From the NCBI RefSeq assembly GCF_014203325.1, contig NZ_JACHIV010000001.1, positions 6,077,501-6,141,500 of the forward strand: a stretch of DNA of 64,000 nucleotides, read 5' to 3'. The translations under genes were made by a program, and so were the position numbers. The notes below the pieces were generated by a model, which was not told the origin of the DNA, ran no database searches, and saw only the letters and a list, made by a program, of their open reading frames with translations. The stretch is from Saccharopolyspora gloriosae. Its GTDB lineage: Bacteria; Actinomycetota; Actinomycetes; Mycobacteriales; Pseudonocardiaceae. Of this stretch, positions 1 through 64,000 are shown one piece after another. The stretch's first letter is position 1. The number at the start of each line of letters is the position of its first letter.

Positions 1-10
1 CGGCAGGCAT

Positions 11-51
11 GAAAAACCGCCCACGGCCGCGGGCGGCGGCTCGTGGGCGGT
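11..51 (-). terminator. Rho-independent terminator after ectC
   Basis: On the minus strand a perfect 10-bp stem (ACCGCCCACG at 16-25 pairing with CGTGGGCGGT at 42-51) is followed by a run of five T. It lies just past the ectC stop and suggests that the ectoine operon ends here, without a co-transcribed ectD. Confidence 0.8.
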
Positions 52-79
52 GCGGCGGGAACGCCGGGTCGATGCCCGG

Positions 80-469
80 TCAGTCCTCCACGATCAGCGG
101 GTACACGCCGTTCTCGTCGTGCACCTCGCGGCCGGTCACCGGCGGGTTGAACACGCAGACCGTGCGGATGTCGGTCTTGGGACGGACCTGGTGCTTGTCG
201 TGCTCGTTGAGCATGTACAGCGTGCCCGGCTTGAGCTGGTGGATCTCGCCGGTCGACTTGTTCTCGAGCTCGCCTTCACCCTCGTACACGAACACGGCTT
301 CGATGTGGTTGGCGTACCAGAAGTCGTTCACGGTACCGGCGTAAAGGGTGGTCTCGTGCACCGAGAAGCCGACCTTCTCCCTGGCCAGCACGATGCGCTT
401 GCTGCGCCAGTTCTCGGTCTGGATGTCGTCGTCGGTGTTCTCGACCTCTTCGAGGCTGCGGACGAACAC
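80..469 (-). CDS. ectC: L-ectoine synthase EctC
   Basis: The 129-residue cupin-type enzyme cyclises N-gamma-acetyl-diaminobutyrate to the compatible solute ectoine in the cytoplasm, the last step of ectoine synthesis. The whole protein matches the family in length and in its conserved stretches (start [10 protein letters not shown], middle [19 protein letters not shown], later [14 protein letters not shown]). The start is GTG at 469, preceded by a strong AAGGAGG site. It is the last gene of ectA-ectB-ectC, 84 bases after ectB with a hairpin in the gap, and is followed by a terminator. Identification is firm. Confidence 0.97.
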
Positions 470-505
470 AATGCCCTCCTTCGTGGTGCCGGTGGTGCCG
501 TACGA

Positions 506-538
506 GACGGCCGGCCCGGAAGTGCGGGACCGGCCGTC
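506..538 (-). other. Intercistronic hairpin between ectB and ectC
   Basis: GACGGCCGG (506-514) pairs with CCGGCCGTC (530-538), and the loop extends the stem by CCCG/CGGG with one bulged base, giving about 13 pairs. There is no T-run, so it looks more like an mRNA processing, stability or attenuation hairpin that could set the EctC:EctB ratio than a full terminator. Confidence 0.6.
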
Positions 539-553
539 GCGTGCGTTGTTGGA

Positions 554-1801
554 TCAGGCAAGCACAGCTTGCACCGAATCGACGATGATCTGAAGCCCCT
601 GTTCGAGCTCTTCATCCGACACGGTCAGCGGCGGCATGATCTTGATCACTTCGCTCTGCGGGCCGGAGGTCTCCAGGATCAGCTTCCGGTCGAACGCCGC
701 CTTCGAGATCTTGCCCGCGGTCTCCGGGTCCTCGAACCCGAGGCCGCGCGCGAGGCCGCGGCCCTTGGCCTGGGCGCCCTCGTACTTGTCGGCGATCTCG
801 CCGATGACCTGGCCGACGCGCTCGCCCTTGGCGATGGTGCTCTTCTGCAGCGCGTCGTCGCTCCAGTAGAGCTTCAGCGCCTCGGACGCGGTCACGAACG
901 CGGGGTTGTTGCCGCGGAAGGTGCCGTTGTGCTCACCGGGCTCCCACACGTCGTGCTCGGATTTGATCAGCGTCAGGGCCAGCGGCATGCCGTAGCCGCC
1001 GATGGACTTGGACAGGCAGACGATGTCCGGGGTGATGCCGGCCTCTTCGAAGCTGAAGAACGGGCCGGTGCGCCCGCAGCCCATCTGCACGTCGTCGACG
1101 ATGAGCAGCATGCCGTGCTTGTCGCACAGCTCGCGCAGGCCGCGCAGCCACTCCGGGCGGGACGAGTTGATGCCGCCCTCGCCCTGCAGGGTCTCCACGA
1201 TCACCGCGGCGGGCTCGTTCAGGCCGGAGCCGCTGTCCTCGAGCAGCCGCTCGAAGTACAGGAAGTCCGGGTACTGCCCGTCGAAGTAGTTGTCGTAGGG
1301 CATCGGCGTGGAGTGCACCAGCGGGATGCCCGCGCCGCCGCGCTTCATCGAGTTGCCCGTCACCGACAGCGACCCGAGGGTCATGCCGTGGAACGCGTTG
1401 GTGAAGCTGATGATCGACTCGCGGCCGGTGATCTTGCGGACCAGCTTGAGCGCGGACTCGACCGAGTTGGTGCCCGTCGGCCCGGGGAACTGGACCTTGT
1501 AGTCCAGCCCGCGCGGTTTGAGCAGCTTCTCGTCGATCGTCTCCAGGAACTCCCGCTTCGCGGCGGTCGCCTGGTCGAGCCCGTGCGTGACGCCGTCGCG
1601 CTCGATGTACTCGATGAGCTTGCGCTTGAGCCGCGGGTTGTTGTGGCCGTAGTTCAGCGCGCCGGCGCCGGCGAAGAAGTCCAGGTAGGGCGTGCCGTCC
1701 TCGCCGTAGAGCCAGCTGCCACCCGCCTTGTCGAACGTCGTCGGCCAGGTGCGGCTGTAACTGCGGACCTCGGATTCGAGGCTTGCGAAGATATCGTTCA
1801 C
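554..1801 (-). CDS. ectB: Diaminobutyrate-2-oxoglutarate transaminase EctB
   Basis: This 415-residue PLP-dependent class III aminotransferase converts aspartate semialdehyde to L-2,4-diaminobutyrate with glutamate as amino donor, the first committed ectoine step. Family signs are [15 protein letters not shown] near residue 50, the [13 protein letters not shown] segment, and [14 protein letters not shown] carrying the PLP lysine. The GTG start at 1801 ([12 protein letters not shown]) has GGAGG four bases upstream. Reading can continue open upstream of this, but that sequence is not conserved. The length fits the EctB family. The gene lies 178 bases after ectA. Confidence 0.97.
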
Positions 1802-1979
1802 GATCCTCCGTTCGCGGCGGCCGAAGCGGCCACCGGCTGCAAATCGGTCATGGTCCCCGCCGGGGAGACCTGCCGGTCGGAACTCGTTCGTCTGTGCGGC
1901 GCGGCCGGCGGATGACCCCGCCCCCGCACGTTCCCCGCGCCACCGGCTCCCACCGAGAGCCGTGCGGGACGTGCTCGCG

Positions 1980-2582
1980 CTAGTCCGCCGGACGTGGCGC
2001 CGCGGCGGCCTCACCTGCCACGACACCGGGGGCCGCGAACGGGCCGATCCGGTAGAGGTCCTCGCCCAGGTGCGCGTCCGGGAACAGCTCGGCGCCGAAC
2101 AGCTCGCTGCGGGCGAGCTCGGTGCCGCGGTCCCTGGCCAGCGCCGAGAACAGCTTGATCGAGGCGGTGTTGTCGGCGGTGATGGTCGTCTCCAGGTAGC
2201 GGACGCCTTCCGGCACCAGCCGGTCGAGCAGGTGCCCGAGCAGCTTGCCCGCCACACCGCGGCCGCGCTGCGAGGCGTCCACGGCGACCTGCCAGACCAT
2301 CAGCACGTCCGGGGCGTCCGGGCGCAGGTAGCCGGTGACGAAACCGACCACGTCGCCGTCCTCCCGCGCCACCGCGGTGGTGTGCGCGAAGTCCCGGCAC
2401 CACAACAGGTACGCGTAGGACGAGTTCACATCGAGCACCTGCGAATCACGAGTGATCCGATAGAGTGCGGGACCGTCCGCGACGACCGGAATGCCGATCT
2501 CACCGGAAGCGGAAGAACCACTCCCTGCATTCCGTCCGCCATTCGGTCCGTCGCCGTTATGGCTGGGTTTGTCGCCGGTCAT
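1980..2582 (-). CDS. ectA: L-2,4-diaminobutyrate N-acetyltransferase EctA
   Basis: This GNAT-fold enzyme acetylates diaminobutyrate on the gamma nitrogen with acetyl-CoA, the second ectoine step. Of 200 residues, about 30 at the N-terminus are low-complexity. The core has the acetyl-CoA loop ([20 protein letters not shown]) and the EctA-specific [20 protein letters not shown]. The ATG at 2582 has no clear Shine-Dalgarno site, but a promoter-like -10 lies 8 bases upstream, so the mRNA may be leaderless or nearly so. It is the first gene of the ectABC operon, which is usually osmotically induced. Confidence 0.95.
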
Positions 2583-2590
2583 GCTTTGCC

Positions 2591-2619
2591 AACTTAACAG
2601 AACATCGGTAACGCGTCAG
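2591..2619 (-). promoter_or_regulatory. Predicted ectA promoter
   Basis: On the minus strand CTGACG (2619-2614), a 17-base spacer and TAAGTT (2596-2591) match -35 and -10 elements at standard spacing. The start would fall within a base or two of the ectA ATG. Inferred by eye only. Confidence 0.5.
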
Positions 2620-2914
2620 GTACGCGACCGTTTCCTGGCGTCACTACCAGGCGATACTCGATTTTACACGTGATGAGCACGACAGGATTGTTGCGCCGCG
2701 CATCAACGCAGTGATAACGATCTAAGACGCATAGTGATCGAATATGCGAATCACGGGCGTGACCAGCGAAAACGCCCGTCGCAGCTGCACGTCCGGGCCC
2801 GGACTCGATTGCCCGGCCACATTTTTCACGGACCGCTCCGGGAATTGCGATCTTCATCCGGCGATCGACCACCCCGGGTGCACGGGCTCTCACTTTCCGC
2901 CACCGGAACGCACA
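2620..2914. other. Non-coding gap between ectA and the protease gene
   Basis: This stretch lies upstream of ectA and downstream of the protease gene. It is locally less GC-rich than its surroundings. I see no convincing gene in it. Confidence 0.5.
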
Positions 2915-2944
2915 CGTCCGGGGCCGCCGTGGCGGCCCCGGACG
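2915..2944 (-). terminator. Hairpin terminator after the S1 protease gene
   Basis: A 14-bp perfect inverted repeat (CGTCCGGGGCCGCC at 2915-2928 with GGCGGCCCCGGACG at 2931-2944) lies 29 bases past the protease stop. No T-run follows, which is common in high-GC actinomycetes. Confidence 0.6.
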
Positions 2945-2973
2945 CGGGGTACTGCTGGAGAGCCTCAGGCGAA

Positions 2974-3708
2974 TCAGACGCCGGCGGTCTCCTTGATCCA
3001 GTCGCGGTACTCGGTGACGTTCGTGTACGCCGTCGAGGTCGCGCGGTCGCTCGTGGAGGCCACGCCGACCTGGGTGCCGTTGGAGAACATCGGGCCGCCC
3101 GAGTCGCCACCGGCGGTGATGCCGTTGACGCGGTCGGCGCAGACCGCGGTGCCGCCGCGGTAGTCGGTGCAGGCGATGTCGGTGACCTTGACGTCGGCCA
3201 CCTTCAGGTTCTCGGCCTGGCACTGGGCCTCGGGCTGGTCGGTGCAGGTCGCGCCCCAGCCGTAGACCTGGACGGTGTCGCCGTTGTTGACGTCACCGGT
3301 GGAGCCGAGCGGCGAGAACTCGACGTTCATCGGGGTGTCGACGTTGACCAGCGCGAGGTCGACGCTGTCGTGCACGTGCACGCCGCCGGCCTTGGCCTTG
3401 ACCTCCTGGCCCTCGTGCTGGTTCAGGCTGCCGACCTTGAAGCTGATCGCGTCGCCGGCGCCTTCCACGCAGTGCTGCGCGGTGAGCACCCAGTCGGCGG
3501 AGATGGCGGTCGCGGTGCAGGCCTCCTGGCCGTCGTTGAGCAGGCGAACGGCCCAAGGAGCGTCCGTGGCCTCCTCGCCGTCGATGATCATCGGCTGCAT
3601 GTCGATGGGGGCGGGCGCCGCGGGGGCGGCGGCCTGGGCGGGAACGGCGAAGGCGGCGGCGGCCAGGGCCAGGCCCGCCGCTCCGGTCAGCACTCGTGCC
3701 AGGGACAC
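2974..3708 (-). CDS. Secreted trypsin-like serine protease (S1 family)
   Basis: A 244-residue extracellular endopeptidase. An N-terminal signal peptide ends near AQA (about residue 26), followed by a short Ala/Pro-rich propeptide and the IIDGEEA start of the mature chymotrypsin fold. The catalytic triad is visible: His in TAQHC, Asp in DSVDLALV, Ser in GGDSGGP. Six cysteines could form disulfides. The start is GTG at 3708 with GAGGAG upstream. It is single-cistron between a terminator and a divergent VOC gene. Substrate and physiological role cannot be told from the sequence. Confidence 0.93.
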   Translation of the reverse strand: MSLARVLTGAAGLALAAAAFAVPAQAAAPAAPAPIDMQPMIIDGEEATDAPWAVRLLNDGQEACTATAISADWVLTAQHCVEGAGDAISFKVGSLNQHEGQEVKAKAGGVHVHDSVDLALVNVDTPMNVEFSPLGSTGDVNNGDTVQVYGWGATCTDQPEAQCQAENLKVADVKVTDIACTDYRGGTAVCADRVNGITAGGDSGGPMFSNGTQVGVASTSDRATSTAYTNVTEYRDWIKETAGV

Positions 3709-3951
3709 GCTGATCTCCTCTGGGTAGCAGCGGCAACGCTGTGGGGACGGTCAAGTGGTCCCATGACCTCACCCGAACGGGTAATGGGTCAACCAATTGG
3801 TCACTATTCGCCACCACATCCCAGCTTTTAGACCTGATCGAGATGCGCCGTTCGATTGACCACACCAACATTCGAATGCCCACTATGGGCCTCGGCCGCA
3901 CCCCGCCGTCAAGGGTCCGGCGGCCGTACTCCACGAACCTCGGGGGCTCTC

Positions 3952-4725
3952 ATGGAGATCACGTCGTACCCGCCCGGCACGCCCTGCTGGGTGGATCTCA
4001 ACACCGCCGACCCCGGTTCGGCCTCGGAGTTCTACGCCGAGCTGTTCGGCTGGACCGTGCACGACTCCGGTCCCGAAGCGGGCGGCTACCTGATCTGCCA
4101 GCGAGGCGGCAAGCCGATCGCGGGCATCGGCCCGCAGGACGAACCCCGGCAGGGCCCCACGTTCTGGACCACCTACGTGGCCACGACCGACGCGGACGCC
4201 TCCGCCGAAGCCGTCCGGAACGCGGGCGGCCAGGTGCACCTGAACCCGATGGACGTGTTCGACGCGGGCCGGATGGCGCTGTGCTCGGACCCGACCGGCG
4301 CGGCCGTCGCGCTGTGGCAGCCGAACCAGCACCCAGGCTCGACCGTCGTCAACGAGCCCGGCACCCCCTGCTGGCACGAACTGGCCACCCGCGAACCCGA
4401 CCGCGCCACCGAGTTCTACCGCGCGGTGTTCGGCTGGGACGCGGCACCGCAGGCCGTCGGCGACACCGAGTACCGGCTGCTGCGACTGGGCGGCCGAAAG
4501 ATCGGCGGGATGATCCGGATCGACGAGAGCTGGCCGGCCGAAGTGCCCGCGCACTGGCTGGTGTACTTCGCCGTCCCGGACACCGACCGCGCCCTCGCCG
4601 ACGTCACCCGCCTCGGCGGCGCCACCGTCGTCGACCCGGTCGACATCGAACCCGGCCGCTTCGCCGTGGTCCACGACCCGGCGGGCGGCATCTTCGGGAT
4701 CATCCACCTCAACCCCGCGGGGTGA
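3952..4725 (+). CDS. Two-domain VOC (glyoxalase-like) protein
   Basis: A 257-residue cytoplasmic protein made of two repeated vicinal-oxygen-chelate halves. Each begins GTPCW and contains EFY followed by (L/V)FGW, at about residues 7-35 and 135-165. This is the actinobacterial family often annotated as glyoxalase/bleomycin resistance or hydroxylase-like. The metal and substrate are unknown, so no reaction is assigned. The ATG at 3952 follows a GGGGG site at good spacing. Its 3' end converges on the small membrane gene at 4750-4914. Confidence 0.85.
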   Translation: MEITSYPPGTPCWVDLNTADPGSASEFYAELFGWTVHDSGPEAGGYLICQRGGKPIAGIGPQDEPRQGPTFWTTYVATTDADASAEAVRNAGGQVHLNPMDVFDAGRMALCSDPTGAAVALWQPNQHPGSTVVNEPGTPCWHELATREPDRATEFYRAVFGWDAAPQAVGDTEYRLLRLGGRKIGGMIRIDESWPAEVPAHWLVYFAVPDTDRALADVTRLGGATVVDPVDIEPGRFAVVHDPAGGIFGIIHLNPAG

Positions 4726-4749
4726 GCTCGGCCGCGATCGAGCGGTGGA

Positions 4750-4914
4750 TCAGCCGCGCCCGAGCAGCGGATCCGGCTGCGACAGGGCGCGCAGCCAGGC
4801 GGCGGCGCGGCACTCCCACCGCTCGATCGCCCACTGCTCGGACAGGCGCCGCCCGGCGAAGCAGATCGACGGCACCCCCAGCAGGACGACCACGACCACC
4901 ATCATCGAGTCCAC
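4750..4914 (-). CDS. Small membrane protein, 54 residues
   Basis: A short reading frame with a very strong ribosome site (GAGGAGAGAAC then GTG at 4914). The product is one hydrophobic N-terminal helix (VDSMMVVVVVLLGVPSICF) followed by a charged, tryptophan-rich tail (EQWAIERWECRAAAWLRAL). The tail should be cytoplasmic, giving a single-pass membrane protein. Codon use is GC3-rich like its neighbours. I do not recognise the family. It is convergent with the VOC gene, 24 bases away. Confidence 0.6.
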   Translation of the reverse strand: MDSMMVVVVVLLGVPSICFAGRRLSEQWAIERWECRAAAWLRALSQPDPLLGRG

Positions 4915-5198
4915 GTTCTCTCCTCACTCCACGCACCGCGTCGGCGGTGACGAATCGACACGACGCAACCGAAGCTATTCCGCCTCCGGACGCGATTACC
5001 ACGGTCGGCGGAGCACTCGCCAGGAATCCGCCAAGCCCGGCCTTTCCGCCAGGCGAAGCGCCACCCGCGGAATTCCCGCCACGCTGGCGGGAATGTGGCG
5101 AAAAGCCAGGTCGATCCCGCGCTTTCCCGCCTTCCGGCGCGGTTCATTGACGAGATCAACTCCCGCCCTTTAGTCTCCGCGCGAAACTGAGGGGAACA

Positions 5199-6068
5199 AT
5201 GGGGAACGACGACAGAACCCGCAAGAATGCGGGAAAGGCGCTGGCGTCGCTGCACAAGGGGCTCGGGGTGCGGCGCGCGGACCTGCACGCTCGCCTGGGA
5301 CCCGAGCTGCGCGGCATCTTGCGGATCACCGGGACGGACGCGGCGGGCGTGCAGGAGCAGCTGGCGCGGTGGCTGGACGCATGGCTGGCGAAATTGGCCC
5401 CCGAGCTGACCCGCATCGCCGAGGTGTCCTACAACCTCCCGCCGCACCAGGGGCTCAACGGGCTCACCTACGGCAAACGCGTCGCGGCGCTGTCGGCCGA
5501 GCTCGGCGCGGGGTTCTCCACGCGCACCATCGAGCGGCGGATGGACGAGATCATCGAGCACCTCCAAGGGTGCCTCGACCAGCAATGCCGCTCGCCGAAG
5601 GCGCCCGAGCCCGGTACGGCGCGACAACTCGAACCCGCGCCGGGCAACGCCCTGGCACCGCGGCCCGAGCCGGGGCGCGGCGGGGTCGACGATGCGCTGC
5701 GGGCGCTGCACGATCCGCGTTCGACGGTGCGCCGCGCGATCGACTGCTTCCTCGCCCACGACGTCCACGTGCCGTGCTCGCCCGCGGGCGGGCTGGCCGC
5801 GGTCCGGGCGGCGGGCCGCAGCACGTGGGTGTGCGCGTTCACCCGGGCGGACCTGCTGGAGGACTACCGGCGGGCCTCCTCGGCACCGTGGGCCACCGGG
5901 TCCCACCGGCTGCTCGGAGCCGACCTGGTGCGCACCGCGACGCGGACTTCGGATCCGATGGGAATTCTGCTGAACCCGTGCGCCGGAGAACCGATGGCGC
6001 TCACCGGGACGATGAGCATTCCACCTGTGCTCACCGCCGAGATCCGCGAAACGCTGCGGTCCGAGTAG
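5199..6068 (+). CDS. SseB-like domain protein, possible type VII secretion partner
   Basis: A 289-residue soluble protein. Residues 1-130 are helical, with a segment (FSTRTIERRMDEIIEHL) like one common in actinobacterial proteins of unknown function. A low-complexity Pro/Ala linker follows. Residues 165-289 resemble the SseB/SAV_915 fold (TWVCAFTRADLL, later GILLNPCAGEPMALTG). The ATG at 5199 follows a GAGGGG site. Next come two small WXG-like genes in the same direction, so a role with type VII secretion substrates is plausible but inferred from position only. Confidence 0.6.
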   Translation: MGNDDRTRKNAGKALASLHKGLGVRRADLHARLGPELRGILRITGTDAAGVQEQLARWLDAWLAKLAPELTRIAEVSYNLPPHQGLNGLTYGKRVAALSAELGAGFSTRTIERRMDEIIEHLQGCLDQQCRSPKAPEPGTARQLEPAPGNALAPRPEPGRGGVDDALRALHDPRSTVRRAIDCFLAHDVHVPCSPAGGLAAVRAAGRSTWVCAFTRADLLEDYRRASSAPWATGSHRLLGADLVRTATRTSDPMGILLNPCAGEPMALTGTMSIPPVLTAEIRETLRSE

Positions 6069-6110
6069 GCCTCGTCCCCGACCTGGATGAATCAACGGAT
6101 GGATTCCCGC

Positions 6111-6122
6111 TATTCTCCGGCC
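6111..6122 (+). promoter_or_regulatory. Leaderless -10 element for the gene at 6123
   Basis: TATTCT (6111-6116) lies exactly six bases before ATG at 6123, and there is no Shine-Dalgarno sequence. This is the arrangement of leaderless actinobacterial transcripts. Confidence 0.5.
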
Positions 6123-6443
6123 ATGGCCGAGCTGGACGATTCCGCGGGGCGGCTTTTCGCCTCTCCGGAAGAACTGCACCGGAGCGCGAACACCGCGCAG
6201 CACATCATCGACGACTTCCGAGAACAGACCGTTCGCAAATTTCAGCTCAACCCGGAACAGGCGGGGAACGACGAATTGACCCGGGCGCTCCAGGCCTTCC
6301 AGGAGGACTCCTCCCGAGCCGGCACCGAACTCGCCGGCGAAGCGGCCGAACTCACCGACCGGCTGCGCGCCACCGCCGACGACTACGCGCGGATCGACGC
6401 CGACCTGGAACGAGCGCTGATCACCGCGCTCGACCGCGGCTAG
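6123..6443 (+). CDS. WXG100-like small helical protein, putative type VII substrate
   Basis: A 106-residue, wholly alpha-helical, acidic protein without signal peptide. The C-terminal YARID fits the YxxxD secretion signal of ESX/type VII substrates. The W-x-G turn itself is not evident. The start at ATG 6123 is chosen because TATTCT sits six bases upstream. An in-frame ATG at 6087 would add 12 residues. It is followed after 16 bases by a WXG-bearing gene, as in paired Esx loci. No secretion ATPase gene is in the window. Confidence 0.6.
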   Translation: MAELDDSAGRLFASPEELHRSANTAQHIIDDFREQTVRKFQLNPEQAGNDELTRALQAFQEDSSRAGTELAGEAAELTDRLRATADDYARIDADLERALITALDRG

Positions 6444-6459
6444 CCCGGAGCGAACGCGG

Positions 6460-7182
6460 ATGATCCAGCCACCCTCCGATGAGCCGCCGCTGCCCGGCAA
6501 CGCCCCGGGCATCGTCACCGAATGCGATCGGCTGCGGACACTGGCCGACCACCTCGACCAGACCGGGCGCGCGCTGCGCGACGTGCGGGTCGAGTCGTGG
6601 TCGGGACGAGCCCGAGATCGCTTCGACGCGGCCCAGTACGAGCTGAGCAAGCGGTGGCGGCAGTCCGCCGACGCGCACTACGCCGCCGCCGACGCGCTCG
6701 GCGAGTACCAGGTGACGCTGGAGAACCTCCAGCAGCTCGCGCGGTCCGAGGCCGCCGACGCCGCGGGCGACCCGGTGCGGCAGGCCGCCGCCGCGGAGCT
6801 GATCCGCCGCTGGCGGATGCAGCAGGACGAAGCCGGGCGCCGGGCGGCGCGCGCGATCCTGCGCGCCGGTGAGGACCTGGCCACGCTGCCGCCGGTGCTG
6901 CCCGAAGCCGCTCCCCCGCCGCCGCTGCGGGCGCTTCCGCCGCCGGCACCCGCAGCGGAACCTCCGCGGGGAGCCGAGCCCGAACCCGAGCCGGAGCCCG
7001 CTCACGCGCCCGAGCCGGTGGAGGTGCCCGACGCCGCGCCACCGCTGGTGCTGGAGTCGTTGCACCCGGACACGACGGCGCACGACCTGCACGCCTACCA
7101 GCGCGAACTGCTCCGGCTCAACGAGGACGTCCTCGCGGCGTGGGCCGACCCGGGCCGCCGGTTCGCCATTCCGATCCCGTGA
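6460..7182 (+). CDS. WXG-motif protein with proline-rich tail
   Basis: A 240-residue protein. Residues 10-130 form long helices with SWSGRARDRF near residue 48 (W-x-G motif), typical of type VII secretion-associated proteins. Residues 145-195 are a Pro/Glu-rich linker (repeated EPEPEP). The C-terminal 45 residues (VLESLHPDTTAHDLHAYQRE...) are again helical. No toxin or enzyme domain is recognised. It is probably co-transcribed with the 106-residue gene 16 bases upstream. Confidence 0.6.
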   Translation: MIQPPSDEPPLPGNAPGIVTECDRLRTLADHLDQTGRALRDVRVESWSGRARDRFDAAQYELSKRWRQSADAHYAAADALGEYQVTLENLQQLARSEAADAAGDPVRQAAAAELIRRWRMQQDEAGRRAARAILRAGEDLATLPPVLPEAAPPPPLRALPPPAPAAEPPRGAEPEPEPEPAHAPEPVEVPDAAPPLVLESLHPDTTAHDLHAYQRELLRLNEDVLAAWADPGRRFAIPIP

Positions 7183-7470
7183 CGTGCCGCGTTGCAGCCG
7201 TTCGGCGGGACTCGTCACGGGACGTGCTCACGAGCCGTCGCCCGGTCGGGTAGTACAGAATCGACCTTCGATCACCGATCATCAGTAGGCGAAACGACCC
7301 GTGCCCCCGGTCGCACGACCGAACCCGGTGCTCGCGCCGCAGGTGCGTTCGCCGCGGGGCGCCGCCGGGAAACCCACCGACACCGGCCCGCCCCCCGCGC
7401 CGGGCATCCCCCGACCACCTGCCGAACCGGTCGAGTCCAGCACCACCCGAGCTCAGCGCCTTCGGAGCGG

Positions 7471-7543
7471 AGCCGCTGAGGGGACTCGAACCCCTGACCG
7501 TCCGCTTACAAGGCGGGTGCTCTACCAACTGAGCTACAGCGGC
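7471..7543 (-). tRNA. tRNA-Thr (anticodon UGU)
   Basis: The minus strand folds as a 73-base cloverleaf. The acceptor GCCGCTG (7543-7537) pairs with CAGCGGC (7478-7472), the D-arm starts GCTCAGTTGGTAGAGC, the anticodon loop is CTTGTAA and the T-arm is AGGGGTTCGAGTCCCCT. The first anticodon-stem pair looks like a C-A mismatch. CCA is not encoded. A TACGAT hexamer upstream (around 7570) may be the -10. Confidence 0.95.
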
Positions 7544-7766
7544 GCGCACGGCCACGCCGTGCGCGCACATCGTAGTCGGCGCCGGGCCGCGACCGGCAGG
7601 CGGCCGGTGCCGGTGCGGCCCCTCGCCCGCGGGCGCGCGGGGCAGGTGTCAGGCTCGTGACGGACGACACCAACAGGACGTGCAACGGCTGAGGCGTGCG
7701 GGCCGATGGCCGAGGGGACGATCAACACGATCGCCGCGAGGTGGCGAGCAGGAAGGTAGGTCTGCG

Positions 7767-9206
7767 GTGGGAATCACGCAGCGCGCCCGAGGTGTGCTGC
7801 GGCGGCGCGAGCCGGCCGAGACGGTCGGGACGCGCAACGCCGTTTACGGGCCGGCACTGCCCGAGGAATCAACGGTCCATCTGGTGATGGACCTGGGGCT
7901 GCGCATCGGCGAGGTCCAGATGGCCAGCGGCGCGGGCGCCTCCGACGTGACCGCGACGATCATCGGTGTGGTCAGCGCGTACGGCTTGCCGCACTGCGAG
8001 GTCGACGTGATCTACACGTCGATCACCGTCTCCTGCTACCGGGGCACCGAAGAGGTGCCGATCACCTCGCTGCGCGTGGTGCGCAACCGGTCCATCGACT
8101 ACACGCGGCTGTCCGACGTGGAGGACCTGGTCCGCAAGATCACCGCCGGTTCGATCTCCGCGTCCGAGGCCTACGCCGAACTGGACAAGATCACCTCCGC
8201 GCCGCACCCGTTCCCGCGCTGGGTGGCGACCCTGGCGTGGGCAGGGATGGCGGCCTCGCTGTCGGTGCTGCTCGGTGGCGGCGATCCGCGGCTGGCGCTG
8301 GTGGCCGCGGTGGCGACGGCGCTGGTCGACCGGATCGGCCGGATGCTGAACAAACGGGCGCTGCCGTTCTTCTTCCAGCAGGCGGTGGGCGGCGTCATCG
8401 CCACGAGCATCGCGCTGGCCTGCTCCGAACTCGACCTGCTGGCGAGTCCGGCGCTGGCGGTGGCGGCGAGCATCATCGTGCTGCTGTCCGGGATGACCGT
8501 CGTCGGTTCGATGCAGGACGCGATCACCGGCTACAACGTGACCGCCGCCGGGCGCATCGCGGAGCTCGCGCTGATGTCGGCGGGCCTGATCGCCGGAGTG
8601 GTGCTGGCGCTCTACACGGGCGTGGAGATCTTCGGCGCGGTCAACCAGGGCAGCGACCTCCGGGAGGTCGGTGCCGCGCAGATCGACTCGTCGCAGCCGC
8701 TGATGATCCCCATCCAGGTGCTGGCGGGCGCGTCGACCTCGGCGTGCTTCGCGCTGGCCAGCTACGCCCCGCCTCGCCCGCTGATCATCGCGGGGCTCGG
8801 CGGCGCCGTCGCGGCGGGCGTGTCCGGACTCCTCGTCAGCGACCTGGTGGGGGTGCACCCGGTGCTGGCGGGCGCGATCGCCACGACCGTCGTCGGTTTC
8901 GCCGGTGGCATCACCACCCGGCACTTCGGGATTCCGACGCTGGTGATCGCGGTGTCCGGCGTGGCTCCGCTGCTGCCCGGCCTGGCCACCTACCGCGGCC
9001 TGTACGAGATCGCGGTGGCGGGCAACCCCTCGGGCATGTCGACCCTGATGGTGGCCGCGGCGACCGGCCTGGCCCTGGGCGCGGGCGTGGTGCTCGGCGA
9101 GTACCTCGCCCAGCCCGTGCGGACCCGCCTGGGCAGGCTCGAACGCCGCATCGCGGGTCCCCGCCTGTCCGGTCCGCTGCGCCCCACCCGCCGTCGGCTG
9201 GAGTGA
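7767..9206 (+). CDS. ThrE-type threonine/serine exporter family protein
   Basis: A 479-residue inner-membrane protein of the ThrE/YjjP-YjjB family. It has an N-terminal soluble DUF1212-like part (HLVMDLGLRIGEVQMASGAGASDVTATI, residues 30-60, and SITVSCYRG), then about ten membrane helices from residue 155 on. Proteins of this family export L-threonine and L-serine by proton motive force, though the substrate here is inferred. The start chosen is GTG at 7767 after GGAAGG. Its position next to tRNA-Thr is probably coincidence. A perfect terminator hairpin follows. Confidence 0.88.
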   Translation: MGITQRARGVLRRREPAETVGTRNAVYGPALPEESTVHLVMDLGLRIGEVQMASGAGASDVTATIIGVVSAYGLPHCEVDVIYTSITVSCYRGTEEVPITSLRVVRNRSIDYTRLSDVEDLVRKITAGSISASEAYAELDKITSAPHPFPRWVATLAWAGMAASLSVLLGGGDPRLALVAAVATALVDRIGRMLNKRALPFFFQQAVGGVIATSIALACSELDLLASPALAVAASIIVLLSGMTVVGSMQDAITGYNVTAAGRIAELALMSAGLIAGVVLALYTGVEIFGAVNQGSDLREVGAAQIDSSQPLMIPIQVLAGASTSACFALASYAPPRPLIIAGLGGAVAAGVSGLLVSDLVGVHPVLAGAIATTVVGFAGGITTRHFGIPTLVIAVSGVAPLLPGLATYRGLYEIAVAGNPSGMSTLMVAAATGLALGAGVVLGEYLAQPVRTRLGRLERRIAGPRLSGPLRPTRRRLE

Positions 9207-9211
9207 GCACC

Positions 9212-9245
9212 GCGAGCCCGTTCACCACCCGGTGAACGGGCTCGC
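9212..9245 (+). terminator. Perfect 15-bp terminator hairpin after the ThrE-like gene
   Basis: GCGAGCCCGTTCACC (9212-9226) and GGTGAACGGGCTCGC (9231-9245) enclose a four-base loop. No T-run follows. The CCGTTCACC/GGTGAACGG core also occurs at 13.69 kb and in the repeat array at 19.9-20.2 kb. Confidence 0.75.
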
Positions 9246-9544
9246 CCGCCGGGCCCCGGCTCCGCGACGGCCCGGTGGACCTGCACCTGTCCCGGCCGAG
9301 CGCGCGGGAGTCTCCTGAGCACGAGCAGGACCAGCCGTGACACCAACGAGAAGTGAGCAAGGACTCGGGGGTCGTTGGCCCACACGAACGACGCGGGCGA
9401 TGAGCAGATTGACTAGCCTCGCCTGCGGGTAGTGAGTGATCCGGGACGGACCCCCGCCAGGGGGCCCAGCCGCGGAAGAGCACCAAGCCGTCGGCGCAGC
9501 CCATCCCGCCCGAGACAGCAGAGTCTCCCGAGGAGGCAACACCG
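9246..9544. other. Non-coding leader region of otsA
   Basis: About 300 bases without a credible gene. A TTGACT hexamer at 9409-9414 could be a -35 element, but no good -10 follows at standard spacing. The otsA ribosome site GAGGAGG ends the stretch. Confidence 0.4.
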
Positions 9545-10978
<1,434 letters not shown>

Positions 10979-11112
10979 CGCGAACATCGCGTGATTCCCG
11001 ATTTTCCGGGAACCGCACACAATGATCGATCACCGGCGACGAGCAGTGAACCCGACTCGCACGCTCGACACCGAATCGGTCATGTAGACCCATCCGACCG
11101 CCCCAGAGGAGT

Positions 11113-13665
11113 ATGGCGTTGACCGCCGAAGCTCTCCCCGCCGAGCTGCGCCGCACCATCGTCCAGCTCGCGCGCACCCCTCGACTGCTGGTCGCCTGCG
11201 ACTACGACGGCACTCTCGCCCCGATCGTGGCCGACCCGAACGCGGCGAAGCCGTTGCCCGAATCGGTGCACGCCTTGCGTTCGCTGGCGTCCCTGCCCGC
11301 CACGACCACCGCGGTGATCTCGGGCCGGGCACTGCGCGACCTCGCCACCCTGTCCCGGCTGCCGTCCGAGGTCCACCTCGTCGGAAGCCACGGCTCCGAG
11401 TTCGACGTGGGCTTCGTGCACGAGCTCGAACCGCAGGCCACCGAACTGCGGACCGCGCTGCAGCGCGGCCTGCAGGACATCGTCGCCGGCAACGACGGGG
11501 TGTCGCTGGAGGCCAAGCCGGCCAGCGTCGCGGTGCACGTGCGCCGGGCCGACGCCGCCGTCGCCGAACGAGTGCTGGACGAGGTCCGCTCCGGGCCCGC
11601 AACCTGGGACGGCGTGCAGGTCACCGAGGGCAAAGCGGTGATCGAGCTGGCCGTCGTGCAGACCGACAAGGGCAACGCCCTCGACGCGCTGCGCCACCAG
11701 GTCGGCGCCACCGCCGCGATCTTCCTCGGCGACGACGTCACCGACGAGAAGGCCTTCGCGCGGCTGCACGGCCCGGACCTCGGCCTCAAGGTCGGCGAGG
11801 GCGACACGCTCGCGCAGTTCCGCGTCGCCGACACCACGCAGGTCGCGACGGCGCTGGCGTTCCTCATGGAAGAGCGCCGCACCTGGCTCTACGGCGAGCA
11901 GGCTCCGCCGATCGAGCGGCTGACGATGCTGTCCAACGAGCGCACCGTCGCCCTGCTCACCCCCGACGCGCGGCTGACCTGGATGTGCCACCCCGGTCCG
12001 GACTCGGCGGCCGTGTTCGCCGACCTGCTCGGCGGCCCCGGTGCCGGGCACTTCTCGATCCGCCCGCACGGCGGCAACGGCGCCCCGCGCAGTCCGCTGC
12101 CGCTGGGCCAGCGCTACGTGCCGGGCACCATGACCGTCGAGACCCGCTGGTCGCGACTGCTGGTCACCGACTACCTGGAGCACGGGGTGGACGGGCACCG
12201 CACCGACCTCATCCGGGTGATCACCGGCGAGACCACGGCGAGCATCGAGTTCGCCCCGCGCCCCGAGTTCGGCCAGGTGCCGGTGCGGCTCGTGCCGGAG
12301 TCCGGCGGACTGCGGGTGATGGGCACCTCGGAGCCGATGGTGCTGCGCTCCCCCGCGATCCAGTGGGAGATCACCTCCGACGGCATGCACGAATCCGCGC
12401 GCGCCGTGGTGGAGGCCTCGGACGACGCCCCGATCGTGCTGGAGCTGCGCTGCGGCACGGAGGACCTGGACCCGTCGGAGCAGACCGAGTCCGAGCGCCG
12501 CGACGCCGCCGACGTGTACTGGTCGGACTGGCTGGAGACGCTGACGCTGCCCGCGCTGGAGCGCGACCTGGTGGGCCGCTCCGCGCTGACGCTGCGCGGG
12601 CTGTGCAACACCGACACCGGCGGCATCATGGCCGCCGCGACGACCTCGCTGCCCGAGGAGATCGGCGGCGTCCGCAACTGGGACTACCGCTACTGCTGGC
12701 TGCGCGACGGCTCGATGACCGCGCAGGCCCTGGTCACGTTGGGCTCCACCGACGAGGCCGAAGGCTTCCTGAACTGGCTGCACGGCGTGCTGGAGACGCT
12801 GCCCGGACCGGAGCGGCTGCACCCGCTCTACTCCTTGCAGGGGACCAGCCTCGGGCCGGAAGCCGTGATCGACAGCCTGCCCGGCTACGCCGGTTCGCGT
12901 CCGGTGCGCGTCGGCAACCTCGCCGACCAGCAGGTCCAGCTCGACGTGTTCGGTCCGGTCGTGGAGCTCGTCTCGCACCTGGCCGCGGCGCGCGGCGCGC
13001 TGCGGGACCGCGACTGGGAGCTCGTGAAGGCGATGGCCGGGGCGGTGTCGCACCGCTGGTTCGAACCGGACCACGGCATCTGGGAGGAGCGCGACCAGCC
13101 CCGCCACCACGTCTACTCGAAGGTGATGTGCTGGGTCACGCTGGACCGCGCGGTCAAGCTCGCGGAGCAGTACGGCCGGGAGCCGGAGTCCGGTTGGAAC
13201 GCGCTGCGGGACGAGATCTCGCAGGACGTCATCAAGAACGGCTGGCAGCCGGACGTGCAGGCGTTCACCACCGCCTACGAGGGTTCCGACCTGGACGCGG
13301 CCTCGCTGCACGTGGGCCTGTCCGGGCTGATCGACCCGTCCGACGACCGGTTCCGCGCCACGGTGACGGCGATCGAGTCGGAGCTGCGCAGCGGCTCCAC
13401 CGTCTACCGGTACCGCCGGGACGACGGGCTGCCCGGCGACGAGGGCGGCTTCCACCTGTGCGCGGCGTGGCTGATCGAGGCGTACCTGCTGATCGGCCGC
13501 CGCACCGAGGCGGAGGAGCTGTTCCAGCAGATCGTCGACACGGCGGGCCCGACCGGTCTGCTCGCCGAGGAGTACGACCCGATCGCGGAGCGCTCGCTGG
13601 GCAACCACCCGCAGGCGTACTCCCACCTGGGCCTGATCCGCTGCGCCCAGCTGCTGTCCCAGTGA
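11113..13665 (+). CDS. otsB: Fused trehalose-6-phosphate phosphatase and GH15 hydrolase
   Basis: An 850-residue fusion. Residues 1-265 are a HAD phosphatase (DYDGTLAP nucleophile motif, ISGR, later FLGDDVTDE) that would make trehalose from the OtsA product. Residues 275-850 are a glycoside hydrolase family 15 module (RNWDYRYCWLRDGSM; C-terminal LAEEYDP, presumably carrying the catalytic acid), the family of glucoamylases and mycobacterial-type trehalases. One chain may therefore make and cleave trehalose. GAGGAG lies one base before the ATG but seven bases before TTG at 11119, so TTG may be the true start. Confidence 0.9.
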   Translation: MALTAEALPAELRRTIVQLARTPRLLVACDYDGTLAPIVADPNAAKPLPESVHALRSLASLPATTTAVISGRALRDLATLSRLPSEVHLVGSHGSEFDVGFVHELEPQATELRTALQRGLQDIVAGNDGVSLEAKPASVAVHVRRADAAVAERVLDEVRSGPATWDGVQVTEGKAVIELAVVQTDKGNALDALRHQVGATAAIFLGDDVTDEKAFARLHGPDLGLKVGEGDTLAQFRVADTTQVATALAFLMEERRTWLYGEQAPPIERLTMLSNERTVALLTPDARLTWMCHPGPDSAAVFADLLGGPGAGHFSIRPHGGNGAPRSPLPLGQRYVPGTMTVETRWSRLLVTDYLEHGVDGHRTDLIRVITGETTASIEFAPRPEFGQVPVRLVPESGGLRVMGTSEPMVLRSPAIQWEITSDGMHESARAVVEASDDAPIVLELRCGTEDLDPSEQTESERRDAADVYWSDWLETLTLPALERDLVGRSALTLRGLCNTDTGGIMAAATTSLPEEIGGVRNWDYRYCWLRDGSMTAQALVTLGSTDEAEGFLNWLHGVLETLPGPERLHPLYSLQGTSLGPEAVIDSLPGYAGSRPVRVGNLADQQVQLDVFGPVVELVSHLAAARGALRDRDWELVKAMAGAVSHRWFEPDHGIWEERDQPRHHVYSKVMCWVTLDRAVKLAEQYGREPESGWNALRDEISQDVIKNGWQPDVQAFTTAYEGSDLDAASLHVGLSGLIDPSDDRFRATVTAIESELRSGSTVYRYRRDDGLPGDEGGFHLCAAWLIEAYLLIGRRTEAEELFQQIVDTAGPTGLLAEEYDPIAERSLGNHPQAYSHLGLIRCAQLLSQ

Positions 13666-13690
13666 CGCGCTGAGCCGCGTTGTGCACGCG

Positions 13691-13727
13691 AACGGGCCGT
13701 TCACCCCACCCGGGTGAACGGCCCGTT
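13691..13727 (+). terminator. 16-bp terminator hairpin after the otsB-GH15 gene
   Basis: AACGGGCCGTTCACCC (13691-13706) pairs perfectly with GGGTGAACGGCCCGTT (13712-13727) around a five-base loop, followed by TTCG. It carries the same GTGAACGG-type core as the repeats near 20 kb. Confidence 0.7.
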
Positions 13728-14085
13728 TCGCTGCGCACCCCGCCGATTTCGCGCGAAATCGAACGCCCCCCCACTCCCCTGAGCGCCACCACCTCCGCAG
13801 CTCGGAGCGGCTTTTCGGCGGTTCGCGGCGTGGGGGTCCGCTCAAACTTCTCGCGAAATCGCGGGAGTTGTCCACAGCGGGGCGATTCGTCCACAGCACC
13901 CTCGCGGGGCGGGCGTGGCCTCGGTGGAGCCGGTCGATCGCGCTGCGTGGCGGGGTCCGAACTCCGGGCGGATTTCCGATCACGATTTGCGGCGAAACCG
14001 CCGTTCGGGTCGAACGCGGCGGTTACGCTCCGGCGCAAGTCAAGGCACCTGTGCGGGAAGCCGCACGGACATCTGGGGGATTCAC
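13728..14085. other. Intergenic region with palindromes and DnaA-box-like sites
   Basis: No gene is seen. The stretch holds a perfect 18-bp palindrome CGATTTCGCGCGAAATCG (13744-13761), a related sequence around 13849-13866, and two DnaA-box-like sites (13868-13895). TTACGCT near 14026 could be the -10 of the next gene. Confidence 0.5.
13868..13895 (+). promoter_or_regulatory. Pair of DnaA-box-like sequences
   Basis: TTGTCCACA (13868-13876) and TCGTCCACA (13887-13895) match the high-GC actinobacterial DnaA box, in the same orientation with starts 19 bases apart. Occupancy by DnaA is inferred. Confidence 0.35.
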
Positions 14086-14688
14086 GTGACCGGACTGACG
14101 ATCGCGATCGTGCTCGTCGGCGTCGTCGTCGCGGTGGCGAGCTGCGTGATGCTGTACCGACGCATGCGCGCCGCGCCGAACGAGACCGCGCGCCCGACCG
14201 ACCCGTTCCACACCGGCGACCAGGATTCGCTGCGCGGCGACCCGCGCGCCCTGAAAGCGGGCGACATCGTGGAGATCCGCGGCCTGAGCTACACCGTCCG
14301 CGGCACCCTGCGGCTCTCCGAAGGCGGTTGGGGCTGGGCGGAGCACCTGCTCGACGACGCCAAGGGCACCCAGGTGTGGCTCGCGATCGAGGAGGACCCG
14401 GACCTGGAGCTCACGCTGTGGACCCCGGTCGACGACGCCGGTGAGCCCGGCGCGAAGCACCTCGAGTTCGGCGGTCGCAGCTACGAGCGGGAGGAGTCCG
14501 GCTCGGCGACGTTCCGCAGCGAGGCCACCACCGGCCTCGCCGAGCAGGGCTCCGTCCGCTACCAGGACTACGAGGCGAGCGACGGCGCTCTGCTGGGCTT
14601 CGAGTCCTACGGCGACTCGGACTGGGAGGCCGCCACCGGCGAGGAGCTCAGCCGGTACGACGTGCGCATCTACCCCACCGCGATCTGA
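14086..14688 (+). CDS. DUF4178 membrane-anchored protein
   Basis: A 200-residue protein with one N-terminal membrane helix (LTIAIVLVGVVVAVASCVML) and a soluble DUF4178 domain (LKAGDIVEIRGLSYTVRGTL, later WTPVDDAGE and LSRYDVRIYPTAI). The biochemical role is unknown. It opens a cluster with DUF4247, DUF350 and a membrane spermidine synthase that recurs in actinobacteria. GTG at 14086 is preceded by a weak GGGGG site. Confidence 0.8.
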   Translation: MTGLTIAIVLVGVVVAVASCVMLYRRMRAAPNETARPTDPFHTGDQDSLRGDPRALKAGDIVEIRGLSYTVRGTLRLSEGGWGWAEHLLDDAKGTQVWLAIEEDPDLELTLWTPVDDAGEPGAKHLEFGGRSYEREESGSATFRSEATTGLAEQGSVRYQDYEASDGALLGFESYGDSDWEAATGEELSRYDVRIYPTAI

Positions 14689-14701
14689 CGGGGGTGGCTC
14701 G

Positions 14702-15139
14702 ATGAAACGCGGCTTCTGGTTCGTCCTGGCGGGCATCGTCGTCGTCATCGCGTTGGCCGTCGCGCTGATCGCGACCCTCGGCGGCGGCTCCGGCCCGCGC
14801 GGGTACGTGGCGGGCCACTACCACCGCGCCTCGTCGCTGGACATCCGCGGCGACAGCGACAACAAGGCCTACACCAGCCCCAAACCGGTGCCCGTGGTGG
14901 CCCGGGAGATCACGTCGCGCTGGCGACCCCAGTCGCAGCAGACCGACGCCAGCGGCGTCTACCTGCGCTACTCCGACGACGCGGTGATCATCCAGCCGCG
15001 CGCGGCGGGCTCGGTGATCCACGTGATGGACGTCGACCGCGCCTACCGGCACTACCACTCGCACGTCGGCCACGCCTGGGGCGGATTCGGCATGCGCGGC
15101 GAGACCTTCCGCGGCGGCGGTCCCGGAACCGGGAAATGA
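14702..15139 (+). CDS. DUF4247 membrane-anchored protein
   Basis: A 145-residue protein with a single N-terminal helix (FWFVLAGIVVVIALAVALIA), an extracytoplasmic domain and a Gly-rich C-terminus. It resembles DUF4247 proteins that accompany DUF4178/DUF350 genes. The ATG at 14702 follows GGGGTGG, 13 bases after the upstream stop, so translation is probably coupled. Function unknown. Confidence 0.75.
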   Translation: MKRGFWFVLAGIVVVIALAVALIATLGGGSGPRGYVAGHYHRASSLDIRGDSDNKAYTSPKPVPVVAREITSRWRPQSQQTDASGVYLRYSDDAVIIQPRAAGSVIHVMDVDRAYRHYHSHVGHAWGGFGMRGETFRGGGPGTGK

Positions 15140-15256
15140 CCGCCGCGCACGACTGACCACCCGCCTCCGGGCACGCGCCTCGAACCGGCCCCGGCCGAAG
15201 GCGCTCCCCACACCGGGTCTGCCACCGACCCACCCGACGAGAAGGGCGAAACGACC

Positions 15257-15682
15257 TTGCTCCAGGAACTGCTCTCCGGACTGCTCGCGGCCGTCGCTTA
15301 CGGCGTCATCGGCACGCTGATGATGGCGCTCGGCTACCTGCTGGTGGACCTCGCCACGCCCGGCAGGCTGCGCGACCTGATCTGGGTGCGGCGCAACCCG
15401 AACGCCGCGTTGCTGCTGGTGTCCGGCCTGATCGGGGTGGGGATCATCCTCACCACCGCCATCGCCGCGAGCGCCGACGACCTCGTCGCCGGCCTGGTCG
15501 GCACCGTCGTCTACGGCCTGCTCGGGCTGGTGCTGATGAGCCTGTCGTTCCTGCTCATCGATGCCCTCACCCCCGGCAAGCTGGGCGACGAGCTGTCCTC
15601 GGAGACCCTGCACCCCGGCACCTGGGTCTCGGCCGCCGCGCACGTGGTCATCGCGGTGATCATGGCCGCCGCCATCTGGTGA
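15257..15682 (+). CDS. DUF350 four-helix membrane protein
   Basis: A 141-residue integral membrane protein with four helices in two similar halves (AYGVIGTLMMALGYLLVDLATPG and VYGLLGLVLMSLSFLLIDALTPG), the mark of the DUF350/YjfL family. The start is TTG at 15257 after GAGAAGG. Its activity is unknown; the gene lies just before the spermidine synthase gene and is likely co-transcribed. Confidence 0.82.
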   Translation: MLQELLSGLLAAVAYGVIGTLMMALGYLLVDLATPGRLRDLIWVRRNPNAALLLVSGLIGVGIILTTAIAASADDLVAGLVGTVVYGLLGLVLMSLSFLLIDALTPGKLGDELSSETLHPGTWVSAAAHVVIAVIMAAAIW

Positions 15683-15763
15683 CGCCGGCGAAGGCCGGGC
15701 GCGAGCGGTCCGCTCCCGCCCGGCACGCCCCGCACCTCGACTCCGGCAAGGAAGCTGGTCGCC

Positions 15764-17368
15764 ATGTCCACCAGCGCTGACACCCCTCCCCGCACCGAGG
15801 ACGACGGCACCACCGAGCCGCCGGCGCGGCCCCGCAGCCGGGCGGCCCGCACCGCGGTGCTGGTGGCCGTGTTCCTGTGCGCGGCCTGCGGCCTGGTGTA
15901 CGAGCTGGCACTGGTCGCGCTCGGCAGCTACCTCATCGGCGACACCGTCGGGCAGGCCTCGATCGTGCTGTCGCTGATGGTGTTCGCGATGGGCGTGGGC
16001 GCGCTCGCCGCGAAACCGCTGCAGCGCTGGGCCGCCGCCGCGTTCGCCGCCGTGGAAGTGCTGCTCGCGCTGCTCGGCGGCCTCAGCGTGCTGGTGCTCT
16101 ACGCCGCCTTCGCGTGGCTGAGCCTCTACACGCCGGTTCTGATCGTCACCGCCCTCGTGCTGGGCGCCCTGATCGGCGCGGAGATCCCGCTGCTGATGGT
16201 GCTGCTGCAGCGCATCCGCAAGCAGGACGCGGGATCGGCGGTGGCCGACCTGTTCGCGGCGGACTACGTGGGCGGCCTGCTCGGCGGCCTCGCGTTCCCG
16301 TTCGTGCTGCTGCCGCTGTTCGGGCAGCTGCAGGGCGCGCTGCTGGTGGGGATGGTGAACGCGGCGGCGGGGCTGGGCCTGGTGCTCACCGTGTTCCGCC
16401 GGGAGCTCTCGAAGCGCGCGACGCTGCTGCTGGTCTCCGCGTCGGCGCTGGTGGGGCTCGTGCTCGGCGGCGCTTATCTGCTCGCGGACGACTTCGAGGT
16501 GACCGCGCGGCAAGCGCTGTACAAGGACCCGGTGGTGCAGTCGCTGCGCACGCCGTACCAGGAGATCGTGCTGACCGAGTCGTCACCGTTGGAGGGCGAC
16601 CCGGACACCCGGCTCTACCTCAACGGCGATCTGCAGTTCAGCTCGGTGGACGAGTACCGGTACCACGAGGCGCTGGTGCACCCGGTGCTCGACGGGCCGC
16701 GCTCGCACGTGCTCATCCTCGGCGGCGGTGACGGCCTGGCGCTGCGGGAGGTGCTGCGCTACCCGGACGTGCGGGACGTGACGCTGGTGGAGCTGGACCC
16801 GGCGGTGCCGCGGCTGTCCCGGACGGATCCGCGGGTGTCGGAGCTCAACCGCGGCGCGTTCGAGGACCCGCGGGTGCACCTGGTCTCGGCGGACGCGTTC
16901 AGCTGGCTGCGCGACAACCGCACCCGGTTCGACGCGGTCGTCGTGGACATGCCGGACCCGGATTCGACGGCGACGGCGAAGCTGTACTCGACGGAGTTCT
17001 ACGGCCTGGTGCGCCACGCGATGGCCGAGCACGCGCGGGTGACCGTGCAGGCCGGCTCCCCGTACTTCGCGCCGAAGGCGTTCTGGGCGATCGAGGCGAC
17101 GATGCGCACGGCCGGGCTGAGCACCGTGCCGTACCAGGTGTCGGTGCCGAGCTTCGGCGAGTGGGGCTTCCACCTCGCCGCCGCGGGTCCCCCGCCGCCG
17201 CTGCGGCTGCCCGCCGACGCGCCGCCGCTGCGCTCGCTGGACGACCGCACGCTGGCCGCGGCCACCGCCTTCCCGCCGGACCGCGATCGGCTGCCCGGCC
17301 TGGAGCCGTCGACCCTGATGCACCCGACGATCCTGCGGTACGTCCAGGGCGAGTGGCGCAACTACTGA
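15764..17368 (+). CDS. Membrane spermidine synthase-like aminopropyltransferase
   Basis: A 534-residue protein. About 240 N-terminal residues form seven or so membrane helices. The C-terminal half is a polyamine aminopropyltransferase fold with the nucleotide site LILGGGDGLALREVLRYP, VTLVELDPAVP and the catalytic-loop-like VVVDMPDPDSTATAKLYSTEFY. By family it would move an aminopropyl group from decarboxylated SAM to a diamine, but the acceptor for the membrane form is unknown. The ATG at 15764 follows AAGGA. Last gene of the DUF4178-DUF4247-DUF350 cluster. Confidence 0.85.
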   Translation: MSTSADTPPRTEDDGTTEPPARPRSRAARTAVLVAVFLCAACGLVYELALVALGSYLIGDTVGQASIVLSLMVFAMGVGALAAKPLQRWAAAAFAAVEVLLALLGGLSVLVLYAAFAWLSLYTPVLIVTALVLGALIGAEIPLLMVLLQRIRKQDAGSAVADLFAADYVGGLLGGLAFPFVLLPLFGQLQGALLVGMVNAAAGLGLVLTVFRRELSKRATLLLVSASALVGLVLGGAYLLADDFEVTARQALYKDPVVQSLRTPYQEIVLTESSPLEGDPDTRLYLNGDLQFSSVDEYRYHEALVHPVLDGPRSHVLILGGGDGLALREVLRYPDVRDVTLVELDPAVPRLSRTDPRVSELNRGAFEDPRVHLVSADAFSWLRDNRTRFDAVVVDMPDPDSTATAKLYSTEFYGLVRHAMAEHARVTVQAGSPYFAPKAFWAIEATMRTAGLSTVPYQVSVPSFGEWGFHLAAAGPPPPLRLPADAPPLRSLDDRTLAAATAFPPDRDRLPGLEPSTLMHPTILRYVQGEWRNY

Positions 17369-17377
17369 CCGGAGCTC

Positions 17378-17395
17378 GCTCGGCGGCGGCCGAGC
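17378..17395. terminator. Hairpin between convergent genes
   Basis: GCTCGGC (17378-17384) and GCCGAGC (17389-17395) with a four-base loop sit between the stops of the spermidine synthase gene and the LacI-type gene. It could end transcription from either side. Confidence 0.4.
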
Positions 17396-17408
17396 AGCCG
17401 CGCTCGGC

Positions 17409-18509
17409 TCACGGGCCGAACCAGCGTTCTTCCGCCGAGCGCGGCGGAGCGGCGGTGCTGCCGGTGACGAGCTGCGTTTCCAGCACGACGTCGCGCGGCC
17501 TGCCGGGCTCGCTGGTGTCCAGCAGCAGGCGGCCCGCCGCGCGGCCCTTCTCCAGCACCGGCTGGCGCACGGTCGTCAGGCCCACCCGGTCCGCGTCGTC
17601 GATGCCGTCGAAGCCGGTGACCGTGAGGTCGTCCGGCACCCGCAGCCCGCGGCGGCGGGCCTCGTCGAGGGCGCCCAGCGCGAGGATGTCCGAGGTGCAG
17701 ATGATCGCGGTGATCTCCGGGTCGATCTCCAGCAGCTGAGCCGCGGCGGACGCGCCGGATTCCGTGGTGTGGTCGAACCGCTCCACCACCGGCACCTGCG
17801 ACCAGTCGACGCCGGCTTCGCTGAACGCCGCGGCGAGCGCGGTCAGCCGGGAGCGCTGCACGTGGAAGCTCGCGTTCGCCTGCCGGTGCACGGAGGCGAT
17901 GCCGTCGTTGCGCCCGCGCGCCAACCGCATGCAGGACACCCCGATCCGGCGGTGCCCGAGCCCGATCAGGTGGTCGGCGAGCACCTTCACCGCGCCCTCG
18001 TCGTCCGGGCCGACCCAGTCGAGCTGGTCGATGCGCGGCTGGTCGCAGACCACGACCGGCACGGGGCGTTCCAGCACGGCGGCCAGGTGCGGGTCGTCGT
18101 CGGGCACCGAGTACACGACGAACCCGTCGACACCGGCGCGGTGCACCGAGGCGACGTCTTCGCGCTCCGGGCTCGCCGGGATGAGCAGCAGCCCGTGCCC
18201 GGCGTCTTCGCAGGCCAGCGCGAGGCCTTCGAGGAAGCGTATGGCGCCGGGGTCGCGGAAGGCGTAGGAGAGGTTCTCGGTGAGCAGCAGCCCGACCGCC
18301 CCGGCCTTCCGGGTGCGCAGCGAGCGCGCCACCGGGTCGGGGCCCGGGTATCCGAGCCTGCGTGCGGTGTCGAGCACCCGCTTGCGCAGCTCCGGCGAGA
18401 GCTGATCAGGGCGGTTGTACGCGTTCGACACCGTGGTCCTGGAGACCCCGAGCTCCGCCGCGAGCGAAGCCAGCGTCGCAGGCCGTCGGGCATTCGTTGA
18501 CCGAGCCAT
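17409..18509 (-). CDS. LacI-family transcriptional regulator
   Basis: A 366-residue repressor-type regulator. The N-terminal helix-turn-helix (TLASLAAELGVSRTTVSNAYNRP) is followed by the hinge (LGYPGPDPVARSLRT) and a periplasmic-binding-protein-like effector domain that presumably binds a sugar. The start ATG at 18509 has no Shine-Dalgarno sequence, but TACGGT lies six bases upstream, so the mRNA is probably leaderless. A perfect operator-like palindrome covers that -10, implying autoregulation. It is divergent from the MsiK-like ATPase gene, its most likely target. Confidence 0.92.
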   Translation of the reverse strand: MARSTNARRPATLASLAAELGVSRTTVSNAYNRPDQLSPELRKRVLDTARRLGYPGPDPVARSLRTRKAGAVGLLLTENLSYAFRDPGAIRFLEGLALACEDAGHGLLLIPASPEREDVASVHRAGVDGFVVYSVPDDDPHLAAVLERPVPVVVCDQPRIDQLDWVGPDDEGAVKVLADHLIGLGHRRIGVSCMRLARGRNDGIASVHRQANASFHVQRSRLTALAAAFSEAGVDWSQVPVVERFDHTTESGASAAAQLLEIDPEITAIICTSDILALGALDEARRRGLRVPDDLTVTGFDGIDDADRVGLTTVRQPVLEKGRAAGRLLLDTSEPGRPRDVVLETQLVTGSTAAPPRSAEERWFGP

Positions 18510-18528
18510 GGAGGAACCGTAACGGTTC
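18510..18528 (-). promoter_or_regulatory. LacI autoregulatory operator over a leaderless -10
   Basis: The 15-bp palindrome GAACCGTAACGGTTC (18514-18528) contains the -10 hexamer TACGGT (minus strand, 18521-18516), which lies six bases before the ATG. Repressor binding would block the promoter directly. TTCACC 17 bases further up is a reasonable -35. Confidence 0.6.
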
Positions 18529-18566
18529 AGTACCCGGGGGTGAAGCCGCCGGAGATGCAGATCCCA

Positions 18567-18672
18567 TTGCCGATCGGCAACGATCACCCTCCGCGCTCGA
18601 ATGATCACGCACCGAACCGGTTCTCGAAAACCAGTGACCTTAACGCGGTTAAGCGATACGTTGTCGCTTAAC
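18567..18672. promoter_or_regulatory. Palindrome cluster between lacI-type and msiK-like genes
   Basis: Four inverted repeats lie within 106 bases: TTGCCGATCGGCAA (18567-18580), GAACCGGTTC (18614-18623, a LacI-like half-site pair without the central base), CTTAACGCGGTTAAG (18639-18653), and GTTAAGCGA/TCGCTTAAC (18648-18656 and 18664-18672). They are candidate operators for the divergent pair. The last one could also fold in the msiK leader RNA. Confidence 0.5.
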
Positions 18673-18698
18673 CCGAGTCAGTGAAAGGTGCGTCGCAT

Positions 18699-19796
<1,098 letters not shown>

Positions 19797-19816
19797 TCAG
19801 CTCCCTCCGCACACCC

Positions 19817-19842
19817 GATGCCCCCGCCCAGGCGGGGGCATC
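19817..19842 (+). terminator. Terminator hairpin after the msiK-like gene
   Basis: GATGCCCCCGCC (19817-19828) and GGCGGGGGCATC (19831-19842) form a 12-bp stem 21 bases past the stop. No T-run follows. Confidence 0.65.
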
Positions 19843-19864
19843 GTGCGTTCCGCGTCCGGGCGGC

Positions 19865-20210
19865 GGTGAACGGACCCTTCGTCCGATCCCGTTGGGCGAA
19901 CAGGCCGTTCACCCCCCCACTCGATGACCGCACCCCCACCTCAGCGCGCTGCCCCGGCGGCGCCACGGCCGCGTTTCCGAGTCAACGGCCCGTTCGTCCA
20001 ATCCCGTTGGACGAACGGGCCGTTCACCCCACCCGGCCGAGCACGCGGCGACCCTGCATTTCGAGTGAACGGACCGTTCGTCCAATGCCATTGGGCAGAC
20101 GGTCCGTTCACCCACGAACCCGCCCACCCGGCCGAGCACGCGGCGACTCCGCTTTCCGAGTGAACGGCCCGTTCGTCCAATGCCGTTGGACGAACGGGCC
20201 GTTCACCCCC
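19865..20210. repeat. Array of four GTGAACGG hairpin repeats
   Basis: Four copies of a near-perfect inverted repeat of about 50 bases begin at 19866, 19981, 20065 and 20160. Each arm is GTGAACGG, then nCCGTTCGTCCAA, and pairs with its mirror ending CCGTTCAC. The spacers of units 3 and 4 also repeat (CCGGCCGAGCACGCGGCGAC). Units 2 and 4 pair almost perfectly over 20 bp. Unit 3 has GGACC/GGTCC where units 2 and 4 have GGCCC/GGGCC, a compensatory change. Unit 1 is partly decayed. No coding role is apparent. Confidence 0.8.
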
Positions 20211-20309
20211 ACCTGTCCGCCTCGGTGCGCGGCTGCTCGTCGCGGGGCGGTCACACGGACGGGGGTGACTCGGCCGGGCGGCTGGATCGGTGGAAGGTGC
20301 GGGCGATAA

Positions 20310-20324
20310 TGCGAAGCGTTGTCA
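20310..20324 (-). promoter_or_regulatory. Possible Zur-box-like site (distal)
   Basis: The minus strand reads TGACAACGCTTCGCA, sharing the first eight bases with the site at 20389 and matching about 10 of 15 positions of a TGAAAATGATTTTCA-like zinc-uptake operator. Tentative. Confidence 0.3.
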
Positions 20325-20388
20325 TGTTCACACCTCTCGGCTCACCCGTTCGATGGTTCGGCCCAGTTGGCACGGCGTACGCTGCACA

Positions 20389-20403
20389 TGACAACGGTTT
20401 CCG
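20389..20403 (+). promoter_or_regulatory. Possible Zur box upstream of znuA
   Basis: TGACAACGGTTTCCG, embedded in the imperfect palindrome CAACGG-TTT-CCGTTTG, lies 70 bases before znuA and just after a TACGCT -10-like hexamer (20378-20383). The position suits zinc-dependent repression. The match to the consensus is partial. Confidence 0.4.
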
Positions 20404-20472
20404 TTTGCGGTCGTCGAAGGTCCCCCGGCCCCGGCGTCCCCACCTCACGGTGCGTCCCCGAGGAGTGCGTTC

Positions 20473-21516
20473 ATGACCGTCTTCACCCGACGTGCCCGCC
20501 GCGGCGGCACGGCGCTGGCCGGCCTCACGGTCGCCGCGCTGACCGCCACCGCCTGCGGCGGCACGGGCTCCGATCAGGCCGCTGACGACGGCGAGCTGAC
20601 GGTCGTGGCCACCACGAACGTCTGGGCCTCCGTCGCACGGGCCGTCGGCGGCCCTGGCGTCGAGGTCGAGTCGATCATCGACGACCCGGCGGCGGACCCG
20701 CACTCCTACGAGAGCAGCCCGCAGGACGCGGCGAAGGTCGGCGACGCCGACCTGGTGCTGCTCAACGGCGGCGGCTACGACGAGTTCGCCGAGCAGATCC
20801 TCGACGGCACCGGCGCGGGCAAGCCGACCGTGCAGGCCGTCGAAGGCGAGCACGAGCACGCGGAGGAACCCGCCGCGGACCACGAGCACGGCCACGAGCA
20901 CGGAGGTGCACCGGCCGACGAGCACGCCGAGGCCCCCGCCGGTCACTCCGACGCCCACGCCGACGAGCACGCCGGGCACGACCACTCCGTGAACGAGCAC
21001 GTCTGGTACGACCTGCACGTCGTCCGCGAGACCGCGGACCGCGTCGCCGAGGAGCTCGGCAAGATCCAGCCCGAGCGGGCCCAGGAGTTCCGCGACAACG
21101 CCGCGCGGTTCGGCGAGCAGATCGGCGGCCTGGAAGGCCGCGTCGACCAGATCGCGGCCACCGAGCACGGCAAGAAGGTCATCGTCACCGAGCCCGTGGC
21201 GCACTACCTCGTGGAGTCCGCCGGGCTCACCGACATCACCCCGCAGTCCTTCGTGCACTCCGTCGAAGCGGGCAACGACCCGGCCGCGGCCGCCGTCGCG
21301 GAGATCCAGAACGCGGTGAACTCCCGGCAGGCCGCAGCGGTGATCTACAACCCGCAGACCGAATCCCCGGTCACCGAATCGGTCCGCAAGGGCGCGGAGC
21401 AGAATCAGACCCCGGTCGTCGAGATGACCGAGACCCTGCCGCAGGATCAGGACTACGTGCGGTGGATGGACGGTCAGATCTCGGCGCTGCAAGCGGCGCT
21501 GGCCGGTCGCCCCTGA
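20473..21516 (+). CDS. Zinc/manganese ABC transporter binding lipoprotein (ZnuA-like)
   Basis: A 347-residue lipoprotein. The signal peptide ends in a lipobox-like TATAC, with the Cys near residue 35. The fold is the cluster A-I metal-binding protein type (NVWASVARAVGGPGVEVE, DPHSYESSPQDA, VTEPVAHYLVESAGL). A loop of about 60 residues holds some 15 histidines alternating with Asp/Glu, typical of zinc-specific ZnuA proteins. The metal-site His in EHVWYDLHVV follows. ATG at 20473 has GAGGAG seven bases upstream. It heads a znuA-C-B operon. Confidence 0.92.
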   Translation: MTVFTRRARRGGTALAGLTVAALTATACGGTGSDQAADDGELTVVATTNVWASVARAVGGPGVEVESIIDDPAADPHSYESSPQDAAKVGDADLVLLNGGGYDEFAEQILDGTGAGKPTVQAVEGEHEHAEEPAADHEHGHEHGGAPADEHAEAPAGHSDAHADEHAGHDHSVNEHVWYDLHVVRETADRVAEELGKIQPERAQEFRDNAARFGEQIGGLEGRVDQIAATEHGKKVIVTEPVAHYLVESAGLTDITPQSFVHSVEAGNDPAAAAVAEIQNAVNSRQAAAVIYNPQTESPVTESVRKGAEQNQTPVVEMTETLPQDQDYVRWMDGQISALQAALAGRP

Positions 21517-21574
21517 ACGGGCCCCGCGCCGCACCCCGAACGACCCGCACCCCACCACTGATCCGAGAGCCACC

Positions 21575-22432
21575 GTGGAACCCAGCACCGACACCGCAGC
21601 ACCGGACCGCAGCGTCCCGGTCACGTCCGGCCGCGACCCGGCGGTCCGGCTGCGCGAAGCCAGCCTCGCCTACGGTTCCCGGGTCCTGTGGGACCGGCTC
21701 GACCTGGACGTGCGCCCCGGTGAGTTCCTGGCCGTGCTGGGCCCGAACGGCTCCGGCAAGACGAGCCTGCTGCGCGTGCTGCTCGGTTTGCAGCCGCTCA
21801 GCGGCGGTGAGGTCCACGTCGCGGGCGAGGCGGTGCGGCGCGGCAGTTCCCGCATCGGTTACATCCCGCAGCAGCGCTCGGTGGACCCGACGCTGACCGT
21901 CCGCGGCAGCGACCTGGTGGGGCTCGGCTTGGACGGGCACCACTGGGGCGTGGGCTTCCGGCGGCGCAAGGACCGCAAGCGGCGCGTCGAGCGGGCGCTG
22001 CGCTCGGTGGAGGCCACCGAGTACGCGCGGATGCCGCTGGGCCTGCTCTCCGGTGGTGAGCAGCAGCGGCTCCGGGTGGCGCAGGCCCTGGTCGGCGAGC
22101 CGGACGTGCTGCTGTGCGACGAGCCGCTGCTGTCCTTGGACATCGCGCACCAGCGCAACGTGAGCAGGCTGATCGCTCGGCAGGCCAAGGAGACCGACGC
22201 CGCGGTGCTGTTCGTGACGCACGAGATCAACCCGGTGCTGCCGCTGGTCGACCGGATCCTGTACTTGGTCGACGGCCGGTTCCGGATCGGCACCCCGGAC
22301 GAGGTGATGACGTCGGCGACGCTCTCGGAGCTGTACCGCTCCGACGTCGAGGTGGCGCGGGTCGGCGGCAGGCTCGTCGTCACCGGCACCGATGAAGTCG
22401 ATCACCACCACTGCGCCGCGGAGACCTCATGA
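21575..22432 (+). CDS. Metal ABC transporter ATPase (ZnuC-like)
   Basis: A 285-residue ATPase for the zinc/manganese importer. Walker A GPNGSGKTS, signature LSGGEQQRLRVAQAL, Walker B VLLCDEPLLSLD and switch VTHEINPVLPL (typical of this subfamily) are present. The C-terminus ends DEVDHHHCAAETS, a small histidine cluster that might sense or bind metal. GTG at 21575, 58 bases after znuA. It overlaps the permease gene by ATGA. Confidence 0.93.
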   Translation: MEPSTDTAAPDRSVPVTSGRDPAVRLREASLAYGSRVLWDRLDLDVRPGEFLAVLGPNGSGKTSLLRVLLGLQPLSGGEVHVAGEAVRRGSSRIGYIPQQRSVDPTLTVRGSDLVGLGLDGHHWGVGFRRRKDRKRRVERALRSVEATEYARMPLGLLSGGEQQRLRVAQALVGEPDVLLCDEPLLSLDIAHQRNVSRLIARQAKETDAAVLFVTHEINPVLPLVDRILYLVDGRFRIGTPDEVMTSATLSELYRSDVEVARVGGRLVVTGTDEVDHHHCAAETS

Positions 22433-23313
22433 GCACCCTGACCGACGCACTCGGCCGGTTCTTCGACTTCGAGCTCACCGCCGACCTGCTCGGCTACCCG
22501 TTCGTGCAGCAGGCGCTGCTGGCGGCGGCGGCGCTGGGCCTGGTCTCGGGCGCGCTGGCACCGCTGGTGGTGGCGCGGAAGATGTCGTTCGCGGTGCACG
22601 GCACGGCGGAGCTCGCGTTCACCGGCGCGGCGGCGGCGCTGCTGTTCGGCGCGAGCGTCGGGGTGGGCGCGCTCGGCGGCGCGGTGGTCGCCGCGCTGCT
22701 GCTCGGTTTCCTCGGGCAGCGCGGTGGCGAACGGGACTCGGTGATCGGCGCGATCCTGTCGTTCGGCCTCGGTCTCGGCGTGCTGCTGCTGTGGATGAAC
22801 CCGGAGCGCACCGCGAACAAGTTCAGCCTGCTCATCGGCCAGATCGTCGGCGTCGACTCGGCCGACGTGGCGCTGCTGACGGGCAGCGCGGCGGTGGTGC
22901 TGCTGGTGCTCGCCGTGGTGTACCGGCCGCTGCTGTTCGCCAGCGTCGACCCCGATGTGGCGGCGGCGCGCGGGGTGCCCGCGCGGCTGCTCACCCCGCT
23001 GTTCGCGGTGCTGGTGGGGGTGGCGACCGCGCTCGGCGTGTACACGGTGGGAGCGCTGCTGGTGCTGGCGCTGATGGTGACGCCCGGTGCGGCGGCGGCG
23101 CGGATCACCGCGAGCCCGCTGCTGTCCACGGTGCTCGCGGTGGTGTTCGCGGAGGTCGCGGTGCTGGGCGGCATCGTGCTGTCGCTGGCGCCCGGTGCCC
23201 CGGTGAGCGCGTTCGTGACGATCTTGTCGTTCGTGATCTACCTGGTCTGCCGCGCCGTCGGCACCGTCCGCCTGCGCCGCGCCTCCCGCACTCCGGCGCC
23301 CGCCGCGGCCTGA
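22429..23313 (+). CDS. Metal ABC transporter permease (ZnuB-like)
   Basis: A 294-residue permease of the ABC-3 family with eight or so membrane helices from residue 28 on. Conserved pieces include ALAPLVVARKMSFAVHGTAELAFTG near residues 42-68 and YTVGALLVLALMVTPGAAAA. It forms the membrane channel for ZnuA-delivered metal with the ATPase upstream. The ATG overlaps the ATPase stop (ATGA), so translation is coupled. Confidence 0.93.
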   Translation: MSTLTDALGRFFDFELTADLLGYPFVQQALLAAAALGLVSGALAPLVVARKMSFAVHGTAELAFTGAAAALLFGASVGVGALGGAVVAALLLGFLGQRGGERDSVIGAILSFGLGLGVLLLWMNPERTANKFSLLIGQIVGVDSADVALLTGSAAVVLLVLAVVYRPLLFASVDPDVAAARGVPARLLTPLFAVLVGVATALGVYTVGALLVLALMVTPGAAAARITASPLLSTVLAVVFAEVAVLGGIVLSLAPGAPVSAFVTILSFVIYLVCRAVGTVRLRRASRTPAPAAA

Positions 23314-23358
23314 CGCTCACCGCCGGGCGTCGTTCACTCCACCCGAGGCCGCGGGTCG

Positions 23359-24651
23359 TCAGCGCGGGTCGGCGGCGAGGATCGCTCCGACCTGGTCGGC
23401 CACGGCCGGGTCGAGCAGGTCGTAGCGCCCGCCGGAGACGAACCGCTCGGAGAGTTCGAAGGTCACCACGTCGCCCTCCGCGAGCAGCGCCCCCGTCTCC
23501 TGCGGCCGCTTCGCGATCTCCTCCGGGTGCACGATCGCGATGTCGGCGAACGTCGCGGCGAGGTACGGGCTGGCGAACTGGGTGAACGAGTCGCCCACCA
23601 TCCGGGTCGGCGCGTCGACCATGCCCGGTTTCGGCGCCGATTCCAGCCGCAGCGGCTCGTGGAAGTCGCTCGGCTGGAACCGCGTGTTGTCGGCGCCCCC
23701 GTCGGGGGCCAGCGAGTACGCCCGGATCGGCACGGTGCGGCTCTGCCCGAGCTGGTCGGGGATGTCGGCGGAGTGCGGGTACTCCCTGCTCGGCAGCAGC
23801 TTCCACCCGGCCGTGCTGCCCGGCCGGAGCCGCTCGGCGAGCTGGTAGACCATCGTGATGCCGCCTTCGTGGGTCCAGTGCGTGTCGATGTCGTGGTAGA
23901 TCGCCCGCCCGTTGCGGTCGGCGGCGTCCCGCAGCGGTTCCCGCATGTCGACGGCACCGGTCGCGGTCGGCAGCCGCCGCCAGAACTCCTCCCGGGCTTG
24001 CGACGAGCAGTCCTCGCCCGCGTAGTGCTCCGGCAGGTTCGCCGGGTACATCGTCGACTTGTCCGGCGCGATGACCAGTTGGAACTCCCGCCCGGACGCT
24101 TCGACGACGCTGCGCCACCGCCGCAGTCCCGCGATCACCTCGTCCAGGTCCCGCTTCGGCGTGCACGGGTACGCCACGTCGTGCCCGAGGTAGAGCCAGC
24201 CCGCCTTGCCCTCGATGACCTTGGGGAACACGTTCTCGTTCAGCGGCGGACGCGGCTGCTGCTGATCGCTGCCGGTGCCGACCGGCGAGCTGTGCGCGCC
24301 CGATTCCAGCCGCGCCTGCTCCCCGAACACGCCTTGGCTGATGCCGTGCACGGACCGGACTGCCTGCCCGCGGAACGGCAGGTTCTCGGCGGCCCACGGG
24401 CTCAGCCCGGTGAGGAACCCCCAGCCTTCGGTGATGCCGGGGAACTCGGCGAGCGGCCGGTTCTCCAGCTGCTCCGCCCGCGCCCCGAACACCCAGGTCG
24501 TGGCGGGCGCGGTGAGGAACAGCAGCGCGCACACCAGCGCCGTGAGCTGCCGTCTGCCGTGCCGCGGCCGGTGCATCGGGTGCTCGCGCGGCAACCACGA
24601 CTCGTGGACCGCAGGTAACTCCGTGGGTTCCGTCATGGACACGCCGCTCAC
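23359..24651 (-). CDS. AlgX/AlgJ-like SGNH hydrolase-fold O-acetylation protein
   Basis: A 430-residue protein with one membrane helix near residues 35-55 and an extracytoplasmic SGNH-like domain. Family features are EQLENRPLAEFP, a region around KAGWLYLGHD, DTHWTHEGG with the catalytic Asp-His pair, and MVGDSFTQF with the nucleophilic Ser. Such proteins transfer acetyl groups to cell-surface polysaccharide. The start is uncertain: GTG 24651 or the ATG five codons later, neither with a clear ribosome site. It lies 113 bases after the MBOAT gene and completes an acetylation pair. Confidence 0.8.
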   Translation of the reverse strand: MSGVSMTEPTELPAVHESWLPREHPMHRPRHGRRQLTALVCALLFLTAPATTWVFGARAEQLENRPLAEFPGITEGWGFLTGLSPWAAENLPFRGQAVRSVHGISQGVFGEQARLESGAHSSPVGTGSDQQQPRPPLNENVFPKVIEGKAGWLYLGHDVAYPCTPKRDLDEVIAGLRRWRSVVEASGREFQLVIAPDKSTMYPANLPEHYAGEDCSSQAREEFWRRLPTATGAVDMREPLRDAADRNGRAIYHDIDTHWTHEGGITMVYQLAERLRPGSTAGWKLLPSREYPHSADIPDQLGQSRTVPIRAYSLAPDGGADNTRFQPSDFHEPLRLESAPKPGMVDAPTRMVGDSFTQFASPYLAATFADIAIVHPEEIAKRPQETGALLAEGDVVTFELSERFVSGGRYDLLDPAVADQVGAILAADPR

Positions 24652-24764
24652 GTTAGCCGCGCCGCTTCCCGCCCGTGCGCGGTTCCACGAGCGTCACAGC
24701 ACACCCACCCCGCACAACCGAGCCACCACTGTTCTCCCTTCCGGCATGAAGCGTTCGGTCGCGG

Positions 24765-26195
24765 TCAGAACTGGTAGTACAGGAACGGGCTGAAGGAGCC
24801 GGTGGCGACGAGCAGGCCCGAGTAGGCGAGGCCCGCGGTCATGACGCCGATGCGCAGGGCGTTGGCGGGGCGGGAGCGGACCGACTCCAGGAACGGGCCG
24901 GTGCCGGTCGACGCGGGCAGCGCCACCACGACGAGCGCGACCAGCAGGAAGAACACCCGCTGGTGCGTCACGGATGCGGCGACGATGTCGGTGAGCCCGG
25001 ACAGGTCCGGCAGCAGCATGTGGCCGATCATCGTGAACGCGGTGCCGACGTCCGGGGCGCGGAAGAACACCCAGCCCACGACGACCAGCAGCAACGTCGA
25101 GACGCGCCTGCCGAGCAGCGCCCAGCGGCCCGCCGGGGCGGCGTCGTGGCCGGTCGCGCGTTCGATCACCAGCAGCGCGCCGTGGAACAGGCCCCACACC
25201 AGGTACGTCCAGGCGGCGCCGTGCCAGAAGCCGGTGAGCACGAAGATGATCGTGAGGTTCAGGTAGGTGCGGCCGGTGCCGCGGCGGTTGCCGCCGAGCG
25301 GGATGTAGACGTAGTCGCGGAACCAGCGCGACAGCGACATGTGCCAGCGCCGCCAGAACTCGGTGACCGTCACCGAGGAGTAGGGGCGGGCGAAGTTCTC
25401 CGGCAGCCGGAACCCCAGCATCCGGCCCAGCCCGATCGCCATGTCGGAGTAGCCGGAGAAGTCGAAGTACAGCTGGACCGTGTAGCCGATGGCGCCGAGC
25501 CAGGCCACGGCGAAGCTCATGTCCTCGGCCGGGGTCGCGAAGCAGGCGTCGACCATGGGGGCGAGCGTGTCGGCGACGACGACCTTCTTCGTCAGTCCCC
25601 ACGCGAACCGGGGGAACCCGGCTGCGATGTCGTCGAGCCGGTGCGTGCGGGGCTGCGGCAGCTGGTCGGCGATCTCCCGGTAGCGCACGATCGGGCCGGC
25701 CACCAGCTGCGGGAACATCGCGATGTAGGTGACGAAGGCGACGGGGTTGCGCAGCGCGGGCCGCTCGCCGCGGTACACGTCCACGACGTAGGAGATGTGG
25801 TGGAACGTGTAGAAGGAGATCCCGATCGGCAGCGCCAGTTGCAGCACCGGGAAGTCGCCGCCGAACCACCGGCCCAGCGTCGCGAGCTGCTCGGTGGCGA
25901 ATCCCGCGTACTTCCACACCACCAGGACCAGCAGGTTGAACGACACCGCGCCGATCAGCACGGTCCTGCGGTGCGGGCGCGGTTCCCACTCGTCGGGTTC
26001 GAGGGAACGTCCGGCGAAGAAGTTGACCACGATGCACGTCAGCAGCAGCAAGGTCGTGCCGCCCGCTCCGCTGGCGTAGAACACCAGGCTCGCGACCGCC
26101 ACGATCGCGTTGCGCGCGGCTCGGGGTGCGACGAGCACCGCGATCAGCACTAACGGCAGGAAGTACCAGAGGAACAGCGGAGTCGAAAAGTACAT
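24765..26195 (-). CDS. MBOAT O-acyltransferase (AlgI-like)
   Basis: A 476-residue polytopic membrane acyltransferase. Typical AlgI/DltB features are MYFSTPLFLWYFLPLVL at the N-terminus, LPIGISFYTFHHISYVVDVYRGE, LYFDFSGYSDMAIGLGRMLGF, FWRRWHMSLSRWFRDYVYIP, and LTGFWHGAAWTYLVWG with the essential His. It would pass acetyl groups across the membrane to the AlgX-like partner downstream. The polymer is unknown, since no polysaccharide synthase gene is near. Confidence 0.93.
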   Translation of the reverse strand: MYFSTPLFLWYFLPLVLIAVLVAPRAARNAIVAVASLVFYASGAGGTTLLLLTCIVVNFFAGRSLEPDEWEPRPHRRTVLIGAVSFNLLVLVVWKYAGFATEQLATLGRWFGGDFPVLQLALPIGISFYTFHHISYVVDVYRGERPALRNPVAFVTYIAMFPQLVAGPIVRYREIADQLPQPRTHRLDDIAAGFPRFAWGLTKKVVVADTLAPMVDACFATPAEDMSFAVAWLGAIGYTVQLYFDFSGYSDMAIGLGRMLGFRLPENFARPYSSVTVTEFWRRWHMSLSRWFRDYVYIPLGGNRRGTGRTYLNLTIIFVLTGFWHGAAWTYLVWGLFHGALLVIERATGHDAAPAGRWALLGRRVSTLLLVVVGWVFFRAPDVGTAFTMIGHMLLPDLSGLTDIVAASVTHQRVFFLLVALVVVALPASTGTGPFLESVRSRPANALRIGVMTAGLAYSGLLVATGSFSPFLYYQF

Positions 26196-26328
26196 CGGTG
26201 TTGGGCCTCGCGGTGCTGGGAGGCCCCGGCCTCCCGATCGTGTCGGGTTCGGAGCCTAGCCGAGCGGTGCACCGCACTTGCCGCGAATGGTTCAGCTCGA
26301 ACCGCGTACAAGCGCCGCCCCGGTTACC

Positions 26329-26341
26329 TACTCTGGGTTTC
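26329..26341 (+). promoter_or_regulatory. Leaderless -10 element for the scramblase-family gene
   Basis: TACTCT (26329-26334) is seven bases before ATG at 26342 and no Shine-Dalgarno sequence is present. Confidence 0.5.
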
Positions 26342-27205
26342 ATGACCGCTCCGCCCCCGCCGGGCTGGTACCCGGACCAAGTCGACCAGCGCTACGTGCG
26401 CTGGTGGGACGGCAGGCAGTGGACCCAGCACGTCCAGCCAGCGCGCCCGCCGCAACCGCCGCCGCAGCCGGGCGGACCTCCGGGAGCGCGACCGGCGGGG
26501 CAGGGAGATGCCTCCCCCATCGAGTTGGCGCTCGGCGGCACCGGGGATTCGGATTCCGTCCGCCACCAGGCGCAGCAGCAGGCCGGCGTCGGCGGGACCG
26601 TGGCCGGTGGCGGTGGCACCTTGTTCAGCGAGCCGGTGCTGGTGGTCAACCAGAAGGCGAAGCTGATCGAGATGGCCAACGAGTACGCCGTCTACGACCA
26701 GCACGGCGGGCAGCTCGGTTCGGTGGTGCAGACGGGTCAGAGCGGCGTGCAGAAGGCGTTGCGGCTGTTCACCAAGCTCGACGCCCTGATGACGGTGCGG
26801 TTGGAGATCCGCGACGCCGGGGGCGCACCGGTGCTCACGATGAACCGCCCGGCGACGATGTGGAAGTCGACCGTGCACGTCCAGCGCCCCGACGGCACCC
26901 CGGTCGGCGACATCCGGATGGAGAACGCCTTCGGGAAGCCGCGGTTCGCCTTCGAGGTGGACGGCAGGCGCATCGGCGGCATCACCGCCCAGAACCTGCG
27001 CGCCTGGGACTTCAAGATCACCGACGAGCGTGACGAGCACATCGGCCAGATCAGCAAGACCTGGCAGGGCCTCGGCAAAGCCATGTTCACCACGGCCGAC
27101 AACTACGTCCTCCAGCTGCACCGCCCACTACCGGACCCGCTGATAAGCCTCGTGGTGTCCGCAGCCCTGACAATCGACACAACCCTCGGCCAAGCCCAGA
27201 AGTAA
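26342..27205 (+). CDS. DUF2510 and phospholipid scramblase-like protein
   Basis: A 287-residue protein. Residues 3-30 are a DUF2510 motif (PPGWYPDQVDQRYVRWWDG). A Pro/Gly-rich linker follows. From residue 95 it has the LURP-one/scramblase beta-barrel fold (LVVNQKAKLIEMANEYAVYD, GDIRMENAFGKPRFAF, ITAQNLRAWDFKITDE). In actinobacteria such proteins are abundant but uncharacterised, and lipid scrambling is not demonstrated. The promoter geometry fixes the start at 26342. Repeat copy A follows its 3' end. Confidence 0.8.
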   Translation: MTAPPPPGWYPDQVDQRYVRWWDGRQWTQHVQPARPPQPPPQPGGPPGARPAGQGDASPIELALGGTGDSDSVRHQAQQQAGVGGTVAGGGGTLFSEPVLVVNQKAKLIEMANEYAVYDQHGGQLGSVVQTGQSGVQKALRLFTKLDALMTVRLEIRDAGGAPVLTMNRPATMWKSTVHVQRPDGTPVGDIRMENAFGKPRFAFEVDGRRIGGITAQNLRAWDFKITDERDEHIGQISKTWQGLGKAMFTTADNYVLQLHRPLPDPLISLVVSAALTIDTTLGQAQK

Positions 27206-27206
27206 T

Positions 27207-27527
27207 CCCCCCGGCGAGCAACCCCCGTACACCGAAGCCGCGCCTTGGGCGGCGAAGCAAGCCTGCCTCGCGGCCGAAGGCCGTGCCTCGCGGCGAAGCC
27301 GTGCCTTGGGCTGCGAAGCAAGCCTGCCTTGCGGCGAAGCCGTGCCTGTATGTGCGAAGCACATAGCCCACGTCAAAAAGGTGACAACCCGCGGGTTCTC
27401 AGCTGCTTCCTCGCGAGGACAGCTTTTTCCCTCGTGGCGGAGCCACTCGGGAAAAAGATCCCGCAGCGAGGAAGCAGCTGAGGTTCCGCCACCCCACCAC
27501 CCGAACAAAAAGACCGGGCGGGCAGTC
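27207..27527 (-). repeat. Composite intergenic repeat, copy A
   Basis: Lies in the convergent gap and reads on the minus strand, beginning right after the rlmB stop. Outer arms at 27398-27414 and 27466-27482 are perfect 17-bp complements (CTCAGCTGCTTCCTCGC). The inner hairpin is CTTTTTCCC/GGGAAAAAG (27423-27431, 27449-27457) with GTGGC/GCCAC and a three-base loop. A second perfect hairpin is at 27349-27365. An array of mini-hairpins (CGGC-TTC-GCCG type) runs to about 27207. Confidence 0.85.
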
Positions 27528-28499
27528 TCAGCGGGAAAAAGTACGGGTCCGACGGCGGCGGGCTACTTCGGAAAGTACAACCCCCGCAGCAACAGAAGCG
27601 TTCAACGACTCCACCTGCCCCGCCATCGGGATGGACACCGTCTGATCGCAGGTGTCCCGCACCAGCCGGGACAGTCCGCGCCCTTCCGATCCGACGACGA
27701 CGACGAGCGGCCCGGTGGCCAGTTCCAGCTCGTCGGAGGTGATGTCGGAGTCGGCGTCGAGCCCGATGACCATCAGGCCTTCGGATTTGAGGTCCTTGAG
27801 CGTCCGGGTCAGGTTGACCGCCATCGCCACGGGCAGTTGCGCGGCCGTGCCCGCGCTGGTGCGCCACGCGACTGCGGTGATTCCGGCGCTGCGCCGCTGC
27901 GGCAGGATCACGCCGTGCGCGCCGAACGCGGCGGCGGAGCGGATGACCGCTCCGAGGTTGCGCGGGTCGGTCACTCCGTCCAGCGCCACCAGCAGCGGTG
28001 GCATGCCGGAGTCCTGGGCGTGGGTGAGCACGTCCTCGGGGTGCGCGTACTTGTACGGCGGCACCTGCAGGGCGACGCCTTGGTGCAGCGCGCCGCCGGT
28101 GATCCGGTCGAGTTCGGTGCGGGGCACGTCGAGCACGGAGATGCCCTTGTCGGACGCGTTGCGCACGGCGTCCTTGACCCGGTCGTCGGTGTCGATGCCC
28201 TGCGCCACGTACAGCCCGGTGGCCGGGACGCCGGCGCGGAGGCATTCGGCGACGGGGTTGCGCCCGGCGACCAGTTCCGGCAGTTCACGCTGCTCGCGCT
28301 GCCTGCGGTTCTGCTGTTCGGTCTTCGCCTTGGCCGCGTCGGCCCGCTTCTTCGCGGGGTGCGGGACGCGGTCCTTGGCCTTCGGCGTCGGGCCTTTGCC
28401 TTCGAGCCCCTTGCGACGCTGGCCGCCGGAGCCCTTCACCATCCCCTTCTTGGAGCCCGGCTTGCGGGTCGCCCCACGGCGCTTGTCGTTGCCTGCCAA
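27528..28499 (-). CDS. rlmB: 23S rRNA 2'-O-ribose methyltransferase RlmB (TrmH family)
   Basis: A 323-residue SPOUT methyltransferase that methylates the 2'-OH of a 23S rRNA guanosine using SAM. About 70 basic N-terminal residues (RNA-binding tail) precede the substrate-binding domain ([15 protein letters not shown]) and the knotted domain with [37 protein letters not shown] and [21 protein letters not shown] start at 28499 with GGTGA upstream, six bases after cysS. Orthologue of Rv3579c by sequence pattern and position. Confidence 0.94.
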
Positions 28500-28505
28500 C
28501 GTTCG

Positions 28506-29900
28506 TCACCCGTCCTTGAGTGTCCACATCGGACCGTCGGGTGTGTCCTCGACGGCGACGCCGGAAGCCAGCAGCCGGTCCCGCAGCAGGTCGGCGGTGG
28601 CGAAGTCGCGCTCCGCCCGAGCCTTCTGCCGCTGCTCCAGCAGGCCGTCCACCAGCTCTGTCAGTGCTCGGCGCGCGGCGTCGTCGGCACCTGATTCCTC
28701 GGCCCACTGCGGGGCGAGGGGGTCCAGGCCGAGCACATCGGTCATGGCGCGCACCGAGGCCGCGGCGGTGCGCGCGACCTGGTCGTCACCGGTGTCGAGC
28801 GCGGCGTTGCCCTCGCGGATCGCGGTGTGCACGGCCGCGAGCGCCTGCGGGGTGGACAGGTCGTCGTCCATCGCCGCCGCGAACTCGGGGCGCACTTCGC
28901 CGGGTTCCACGCCGCCGGTGCGCTGGGCGACGCGGCGCACGAAGGATTCGATGCGCCGGTAGGTCGCCACCGCTTCCTGCAGCGCTTCCTCGGAGAACTC
29001 CAGCGTCGAGCGGTAGTGCGGGCCGACCAGGTAGTAGCGCAGCTCGCTGGCGCGGGCGCGCTGCAGCACCGCGGGAATGCTCATGGTGTTGCCGAGCGAC
29101 TTCGACATCTTCTCGCCGCTCATGGTCACCCAGGCGTTGTGCAGCCAGTACCGCGCGAAGGGGTCGCCGGCGGCGTTGGACTGCGCGAGTTCGTTCTCGT
29201 GGTGCGGGAACACCAGGTCCAGGCCGCCGCCGTGGATGTCGAACTCGCCGCCCAGGTAGTAGGTGGCCATCGCCGAGCACTCCAGGTGCCAGCCGGGGCG
29301 GCCGTCGCCCCACGGCGTCGGCCAGCTCGGCTCGCCGGGCTTCGCGGCCTTCCACAGCGTGAAGTCGCGCGGGTCGCGCTTGCCGCCCGCCGCGGCCTCG
29401 CCCTGCTGCACTTCGTCGAGGCGCTGGCCGGACAGCCGCCCGTAGGACTCGCTGAAGGAGCCGACGGAGAAGTAGACGTCGCCGCCCGCGCAGTAGGCGT
29501 GGCCCTTGTCGACGAGCCGCTGGATCAGCTCCACCATCTGGCCGATGTGCCCGGTCGCGCGCGGCAACGCCGACGGCGGGAGGCAGCCGAGCTGGTCGTA
29601 GGCCTTCTCGAAGGCGCGCTCGTGCGTGGCGGCCCACTCCCACCAGGGGCGGCCCGCCTCGTCGGCCTTGTTGATGATCTTGTCGTCGATGTCGGTGACG
29701 TTGCGGACCAGCCGCACGTCGTACCCGGTGCGCAGCAGCCAGCGGCGCAGCACGTCGAAGTTGAGCCCGCTGCGCACGTGGCCGATGTGCGGCACGCCCT
29801 GCACGGTGGCCCCACAGACGTAGATCGACGCCACTCCGTCGCAGCGCGGGTGGAATTCGCGCGTCGTGCGGGTCGCGGTGTCATGCAGGTGCAGGCTCAC
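28506..29900 (-). CDS. cysS: Cysteinyl-tRNA synthetase
   Basis: A 464-residue class I aminoacyl-tRNA synthetase charging tRNA-Cys. Seen are [18 protein letters not shown] (zinc Cys and HIGH box), the zinc-site LECS and HHENELAQS, and EKMSKSLGN (KMSKS loop). The C-terminal helical anticodon-binding region ends in [19 protein letters not shown]. The start is GTG 29900, since TACCAT lies six bases upstream (leaderless). An upstream in-frame extension exists but lacks conservation. Co-transcribed with rlmB. Confidence 0.96.
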
Positions 29901-29912
29901 GCCTCGATGGTA
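29901..29912 (-). promoter_or_regulatory. Leaderless -10 element for cysS
   Basis: On the minus strand TACCAT (29912-29907) is six bases before GTG 29900. Confidence 0.5.
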
Positions 29913-30011
29913 CGGGGATACCTCGATCGTGAACCACGACAGGGGGCTTCTCGTCAAGGCTTGGCTAGCGGCGCTCTCCTGGTCGGACCGTCTCGGAGCG
30001 GGCTCAGCCGA

Positions 30012-30719
30012 TCATGCTCCGGTCGTGGGCGCGGGCAGCACGCCGTGCTCGGCGACCGCCGCGAGCAGCGCATCCGGTCGTTGCGCGGTGGGCAGCGGTT
30101 CCACGATGGACACCGCGCAGCCGACCGCGGCGGCCCCGCCGTCGGCCTCCTCGCTGTCGCCGATCATGAGCGCTTCCTCCGGCGCCACGCCGATCCGCTC
30201 GCAGGCGCGCAGGAACAGCTTCGGGTCCGGCTTGATCACGCCTTCGACGTAGGACATCAGGTACTCGTCGACGAGGTCCAGCACGCCGAGCTTCGCGAAC
30301 GCCGGGCGGATGTCGAACGCGATGTTGCTGATCACTCCGATCAGCACGCCCGCTTCGCGCAGGTCGCGCAGCACCTGCGCGGTGTCCGGGTAGGGCGTCC
30401 AGGACAGCGGGTCGACGAGCCGGCCGTAGAGGGCCTCGGCCTGCTCCGAGGTGCCGACTCCGGACAACCGCAGCACTTCGAGGTTCGACTTGCGGTGCAT
30501 CGCGGGGTCGAGGTCGCGCTGCTCCCAGGCGTCCAGGAACTCCGGTTCCATCCGCACCGAGTTGCCGGTCGGCGCGGTGAGCCTGCGCAGCAGTTCCGTC
30601 TGCGCCTCCAAGTCCAGCGGATCCCCGCTGCCGTCGGTGAGCCCGGCGAGCCAGGTCTCGTCCTGTTCCAAGCGGAACAACGTGCCGGAGTAGTCGAAGA
30701 ACACCGCGCGCAAGCTCAC
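30012..30719 (-). CDS. HAD-family hydrolase
   Basis: A 235-residue haloacid dehalogenase-like phosphatase. Motif I is FFDYSGTLFRL (nucleophile Asp; the fourth residue is Ser rather than the usual Asp-Gly pattern DxDGT). Motif II is IGVISNIA, the motif III lysine is VIKPDPKLF and motif IV is MIGDSEEAD. An alpha-helical cap lies between residues 20 and 90. The substrate is unknown. The start GTG 30719 is chosen because TACGGT lies seven bases upstream; an ATG at 30749 is in frame. Confidence 0.85.
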   Translation of the reverse strand: MSLRAVFFDYSGTLFRLEQDETWLAGLTDGSGDPLDLEAQTELLRRLTAPTGNSVRMEPEFLDAWEQRDLDPAMHRKSNLEVLRLSGVGTSEQAEALYGRLVDPLSWTPYPDTAQVLRDLREAGVLIGVISNIAFDIRPAFAKLGVLDLVDEYLMSYVEGVIKPDPKLFLRACERIGVAPEEALMIGDSEEADGGAAAVGCAVSIVEPLPTAQRPDALLAAVAEHGVLPAPTTGA

Positions 30720-30732
30720 GGAACCCACCGTA
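30720..30732 (-). promoter_or_regulatory. Leaderless -10 element for the HAD gene
   Basis: On the minus strand TACGGT (30732-30727) is seven bases before GTG 30719. Confidence 0.45.
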
Positions 30733-30806
30733 CTGGCCGCGACCGGCATGGTCCGCAGATCGCGGCCGATCTCACGCCGCGACCGGTCGCGGCGCTCACC
30801 ACCCGC

Positions 30807-31007
30807 TCAGCAGTGCCCGGCGTCGTCCCGGTACATCGGCGCGACGATGCCGAACACGCACGAGGCGGTGCTGATCCAGAGGACGACGGCGGCGAGGCTG
30901 AGCGCGGCGGGACCGCCACCCGCCCACAGCAGCATCGAGCAGGGCCAAGCGATCAAGGGCTGACCGACCACGGTCCTGCGCACCCAGCGATTGCGTTCGA
31001 TCACCAT
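30807..31007 (-). CDS. Small membrane protein, 66 residues
   Basis: A hypothetical protein with two hydrophobic segments (VGQPLIAWPCSMLLWAGG and ALSLAAVVLWISTASCVFGIVAP), a basic N-terminus (MVIERNRWVRR) and a short hydrophilic tail. The ATG at 31007 has no clear ribosome site, and a start 15 codons further up is possible. It fills the gap between the HAD gene and ispF. I do not recognise the family, and it could be a chance frame. Confidence 0.45.
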   Translation of the reverse strand: MVIERNRWVRRTVVGQPLIAWPCSMLLWAGGGPAALSLAAVVLWISTASCVFGIVAPMYRDDAGHC

Positions 31008-31108
31008 GGGTCGAGCATGACCCCGGGTGAGCGCCACGGCCAGGGTGCGCACCCCGAGCTTTCCCCGACTTATCCCCCTGGTGGCGCGGAATTAACCGAA
31101 TCCGCAGG

Positions 31109-31591
31109 TCAAGCCACCGAGAAGAGCAATGCGGTGGCCACCGCGGCGACGCCCTCGCCGCGTCCGGTCAGCCCGAGCCCGTCACTGGTCGTGCCGGACA
31201 CCGACACCGGGGCCCCGAGCACGTCGGAGAGCACCCGCTGCGCCTCGTCCCGGCGCTTGCCGATGCGCGGCGCGTTGCCGATGACCTGGACCGTGGCGTT
31301 GCCGACCTGATATCCGGCCGCGGTGATCCGGGAGAGCACTTCGGTGAGCAGCTCAGCGCCGTGCGCCCCGGCCCACCGGTCGTCGCCGGTGCCGAACACG
31401 GCGCCCAGGTCGCCGAGGCCCGCCGCCGAGAGCAGCGCGTCGCACAGCGCGTGCGAGGCGACGTCGCCGTCGGAGTGCCCGCTGCACCCGTCGACTCCGG
31501 GCCACAGCAGCCCGGCGATCCAGCACTCGCGGCCGGCTTCCACGGGGTGCACGTCGACGCCCTGCCCGATCTTCGGCAGTGGTGCGGTCAC
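31109..31591 (-). CDS. ispF: 2-C-methyl-D-erythritol 2,4-cyclodiphosphate synthase IspF
   Basis: A 160-residue enzyme of the non-mevalonate (MEP) isoprenoid pathway, cyclising CDP-methylerythritol phosphate. The zinc ligands appear in GVDVHPVE (Asp, His) and the downstream His in [17 protein letters not shown] and [13 protein letters not shown] complete the family pattern. GTG at 31591 overlaps the ispD stop by four bases, so the pair is translationally coupled within carD-ispD-ispF. Confidence 0.96.
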
Positions 31592-32289
31592 CGGGGTTCT
31601 CCGATCGGTTCGACCGCCAGCACCGACTCGGCGACCGCCAAGTCGAACGCGGTGGTGATCTTCAACGCGTGCGGGTGGCCGGGCACGGTGCGCACCTCGC
31701 CACCGATGCGTTCGACGAGCCCGGCGTCGTCGGTGGCGGCGTCGCCCGCCGCGTCGTAGGCGGCGCGCAGCACGTCGAGGCTGAAGCCTTGCGGGGTCTG
31801 GACGCTGCGCAGCTGCGAGCGGTCCACGGTGGCGGTGACCGCGCCGCCCGCGTCGACCTGCTTGATCGTGTCGGCGACCGGGAGCACCGGGATCACCGCG
31901 GAGGCACCTGCGCGCACGGCGTCCACCACGTCGGTGATGACGACGGCCGGGGTGAACGCACGCGCCGCGTCGTGCACGAGCACCACATCGGCATCGGGAA
32001 CCACGCGTTCGGCGACCGCGAGCGCGAGCCGGACCGACTCGGTGCGATCCGCGCCACCGGGCACCACGTGCACCACGGCCGGATCGAACTCGCCGAGATC
32101 GCGTTCCACGACCTCCACCTGGTCGGGAGGAGCCGCGACGACCACGCGGTGCACGCGGCCGGAGTCCAGCAGACCGCGGACCGCGCGCACCAGCAGGGAT
32201 TCACCCGATACCGGGACCAGCGCTTTCGGCATTCCGGCTCCGAGGCGCACACCGCGCCCGGCAGCCGGAACGAGAGCCACCACGTTCAC
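31588..32289 (-). CDS. ispD: 2-C-methyl-D-erythritol 4-phosphate cytidylyltransferase IspD
   Basis: A 233-residue MEP-pathway enzyme that adds CMP to methylerythritol phosphate. N-terminal [19 protein letters not shown] is the CTP-binding signature. VHDAARAF and [11 protein letters not shown] follow, then [16 protein letters not shown] near the C-terminus. The start is taken as GTG 32289 ([11 protein letters not shown]), but two later GTG codons are possible. It lies 19 bases after carD. Confidence 0.94.
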
Positions 32290-32308
32290 GTTGAGCAGGA
32301 CCCGCCGA

Positions 32309-32797
32309 TCACACCGCCGTGGCGAGAACTTCGTCCAGCAGGGACTCGGCCTTGCCCTCGTCGGTTCCTTCGGCCAGTGCCAATTCGCTGACCAGTATTT
32401 GCCTCGCCTTGGCCAACATGCGCTTCTCACCCGCGGACAGGCCACGGTCCTTCTCGCGCCGCCAGAGGTCGCGCACCACTTCGGCCACCTTGTTCACATC
32501 GCCGGAGGCGAGCTTCTCCACGTTGGCCTTGTACCGCCGGGACCAGTTCGTCGGTTCCTCGGTATGCGGGGCACGCAGCACATCGAAGACTCGATCGAGA
32601 CCCTCTTGACCGACGACGTCCCGAACACCGACGATCTCGGCGTTGTCAGCGGGAACGCGAACGGTCAAATCACCCTGCGCGACCTTGAGGACGAGGTACT
32701 GCTTTTCCTCGCCCTTGATCACACGGGTCTCTATTGCTTCGATGAGCGCGGCGCCGTGATGCGGGTAGACGACGGTCTCTCCGACCTTGAAAACCAT
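32309..32797 (-). CDS. carD: CarD-type RNA polymerase-binding regulator
   Basis: A 162-residue global transcription factor that binds the RNA polymerase beta subunit and stabilises open complexes, chiefly at rRNA promoters. The N-terminal Tudor-like domain ([21 protein letters not shown]) contacts polymerase. The helical C-terminal domain carries [13 protein letters not shown], including the tryptophan that wedges at the -10 edge. ATG 32797 follows AGAGGA. Same order as Rv3583c-ispD-ispF. Confidence 0.96.
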
Positions 32798-33085
32798 GTG
32801 TCCTCTGCCCCTTTCGCTGCGCCCAGCTTAGCATGCGCGGCAACCGAGCCTCGACCGGCTCCCGCGTGTCGTCGCAGGTCAGGACGCGATCGGGGGTTGA
32901 CAAACAGCCTCCGGGCGTGCATCCGGAGGGTAGCCGGCGCCCCCGTTTGATCCACTGTGGACACCCTCCGAACACGGTTCACGACCCGGGATCGGGAACC
33001 GATGTGGGGTCTGCCTACTGGTCACGAGAACCGGACCATTAAGCTCCATCGCGGTCGTCCGGCTATCAGGAAGGACACTGCCACC

Positions 33086-33649
33086 GTGAGCCGCCCTCAG
33101 CACCACACCTTTCGCGTGCGGTTGACCTCGGCCGCCCTCGGCCTGGGTGCCGTCGTCGCACTCGCCGGCTGCAGCGCGGGTCAGGTCACCGAGACCGACA
33201 CGCAGGTCGCCGCCGTCCCAGGCGGCAGCGGCGATGCCAACGGCATCGGCGTCCGCAACGCGACGCTGTCCTTCCCCGAGAGCGGCGCCCGCTACGCCGC
33301 CGGTTCGTCCGCCCCGCTCGCGGGCGTGCTGATCAACGACACCGGCGAGCTGGACCGCCTCGTGCAGGTCAACAGCACTTTCGCGGGCTCGGTCGAGGTC
33401 GGCAAGGAGCGGACGCTGCCCTCGCGGACCGCGCTGCACGCCTACGGCGCGGACAACGCGCACGCGAGCGGCACCCAGCAGCGCGAGGTCTCGATCACGC
33501 TGAAGGGCCTCACCCAGGACATCACGCCCGGCGTGACGATCCCGGTGACCTTCGTGTTCGAGAAGGCCGGTCCGCTGACCGTGCAGGTGCCGATCGGCGA
33601 GGACTCCACGCCGCGCCCCGACACCGGTGGCGAGGAATCGCACCACTGA
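33086..33649 (+). CDS. LpqE-like lipoprotein
   Basis: A 187-residue predicted lipoprotein. The signal segment LGLGAVVALAGCSAG carries the lipobox Cys near residue 29. The beta-sandwich that follows (YAAGSSAPLAGVLINDTGELDRLVQV, later ITLKGLTQDITPGVTIPVTF) resembles LpqE, itself PCuAC-like. The His/Met copper ligands of PCuAC are not obvious, so metal binding is unproven. GTG 33086 follows AGGAAGGA. Divergent from carD, as Rv3584 is in mycobacteria. Confidence 0.8.
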   Translation: MSRPQHHTFRVRLTSAALGLGAVVALAGCSAGQVTETDTQVAAVPGGSGDANGIGVRNATLSFPESGARYAAGSSAPLAGVLINDTGELDRLVQVNSTFAGSVEVGKERTLPSRTALHAYGADNAHASGTQQREVSITLKGLTQDITPGVTIPVTFVFEKAGPLTVQVPIGEDSTPRPDTGGEESHH

Positions 33650-33671
33650 TCTCCGGCGCTCAGCCGTCGAA

Positions 33672-33700
33672 GCCGAGGCCGCCTTCGGGCGGCCTTCGGC
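33672..33700 (+). terminator. Terminator hairpin with TTCG tetraloop
   Basis: GCCGAGGCCGCC (33672-33683) pairs with GGCGGCC-T-TCGGC (33688-33700), one base bulged, closed by a TTCG loop. It lies 22 bases after the lipoprotein stop. Confidence 0.6.
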
Positions 33701-33783
33701 ATGTCCGGGCCCGTTCCGGCAGGTCGCAGCCTCGGTCCGACACGCGGGCGTGTGTCGGACCGTGGCGCGTCGGGGCTGCCGGA

Positions 33784-33796
33784 TAGCCTCGCGATC
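33784..33796 (+). promoter_or_regulatory. Leaderless -10 element for radA
   Basis: TAGCCT (33784-33789) is seven bases before GTG 33797, with no ribosome site. Confidence 0.5.
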
Positions 33797-35173
33797 GTGC
33801 CTCCCAAGAACACCCGCGCCGCCCGGCCCGCCTTCCGCTGCGCCGAATGCGGTCACGAGGTCGCGAAGTGGGTCGGCCGCTGCCCGAAGTGCCACGAGTG
33901 GAACACGATGGACGAGGCCGCCCCGGCCAAGCCCGCGCTCGCGAAGATGGCCCCGGCGACGCCGTCGACCTCCGCCCGCCCGATCGGCGAGGTCGACCTC
34001 GACTCGGCGCGAGCGGTGCCGACGGGCATCGCGGAGCTGGACCGGGTGCTCGGCGGCGGCATCGTGCCCGGCGCGGTGATGCTGCTCGCGGGTGAGCCCG
34101 GCGTCGGCAAGTCGACCCTGCTGCTGGAGGTCGCGCACCGCTGGGCTTCGGCCCGCACCGGCGGCCCGTCGCTGTACATCACCGGTGAGGAATCCGCGGG
34201 CCAGGTGCGGCTGCGCGCGGAGCGCACCGACTCGCTGGACCCGGAGCTGTTCCTGGGGTCGGAGAACGACCTGTCCGCGGTGCTCGGCCACGTCGAGCAG
34301 ATCAAGCCGGGCCTGCTGATCGTGGACTCGGTGCAGACCGTGCAGTCCCCCGACGTGGACGGCACCCCCGGCGGCGTGACGCAGGTGCGCGCGGTCACCT
34401 CCGGGCTGGTGGCACTGGCGAAGGAACGCGGGTTGCCGGTGGTCCTGGTGGGGCACGTGACCAAGGACGGCGCCGTCGCCGGGCCGCGCGCGCTGGAGCA
34501 CCTGGTGGACGTGGTGCTCAACTTCGAGGGCGACCGGCACTCCTCGCTGCGGATGCTGCGCGGCATCAAGAACCGGTTCGGCCCGGCCGACGAGGTCGGC
34601 TGCTTCGAGCAGCGCGACGACGGCATCGCCGAGGTCACCGACCCGTCCGGCCTGTTCCTGAACCGGCAGGAGGCGGCGGTGCCCGGCACCGCGGTCACCG
34701 TGATGGTCGAGGGCAAGCGCCCGCTGCTGGCCGAGGTGCAGGCGCTGGTCGCGCCCACGCAGATGCAGATCCCCCGCCGCGCGGTCAGCGGGCTGGACTC
34801 GGCCCGGGTGTCGATGACGCTGGCGGTGCTGGACAAGCGCGGCCGCATCCGCACCGGGGAGAAGGAGGTCTTCGCCGCGACGGTCGGCGGCATGAAGGTC
34901 ACCGAACCCGCGGCGGACCTCGCCGTGGCGCTGGCCATCGCCTCCTCCTCGCTGGACGTGCCGCTGCCGCCGAACATGGTGGTGATCGGCGAGGTCGGAC
35001 TGGCCGGGGAGATCCGCCGGGTGAGCGCGGTGGGGCGGCGCCTCGCGGAGGCGGCGCGGCTGGGCTTCGACCGGGCGCTGGTGCCGCCGGACTCGGGCCG
35101 GCTTCCGCCGGGCATCAAGGCGACCGTGGTGCCGGACCTGCAGACCGCGCTGAAGTCGCTGCGGTCCCGCTGA
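33797..35173 (+). CDS. radA: DNA repair protein RadA
   Basis: A 458-residue RecA-related ATPase that promotes branch migration in recombinational repair. It has an N-terminal C4 zinc finger ([21 protein letters not shown]), Walker [10 protein letters not shown] near residue 100, the RadA-specific [11 protein letters not shown] motif, and a C-terminal Lon-protease-like domain ([30 protein letters not shown]) in which protease activity is lost in this family. The start GTG 33797 follows a leaderless -10. Followed after 20 bases by disA, as in Rv3585-Rv3586. Confidence 0.96.
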
Positions 35174-35193
35174 TTCCGAGCCGGGGAGGACAG

Positions 35194-36273
35194 GTGGCGG
35201 AAAGCGTCCATCCCGAGCAGCTGCGCGCCACGCTGGCGTGGCTGGCACCCGGCACGGCGCTGCGCGACGCGTTGGAGCGCATCCTGCGCGGGCGCACCGG
35301 TGGGCTGGTCGTGCTGGGCCACGACCGGACGGTGGAGTCGATCTGCGACGGCGGTTTCCGGCTGGACGTCGAGTTCAGCGCCACCCGGCTCCGCGAGTTG
35401 TCCAAGATGGACGGTGCGGTGGTGCTGTCCACGGACGCGACGCGCATCCTGCGCGCGAACGTGCAGCTGGTCCCGGACCCGACGATCCCCACCGACGAGT
35501 CCGGCACCCGGCACCGCACCGCGGAACGCACCGCCATCCACACCGGCCACCCGGTCATCTCGGTGAGCCAGTCCATGAGCCTGATCAGCGTGTACATCCA
35601 CGGCCACCGGCACGTGCTGTCCGGTTCACCGGAGATCCTCTCCCGCGCGAACCAGGCGCTGGCCACGCTGGAGCGCTACACCGCGCGGCTCGCCGAGGTG
35701 ACGCACGCGCTGTCCGCGCTGGAGGTCGTGGACTCGGTGACGCTGCGGGACGCGATGACCGTGGTGCAGCGGCTGGAGATGGTGCGCCGCATCTCCGACG
35801 AGATCGAGGGCGCCGTGATCGAGCTGGGCCGCGACGGCCGCCTCATCGAGCTGCAGCTGGACGAGCTGGTGGGCGGCATCGACGTGGACCGGGAGCTGGT
35901 CGTGCAGGAGTACCTGCCGACGGCGGGCGGGGTGCCCAGCACGGAGCAGGTCGACGCGGCATTGGCGAAGCTGGACGCGACGGCGCTATTGGACCTGACG
36001 GCGGTGGCCCAGGCCTTCGGCTATCCGGGCGGGACCGAGGACCTGGAGGAGCAGTTGCGTCCGCGCGGCTACCGGCTGCTGGCGCGGGTTCCGCGGCTCC
36101 CGGCCGCGGTCAGGAGGGCGCTCGTGGCCGAGTTCGGTTCGCTGCGCGCGCTGCTGGCGGCCGACGTGGCGCAGCTGTGCGCGGTGGAGCACGTCGACGA
36201 GTCCCGCGCTCGCCTCATCCGCGACGCCCTCATCCGGCTCGCCGACGCCTCCACCACGGACCACTACCTCTGA
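35194..36273 (+). CDS. disA: DNA-integrity scanning diadenylate cyclase DisA
   Basis: A 359-residue enzyme that condenses two ATP into the second messenger c-di-AMP and scans DNA for branched structures. The DAC domain is at about residues 15-140 (KMDGAVVLS, and [11 protein letters not shown] with the RHR motif). A helical spine ([25 protein letters not shown]) and a C-terminal helix-hairpin-helix region ([19 protein letters not shown]) follow. GTG 35194 follows GGGGAGGA. Coupled to radA, which restrains DisA in species where tested. Confidence 0.96.
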
Positions 36274-36331
36274 CCGACCGTCCCTGATCCCGGCTTGAGC
36301 GGCGGGCCGGGCGGCGGAACCCCACTGCCTG

Positions 36332-36429
36332 CCTTTGATCTCGTCTTTCCAGGTGAGCGACGTCGTTGGTCGTTCCACTTGTCAGCGGCGGAGCCGCTGC
36401 GCGACCCGCTGCTCAGGCCGAGATCAAGG
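36332..36429. repeat. Inverted-repeat element between convergent disA and Rv3587c-like genes
   Basis: Arms CCTTTGATCTCG (36332-36343) and CGAGATCAAGG (36419-36429) enclose an inner hairpin AGCGGC-GGA-GCCGCT (36384-36398). The layout recalls the composite repeats (GGCGGAACC flank, central G/C hairpin with a TCC loop on the minus strand), but the arm sequence is unrelated. It may be a second repeat family or a bidirectional terminator. Confidence 0.55.
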
Positions 36430-36436
36430 CGGGCGG

Positions 36437-37066
36437 TCAGCCGGTGATCTTGAACGGGACCGGCTGGCTGATCAGGCCTTCCAGGCGGGCTCCGACGACG
36501 TAGTCGCCCGCGACGGCGGTGTCGTGCTCGGCGGCGCACTGCTTCGGGGTGGCGTCGCGGGTGGAGGAGACGCCGGTCCACTCGATCTCGTTGCGGACCG
36601 ACTCGCCCGGTTCGAGCAGCGGGGTCTCGTTGGTGGATTCGACCTGGCAGTCGTTGCTCGACCAGAACCGGGTTCCGTCCGATGTGGACACGACGATTTC
36701 GCGGAGCATGCGGTTGGTGTCCCGCACGCAGGACTTCGAGCTCGCGTTGGTGAGGACCATGCGCAGCGCGATCGGCTCGCCCGCCGGGTAGCTGTCGTCG
36801 ACCGGCTCGGCGGCGAGCCGCAGGTCTTGGTCGGCGCACGGCGGCGGGGGCGGCGGTGCGGCCGGAGCCGGGGGGCCGTGCGGCTGCGCCGGCGGCGGCG
36901 CGGCCTGCGGGGCGGGCTCGGCGGCGGTGCGCTCCGGAGCCAGGGCGCCTGCCAGGATGGCGACCCCCCACAGCACCAGGGCGATGACCAGCAAGATCGC
37001 GCCGATCGCCAGGGCGCGGCGCCGCCAGTACACCTCGCGGGGAAGCGGTCCGATGGGGTCCAGCAC
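36437..37066 (-). CDS. Membrane-anchored protein with Pro-rich linker (Rv3587c-like)
   Basis: A 209-residue protein with a basic N-terminus, one membrane helix (LAIGAILLVIALVLWGVAILAG), a linker very rich in Pro/Ala (residues 50-78) and an extracytoplasmic beta domain with four or five cysteines (CADQDLRL, SKSCVRDT, NDCQVES, KQCAAEHD). Position and layout match Rv3587c of M. tuberculosis. Function unknown. GTG 37066 has TAGTGT six bases upstream. Confidence 0.8.
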   Translation of the reverse strand: MLDPIGPLPREVYWRRRALAIGAILLVIALVLWGVAILAGALAPERTAAEPAPQAAPPPAQPHGPPAPAAPPPPPPCADQDLRLAAEPVDDSYPAGEPIALRMVLTNASSKSCVRDTNRMLREIVVSTSDGTRFWSSNDCQVESTNETPLLEPGESVRNEIEWTGVSSTRDATPKQCAAEHDTAVAGDYVVGARLEGLISQPVPFKITG

Positions 37067-37078
37067 GATCCGACACTA
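37067..37078 (-). promoter_or_regulatory. Leaderless -10 element for the Rv3587c-like gene
   Basis: On the minus strand TAGTGT (37078-37073) is six bases before GTG 37066. Confidence 0.5.
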
Positions 37079-37235
37079 ACCCGGCGATACCGCCGAAAAG
37101 CCCAACGCGAGCGCACCCGATCAGGTGCATTGATCCGGATGATCAGTGGCTCCGAGTAACCCCTTCGAGTGATCTTGCGCGGGCCCGAGGGTGCCGGTAC
37201 CGGCCCGGTCGCGTGCTGGCAGGATCGGAGCCGAG

Positions 37236-38120
37236 ATGACGACGATCGCCTGGGACCCCACCGAACTGATCGACTGGTTCGAAGCCGAAGCCCGCCCGCT
37301 GCCGTGGCGCGCGGCCGGCGTCACCGGCTGGGGCGTGCTGGTCAGCGAGACCATGCTGCAGCAGACGCCGGTCAACCGGGTCGCGCCGATCTGGCAGGAG
37401 TGGATGGCGCGCTGGCCGCGGCCGTCCGACCTCGCCGCCGCTTCGCAGGCCGAGGTGCTGCGCGCCTGGGGCAAGCTCGGCTACCCGCGCCGGGCGCTGC
37501 GGCTGCACGAGGCCGCGGGGGCGATCGCGGCGAGCCACGGCGACGTCGTTCCGTCCGATGTGGACACCCTGCTGGCACTGCCGGGCATCGGCGCCTACAC
37601 GGCGCGCGCGGTGGCGGCGTTCGCCTACGGCCTGCGCGCCCCCGTGGTGGACACGAACGTCCGCCGCGTCGTGGCCCGCGCGGTGCACGGCGCGGGCGAC
37701 GCGGGACCGCCCTCGACCAAGCGCGACCTGGCCGACGTGGACGCGCTGCTGCCCACCGACGACACCGGCGCGGCGCGGCTGTCCGCGGCGCTCATGGAAC
37801 TCGGCCAGGTGGTGTGCACGGTCCGCTCCCCCGCGTGCGAGCGCTGCCCGATCGCGGCGGACTGCGCGTGGCAGCACGCCGGTCGGCCGGCGTACGCGGG
37901 ACCGCCGAAGAAGGTCCAGAAGTTCGCCGGGACCGACCGGCAGGTGCGCGGCAAGCTGCTCGACGTGCTGCGCGGCTCGGAAGGCCCGGTCACCCGCGAC
38001 CTCCTCGACGCCGCGTGGTCCGACGCCGGGCAGCGCGACCGCTGCCTGGATTCGCTGCTGGTGGACGGATTGCTGGAGCAGACCGCGGACGGCCGGTTCG
38101 CGCTGCCCGGCGAGCACTGA
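37236..38120 (+). CDS. mutY: A/G-specific adenine glycosylase MutY
   Basis: A 294-residue base-excision repair enzyme removing adenine opposite 8-oxoguanine. SETMLQQTPVNRV holds the catalytic Glu, LALPGIGAYTARAVAAF is the helix-hairpin-helix, and VVDTNVRRVVAR holds the catalytic Asp. The [4Fe-4S] ligands are in CTVRSPACERCPIAADC (C-x6-C-x2-C-x5-C). The C-terminal MutT-like domain is largely replaced by a short winged segment, as in mycobacterial MutY. ATG 37236 has GGAG five bases upstream. Confidence 0.95.
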   Translation: MTTIAWDPTELIDWFEAEARPLPWRAAGVTGWGVLVSETMLQQTPVNRVAPIWQEWMARWPRPSDLAAASQAEVLRAWGKLGYPRRALRLHEAAGAIAASHGDVVPSDVDTLLALPGIGAYTARAVAAFAYGLRAPVVDTNVRRVVARAVHGAGDAGPPSTKRDLADVDALLPTDDTGAARLSAALMELGQVVCTVRSPACERCPIAADCAWQHAGRPAYAGPPKKVQKFAGTDRQVRGKLLDVLRGSEGPVTRDLLDAAWSDAGQRDRCLDSLLVDGLLEQTADGRFALPGEH

Positions 38121-38141
38121 CCGACCCGAACGGAGCGAACC

Positions 38142-38651
38142 GTGGCGCAGACGCTGACCGTGCTCTTCGACGACGCGACCGAGACCAGGCTGGGCGCGCT
38201 GCGCGATTCCGTGGCGACGGCGGGAGTTCCGGTGACCGAGGGGCGCCCGAGCGTGGCGCTGGCCGCGGCGAGCACCATCCCGGCGGGCACCCGCAAGGCG
38301 CTGCGCGCGGAGCTCGGCGCGCTGTTCCTCCCGGACCTGTGGTTCTACACGCTGGGCACGTTCCCCGGTGAGGACGCGGTGCTGCTGCTGACCGCCGTGG
38401 TGGACGCGGAGCTGCTGGCGGTGCACTCGGCGGTCCACGACGTGCTGGCGGGCAAGGTGGCGAACCCGTCGGCGTACCACTTCCCCGGCGCCTGGATCCC
38501 GCACTGCGCGCTCACCCCGGTGCTGAGCGGGGAGCAGCTCACGGCCGGGTTCGCGGCGTTGCGCTCGACCTCCCCGGTGCGGGCGGCGGTGTCCGAGGTC
38601 GCGGTGCTCGATTCCCGCGGCGGCGAGCCGGAGGTCCTCGTCTCGCGCTGA
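38142..38651 (+). CDS. 2H phosphoesterase/2'-5' RNA ligase-like protein, one motif altered
   Basis: A 169-residue protein with the 2'-5' RNA ligase-like fold. The second H-x-[ST] motif is clear (IPHCALTP). At the expected first motif the sequence is GRPSVALAA, with Ser in place of the catalytic His. Either catalysis is impaired or another residue serves. GTG 38142 follows CGGAGCGAACC, 21 bases after mutY, so co-transcription is likely. Biological substrate unknown. Confidence 0.7.
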   Translation: MAQTLTVLFDDATETRLGALRDSVATAGVPVTEGRPSVALAAASTIPAGTRKALRAELGALFLPDLWFYTLGTFPGEDAVLLLTAVVDAELLAVHSAVHDVLAGKVANPSAYHFPGAWIPHCALTPVLSGEQLTAGFAALRSTSPVRAAVSEVAVLDSRGGEPEVLVSR

Positions 38652-38850
38652 CGCGGGCCGGTCGGGCAAGCCCCGGAACGGGTGATCCGGAACCGCCTTC
38701 CCGCCCCTGCGCGGCACGGCCGTTCCAGCCCTTCGACCAGCACACTCACTCCATCCACAGTGGACTACTGCGGGTATCGGCCCGAGTTGCTCTTGCCCAG
38801 GTGAGGGGCCACTTTGGACCGGCAGCCTGTCACGCGGTGTGAGGAGCGAG

Positions 38851-39543
38851 ATGGATGTCGACGGCGTGAGCATCGTGGCGCGCGGGATCACCGCCACCGG
38901 CCCGGAGGGCATCGTCTTCGAGAACGTCGACGCGCGCGTGTACCCCGGCGAACTCGCGGTGATCCTCGGCGAAGGCGGCACCGGCCGCACCTCGCTGCTG
39001 CTCGCGCTGTCCGGCCGGTTGAAGATCGTCGCGGGCCGCATCGAGATCGACGACGCCCCGCGCCGCGCGAGCCTGGTGCGGCGGGCCATCATCCCCGCGC
39101 GGCTCTCCCCCGGGTTCGAGCTGGAGGGCAGGCTGCGGGTCCGCGAAGCCATCCGTGAACGCCGGGTCACCTCGCGGGTCACCGCACGCGCCGTGGACAG
39201 GGCGATGGCGGCGCTCGGCCTGGACGTGGACCGCGCCGCGCTGATCGACGAGCTGTACCCGGACGACCGGCTGCTGCTGGCGATCGCGCTGGCCACCGCC
39301 GGTGAGCCGCCGGGGATTCTGGTGGACGACGTCGTCGCCGGGCTGCTTCCCTCCGGGCGCAACCGGGTGTGGTCGGCGCTGCGGGCCGTGGCCGACACGG
39401 GCATCACCGTGCTGGCCAGCTCGACCGAACCCACTTCCGAAGCCGACGTGCTGATCCGGTTGCCGTACAACATCGTCGACTTCGGCGACGACACCACCGG
39501 GCTGCCGCTGTTCAGCACCGCCACCGGCGAGGACGTCCGATGA
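38851..39543 (+). CDS. Degenerate ABC ATPase-like protein
   Basis: A 230-residue protein with the outline of an ABC ATP-binding subunit but altered motifs. Walker A reads GEGGTGRTS (the invariant Lys is Arg). The LSGGQ signature is replaced by LYPDDRLLLAIAL. Walker B is ILVDDVVAGL, without the usual Glu. The switch His is absent (VLASSTEPT). ATP hydrolysis is therefore doubtful. ATG 38851 follows GAGGAGCGAG. It overlaps the YhgE/Pip gene by ATGA, so the two are made together. Confidence 0.8.
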   Translation: MDVDGVSIVARGITATGPEGIVFENVDARVYPGELAVILGEGGTGRTSLLLALSGRLKIVAGRIEIDDAPRRASLVRRAIIPARLSPGFELEGRLRVREAIRERRVTSRVTARAVDRAMAALGLDVDRAALIDELYPDDRLLLAIALATAGEPPGILVDDVVAGLLPSGRNRVWSALRAVADTGITVLASSTEPTSEADVLIRLPYNIVDFGDDTTGLPLFSTATGEDVR

Positions 39544-41480
39544 AGGCGATCTACCTCGCCTGGCTGGAGCTGCGCCGGTTCCGCGGCCCGTGGCGCAGGT
39601 TCGCGCCCGCGGTGCTGATCCTCATCCCGCTGCTGTACGGGGCGCTGCTGCTGTGGTCGAACTGGGACCCCTACGGCCGGATGTCGGAGATGCCGGTCGC
39701 GGTGGTCAACTCCGATCGGCCCGCCGACCACAACGGCGAGCAGGTCAACGCGGGCGAGCAGTTCGTCCAGCAGCTGCGCACCACCGACACCTTCCAGTGG
39801 CACTTCGTCGACCCGAAGACCGCCCGCAGCGGGCTGGAGCAGGGCCGCTACTACTTCACCATCCAGGTCCCGCAGGACTTCAGCACCCGGCTCGCGAACT
39901 CGACGCGCAGCGCCCCGCAGCGCCCGGCGGTATTGCTGACCAGGAACGACGCCAACGGCCACCTGGCGGGGATCATGGCCGACACGGCGCGCTACGAGCT
40001 GCAGAACCAGATCAACGCCGCCGCCTACGCCGCCTACGCGCGGGGGCTGTACGGGGATCTCGGCGAGGTCCGCGGCAAGCTCGGCACCGCCTCGGAGATC
40101 TCCGAGCAGCTGGTGCAGGGCACCCAGCTGAACAAGCAGAGCACGGGGGCGCTGGCGCGGGGGCTCACCGGAGTGCGGGACGGCACCGGCCGGGTCTCCG
40201 GCGGGGTGCGCGACATCGCGGGCGCCTCCGCGCAGCTCGACCAGCGGCTGTCGTCGATCACCGAGTTCACCGGGCGGCGGCTGCCCGCCACCACCGAGGC
40301 GCTGCTGGACACCAGCGGCGCGACGGTGCGCGACCTCAACGCGGTCACCGGCGGCACGGCGGCGGCGCAGCGCCAAGCGGAACGTTCCGCGGGGACACTG
40401 GCGCAGCTCGCGAACCGGCATCCCGAGCTGCGCGGCGATCCGCTGTACCGGTCCGCGCTGGCCGACGCGCGCCGGCTCGCCGCCACCACGACCAGCGTCC
40501 ACGACGCGGCGGCGGACGCGCTGGGCAGCGCCGCCGACACGCAGGACCGGGCGTTGGCGCTGCGCGACGAGCTGGAGCCGCTGCAGCAGGACGTCAGCGA
40601 CATCGACGAGCCCGCGACGCGGTTGCGGCTGAGTTCGGCGGAACTCACCGGCGGCGTCGGCGGACTCACCCACGGCGTGAACACGCTGGTCGCGAACATC
40701 GGGGTGGCGCAGACGAGTTCGGGCCAGCTCAATGACGGCGCGCGTCGGCTCGCCGATCAAGTGCGGGACAGCCTCGACCGGATGCCCCCCGCCGGGCCGA
40801 CGGAGGTCGCGCGGGCCTCCTCCGAGCTGGGCACGCCGTCGGTGGTCCGGGCCACGACGCTGAACTCCGCCGACGTGTACGGCCGCGGGGTGGCGCCGTT
40901 GTTCTTCGCGATCGCGCTGTGGGTGTTCGGGTTGTTCGCGTACCTGCTGTTCACGCCGTTGAACCAGCGCGCGCTGGGCGGGCGCACGAATCCGCTGTCG
41001 GTCGCGATCGGCGGCTGGCTCCCGGCGGCGGCGCTGGGCGTGATCGGTGGCCTGGTGCTGCTCGGCGCGATGGACCTGGCGCTGGGACTGGATCCGGTGG
41101 ACCTGCCCGCCGCGGTGGGGCTGACCGCGTTGGGGGCCGCCGCGTTCACCGCGATCAACCACGCCCTGCGCGCCGCGTTCGGCGCGGTCGGCGGGCTGGT
41201 GTCGCTGGCGCTGCTGCTGGTGCAGATCACCGCCTCCGGCGGGCTGTACCCGCTGGAGACCGCTCCGGCACCGATCCAGGCGGTGCACTCGGCGCTGCCG
41301 ATGAGCTACCTCGTCGACGGGCTGCGGGTGGCGTTCACCGGTGGGGAGCAGCAGCACCTGATCTGGGACGCGATCGTGCTGGGCGGCGTGCTGGTCGGGT
41401 TCCTGCTGATCACGTCGCTGGTGGTGCTGCGGCACCGGACGTGGACCATCGGCAGGCTGCACCCGCAGATCGAGTTGTGA
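39540..41480 (+). CDS. YhgE/Pip-type membrane protein
   Basis: A 646-residue membrane protein. One helix lies near residues 22-42 (FAPAVLILIPLLYGALLLW) and five or six in the last 220 residues. The large external part between (residues 50-430) is rich in Ala/Thr helices with repeated Asp and Gln, as in YhgE/Pip proteins, and MSEMPVAVVNSDRPA after the first helix is a family hallmark. Members include phage-infection proteins and type VII-linked exporters. Coupled to the degenerate ABC protein upstream. Transport is inferred only. Confidence 0.85.
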   Translation: MKAIYLAWLELRRFRGPWRRFAPAVLILIPLLYGALLLWSNWDPYGRMSEMPVAVVNSDRPADHNGEQVNAGEQFVQQLRTTDTFQWHFVDPKTARSGLEQGRYYFTIQVPQDFSTRLANSTRSAPQRPAVLLTRNDANGHLAGIMADTARYELQNQINAAAYAAYARGLYGDLGEVRGKLGTASEISEQLVQGTQLNKQSTGALARGLTGVRDGTGRVSGGVRDIAGASAQLDQRLSSITEFTGRRLPATTEALLDTSGATVRDLNAVTGGTAAAQRQAERSAGTLAQLANRHPELRGDPLYRSALADARRLAATTTSVHDAAADALGSAADTQDRALALRDELEPLQQDVSDIDEPATRLRLSSAELTGGVGGLTHGVNTLVANIGVAQTSSGQLNDGARRLADQVRDSLDRMPPAGPTEVARASSELGTPSVVRATTLNSADVYGRGVAPLFFAIALWVFGLFAYLLFTPLNQRALGGRTNPLSVAIGGWLPAAALGVIGGLVLLGAMDLALGLDPVDLPAAVGLTALGAAAFTAINHALRAAFGAVGGLVSLALLLVQITASGGLYPLETAPAPIQAVHSALPMSYLVDGLRVAFTGGEQQHLIWDAIVLGGVLVGFLLITSLVVLRHRTWTIGRLHPQIEL

Positions 41481-41544
41481 GCCGGGCGCGTCCCGACCGG
41501 TGGGCTCCGCCGCCGCGCTGCTGTCCACCTCCCGGCGGTATCCG

Positions 41545-41556
41545 TAGGCTGGGTAC
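41545..41556 (+). promoter_or_regulatory. Leaderless -10 element for the mhuD-like gene
   Basis: TAGGCT (41545-41550) is six bases before ATG 41557. Confidence 0.5.
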
Positions 41557-41865
41557 ATGGCTGTTGTGAAGATCAATGCGATCGAGGTCCCCGAGGGCTC
41601 CGGCCCCGAGCTGGAGAAGCGGTTCGCCGGTCGGCACGGCTCGGTCGAGGACTCACCCGGTTTCCTCGGCTTCGAGCTGCTGCGCCCCGTCGAGGGCGAA
41701 AACCGGTACTTCGTCTACACGAAGTGGGAGTCCGAGGAGGACTTCCAGAACTGGGCGCAGGGCCCGGCGAAGGCCGCGCACACCGGCGAGCACAAGAACA
41801 CCGTCGCCACCGGTTCGAACCTGCTGGAGTTCGAGGTCGTGCAGGAGAAGCACAAGGACGCGTGA
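41557..41865 (+). CDS. mhuD: MhuD-like heme-degrading monooxygenase
   Basis: A 102-residue ferredoxin-fold dimeric protein of the ABM/IsdG family. The sequence follows M. tuberculosis MhuD (Rv3592) closely (VVKINAIEVP, SPGFLGFELLRPV, WESEEDFQNWA, NLLEFEVV). The heme-site residues fall at the same numbers: Asn7, Trp66, His75. MhuD opens heme to mycobilin and frees iron for growth. The substrate here is inferred from these residues. Start fixed by the -10 at 41545. Confidence 0.9.
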   Translation: MAVVKINAIEVPEGSGPELEKRFAGRHGSVEDSPGFLGFELLRPVEGENRYFVYTKWESEEDFQNWAQGPAKAAHTGEHKNTVATGSNLLEFEVVQEKHKDA

Positions 41866-41941
41866 CGCGCAGGTGAGCACCGCGCCGGCCGATGAGGTGG
41901 GCGCGGCGCCCGCCGGAACGAACGATGAGGAGCACCGGGCG

Positions 41942-42769
41942 GTGAGTTCGGAATCCGTCGCCGCCGCGGCGAAGACGATCTCCGAGGCGGAGGCGCTGCT
42001 GGTGTGCGCCGGAGCCGGGATGGGCGTCGACTCCGGCCTGCCCGACTTCCGCGGCGACACCGGTTTCTGGCGGGCCTACCCGCCGTACGAACGGCTCGGG
42101 CTGAGCTTCGCGGAAGTCGCCGACCCGGTGCACTTCGCCGAGGACCCCGAGCTGGCCTGGGGCTTCTACGGGCACCGGCTGGGGCTGTACCGGGAGACGG
42201 TGCCGCACGCGGGCTTCGAGGTCCTGCGGCGCTGGGCGGAGCGGATGCCGCGCGGGGCTCGGGTGTTCACCTCGAACGTCGACGGCGGGTTCCAGCTGGC
42301 GGGGTTCGCGCCGGAGCACGTCGCCGAGTGCCACGGCAGCATTCACCACCTGCAGTGCCTGGAGCCGTGCACCGACGACGTGTGGCCCGCCGACGACGTC
42401 TCGGTGCCCGTCGACGCGGCGACGATGCGCGCGCGGTCACCGCTGCCCGCCTGCCGGAACTGCGGCGGAACGGCGCGGCCGAACATCCTGATGTTCGGCG
42501 ACCGGGACTGGGTGCCCGGCCACGCGCAGCCCCGGCTGGACGAGCTGCAGGCGTGGCGGCGGTCGCTGCGGGCGGCTCGGCTCGTGGTGGTGGAGCTCGG
42601 CGCGGGGACGGCGGTGCCGACGGTGCGCAGGCACGCGGAGCTGGCCTCGGCCGCCTCCGGTGCGCTGATCCGCATCAACCCGCGGGAACCGGAGGTCCGC
42701 CACGGCCGCGGCACCTCGATCCCGGACGGCGCGCTGAGCGCGCTGCGCGCCATCGACGCGCTGCTCTGA
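41942..42769 (+). CDS. Sir2-family NAD-dependent deacylase
   Basis: A 275-residue sirtuin. NAD site GAGMGVDSGLPDFRG (the usual Ser after GAG is Met-Gly here), TSNVDGGFQLAG, catalytic His in CHGSIHHLQC, and a four-Cys zinc site (QCLEPC and ACRNCGG). RPNILMFGD follows. It would remove acyl groups from lysines. The start GTG 41942 is preferred for GAGGAG nine bases upstream; GTG 41873, eight bases past the mhuD stop, would add 23 residues. Long inserts relative to CobB make the target uncertain. Confidence 0.85.
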   Translation: MSSESVAAAAKTISEAEALLVCAGAGMGVDSGLPDFRGDTGFWRAYPPYERLGLSFAEVADPVHFAEDPELAWGFYGHRLGLYRETVPHAGFEVLRRWAERMPRGARVFTSNVDGGFQLAGFAPEHVAECHGSIHHLQCLEPCTDDVWPADDVSVPVDAATMRARSPLPACRNCGGTARPNILMFGDRDWVPGHAQPRLDELQAWRRSLRAARLVVVELGAGTAVPTVRRHAELASAASGALIRINPREPEVRHGRGTSIPDGALSALRAIDALL

Positions 42770-42967
42770 GCGCCGGGGTTCACTTACCCACCCGAACGGG
42801 AATGATCACGCACGGCGACGACCACCCCGGCCGCCATTCCCCCTGCTCAACGAGATCGCCCCCACTCCGACCGCACCTGCACCCGGCGTGAACAGCGACA
42901 ATTTCGCGATAAATCGATTCACCCGGGGACAAGCGAACGAAAGTTCGACCACCGAGGGTGATCGGGC

Positions 42968-43954
42968 TCAGTTCGGGATCACGACGTGGGCGCGGACCGC
43001 GCGGTGATCGCTGCCGGGCACGTCGAACACCGCGTAGTCCTGGGTCACCAGGCCTTCGCTGGTCAGCACGTGATCGATGGTGGCGCGCGGCATCCACCCG
43101 GCGCCCCAGGTCGGGGTGAGGCCGCCGCCGGTGACCTCGGCGGCGTCGGCGTAACCGCCGCCCAGCAGCGCGCGCAGCGGCGAGTGGTCCAGCGTCGCGT
43201 TGAAATCCCCCGCCAGCACCCGCGCCGCGCCACCCGGCCGCGGCAGCGCGGTGAGCTCGCGCAACCAGCCGTCGGCGGTGTCCGCGCCCATCGGGTAGAT
43301 CGGGTGCACCGCGACGAACTCCACGTCGCGCGGGCCCGGCAGGTCGATCAGCGCGGACGGCTGCGCCAGCGACGTCGGCGGCACCAGCGCGAGCTCCCGC
43401 AGCGGATACCGCGAAGCGATCCCCGTGCCGTCCGCCCGCGGCCCGCTGTGCAGCACCCGGTGCGGCAGCAGCTCCGCGAGGCCCGCCCGGTCCAGTTCGG
43501 CGACGGCCTGCGGGGTGAGCTCCTGGAGGCTGAGCACGTCGATCCGGCCGTCGCGCACCAGGTCCACGACGCGATCCGCTTGCGCTCGCCCGAAAAACAA
43601 GTTGACCGACAGCACCCGCAGCGGCGAGCCTTGCACCGGCGTCGGCGAATCCGGAATCGCCCTGGGGAGGACCAGGATCGCCAGCACCACCGTCAGCAGG
43701 CCGACTACGAGCGTGGTCAACCACCGCCGCAGCACCAGGCCCAGCACCGTCAGCACCGACCCGACCGGCACGGCGTACTGCAAGGTCGCGACCAGCGCGA
43801 TCGTGTAGCGGTTCGCCGTGTCGAAACCCAGCAACGCGGGCGTGGCCCAGCCCGCCGTACCGAGCACCGCCAACACGAACAGCGCGGTGACGAGACCGCT
43901 CTTGCGCCGGCGCGGCGCGGAGTCGATCTCGGGTTCGGCCACCGCCGTGTCCAT
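42968..43954 (-). CDS. Membrane-anchored endonuclease/exonuclease/phosphatase-family protein
   Basis: A 328-residue protein. Three membrane helices lie in residues 20-105, followed by an external EEP (DNase I-like) domain: LSVNLFFGRA, LQELTP (metal Glu), VHPIYP, AGDFNATLDHSPL, ATIDHVL and GSDHRAVRAHV (catalytic His). Such proteins may hydrolyse phosphodiesters or lipids outside the cell, substrate unknown. ATG 43954 with GGGGGTG upstream. Divergent from the DrrA-like gene. Confidence 0.87.
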   Translation of the reverse strand: MDTAVAEPEIDSAPRRRKSGLVTALFVLAVLGTAGWATPALLGFDTANRYTIALVATLQYAVPVGSVLTVLGLVLRRWLTTLVVGLLTVVLAILVLPRAIPDSPTPVQGSPLRVLSVNLFFGRAQADRVVDLVRDGRIDVLSLQELTPQAVAELDRAGLAELLPHRVLHSGPRADGTGIASRYPLRELALVPPTSLAQPSALIDLPGPRDVEFVAVHPIYPMGADTADGWLRELTALPRPGGAARVLAGDFNATLDHSPLRALLGGGYADAAEVTGGGLTPTWGAGWMPRATIDHVLTSEGLVTQDYAVFDVPGSDHRAVRAHVVIPN

Positions 43955-44060
43955 CCAGCACCCCCGGTGTCGCGCGGCTCACGCGGGCTGTCAGCGCGCT
44001 GTGCGCGGCCTGCCAGCGATACCCCCGATGGTGGGGAGCATAACGAATCGAGGAGGCGGC

Positions 44061-45014
44061 ATGTCCTACGCGATCCAGGCGGAAGGCCTGGTGAAACGCT
44101 TCGGCGCGACGACCGCGCTGGACGGGATCGACCTGGCCGCGCCCACCGGCTCCATCCTCGGGGTGCTCGGACCGAACGGCGCCGGCAAGACGACCGCGGT
44201 GCGCATCCTGGCCACGCTGCTGCGGCCCGACGCGGGGCGCGCCACGATCGCCGGTCGCGACCTGCACCGCGAAGCGGTGGCGGTGCGCCGCAGGATCGGG
44301 CTCACCGGCCAGTACGCGTCGGTGGACGAGGAGCTCACCGGGGTGGAGAACCTGGTGCTCATCGGCAGGCTGCTGGAGCTGTCCCGGCGGGACGCGCGGG
44401 CTCGCGCGGCGGAACTGCTGGAGCGGTTCGGCCTCACCGACGCGGGCGGGCGCGCCATCAAGACCTACTCCGGGGGCATGCGCCGACGGCTGGACCTGGC
44501 CGCGAGCCTCGTCGGGAGGCCGGAGGTGCTGTACCTGGACGAGCCCACGACCGGCCTCGACCCCCGCAGCCGCAACCAGGTGTGGGACATGGTCACCGCG
44601 CTCACCGGCGAAGGCGTCACGGTGCTGCTGACCACGCAGTACCTGGAGGAGGCCGACCAGCTCGCGGACCGGATCAGCGTCATCGACCACGGCCGCGTCG
44701 TCGCCGAAGGCCGCGCCGACGAGCTCAAGCGCCGCACCGGCAAGCAGACCCTGCAGGTGCGTCCCAGCGGTGCCGAGGACGTGCCCGAGGTGCGGCGCAT
44801 CGTCGCCGAGCTCACCGGGACGCAACCGGCCACCCACGACGAGGGCGGCCTGATCACCGCGCCGGTGGACGACCCGGTGCTGCTGTCGACCCTGGTGCGC
44901 AGGCTCGACGACGCGGGGATCACCGCCGACGAGCTCGCCCTGCGACTGCCCAGTCTCGACGAGGCGTTCCTCGCGCTGACCGGGAAATCCGCCGAAGAGG
45001 AGACCGCGGCATGA
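44061..45014 (+). CDS. DrrA-like ABC exporter ATPase
   Basis: A 317-residue ATPase of the daunorubicin-resistance (DrrA) type. Walker A GPNGAGKTT, signature YSGGMRRRLDLAASLV, Walker B VLYLDEPTTGLDPRSR, then TTQYLEEADQLADRI. The C-terminal DUF4162-like domain ends LPSLDEAFLALTGK, the DrrA C-terminal hallmark. ATG 44061 follows GAGGAGG. It overlaps the permease by ATGA. Exports drugs or lipids; the substrate cannot be read from the sequence. Confidence 0.92.
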   Translation: MSYAIQAEGLVKRFGATTALDGIDLAAPTGSILGVLGPNGAGKTTAVRILATLLRPDAGRATIAGRDLHREAVAVRRRIGLTGQYASVDEELTGVENLVLIGRLLELSRRDARARAAELLERFGLTDAGGRAIKTYSGGMRRRLDLAASLVGRPEVLYLDEPTTGLDPRSRNQVWDMVTALTGEGVTVLLTTQYLEEADQLADRISVIDHGRVVAEGRADELKRRTGKQTLQVRPSGAEDVPEVRRIVAELTGTQPATHDEGGLITAPVDDPVLLSTLVRRLDDAGITADELALRLPSLDEAFLALTGKSAEEETAA

Positions 45015-45838
45015 CCAGCACCCTCGAACGTTCCACCGGTTCGACCTCGGCGTCCCCGCCACCGCGGGAGCGCATCGGACCGCTGAGCACCGTGCGGCAC
45101 GGCCTCACGCTGGCCGGGCGCAGCGTGCTCAAGATCCGCAAGTCCCCGGAGGGGCTGCTCGACGTCACGCTGCAGCCGATCCTGTTCCTGGTGATGTTCG
45201 TGTACCTGTTCGGCGGCGCGATCGCCCAGGACACCGGCGCCTACCTGCAGCAGACGCTGCCGGGCGTGATGGCCATGAACATGATCTTCGGCAGCCTCGG
45301 CACCGGGATGCAGCTCAACACCGACATCAACAAGGGCGTGTTCGACCGCTTCCGCAGCCTGCCGATCGCCCGGTCCGCCCCGCTGATCGGTGCCGTGTTC
45401 GGCGACATCGTGCGCTACGTCGTGTCCGTCGTGGTGCTGCTGGGGGTGGCGACGCTGATGGGCTTCCGCATCGAGACCGGGCCGCTGCAGGCGTTCGCCG
45501 CGTTCCTCGTCGCGCTGGCCTTCGCGCTGTCGATGTGCTGGATCACGGTGTTCCTCGGGATGCTGATCCGCAGCCAGCAGGCGCTGCCCGGTGTGGCGAT
45601 GGCGTTCATGTTCCCGCTGACGATGGGCAGCAACGTGTTCGTCCCGACCGAGACGATGCCCGGCTGGTTGCAGACGTGGGTGCAGATCAACCCGGTCACG
45701 CAGCTCGCCGACACCGCCCGCGGGCTGATGATCGGCGGGCCGGTCGCCGGGCCGTTGACGGCGACGGTGATCTGGATGGTGGCCCTGACCGCCGTCTTCT
45801 TCCCGTTGGCTATGTGGGCTTATCGGCGTCGGGTTTGA
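45011..45838 (+). CDS. DrrB-like ABC-2 permease
   Basis: A 275-residue ABC-2 permease with six membrane helices. The N-terminal 25 residues are Ser/Thr-rich. KIRKSPEGLLDVTLQPILFLVMF and the ABC-2 signature region NVFVPTETMPGWLQTWVQINPVT match DrrB proteins. It pairs with the ATPase whose stop overlaps its start. Repeat copy B begins directly after its stop. Confidence 0.92.
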   Translation: MTSTLERSTGSTSASPPPRERIGPLSTVRHGLTLAGRSVLKIRKSPEGLLDVTLQPILFLVMFVYLFGGAIAQDTGAYLQQTLPGVMAMNMIFGSLGTGMQLNTDINKGVFDRFRSLPIARSAPLIGAVFGDIVRYVVSVVVLLGVATLMGFRIETGPLQAFAAFLVALAFALSMCWITVFLGMLIRSQQALPGVAMAFMFPLTMGSNVFVPTETMPGWLQTWVQINPVTQLADTARGLMIGGPVAGPLTATVIWMVALTAVFFPLAMWAYRRRV

Positions 45839-45840
45839 GT

Positions 45841-46180
45841 GGGGGTCGTTTGGCGGAACCTCAGCCGGTCTCTCGCTGCGGGATCTTTTTCCCCAGTGGC
45901 TCCGCCACGAGGGAAAAGCCGTCCTCGCGACAGACCGGCTGAGAACACGCAGGTGGGCCGGTTTTCGACGTGGGCCATGTGCTTCGCACATACAGGCACG
46001 GCTCCGCCGCAAAGCAGACTTCGCTCCGCTCGCCCACGGCACGGCTACGCCGCGAAGCACGGCCTTCGGCCGCGAGGCAGGCGTGCTCCGCAGCCCAAAG
46101 CACGGCTACGCCGCGGAGGCACGGCTTCGCCGCAGGGCGCGCTGGCTCGCTCGGCACGGCGGGTTCGGCGATAGGCGGGT
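45841..46180 (+). repeat. Composite intergenic repeat, copy B
   Basis: Same layout as copy A but on the plus strand, starting directly after the DrrB-like stop. Outer arms are at 45860-45876 and 45927-45943 (CTCAGCCGGTCTCTCGC, one mismatch in 17), with an inner CTTTTTCCC hairpin and central GTGGC-TCC-GCCAC. The second hairpin (45976-45992) has one mismatch. Mini-hairpins with CGGC-TTC/TAC loops continue to about 46180. The remaining 130 bases to the regulator gene hold nothing I recognise. Confidence 0.85.
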
Positions 46181-46313
46181 CCGGTCGCTGCGGGGTTCGC
46201 TCTTCGCGGGGCTCTACCGCAGCGTTGTCCGCGCGGGACTCCGCTGGGAACCCGCCGGGGGCGGTTTGCTGGGAGGGGCGCTGCTCTGCGGCTTCGGCTG
46301 GTGAGGCGGGCGT

Positions 46314-49300
46314 TCAGGTGGCGCCTAGGGTCGTGCGGAGGGCTGCGATGGCGGCTTCGCGGTCCAGGGTCGCTCCGGAGTCGAACGCCGCGGCGTGCTC
46401 GGCGGTCGTGTCCCGCAACGCCGCCCGGACTCGGCGGACGTCGGGGTCGCCCTCGTCGAGGACGCCGCGCAGCACGGCGGCGAGGCCGAGGCAGCGGGCC
46501 GCGCCTCGCGGATCACCGGTTTCCAGCCGCCAACGGGCCGCGCATTCCGCCACGGCCGCGGCGGCGGGCATGTCGCGCGTCCCGAAGCCGCCTTCCAGCG
46601 CCTTGGCGAGCAGCGCCGGGACCTCCTCCGGCCGCGCCTGGTCGAGCAGCAGCCGGACGCGGTGCAGCAGCAGCACGTGGCGCATGCCCGAGAGCTCGTG
46701 GTCGTCCACCGGCACCTGATCCGCCTCGTCCAGGTGCCGTTCGGCCTCGTCGAGCCTGCCGGACAGCCGCGCCTGCTCGGCCAGCCCGCCCGACGCCCAC
46801 ACCGCGAACCACGGCCGGGTCCGCTTCGCGATCGAGCGTGCCTGTTCCAGGTCGGCCCGACCCCGTTCCAGCTCCCCCGCGCGGATCCGCTCCATCCCGA
46901 TGCGCAGCACGATCGGCGCCAGGTCCGCCTGGGAGCGCAGCTGGCGGACGGCGTCCACCGACTCCTCCAGCACCTCGACCGCGCCCGCGTGATCACCGCG
47001 CAGCGAGCGGAACCCGGCGAGGCTGTTGACCGTCTGCGCCCTGCCCCACCTGTCGCCGATCGCCCGGAACGCCTCCGCCGCCGTGCGCATGTGCTCCTCG
47101 GCGGCGCGGGGATCGCCGCTGTGCTCCGCGCTGAACGCCCGCCCGAACATCGCCGAGGCCCGCACCCACGGGTCCGGGTGGGCCTCGGCGCGCTCGATCA
47201 CGCGGCGCACCTCGTCGAACTCCCCGGCCATGAGCCACGCCCCCGCCTCCAGCAGGCCCGCGTGCCGGTAGCGCGCCATGGCGTCGGTCTCGCGCGCCGC
47301 GCGGGCCGCGGCGCGGACCCGGTCCGTCCAGCCCGCACCGGTGTCCGCCACCATCCTGCCGAGTCCCACAGCGGCCCTGGCCTGCGGTGACGCGGGGCCG
47401 GGCAGTGCGGCGACGGCGGCGAGCCGAGCGGCGGCGTCGTCGTCGAGCGCGGACATCGACCAGTACCAGGCCAGTGCCGCACCGAGCCGGAGCCCGCTGT
47501 CGGCGTCGCCCGATTCGACGGCCCAGTGCAGCGCGGCCAGCAGGTTGTCGTGATCGGCGTCGAGCCGATCCATCCAGTCGATCTGGTCCCGGCCGTAGAG
47601 CCACGGCTCGGCTTCCTCGGCCAGCGCCAAGAAGTGCGCGAGGTGCGCGGCCCGCACCCGCCGCGGATCGGCCTCGGCCGCGCAGCGCTGCCAGCAGTAC
47701 GCCCGCACCGTCTCCAGCATCCGGTAGCGCGTGCCCTGCTCGGATTCGACGACGGTCACCAGCGATTTCTCCACCAGCGACGAGAGCACGTAGAACACGT
47801 CCGCGGCGGGCAGCTCCGCCTCGTCACCGCACACGGCGGTGATCGACTCGGCGCGCACCGCGCCGGTGAACACCGCCAGCCGCCCGGCGAGCAGCCGTTC
47901 CCGCTCGGTCAGCAGATCCCAGCTCCACTCCACGACGGCCCGCAGCGTGCGGTGCCGCGGCATCGAGCTGCGGTTCCCGCCGGTGAGCAGCCGGAACCGG
48001 TCGTCGAGGCGCTCGGCGATCTGCGGCAGGCTCATCGACCGCAGCCGGGCCGCGGCGAGTTCGATGGCCAGCGGGATGCCGTCGAGCCCGCGGCACACCT
48101 CGACCACGTCGGCGGCGGTGCGGTCGGTGAGCGCGAAATCGGGGCGGGCGGCGCTCGCCCGGTCGAGGAACAACCGGACCGCGGCGGAGTCGGCGGGGTC
48201 GGTGCCGTCGCCGGGCAAGGCCAGCGGGCCCACGGGGAGCAGCTCTTCGCCGGTGAGCGCGAGCGGTTCCCGGCTCGTGGCCAGGACGCGCAGCTCGGGG
48301 CACCTGCCGAGCAGGTCGTGCACGAAGCCGGCCGCGTCGTCGATCAGGTGCTCGCAGTTGTCCAGGACCAGCACGGTCGGCTCGGCCGCCAGCACGTCGG
48401 CGAGGCGTGCCGCTCCGGGCGTGTGCTGCGCCTCCAGCAGCCGGGTTTCGCGGAGGCCGAGCGCGGCGAGCGCCGCGGAGGCGAGGTCGCTGCCGTCGCG
48501 CACCGGGGCGAGCTCGACGAACCACACCCGGCGGTCGGCGATGGCGGCGGCGCTCTCCGTCGCGAGGCGGGTCTTGCCCGCCCCGCCGGGGCCGAACAGG
48601 GTCACCAGGCGGGAGCGGGCGAGGGCCTCGTCGACCTGCGCGATCTCGGCTTCGCGGCCGACGAAGCTGCTCAGCCGGGCGGGCAGCCCGGTGTGCTGGG
48701 GCGCGGGTTCCGCAGGCTGCGCCGCGCGAGCGGCGGCGGGGTGCGGATCGCCGCGCAGCAGCGTCGCGTGCAGGTCGCTCAGCTCGGCGGACGGGTCGAC
48801 GCCGAGGCGGTGGGCGAGGTCCGCCCGGTGCGCCTCGTAGGCGGCGAGCGCGTCGGAGCGGCGGCCCGCCGCGCGCAGCGCGCGCATCCGCAGGGCGGTG
48901 AGCCGTTCGCGCAGCGGGTGGCGGGCGCAGAGGCCGTCCAGTTCGGCGATCAGCTCGCCGTGCCCGCCGAGCCGCAGGTCGGCGTCGATGCGTTCTTCCA
49001 ACGCGGCCAGCCGCGTCTCGTCGAGCCGCGCGATGTGCGGTGCCGCGAACGGGGAGTCGGTGAAGTCGACCAGCGCGGCGCCCCGCCACAGCGCGAGCGC
49101 TCCGCGCAGCGCCGTGCCCGCCGCCGCGAGGTCACCGGCGCGCAACCGCGCCCGGCCCAACGCCACCAGCCCGTCGAAGCGGTGCACATCGACCTCGTCG
49201 CGGTCGAGCGGCAGGCGGTAGCCCGCGGTGCCGGAGCGCGGTTGCGCGACCTCGGTGACGCGTCGCGCCCGGGACACCAGGGACTGCAGGGCGTTGAGCG

Positions 49301-49475
49301 CGCCGGCGGGCTGGCGCGCGCCCCACAGGTCGGCGATCAGGGTCTCGGTGGGCACCACGTGCCCGGCGTCCAGCGCGAGCCTGGCCAGCAGGGTGCGCAC
49401 GCGCGGGCCGCCGACCTCGATCGGGAGGCCGTCGGCCGCATGCAGCCGGAACGGCCCCAGCATCGCCACTCGCAC
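46314..49475 (-). CDS. AfsR/SARP-type regulator (BTAD, NTPase, TPR)
   Basis: A 1053-residue regulator. Residues 1-95 form a winged-helix DNA-binding domain (IEVGGPRVRTLLARLALDAGHVV, TLIADLWG), 95-240 a bacterial transcriptional activation domain, 280-560 a STAND-type NTPase (LFGPGGAGKTRLATE, VLVLDNCEHLID), and 600-1053 helical repeats. Such proteins switch on secondary metabolism or transporters. GTG 49475 has only a weak ribosome site (CTGGGCAG). It converges on the DrrAB-like operon, so a regulatory link is possible but not shown. Confidence 0.9.
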   Translation of the reverse strand: MRVAMLGPFRLHAADGLPIEVGGPRVRTLLARLALDAGHVVPTETLIADLWGARQPAGALNALQSLVSRARRVTEVAQPRSGTAGYRLPLDRDEVDVHRFDGLVALGRARLRAGDLAAAGTALRGALALWRGAALVDFTDSPFAAPHIARLDETRLAALEERIDADLRLGGHGELIAELDGLCARHPLRERLTALRMRALRAAGRRSDALAAYEAHRADLAHRLGVDPSAELSDLHATLLRGDPHPAAARAAQPAEPAPQHTGLPARLSSFVGREAEIAQVDEALARSRLVTLFGPGGAGKTRLATESAAAIADRRVWFVELAPVRDGSDLASAALAALGLRETRLLEAQHTPGAARLADVLAAEPTVLVLDNCEHLIDDAAGFVHDLLGRCPELRVLATSREPLALTGEELLPVGPLALPGDGTDPADSAAVRLFLDRASAARPDFALTDRTAADVVEVCRGLDGIPLAIELAAARLRSMSLPQIAERLDDRFRLLTGGNRSSMPRHRTLRAVVEWSWDLLTERERLLAGRLAVFTGAVRAESITAVCGDEAELPAADVFYVLSSLVEKSLVTVVESEQGTRYRMLETVRAYCWQRCAAEADPRRVRAAHLAHFLALAEEAEPWLYGRDQIDWMDRLDADHDNLLAALHWAVESGDADSGLRLGAALAWYWSMSALDDDAAARLAAVAALPGPASPQARAAVGLGRMVADTGAGWTDRVRAAARAARETDAMARYRHAGLLEAGAWLMAGEFDEVRRVIERAEAHPDPWVRASAMFGRAFSAEHSGDPRAAEEHMRTAAEAFRAIGDRWGRAQTVNSLAGFRSLRGDHAGAVEVLEESVDAVRQLRSQADLAPIVLRIGMERIRAGELERGRADLEQARSIAKRTRPWFAVWASGGLAEQARLSGRLDEAERHLDEADQVPVDDHELSGMRHVLLLHRVRLLLDQARPEEVPALLAKALEGGFGTRDMPAAAAVAECAARWRLETGDPRGAARCLGLAAVLRGVLDEGDPDVRRVRAALRDTTAEHAAAFDSGATLDREAAIAALRTTLGAT

Positions 49476-49549
49476 CTGCCCAGCTTCGCAGAGCCCACCG
49501 TCGGAACAGGTGCGCGACTGAGCCAGGCAGGTCCGGAACTGTCCTCACC

Positions 49550-49769
49550 TGTGGACAACTCCCGCCCCGCGCCCGATGTCCCGGTCGCCATTCGACATGC
49601 TCGCCGCGTTCGCACTGGCCACGACGCCAAATGCGCCGATCACCAGGGCTTCTCCCGCATGTGGACAACCCCTCTCCGCGTGCTGCTACGCAGGACCGCG
49701 ACCGGGAGAGAAGGGATGATCCCTCCAGTTGTCCACAGGTTTCATCCACAGGAAGCCGACTTGTCCACA
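49550..49769. promoter_or_regulatory. Cluster of five DnaA-box-like sites
   Basis: Within 220 bases of the 519-base gap between the SARP gene and dedA are TGTGGACAA at 49550-49558 and 49660-49668 (minus-strand boxes), TTGTCCACA at 49729-49737 and 49761-49769, and the near match TCATCCACA at 49742-49750. TTGTCCACA is the DnaA box of high-GC actinobacteria. The rest of the gap shows no gene. It may be a DnaA-titration or DnaA-regulated site rather than an origin. Confidence 0.5.
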
Positions 49770-49994
49770 GCGCGTGGATGAGCGATGAGGATCACACGGC
49801 GCGATACCGGGGCGGCCTGGAATCATGGAATAACGGACATACCGCATGGTTGTGCTCGGCGTCGGACTACCGAGCGCACGACGGGTCCGCGACCTGGCCG
49901 TTCGGCTCAGCCGCCCGATGTGCGGCCGCGCGGTGGCACCTCCCCCTGAGGTGCCCGCTCTGCCGAGACCCCTTGACGATCGTTCGGAGCCTCG

Positions 49995-50723
49995 ATGCAC
50001 TCGACCGCACTGGCCGCTGCCGCCGCCGAGCCGACCGGGTTCACCGGTTGGGTCGTCAGCGTGATGGAGACCCTCGGTGGTCCGGGCGCCGGACTGATCA
50101 TCGCGTTGGAGAACGTGTTCCCACCGATCCCCAGCGAACTGATCCTGCCGCTGGCCGGGTTCACCGCCAGCCAAGGCGACATGAACATCGTCTCGGCGGT
50201 GCTGTGGACGACGATCGGGTCGGTCGTGGGCGCGCTGGTGCTCTACTGGCTAGGCGCGTCCCTAGGCCGGGAGCGGATGCGCCGGATCGCGGCGAAACTG
50301 CCGCTGGTCAAAGTCGCCGACGTGGACCGCACCGAGGCCTGGTTCGCCAAGCACGGCGTGAAAGCCGTGTTCCTCGGCCGGATGATCCCGCTGTTCCGCA
50401 GCTTCATCTCGCTGCCCGCGGGCGTGGAGAAGATGCCGCTGCCGACCTTCGTCCTGTTCACCGCCCTGGGCAGCCTGATCTGGAACACGCTGTTCGTGGT
50501 GGCCGGCTACCTCCTCGGCGAGAACTGGTACCTCGTCGAGCAGTACGCGGGCGTGGTGTCCAAGGTCGTGGTCGGCGCCGTCGTGCTCGCGATCGGCTAC
50601 TTCATCGTGGCCCGCCTTCGCCGCGACCGGGCCGAACAGGACTTGGCCGACGACATCACCGAAGAATTCCCCCGCGTCGACCCCTCCGAAGACGCCACTC
50701 AACAACTCCCCCGAGTCCGCTGA
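49995..50723 (+). CDS. DedA-family membrane protein
   Basis: A 242-residue inner-membrane protein of the DedA/VTT family, members of which flip undecaprenyl-phosphate or phospholipids across the membrane. NVFPPIPSELILPLAGF (with the acidic residue near the re-entrant loop) and FLGRMIPLFRSFISLPAGVEKMPL (conserved Arg residues) are diagnostic. Three further helices and an acidic C-terminal tail follow. ATG 49995 has GGAG five bases upstream. Repeat copy C follows the stop. Confidence 0.92.
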   Translation: MHSTALAAAAAEPTGFTGWVVSVMETLGGPGAGLIIALENVFPPIPSELILPLAGFTASQGDMNIVSAVLWTTIGSVVGALVLYWLGASLGRERMRRIAAKLPLVKVADVDRTEAWFAKHGVKAVFLGRMIPLFRSFISLPAGVEKMPLPTFVLFTALGSLIWNTLFVVAGYLLGENWYLVEQYAGVVSKVVVGAVVLAIGYFIVARLRRDRAEQDLADDITEEFPRVDPSEDATQQLPRVR

Positions 50724-50724
50724 C

Positions 50725-51140
50725 CCCCAGACCCGCCCGGTCGTTTTGCTCGGGTGGTCGGGTGGCGGAACCTCAGCGGCTTCCTCGCTGCGGGATCTTT
50801 TTCCCAAGTGGCTCCGCCACGAGGAAAAAAGCCGTCCTCGCGAGGAAGCCGCTGAGAACCCGCCGGTGGTCGGCTTCTCGACGTGGGCTATGTACTTCGC
50901 ACTTACAGGCACGGCCTTCGGCCGCGAGGCAGACTTCGCTCCGCTCGTCCACTGCACGGCTTCGCCACGAGCCACGGCCTACGGCCGCAAAGCAGGCGTG
51001 GCTTCGCCCGCCCACTGCACGGCTTCGCCGCAAAGGCATGGCCTACGGCCGCCAGGTAGGCGGGGCTTCGTCCATCCTGCTGCATGGTTTGCCGGGAGGT
51101 ACGGCTGTTGGCCGTTAGGTAGGTAGGCGTGGCTTCGCTC
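50725..51140 (+). repeat. Composite intergenic repeat, copy C
   Basis: Plus-strand copy right after the DedA stop. Outer arms 50772-50788 and 50840-50856 are perfect 17-bp complements (CTCAGCGGCTTCCTCGC). The inner CTTTTTCCC hairpin is present with one extra A on its right arm. The second hairpin (50889-50905) has two mismatches and looks decayed. The mini-hairpin array (ACGGCC-TTC/TAC-GGCCG, CGGC-TTC-GCCG) is the longest of the four and runs to about 51140. Confidence 0.85.
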
Positions 51141-51162
51141 GGCCTGTCGGCCCCGGATACGA

Positions 51163-51194
51163 AGCGGCCCCCGCACCTGGGTGCGGGGGCCGCT
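51163..51194 (-). terminator. 14-bp terminator hairpin after clpC
   Basis: AGCGGCCCCCGCAC (51163-51176) and GTGCGGGGGCCGCT (51181-51194) with a four-base loop lie 22 bases past the clpC stop on the minus strand. Confidence 0.7.
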
Positions 51195-51215
51195 GGTCGG
51201 ATCAACGATCCGAGA

Positions 51216-53774
<2,559 letters not shown>

Positions 53775-54061
53775 TCGCACTCCCTGACTGCTGCGCCGGC
53801 GGTGTTGTACCGGGACACGGCTCCTGCTCGCCGATGCCCGCGATGGGTTCAGCACTCTGGGGTCCACTGTAGTAGCCGCACCCCTGCGGAGTCCGGACCC
53901 GCTGGTAGCCCGCTGCACCCGTTCGCCGTCTTGCTTACCGTCCAACGAGCTGCTGGCCTGCGACATTCCATTCGGACACGATCGCGGGCCGATGTCCGCT
54001 CAGCGCGAACAAGGCCCGTTCCCGCAGGGCCAGCACACCCGTTCGGGTGTCCCCGGTCGAT

Positions 54062-54922
54062 CTAATCTCGCACGCTGGACTTCGCTCTGCCACCGATAGG
54101 TACCACCATCGGAGTACCGGTCACCGGATCCGGGATCACCCGAGCGTTCAGTCCGAAAACGTCGGCGAGCAATTCCTCGGTGAGCACGTCGCCCGGCGCG
54201 CCCTCCGCGACGATCGCGCCGTCGCGCATCGCCACCAGCCGGTCCGCGTAGCGGGCCGCCAGGTTCAGGTCGTGCAGCACCATCACCACGGTCCGGCCGC
54301 TGTCGTCGTGCAGCCTGCCGATCAGGTCCAGCACCTCCACCTGGTGTGCCAGGTCCAGGTACGTCGTCGGCTCGTCCAGCAGCAGCAGGTCGGTGCCCTG
54401 CGCCAAGGCCATCGACAACCAGGCTCGCTGGCGCTGGCCGCCGGAGAGCTCGTCGACGGCGCGCTCGGCGAGGTCGCCGATGCCGGTCAGCTCCAGCGCC
54501 TCCGCCACGGCCCGCTCGTCGTCCGAGGACCACTGCCGGTACCAGGCCTGGTGCGGATGCCTGCCGCGCGCGACCAGGTCCGCGACCGTGAGGCCCTCCG
54601 GTGCCTGCGGCGACTGCGGCAGCAGGCCCAGCACGCGGGCGACCTCCTTCGTCGGCATCTTGTGGATCCGCTCGCCGTCCAGCAGCACCTGCCCGCCCTT
54701 CGGCGGCAGCAGCCGAGCCAGCGCGCGCAGCACCGTGGACTTGCCGCAGCCGTTCGGGCCGATGACGGCGGTGATCGTCCCGTCGAGCACGTCGATGTCC
54801 AGGCCGTCGACGACGACCCGATCGCCGTAGGCGAGCCGCAGCTCCCGCCCCTGGAGGCGCTGCCGCGGCGAGGCGGACTCGGCGTCCACCGCCTGGCTGG
54901 GTGTGGACACGGGTGAGGTCAT
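54062..54922 (-). CDS. Siderophore ABC transporter ATPase (FecE/FhuC type)
   Basis: A 286-residue ATPase for ferric-siderophore import. Walker A GPNGCGKST, LPQSPQAPEGLTVADLVARGRHPH, signature LSGGQRQRAWLSMALAQ, Walker B LLLLDEPTTYLDLAHQ (typical of this family), switch VLHDLNLAARYAD. ATG 54922 overlaps the permease stop by ATGA. Last gene of a three-gene operon without its own binding protein. Confidence 0.94.
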   Translation of the reverse strand: MTSPVSTPSQAVDAESASPRQRLQGRELRLAYGDRVVVDGLDIDVLDGTITAVIGPNGCGKSTVLRALARLLPPKGGQVLLDGERIHKMPTKEVARVLGLLPQSPQAPEGLTVADLVARGRHPHQAWYRQWSSDDERAVAEALELTGIGDLAERAVDELSGGQRQRAWLSMALAQGTDLLLLDEPTTYLDLAHQVEVLDLIGRLHDDSGRTVVMVLHDLNLAARYADRLVAMRDGAIVAEGAPGDVLTEELLADVFGLNARVIPDPVTGTPMVVPIGGRAKSSVRD

Positions 54923-56007
54923 GCGCGGTCCTCCCGGTACCGACGGATGAGCAGGTAGATCAGGTAAGGCGCACCCAAGATCGCGGTGACGATCCCCACC
55001 GGCATCTCGGCCGCCCCGAACGCCGTCCGGGACAGCAGGTCGGCCGCCACCACCAGCGCGCCGCCGAACACCAGCGACGCGACCAGCGGCGGCCGCGAGG
55101 ACCGGGAAAGCCGCAGCGCGATCTGCGGTGCCGCGAGCGCCACGAACTGCACCGGGCCCGCCGCCGCCGTCGCGATCGAGGCCAGCACCACGGCCGCCAG
55201 CAGCAGCACGCCGCGCGCCAGGTTCACCCGCACCCCGATGCCGCGGACCGTGTCGTCGTCGAACTGCAGCGCGCCCAGCGAGTGCGCCCCCACCAAGGTC
55301 ATCGGCAGCAGCACGGCCAGCGCGATCGCCGTCGGCACCACGTGGTCCCAGCCGCGGGCGTTGAGGCTGCCCGTCAGCCACACCATGGCCCGCCCGGCGT
55401 CGTTGACGTCGCCGACCGTGAGCAGCCAGTAGATGGCGTTGCCCGCCAGCGCGGTGATGCCCACGCCGACCAGCACGATCCGGTACGAGTCGACGCCGCC
55501 CCGGTACGCCAGCCCGTAGATCGCGAACCCGGCGAGCAGACCGCCGACGAGCGCCACCACCGGCAGGCCCACCGCCTCGGCCAGGCCGCCCAGCGCGCCC
55601 GCGGTGCCGCCGAACACGATCACCAGCACCGCCGCCGCGCCCGCACCCGAGGTGATGCCGAGCATGTCGGGGCTGGCCAGCGGGTTGCGCGCCACGGCCT
55701 GCGTGATCGCCCCCGCCAAGCCCAGCGCGGCGCCCACCAGCACCGCCGTCAGCGCCCGCGGCATCCGCAGGCCGAACACGACGTACTGGTCGGCGTAGTC
55801 ACCGCCGCCGAACAGGGTGACCAGCACCTGCCCCGGGCTCAGCTGGTACTCGCCGAGGCCGATGTCGAGCAGCACGCCGCCCAGCAGCACCACCAGCCCG
55901 CCGAGCAGCACCAGCATTGGGCGCACCCGGAAGACCCCGGAGACGCGGCCGAGCCGCAGCGGCGATCGGCCGGGCACCTGCTGGGGGGCGTCGAGAACCC
56001 GTGTCAC
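54919..56007 (-). CDS. Siderophore ABC transporter permease (FecCD family), second subunit
   Basis: A 362-residue FecCD permease with about ten membrane helices. VVFGLRMPRALTAVLVGAALGLAGAITQAVARNPLASPDMLGITSGA is the family core and ATAAAGPVQFVALAAPQIALRL the ATPase-contact loop. A 30-residue basic N-terminal extension is predicted. GTG 56007 overlaps the stop of the first permease by four bases. Confidence 0.93.
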   Translation of the reverse strand: MTRVLDAPQQVPGRSPLRLGRVSGVFRVRPMLVLLGGLVVLLGGVLLDIGLGEYQLSPGQVLVTLFGGGDYADQYVVFGLRMPRALTAVLVGAALGLAGAITQAVARNPLASPDMLGITSGAGAAAVLVIVFGGTAGALGGLAEAVGLPVVALVGGLLAGFAIYGLAYRGGVDSYRIVLVGVGITALAGNAIYWLLTVGDVNDAGRAMVWLTGSLNARGWDHVVPTAIALAVLLPMTLVGAHSLGALQFDDDTVRGIGVRVNLARGVLLLAAVVLASIATAAAGPVQFVALAAPQIALRLSRSSRPPLVASLVFGGALVVAADLLSRTAFGAAEMPVGIVTAILGAPYLIYLLIRRYREDRA

Positions 56008-57080
56008 AACCGCACCAGCTTCCTGCGCCGCACCAACGCGATGAAGAACGGGGCGCCGACCATCGCCAGCATCACCCCGACCTGGACCTCCGCGGGCCGC
56101 GCGACCATCCGCCCCACGACGTCGGCCAGCAGCACCAGCGACGACCCCAGCAGCGCCGAGAACGGCAGCAGCCAGCGGTGGTCGGCCCCGGTGAAGTACC
56201 GCGCGATGTGCGGCACCACCAGGCCGACGAAGCTGATCGGCCCGCACACCGCGGCGGACGCGCCCACCAGCACCGCGATCGCCAGCACGCCGAGCCGCCG
56301 GGTCCACTGGACGCGGTGCCCGAGCCCGCGGGCGACGTCCTCGCCCAGCGCCAGCGCGTTGAGGCCGGAGGCGTTGGCCAGCCCCAGCACCAGCCCGGCC
56401 ACGACGAACGGCAGCACCTGCCAGATCACGCCGGGGTCGGTGACGGCGATCGAGCCGACCTTCCAGAACCGGTAGGTGTCCAGGCTCTCCTGGTCGCTGA
56501 GCACCAGCGCCGAGGTCGGGGCCTGCAGCAGGGCGCTGATCGCCATGCCCGCCAGCGCCAGCGTCACCGGCGTCGCGCCCGCGCCGCCCATCGAGCCGAT
56601 CGCGAACACCGCCAGCGCCCCCAGCAGCGCGCCGGCGAAGCCGAACCAGATGTAGCCGTAGAGGCTGCTGATGCCGAACGAGTACACGGCCAGCACCACG
56701 GCCAGCGCCGCGCCCTGGGTGATGCCGAGGATGCCGGGGTCGGCGATCGGGTTGCGGGTGTGGCCCTGCATCAGGGCGCCCGCGAGTCCCAGCGCGGCGC
56801 CGACCAGCACGCCGACGACGGTGCGCGGTAACCGCAGGTCCCAGACGATCAGCGAGTTCTCCGAGCCGGCCGGGGCGACCAGCGAGGTCCACACGTCGCC
56901 GAGCGGGATGGACTTCGCCCCGATCGCGACGCTGAGCAGGCAGCTGACGACGAGCACGCCGAACAGCACCGCCAAGCCCAGCAGCCTCCGTCTGCGGCGA
57001 GCTCCGAGCCGGGGCGCCGGTTCCGGCGCGGCCTCGCGCTCGGTGCCGGGCGGGCTCCCGACGGTTCCGCTGCGGCTCAA
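56004..57080 (-). CDS. Siderophore ABC transporter permease (FecCD family), first subunit
   Basis: A 358-residue FecCD permease. The N-terminus is soluble and Pro-rich, then ten helices: LIVWDLRLPRTVVGVLVGAALGLAGALMQGHTRNPIADPGILGI and VCGPISFVGLVVPHIARY are diagnostic. It forms a heterodimer with the next gene product. TTG 57080 follows GGGGAG. The iron box 43 bases upstream predicts iron repression. Confidence 0.93.
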   Translation of the reverse strand: MSRSGTVGSPPGTEREAAPEPAPRLGARRRRRLLGLAVLFGVLVVSCLLSVAIGAKSIPLGDVWTSLVAPAGSENSLIVWDLRLPRTVVGVLVGAALGLAGALMQGHTRNPIADPGILGITQGAALAVVLAVYSFGISSLYGYIWFGFAGALLGALAVFAIGSMGGAGATPVTLALAGMAISALLQAPTSALVLSDQESLDTYRFWKVGSIAVTDPGVIWQVLPFVVAGLVLGLANASGLNALALGEDVARGLGHRVQWTRRLGVLAIAVLVGASAAVCGPISFVGLVVPHIARYFTGADHRWLLPFSALLGSSLVLLADVVGRMVARPAEVQVGVMLAMVGAPFFIALVRRRKLVRL

Positions 57081-57122
57081 GGTCCCACTCCCCGCTCGTC
57101 CGGTCCGCCACTGGCCTCGAAG

Positions 57123-57141
57123 TTAGGTTAGGCCGCCCTAA
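57123..57141 (-). promoter_or_regulatory. IdeR/DmdR iron box
   Basis: TTAGGTTAGGCCGCCCTAA matches 16 of 19 bases of the TTAGGTTAGGCTAACCTAA operator bound by Fe-loaded IdeR/DmdR1. It lies upstream of the siderophore permease operon, so repression in iron-replete cells is predicted. Confidence 0.75.
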
Positions 57142-57894
57142 GGCTAACCGACGGCCCCCGCCGGACGGACCGGTCCGCGGGAGGCGATGAGCGTTCCGCT
57201 CGTCACTTCCGGCGGCCCGGAGCGGGCGAGAACGCGTTTCCAGTTGATCAGCATCGATTCCGAAACGGATCAACCGAGGGATTTCCCTAGCTCGGGCGAC
57301 TGATCGCCAGTAGCGCGACGGCAATCTTGCGGCGCACCCGGTCTCGCGAAGGATGAAATCCCGGTGGTTAGCGCCGAACGGAACGGAGGCTCATGAAACG
57401 CGCTCACGTAACACCCGCCGCAGCGATTTCACCGCGGGCCGCCGGATACCCCGGACGGCGATGTTCGCCGAAAACGCGGACGCCCCGACGTCCGGAAGTC
57501 CGGCGCCGGAACGGCGCGAAAAACGCCCCGCCGCGGAACATCATCGGCGCGGCACCGGCAAACGACCCGGGCGGCAAAACCGACCGGAGCGACAAACAGG
57601 GGCCCGGCGCGAACACCGAAGGTCACAATCCGATCTGCGAACGACGGCCGCGCCCGGCCCGGTCATCAGCATTCCTGGCGCGCGCGAACATCGGATCCGG
57701 TGCGGCTGGAAGGAAGATTCGGGATGCGGCATCCGGCGCAGCGGATCTGATCGCGCGAACGCGGCCGGCGATGACAGGGATCCGGATGTCCGCGTTCGGT
57801 GACCGCGCGTAGATCGGCGACTCCGCAACGCAGTGCGCGCCGATGCGGTGAAGTGTTCCGGGCCGGAGATCCGCGAACGATCCCGAACAACACG
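57142..57894. other. Long intergenic region with one weak reading frame
   Basis: About 750 bases between the siderophore operon and lsr2. A frame at 57393-57812 (139 residues) has GGAGG before its ATG. However, its product is low-complexity and Arg/Pro/Ala-rich, with AAA and CGG codons unlike the neighbours, and I recognise no domain. I do not call it a gene. Confidence 0.4.
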
Positions 57895-57925
57895 CAGGGG
57901 GCACCGGGAATCCCGGCACCCCCTG
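57895..57925 (-). terminator. Terminator hairpin after lsr2
   Basis: CAGGGGG...CCCCCTG with an inner CCGGG/CCCGG stem (57895-57925), separated by a two-by-two mismatch, ends 17 bases past the lsr2 stop. Confidence 0.6.
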
Positions 57926-57942
57926 ATCGCGTCAGTACGGCT

Positions 57943-58296
57943 TCAGTTCGCCTTGTGGTACTGGTCCACGATGTCCGCGGGGATCCGGCCCCGGTCCGAG
58001 ACCTTCAGGCCGCGCTTGCGGGCCCATTCCCGGATGGCCTGGTTCTGCTCCCGATCCGCACTCGTGGAGCCGCCCGCGGCGCGACCGGCCGCGGCGGGAC
58101 GCGGGCCGGGCTTCTTGCGACCTCCCGCGCGGCGAGCGCTGGAGACGTAGCCCGACAGCGCGTCGCGCAGCTCGCTCGCATTGTCGTTGGAAAGGTCGAT
58201 CTGGTACGAGACGCCGTCCAACGCGAACTCGACCGTTTCATCGGCCTGGCCGCCGTCGAGATCGTCGACAAGCGTGACCGTAACCTTCTGCGCCAT
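57943..58296 (-). CDS. lsr2: Nucleoid-associated silencer Lsr2
   Basis: A 117-residue H-NS-like protein. The N-terminal dimerisation domain is at residues 1-60 ([41 protein letters not shown]). A basic Gly/Ala/Pro linker precedes a C-terminal DNA-binding domain ([29 protein letters not shown]) with the RGR hook that enters the AT minor groove. It silences AT-rich and transferred DNA. ATG 58296 follows GGGGAGGA. Corresponds to Rv3597c. Confidence 0.96.
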
Positions 58297-59071
58297 GATG
58301 GCAGTCCTCCCCGGAGTTTCCGCAATAAACGCCGATGACGGCGCGACTCTGCCGAGACCGCTCTGCCGAGAGCTTCCCGGGTCCGGCTCTCCGCCCCGGG
58401 CCACACCGACTGCCCTTACTGCACTTCCCGGCGGCCGCCCAATCCGAGCGCGCCACCGGGTACTCCGGTCGACCTTGCAGTGAGCCCTTCGGCCTTCTGC
58501 CGGGTTCGTCGGCCGGTGCTCGAGACGGCACTGTTCGAGCCGCCCCACGACCGACCTGATGGAGTTCGACAGAGTGAGACAGTGCCCAACAATAGCCGTC
58601 ATCGAAGCCTTCACCGAACATTGTCACGGTCAGGTTAGCGCAGCCACTCCACAAACGCACTCACCCCGCCGAGGAAAAACCTAGGGGTCTCCCCGGATCG
58701 GGTCATTCCGGGCGTCCGGCTGAAGCGGATCGAGCACCGCGTTACGCACTCCGACGCACTACATCTGCGGTGCCGCCCCGACATTCCCGCACTCCGCGTC
58801 CACAACATTCCGCACTCATCGGCAAGCAGAAAGTGCGGACTCACCGCCCGGGACCTCGGTCGCCGCCGACTCTTCGACCGCCGCATCCCGCTCTCCCGGC
58901 AAGCCGACAAGAAGTATCGACCGCCGCGTCGCCGACTAGTCGTGAGCACTTAACGACGTCCGGCATCGGGATTCCGCTTTCCCACCGCCACCCCTCCGAG
59001 CGGGAACGACGCGTCGCGAAAAAGAACCGGACGGGCGGTTCTCCGGCGAGTCGGCGCTCCAGGAAGGGCGG
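58297..59071. other. Intergenic region upstream of lsr2; no lysS
   Basis: 775 bases without a convincing gene. In M. tuberculosis lysS and one more gene lie between lsr2 and coaX, and here nothing like them is seen. On the minus strand TAACCT near 58634 is a plausible -10, which would give lsr2 a leader of about 320 bases containing a short open frame (starting ATG near 58621, [12 protein letters not shown]...). Low-confidence reading. Confidence 0.4.
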
Positions 59072-59863
59072 TCAGCGGAAGTTGCGGTCGTAGACCAACC
59101 GCAGCCCGAGCAACGTCAGATCGGGCACGTGATGGGTGATCGTCTGGGATTCGGCGACCACCAGCGGCGCCAGACCACCCGTGGCCAGCACCACCGCCGT
59201 GCCGCCGTGGGTCGATTCCAGTTCGGCGACGATTCGCCGCACCAAGCCGTCCACCTGGCCCGCGAAGCCGTACAGGATCCCCGATTGCAGGCATTCCACG
59301 GTGTTCTTGCCGATGACCGAACGGGGCCGGGTGAGCTCCACTTTGCGCAACTGGGCGGCCCTGGAGGCCAGCGCGTCCAGCGAGATCTCCACACCCGGCG
59401 CGAACGCCCCGCCGAGGAACTCGCCCTTGGCTGAGATGACGTCGACGTTCGTGGAGGTGCCGAAATCGACCACCACGCAGTTCGTCGCGTGCAGGTGGTG
59501 CGCCGCCAGCGTGTTGATGACCCGGTCCGCGCCGACCTCCTTCGGGTTGTCGACCAGCAGCGGAACACCGGTGCGCACCCCCGGTTCCACCACGACGCGC
59601 GGAACGCCGTCCCAGTAGCGCCCGAGCATGACCCGCAGCTCGCGCAACAACGACGGGACGGTGGACAGCGCGGAGATGCCGGTGATCCGCTCGGCGTGCT
59701 CGCCGAGCAGCCCGCGCACCGTCAGCGCCATCTCGTCGGCCGTCATCCGCGGCTCGGTCCGCATCCGCCAATCCCGGACCAGGCCGCCCCCCGAGTCCTG
59801 CGACTCGGTGTCGTACAGGCCGAGGGTGATGTTCGTGTTGCCGACGTCCAGCGCGAGCAGCAC
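59072..59863 (-). CDS. coaX: Type III pantothenate kinase
   Basis: A 263-residue ASKHA-fold kinase that phosphorylates pantothenate, the first CoA-specific step. LALDVGNTNITLGLYD is the phosphate-1 motif, NPKEVGADRVINTLA the pantothenate site, VVVDFGTSTNVDVIS the phosphate-2 motif, and LATGGLAPLV the adenosine site. GTG 59863 follows GGGGAGG, 35 bases after panD. With panD and panC it places vitamin B5 synthesis and its activation in one unit. Confidence 0.96.
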   Translation of the reverse strand: MLLALDVGNTNITLGLYDTESQDSGGGLVRDWRMRTEPRMTADEMALTVRGLLGEHAERITGISALSTVPSLLRELRVMLGRYWDGVPRVVVEPGVRTGVPLLVDNPKEVGADRVINTLAAHHLHATNCVVVDFGTSTNVDVISAKGEFLGGAFAPGVEISLDALASRAAQLRKVELTRPRSVIGKNTVECLQSGILYGFAGQVDGLVRRIVAELESTHGGTAVVLATGGLAPLVVAESQTITHHVPDLTLLGLRLVYDRNFR

Positions 59864-59898
59864 CGGCTACCTCCCCGTTTCGCAGCGCACGGGCCCGG

Positions 59899-60375
59899 TC
59901 AGGCCTCGGGTGCGGCCAGCAGCGCGTCCAGCTTGGCGGCGTCGTCGGTCTCGGCCTCCTGCTGGGCCGTGGCGGCTCCGCTGGACAGGCCGGACCCCTC
60001 CGGCGCGGCGGCCGGGTCGACCCCGCGCTCCAGCACCGTGTTGTCGGCGTCGACGAAGATCACCTTCGGCTGGAAGGAACGCGCCTCCAGCTCGTCCATC
60101 ACGCCGTAGGCGATGAGGATCACCAGGTCGCCCGGCTGCACCAGGTGCGCCGCGGCCCCGTTGATGCCGATCACCCCGGACCCGCGCTCGCCGGTGATCG
60201 CGTAGGTCTCCAAGCGGGCGCCGTTGGTGACGTCGACGATCGTGACCTGCTCGCCCTCCAGCAGATCGGCCGCGTCCATCAGCTCGGCGTCGATCGTCAC
60301 CGACCCGACGTAGTGCAGGTCGGCCTGGGTGACCGTGGCCCGGTGGATCTTGGACTTGAGCATGGTGCGGAACAT
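59899..60375 (-). CDS. panD: Aspartate 1-decarboxylase PanD
   Basis: A 158-residue pyruvoyl enzyme making beta-alanine for pantothenate. The self-cleavage site Gly24-Ser25 (HYVGSVTID) yields the pyruvoyl group, and [22 protein letters not shown] and [11 protein letters not shown] form the active site. An unstructured, Ala/Glu-rich C-terminal tail of about 40 residues extends beyond the catalytic core, as in mycobacterial PanD. ATG 60375. Confidence 0.96.
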
Positions 60376-60464
60376 CGCGGACTACCTCCCCCACCGCCCG
60401 GAGCGGTCGGAATTCGAAGCCTGTACCTGTGGGTGCGGCGCACACCGGACGCGGCGCCGCGGGA

Positions 60465-61364
60465 TCACTCCGGCGCCGGGCCCAGCTGCACGAGCGCGTT
60501 GTCGATGAGCCGCGTGTCGCCGACCTCCGCCGCCACCAGCAGCCGCGCCTCGCCCGCGTCCGGCACCGGGCCGAGCTCGACGTCACGCAGCTCCAGGTAG
60601 TCGACCCGCACCAGCGGCTCGGAATCCAGCACCGCGCGCGCCGCCGCCAGCACCGCGTCCGGACCCGCCGGACCCGCGTGCACGCCGGCCGCCATCGCCG
60701 CGGACAACCCCAGCGCCGCCTGCCGCTGCTCGTCCGAGAGGTAGGCGTTGCGCGACGACAGCGCCAGCCCGTCGGCCTGGCGCACGATCGGCACGCCCTG
60801 GATGCGGCTGTCGAAGTTCAAGTCCCGCGCCATCCGGCGGATCAGCACCAGCTGCTGGTAGTCCTTCTCCCCGAACAGCGCCAGATCTGGGCGCACGATG
60901 CCGATCAGCTTCGCCACGACGGTGAGCATCCCGTCGAAGTGCCCCGGCCTGCTCGCGCCCTCCAGCTGCTCCCCCAGCCCGCCCGCGGTGAGGCCGACCT
61001 GGCGGTCCGGGGCGTACATGTCCGCAGGTTCCGGCGCGAGCACCAGCTCCACGCCCTCCTCGCGGCACAGCTCCAAGTCGGCCTCGAACGAACGCGGATA
61101 GCGGTCGAGGTCCTCGCCGGGGCCGAACTGCAGCGGATTCACGAAGATCGACACGACGGTCACCGCGGCAGGCACCTTCCGGGCCGCGCGGATCAACTCC
61201 AGATGCCCCTCGTGCAGCGCGCCCATAGTCGGGACCAGCGTGATCGGGCGGCCCGTGGCGCGCAGCGCGCGCGTCACCTTCGCCAGCTCCGCCGGGCGGC
61301 GGTGCACCGTGAGCTCCCGCGCGGTGTAGCCGGGGCCCGCGCCCACGTTCTCGGCTGTGCTCAT
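60465..61364 (-). CDS. panC: Pantothenate synthetase PanC
   Basis: A 299-residue ligase joining pantoate and beta-alanine with ATP. VPTMGALHEGHLELIRAAR contains the HIGH-like motif. FVNPLQFGPGEDLDRYPR binds pantoate, LFGEKDYQQLVLIRRM and LALSSRNAYL complete the ATP site. ATG 61364 overlaps the upstream stop by ATGA. Order Rv3603c-panC-panD-coaX is that of mycobacteria. Confidence 0.96.
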   Translation of the reverse strand: MSTAENVGAGPGYTARELTVHRRPAELAKVTRALRATGRPITLVPTMGALHEGHLELIRAARKVPAAVTVVSIFVNPLQFGPGEDLDRYPRSFEADLELCREEGVELVLAPEPADMYAPDRQVGLTAGGLGEQLEGASRPGHFDGMLTVVAKLIGIVRPDLALFGEKDYQQLVLIRRMARDLNFDSRIQGVPIVRQADGLALSSRNAYLSDEQRQAALGLSAAMAAGVHAGPAGPDAVLAAARAVLDSEPLVRVDYLELRDVELGPVPDAGEARLLVAAEVGDTRLIDNALVQLGPAPE

Positions 61365-62254
61365 CGCTGCTCCTCGTCGAGCGCCTCGTGTACTTCGGTG
61401 ACCGTTCGGGAATCGAGCAGACCGGCCTTCTCGGCGCGCTCCGCGGTCCGCTTCGCCATCGCCACGTACCCGGCCACCATCTCCGGCGCCGTCGCGCGCA
61501 GCGATCCCAGGTGCGCGCGGATCGTGGAGAGATCGCCGCGCGACACCGGCCCGGTCAAGCCCCGGTCGCCGAACCGCAGCGCGTTGTCCAGCGACGCGGA
61601 CAGCACCGGCGCCAGCACCCGGTCCGGGATCTCGATCCCCGCCTGCCGCAGCAGGTCCGCGGCCTCGTCGACCAAGGTGATCAAGTGGTTCGCGCCGTGC
61701 GACAGGGCCGCGTGGTACAGCCGCCGGGACCCCTCCGGGACGCGGACCGGTTCACCGCCGAGCTCCAGCGCCAGCACCTCGCCGACGTTCCACGCCGCCT
61801 CGTCCTCCGGTGCCGTCACCGCCACGCACGCCGTCGCGAGCCGCTCCACGTCCTCGGCCCGGCCGGTGAAGGTCATCGCCGGGTGCAGCGCCAGCGTCAG
61901 CACGCCCAGCTCCGCGGCGGGCTCCAGCACGGCCGCGCCGTGCGCACCGCAGGTGTGCAGCAGGATCTGCCCGGAACGCAGCGAACCCGTCGCCGCCAAG
62001 CCGCGCACCAGACCGGGCAGCACGTCGTCGGGAACGGCGAGAACGACCAGATCGGCCGCGTCGGCGACCTCGTCGGGCGGGCGCACCGGCACCCCCGGCA
62101 GCAGCTCCTCCGCGCGGCGCAACGACGCGTCCGACACCGCGGACACCGCCACCACCTCGTGCCCGGCGCGCGTCAGCGCCGCCCCGAGCACCGCACCGAC
62201 CCGGCCCGCGGACACCACTCCGACCCGCAGCCGAGGTCCTGCAGACATCGCCAC
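61361..62254 (-). CDS. Rossmann-like/DUF2520 dehydrogenase-like protein (Rv3603c-like)
   Basis: A 297-residue protein with an N-terminal NAD(P)-binding fold (RVGVVSAGRVGAVLGAALTRAGHEV, LVVLAVPDDVL) and a helical C-terminal DUF2520 domain (LYHAALSHGANHLITLVDEA, LTGPVSRGDLSTIRAHL). The pattern is like ketopantoate- or pyrroline-carboxylate-reductase-type enzymes. Position before panC suggests a role tied to pantothenate, for example pantoate supply, but this is unproven. GTG 62254 sits five bases after GGGAGG; ATG 62248 is the alternative start. Confidence 0.85.
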   Translation of the reverse strand: MAMSAGPRLRVGVVSAGRVGAVLGAALTRAGHEVVAVSAVSDASLRRAEELLPGVPVRPPDEVADAADLVVLAVPDDVLPGLVRGLAATGSLRSGQILLHTCGAHGAAVLEPAAELGVLTLALHPAMTFTGRAEDVERLATACVAVTAPEDEAAWNVGEVLALELGGEPVRVPEGSRRLYHAALSHGANHLITLVDEAADLLRQAGIEIPDRVLAPVLSASLDNALRFGDRGLTGPVSRGDLSTIRAHLGSLRATAPEMVAGYVAMAKRTAERAEKAGLLDSRTVTEVHEALDEEQR

Positions 62255-62344
62255 GTCGTCCTCCCAACCGTTCCAGTCCCGCAGTCGGGTACCGGACAGC
62301 AGCGCGAGACTAGCCGTCGGGTTGTGCGGGGTGCTTGGTTGGGT

Positions 62345-62710
62345 GGTGAGAACCACCTGGGGTCGTTTTGCTCGGGTGGCCGGGTGGCGGAACCTCAGTC
62401 GGTCTCTCGCTGCGGGATCTTTTTCCCAAGTGGCTCCGCCACGAGGGAAAAGCTGTCCTCGCGAGAGACCGACTGAGAACCCGCGGGTGGTCGGCTTCCT
62501 GACGTGGGCTATTCGCTTCGCGAATACAGGCACGGCCTCCGGCCGCAACGCAGACTTCGCTTCGCTCGCCCAAGGCACGGCTTCGCCGCTAGGCACGGCC
62601 TACGGCCGCGAGGCAGGCGTGGCTTCGCCCGTCCAGAGCACGGCTCAGGTGGGGCTTCGTCCGCTCCAGCCGCACGGCTCGCTCGACACGGCCTTTGGCC
62701 CGGGGTCTCC
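62345..62710 (+). repeat. Composite intergenic repeat, copy D
   Basis: Outer arms 62394-62410 and 62461-62477 (CTCAGTCGGTCTCTCGC) are perfect complements yet differ from copies A and C at several positions. The inner hairpin CTTTTTCCC is retained. The second hairpin (62510-62526) reads TATTCGC-TTC-GCGAATA, fully paired but different from copy A. The mini-hairpin array runs into the 3' end of the PrsW gene. Unlike A-C, it lies between two genes of the opposite strand. Confidence 0.85.
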
Positions 62711-62718
62711 CGTGCTGG

Positions 62719-64000
62719 CTACTGCCTCGGGGGGTGGGGTGGGGGGTTCTGGCGGTTCGGAGGTTGTTGCGGGGGGCGGCGCGAGGTGGGCTGGCCCGGT
62801 TGCTGGGGTGCCTGGTTGGGGTTCGGTTGAGGTGGGCGGTGTCCCGGGGCGGGGCGGGGCTGTTGCTGCTGCGGGGACTGCCGGGGGGTGGGCTGGCGCC
62901 GCTGGTCGGGCTGGGGGGCGAGGTCCGGGCGGGAGGACTCCGCGCGAGCCGCCTGCGGGCGCTCGGGCTGGGGCTGGGCGCTCTGCGGCTCGACGGGGCG
63001 CTGCGGGCGGGAACCGGGGCGGCGAACGCTCTGCGTCAGCTCGTGGATCTTCACCCGCGCCGTCTGGAACGCCTCCTGCGACCCCACCGCCGAACGACGG
63101 GCCGCCTTCAACTCCTCGATCAGCTGCTCCCGACGCGCTCGCCGCACCGCGCTCGTCGTGCGCCCCTCCGCGGCCCGGTGCTGCAGGAACGCCAGCTCCG
63201 TCACCGCGATCTGGTAGTCCCGCACGGCCTTCGCCGGCTCCGGCCCCGCGCTCTGGCGCACCTTGCGCAACCAGCCCTGGCGGCCCGCCAGCGACGCCAG
63301 CATCTCCACCTCGCTGCGCGGGATCAGCCCGGCGCGCTGCAGCACCGGGAGCTGGTCGGCGACGATGCGCTGCTCGCGCTTGCGCTGCCAGACCACCAGC
63401 CAGCCGGTGCCCGCGAAGATCGGCAGCATGATCAGGAAGTACACGTTGAGGAAGCCCGTGCCGCCCAGCAGCGTCGACGCGTTCCACGCGGCGTGCAGCA
63501 CCACGGCCAGCACGAACCCCGCCGCCGGCCACAGCAGGCGCTTCGTCGTGTCCGTCGTCCGCGAAGCCAGCCCGATCCCGATGCCGACCATCGAAGTGAA
63601 CAGCGGATGCGAGAACGGCGCCAAGATCCCGCGCAGGATGAACACCGCGACGACCCCGCCGGTGGCGCTGCCCCAGCCGCCCTCCGAGAAGGCCTTGCCG
63701 AAGTACAGGATGTTCTCGGTGAACGCGAAACCCGCCGCCGTCAAGCCCGCGTAGACGATGCCGTCGACGAGGCCGTTGAACTCCGACCGCCGCCAGAACC
63801 ACAGCGACACCACGAACAGCGCCTTCGCGGCCTCCTCCACCAGCGGCGCCATCACGGCCCGCTCGAAGAAGACGTGCTCGCTGGGCCCGAACAGCAGCTC
63901 GCCCAACCCGATCACCGACCCGTTGAGCAGCAGCGAACAGCCGGTCGCCCCGCCCGCGCCCCACAAGAACGCGCCGAGCATCAACATCGGCGGCTCCGGT
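62719..64000 (-). CDS. PrsW-family intramembrane metalloprotease (5' end outside window)
   Basis: At least 422 residues. The membrane part has the PrsW motifs: APLVEEAAKALFV (EExxK), GFAFTENILYFG, RGILAPFSHPLFTSMVGIGIG and VVLHAAWNAS. A cytoplasmic coiled helix follows, then a tail of about 110 residues rich in Pro, Gln and Arg. PrsW enzymes cleave anti-sigma factors within membranes; the target here is unknown. The frame is open to the window edge, so the true start may lie beyond 64000. Confidence 0.88.
   Translation of the reverse strand, partial: PEPPMLMLGAFLWGAGGATGCSLLLNGSVIGLGELLFGPSEHVFFERAVMAPLVEEAAKALFVVSLWFWRRSEFNGLVDGIVYAGLTAAGFAFTENILYFGKAFSEGGWGSATGGVVAVFILRGILAPFSHPLFTSMVGIGIGLASRTTDTTKRLLWPAAGFVLAVVLHAAWNASTLLGGTGFLNVYFLIMLPIFAGTGWLVVWQRKREQRIVADQLPVLQRAGLIPRSEVEMLASLAGRQGWLRKVRQSAGPEPAKAVRDYQIAVTELAFLQHRAAEGRTTSAVRRARREQLIEELKAARRSAVGSQEAFQTARVKIHELTQSVRRPGSRPQRPVEPQSAQPQPERPQAARAESSRPDLAPQPDQRRQPTPRQSPQQQQPRPAPGHRPPQPNPNQAPQQPGQPTSRRPPQQPPNRQNPPPHPPRQ

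What the first reader, a model, noticed from the sequence alone, without database searches (positions are those of the whole stretch)
27207..62710. Family of four composite structured repeats in intergenic gaps
Four elements of roughly 300-400 bp (27.21-27.53, 45.84-46.18, 50.73-51.14, 62.35-62.71 kb) share one architecture. A GGCGGAACC flank precedes an 84-85-base double hairpin, a second hairpin preceded by CGTGGGC, and then a run of tiny hairpins with TTC or TAC loops. No reading frame, transposase or known element explains them. Four copies in 64 kb would mean a very abundant family genome-wide.
Basis: seen in the sequence. Interest (0 to 1): 0.85.

Follow-up and report, generated by a model that had tools for sequence, protein, structure and literature searches.

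The report
Palindromic repeats hugging stop codons
A soil actinobacterium carries nearly three hundred copies of one folded, non-coding DNA element, usually placed just after the end of a gene, and seven letters in its stem are swapped between species much faster than the rest while both sides of the stem still match.

Summary
In detail: all four elements are real and share one architecture. The genome (Saccharopolyspora, 6.83 Mb) holds 284 exact matches to the 5' half of the element's head; backwards control 0. A match occurs in 76 of 297 genomes of its family and in none of 395 others drawn from the phylum (strict filters). Rfam finds only a tRNA in the window. New facts: (1) the head starts 22-48 nt after a same-strand stop codon in 94 of 149 copies, 23-49 nt in 19 of 21 further copies outside the top-scoring set, 31-47 nt in 22 of 26 in a congener. 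(2) A 7-nt stem segment varies yet pairs fully (G-U allowed) in 119 of 147 copies; shuffle maximum 23. (3) At 18 sites shared with a sister species it is no more alike than chance, while the rest of the head differs by 1.7%. G-U is not favoured over A-C (14 vs 30), so pairing looks DNA-level. Best reading: a REP/BOX-like dispersed element, re-copied between sites, serving as an exchangeable mRNA 3' end. Mobiliser unknown.

The parts
27378..27490 (-). Element 1, head hairpin (variable stem CTGCTTC / GAAGCAG)
   Evidence: CM match 27343-27490, 182.1 bits
27491..27527 (-). Element 1, leader between the rlmB stop codon (27528-27530, minus strand) and the head
   Evidence: GGAACC 41 nt after the stop
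27343..27377 (-). Element 1, CGTGGGC and second hairpin TATGTGC-TTC-GCACATA (rest of the CM match)
27233..27347 (-). Element 1, tail of mini-hairpins, period about 61 bp
45839..45851 (+). Element 2, shortened leader directly after a TGA stop (45836-45838)
45852..45998 (+). Element 2, head and second hairpin (variable stem CCGGTCT / AGACCGG)
   Evidence: (159.0 bits)
45999..46160 (+). Element 2, tail of mini-hairpins; right end approximate, by eye
   Evidence: 46038-46135
50724..50763 (+). Element 3, spacer and leader after the stop codon at 50721-50723
50764..50870 (+). Element 3, head hairpin (variable stem CGGCTTC / GAAGCCG)
   Evidence: (168.4 bits); no element at this site in G001-G005
50885..50909 (+). 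Element 3, second hairpin after GACGTGGGC
50907..51145 (+). Element 3, tail, 63-bp unit (TRF 50907-51070, 2.6 copies), decaying to the right; right end by eye
62358..62385 (+). Element 4, leader; preceded by the short hairpin GGTGGTGAGAACCACC (62342-62357) rather than by a stop codon
62386..62532 (+). Element 4, head and second hairpin (variable stem TCGGTCT / AGACCGA)
   Evidence: (171.9 bits)
62533..62705 (+). Element 4, tail of mini-hairpins; right end approximate, by eye

Best explanation
A family of non-coding, dispersed, modular DNA elements of the REP/BIME/BOX kind. Each copy has a leader, a ~93-nt imperfect palindrome (head) and either one hairpin (subtype B) or a second hairpin plus a tandem mini-hairpin tail (subtype A). 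Most copies sit in sense orientation a few bases after a stop codon and so lie in the 3' end of that gene; I infer that the element serves there as a portable, interchangeable mRNA 3' end (blocking 3' exonucleases and/or helping termination). Shown: abundance, architecture, stop-anchored sense placement in two species of the genus and in another genus, presence/absence differences between species, a hypervariable 7-mer that stays paired, complete turnover of that 7-mer at shared sites, chimeric arm pairs. Inferred: heads are copied over one another by ectopic gene conversion (or re-inserted at the same sites), and mismatched arms are restored by hairpin-templated DNA synthesis, so pairing persists without an excess of G-U intermediates. 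The conserved non-palindromic parts (GGAACCTCAG/CTGAGAACCC and CTSGCTGCGGGATC/GCYGTCCTCGCSAG) are then the site read by an unknown host or mobility protein.
For: Abundance and range. Placement: 119 of 149 own copies have a same-strand gene upstream and 94 of 149 have GGAACC 22-48 nt after its stop; 19 of 21 further copies outside the top-scoring set, 23-49 nt; 22 of 26 in G003 at 31-47 nt and 16 of 24 in G018 at 23-56 nt. Paired 7-mer, G-U allowed: 119 of 147 fully paired, shuffle mean 14.6, maximum 23; 27 of 48 distinct arm pairs, shuffle maximum 8. Turnover: 18 of 49 G002 copies lie behind a gene whose counterpart here also carries a copy; 0 of 18 share the 7-mer (0.2 expected by chance) and 15 of 18 differ with strict Watson-Crick pairing in both; 7-mer difference 61% (permuted 57%), constant head positions 1.7%, flanking DNA about 10%. 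Conversion: 22 of 36 imperfect own copies join two arms each known from perfect copies, against 9% for random single mutants. Presence/absence and subtype change at one site. Pairing at DNA level: G-U 14, A-C 30, other 22 among 1,981 pair cells (copies are not independent).
Against: Placement is not absolute: 25 of 149 copies lie antisense to both flanking genes and 5 between divergent genes; in G018, 16 of 24 fit the close range. No exact insertion boundary or target duplication was found: compared sites look replaced rather than simply filled. No mobilising enzyme was identified. By eye there is no conserved U-tract, so canonical intrinsic termination is not supported; terminator-like matches in 45.0-63.5 kb were 10 against 5.1 +/- 2.3 in shuffles. 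No expression data were available. Heptamers are strongly linked to subtype (z 9.0) and inner stem (z 5.8), so exchange of heads between A and B is limited. That 0 of 18 shared sites agree is itself what chance gives; independent re-insertion at the same gene ends would explain it as well as conversion.
Confidence: 0.5

Rival explanations
1. Non-autonomous transposable element (MITE-like) with a preference for gene 3' ends or terminator hairpins. Copies in two species at one gene are often independent insertions; there is no host function.
For: Site 50.7 is filled only here among the six genomes compared, and G002 has copies at sites empty here (17.4 kb: gap 37 nt here, 35 in G003, 43 in G001, 392 in G002). 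Site 45.8 carries subtype A here and a compact B in G001. Heptamers at shared sites are unrelated.
Against: No Y1 transposase in G000-G003. No target duplication or clean terminal inverted repeats seen; closing-arm pairing is inconclusive. 18 of 49 G002 copies share a site although only 170 own copies were available for comparison, which I judge to be more than random insertion would give (not computed). At the rlmB site three genomes share the same CGCCCGGTC leader variant.
Confidence: 0.25
2. A structured 3'-UTR RNA under selection on its RNA fold (a regulatory or protein-binding RNA motif), spread by duplication.
For: Sense orientation and narrow distance behind stop codons; conserved internal-loop sequences across genera with changed stems; both-side changes that keep pairs in the outer, inner and second hairpins.
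Against: G-U pairs are not enriched over A-C in the variable stem (14 vs 30; 11 vs 19 on distinct arm pairs), where I would expect an excess for an RNA family (general knowledge). Sites turn over between species about 5-10% apart, so no gene-specific role is kept.
Confidence: 0.2
3. Chance similarity or assembly artefact.
For: None found.
Against: 284 and 300 exact matches against 0 backwards controls; present in single-contig genomes and in several species.
Confidence: 0.01

Closest known systems
REP / BIME / REPIN repeats with RAYT transposases (GTAG and CGTC superfamilies)
   Same: Palindromic intergenic repeats in high copy number, mostly downstream of genes and between unidirectional or convergent genes, many within 20 bp of ORF 3' ends (PMC3733652: start of abstract, passages).
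   Different: REPs are 20-40 bp palindromes (PMC3733652, abstract). This unit is about 200-400 bp with a 93-nt head, a varying but paired 7-mer and, in subtype A, a tandem tail; no PF01797 gene in G000-G003.
Pneumococcal BOX elements
   Same: Composite: fixed end modules with a variable number of tandem inner modules, strong folding, likely effect on co-transcribed genes (PMC3049150, passages seen).
   Different: The tail here is terminal, not enclosed; no BOX sequence similarity was tested; hosts unrelated; no transposon with matching ends was found or searched for beyond PF01797.
SPRITE (terminator-like pneumococcal repeat)
   Same: Dispersed hairpin repeat resembling a terminator (PMC3049150, passages seen).
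   Different: SPRITE has a duplex followed by a U-rich stretch (same passages); by eye no conserved U-tract follows the head here.
Mycobacterial MIRU repeats
   Same: Actinobacterial repeats said to sit at stop codons (recalled; one search gave only a listing).
   Different: MIRUs are coding-compatible units inserted at stop/start overlaps (recalled). Here stop codon usage is much as in other genes: TGA 134 of 160 with, 163 of 181 without element.

Membership tests
REP/REPIN-RAYT | Single palindromic unit of 20-40 bp | tested here: not met
   Head alone is about 93 nt, whole element about 200-400 bp
REP/REPIN-RAYT | Y1 (RAYT-type) transposase in the same genome | tested here: not met
   PF01797: no match in G000-G003 nor in G018; 5 of the 13 element-bearing genomes searched have one
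REP/REPIN-RAYT | Intergenic, near gene 3' ends, hundreds of copies | tested here: met
REP/REPIN-RAYT | GTAG or CGTC tag at the foot of the palindrome | tested here: inconclusive
   By eye, many B leaders read GCGTAG but well before the head, and A leaders mostly lack it
MITE | Terminal inverted repeats | tested here: inconclusive
   Left/right arms beyond the small hairpin pair better than permuted in G003 (1 of 100 permutations as good) but not clearly in own B (7 of 100) or G018 (21 of 100); none for A
MITE | Target site duplication | tested here: inconclusive
   Empty sites at 17.4 and 33.7 kb show replaced gaps, no clear duplication; relatives too diverged
BOX | Fixed modules with variable-number tandem module | tested here: met
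   61-63 bp tail unit in varying number, absent in some copies (G001 at rlmB); a likeness in build, not homology
BOX | boxA/boxB/boxC sequences | not tested
   No BOX sequence was aligned
Rfam RNA families | Score above a gathering cut-off | tested here: not met
   Window: only a tRNA; element 3 at E<=5: miRNA models at 18.5-23.1 bits against cut-offs of 80-90
Intrinsic terminator | Hairpin followed by U-tract | tested here: inconclusive
   In elements 2-4 the matches that touch the head involve its T-run inside one arm; the T-run is shorter in G018 (by eye)

The most novel reading that the evidence does not exclude
A self-renewing palindrome: an element with no transposase of its own whose heads overwrite one another across the genome and whose 7-base stem works as a changing, almost always matched label. 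DNA-hairpin-templated copying keeps both arms complementary while sequence memory at each site is lost between sister species. This would be a DNA-level concerted-evolution mechanism distinct from RAYT-driven REPIN spread.
Probability: 0.3. Interest if true: 0.82.

Novelty: new variant of a known kind. Interest (0 to 1): 0.62.

Why it matters
The family is found across a group that includes antibiotic and insecticide producers, among them Saccharopolyspora spinosa (one locus) and a genome of the size I recall for S. erythraea (G017, 46 hits), and the listings of my paper searches showed no description of it. It may give actinobacteria a counterpart to REP and BOX elements without the usual transposase. 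It also offers a clean test system: sites are partly shared, heads are constant, and a 7-mer records each overwrite or re-insertion, so their rates could be read directly from strain comparisons. If the elements set mRNA 3' ends, some 200-300 genes of this genome have an exchangeable 3' end (inference).

Tried and rejected
RAYT mobilisation: PF01797 absent from G000-G003 and G018. RNA-level selection as the main cause of pairing: G-U not enriched. Insertion specific to TGA: stop codon use is much the same with and without an element. Closing stem enclosing the whole element: no signal for A, inconclusive for B. A depletion of copies in one chromosome half, first suspected from the score-capped list, was dropped: one search lists many copies there; its row list is truncated and was not used for strand claims. 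A 213-nt difference at 7.4 kb of L189 in G001 lies inside a predicted gene and holds no element. IMG/VR, phage and plasmid collections: no match. Literature: nine searches, seen as listings, showed no description of this repeat; ISfinder and most subscription papers were not available. PMC3610266, PMC12306157, PMC3733652, PMC6749651 and PMC3049150 were seen as passages only.

Limits: the 149 own copies are those found by a motif expression in the window and in the stretches fetched around the best blastn and CM hits, so they lean to subtype A. The 21 are further copies from the first part of the pattern list that were not in that set. G002, G003 and G018 copies are mostly top CM scores. Genes were called with a codon-usage script of my own, not by annotation. 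Searches of over 40 genomes used stricter filters and few scored candidates per genome, so absences there are not proof. Left out of counts: 2 of 149 copies, 21, 13 of 296, 6 of 170, one of 18 pairs in the constant-position count.
Full report
WHERE THE WINDOW LIES. The window is G000:C1:6077501-6141500, one contig of 6,825,909 bases. A search with the RlmB-like protein next to element 1 gives Saccharopolyspora sp. NFXS83 at 97% identity and then other Saccharopolyspora species. G001 has a contig of the same length (70,328) as the NFXS83 record, so I take G001 to be that strain.

THE OBSERVATION. Direct reading shows four elements with one order of parts. A covariance model built from 32 copies, these four among them, scores the four at 159-182 bits. 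Element 1 is on the minus strand, the others on plus. Their heads fold far better than shuffles (z -5.4 to -8.3). The tail is a 61-63 bp tandem unit of mini-hairpins in elements 1 and 3.

ABUNDANCE AND RANGE. The model finds 150 hits here, the cap of that search. The exact pattern GAACCTCAG-N(5-9)-CTCGCTGCGGGATC occurs 284 times (153 and 131 on the two strands), the 3' half pattern 300 times, backwards controls 0. The 5 other genomes held for the genus all have it; of 24 genomes from other families of the order none has. In the family, 76 of 297 genomes and 15 of 46 genera have a match; in a sample of 396 across the phylum only the own genome does (strict filters). S. spinosa carries a relative at the rlmB site (57.6 bits). 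G017, with 46 hits, has 8,212,805 bases, the size I recall for S. erythraea NRRL 2338.

SUBTYPES. Subtype A is head, GACGTGGGC hairpin and mini-hairpin tail. Subtype B is the same head followed by one CTCAGCGGCTTCGCCGCTGA hairpin. The copies read from G003 and G018 and, with variation, from G004, G005, G010 and G017 are of the B kind, so A looks derived. Of 164 own copies parsed, 121 are A, 40 B and 3 neither; this sample leans to A because the model was built on A. Sixteen of 149 copies carry a further 5' module ending in GCTTCCACGG. Across genera the stems and apical loop change while GGAACCTCAG, CTSGCTSCGGGATC, GCTGTCCTCGCSAG and CTGAGAACCC largely stay (by eye).

PLACEMENT. Of 149 own copies, 119 have the nearest upstream gene on the same strand; in 94 of the 149 the head (GGAACC) starts 22-48 nt after its stop codon; 25 lie antisense to both flanking genes and 5 between divergent genes. 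Some of the other 25 same-strand copies have an extra 5' module between stop and head. Of 21 further copies outside that set, 19 have a same-strand stop 23-49 nt upstream. In G003 it is 22 of 26 (31-47 nt), in G018 16 of 24 (23-56 nt). About 30 nt of this is conserved leader, so the element begins within roughly 0-18 nt of the stop. Pairs of convergent genes can each have their own sense copy (L368, L371). Element 4 in the window is an exception: it follows a short hairpin, GGTGGTGAGAACCACC, which is also present, with one change, at the empty site of G003.

THE VARIABLE STEM. Seven positions of the outer stem take 30 forms on the 5' arm in the own genome, and the two arms pair fully (G-U allowed) in 119 of 147 parsed copies (shuffled arms: mean 14.6, maximum 23); among 48 distinct arm pairs 27 do (shuffled maximum 8). 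The last two positions are nearly always pyrimidines. Over 283 parsed copies from all genomes, 231 are fully Watson-Crick; among the other cells there are 14 G-U, 30 A-C and 22 others. Selection on a sense RNA should favour G-U over A-C; it does not. Of 36 imperfect own copies, 22 combine two arms each known from perfect copies, against 9.2% of random single mutants that land on a known arm, which points to recombination between copies.

TURNOVER. G002 is about 90% identical in flanking DNA. Of 49 of its copies, 18 sit behind a gene whose counterpart here also carries a copy among the 170 own copies available. None of the 18 shares the 7-mer, where shuffled partners give 0.2; in 15 the two differ and both are strictly Watson-Crick. 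The 7-mers differ at 61% of positions, no better than permuted pairs (4.28 against 3.99 +/- 0.32 of 7), while 1,377 constant head positions (17 of the 18 pairs) differ at 1.7%. The label at a site therefore keeps no memory of ancestry although the head is almost unchanged. The pools differ (G002 sample: TTGGTCT 19, CTGTCTT 13; own: TCGGTCT 25 of 147). In the window the sites also turn over: 27.3 kb is filled here and in G001 and G002; 45.8 kb is A here, compact B in G001 and empty in G002-G005; 50.7 kb is filled only here; 62.3 kb is filled here and in G001 and G002; G002 has copies at 17.4, 33.7 and 42.8 kb (the last also in G003), where no head is found here.

MECHANISM. Shown: a dispersed, modular, folded, non-coding element; mostly sense placement next to stop codons; presence/absence differences; a paired, rapidly replaced 7-mer; chimeric arm pairs. 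Inferred: heads are re-copied between sites by gene conversion or repeated insertion, and a mismatch in the palindrome is repaired from the opposite arm at DNA level, which would explain pairing without a G-U excess. My data do not separate conversion in place from repeated insertion. The conserved unpaired parts argue for recognition by a protein. The placement suggests that the element serves as a replaceable 3' end: in several relatives that lack it, other hairpins follow the stop (by eye), and element-free gene ends show a weak hairpin signal starting about 4-24 nt after the stop (against mononucleotide shuffles). No expression data support this yet.

COMPARISON WITH KNOWN KINDS. REPs share abundance and the 3'-end position (PMC3733652, passages) but are 20-40 bp and are tied to RAYT; no Y1 transposase is found in G000-G003 or in G018, which has 110 hits, while 5 of the 13 element-bearing genomes searched do have one. 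BOX elements share the modular build (PMC3049150, passages). Rfam has no family for it at gathering score. I file it as a new variant of the dispersed palindromic repeat kind, not as a member of REP, BOX or a MITE family.

VERDICT. The finding is real and larger than stated. The surprising part is the memory-free but usually matched 7-mer at shared sites. The mobilising agent and the function remain open.

Noticed in passing
window 19975-20209: A second palindromic repeat (GTGAACGGNCCGTTC...GAACGGNCCGTTCAC, 95-bp tandem); similar GTGAACG...CGTTC stretches follow the stop codon at the 50.7-kb site in G003, G004 and G005.
   Followed up: no
L069, L070, L077 near 4950-5100; L071, L072 near 5000-5150: At the rlmB 3' end other Saccharopolyspora species carry quite different long hairpins (GTGAGTGTTTTG..CTATAGC.. 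and CAATTTCAATGGAAATCG types), as if different palindrome families fill the same 3' position.
   Followed up: no
L076 about 4960-5010 (S. rosea): GGTGGCGGAACCTCACTGAGACGGG at the same site looks like a head whose palindrome has been lost between CTCA and CTGAG.
   Followed up: no
16 of 149 own copies, e.g. L004, L014, L017 upstream of the element: An additional 5' module (GGTTGCNGTGGTGCGTGGAAGG...CTTCCACGG) extends some copies, so the composite has at least one more optional part.
   Followed up: partly
own gene ends in the fetched stretches, last 37 nt of coding sequence: GC is lower in the 160 gene ends with an element than in the 181 without (0.677 vs 0.721) and local structure is weaker.
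   Followed up: no
window 50723-51216, counterpart in G001 (L278, L314): The site of element 3 holds about 1.5 kb of other DNA in G001, 0.7 kb in G003 and 1.3 kb in G005: perhaps a general hot spot for insertions.
   Followed up: no
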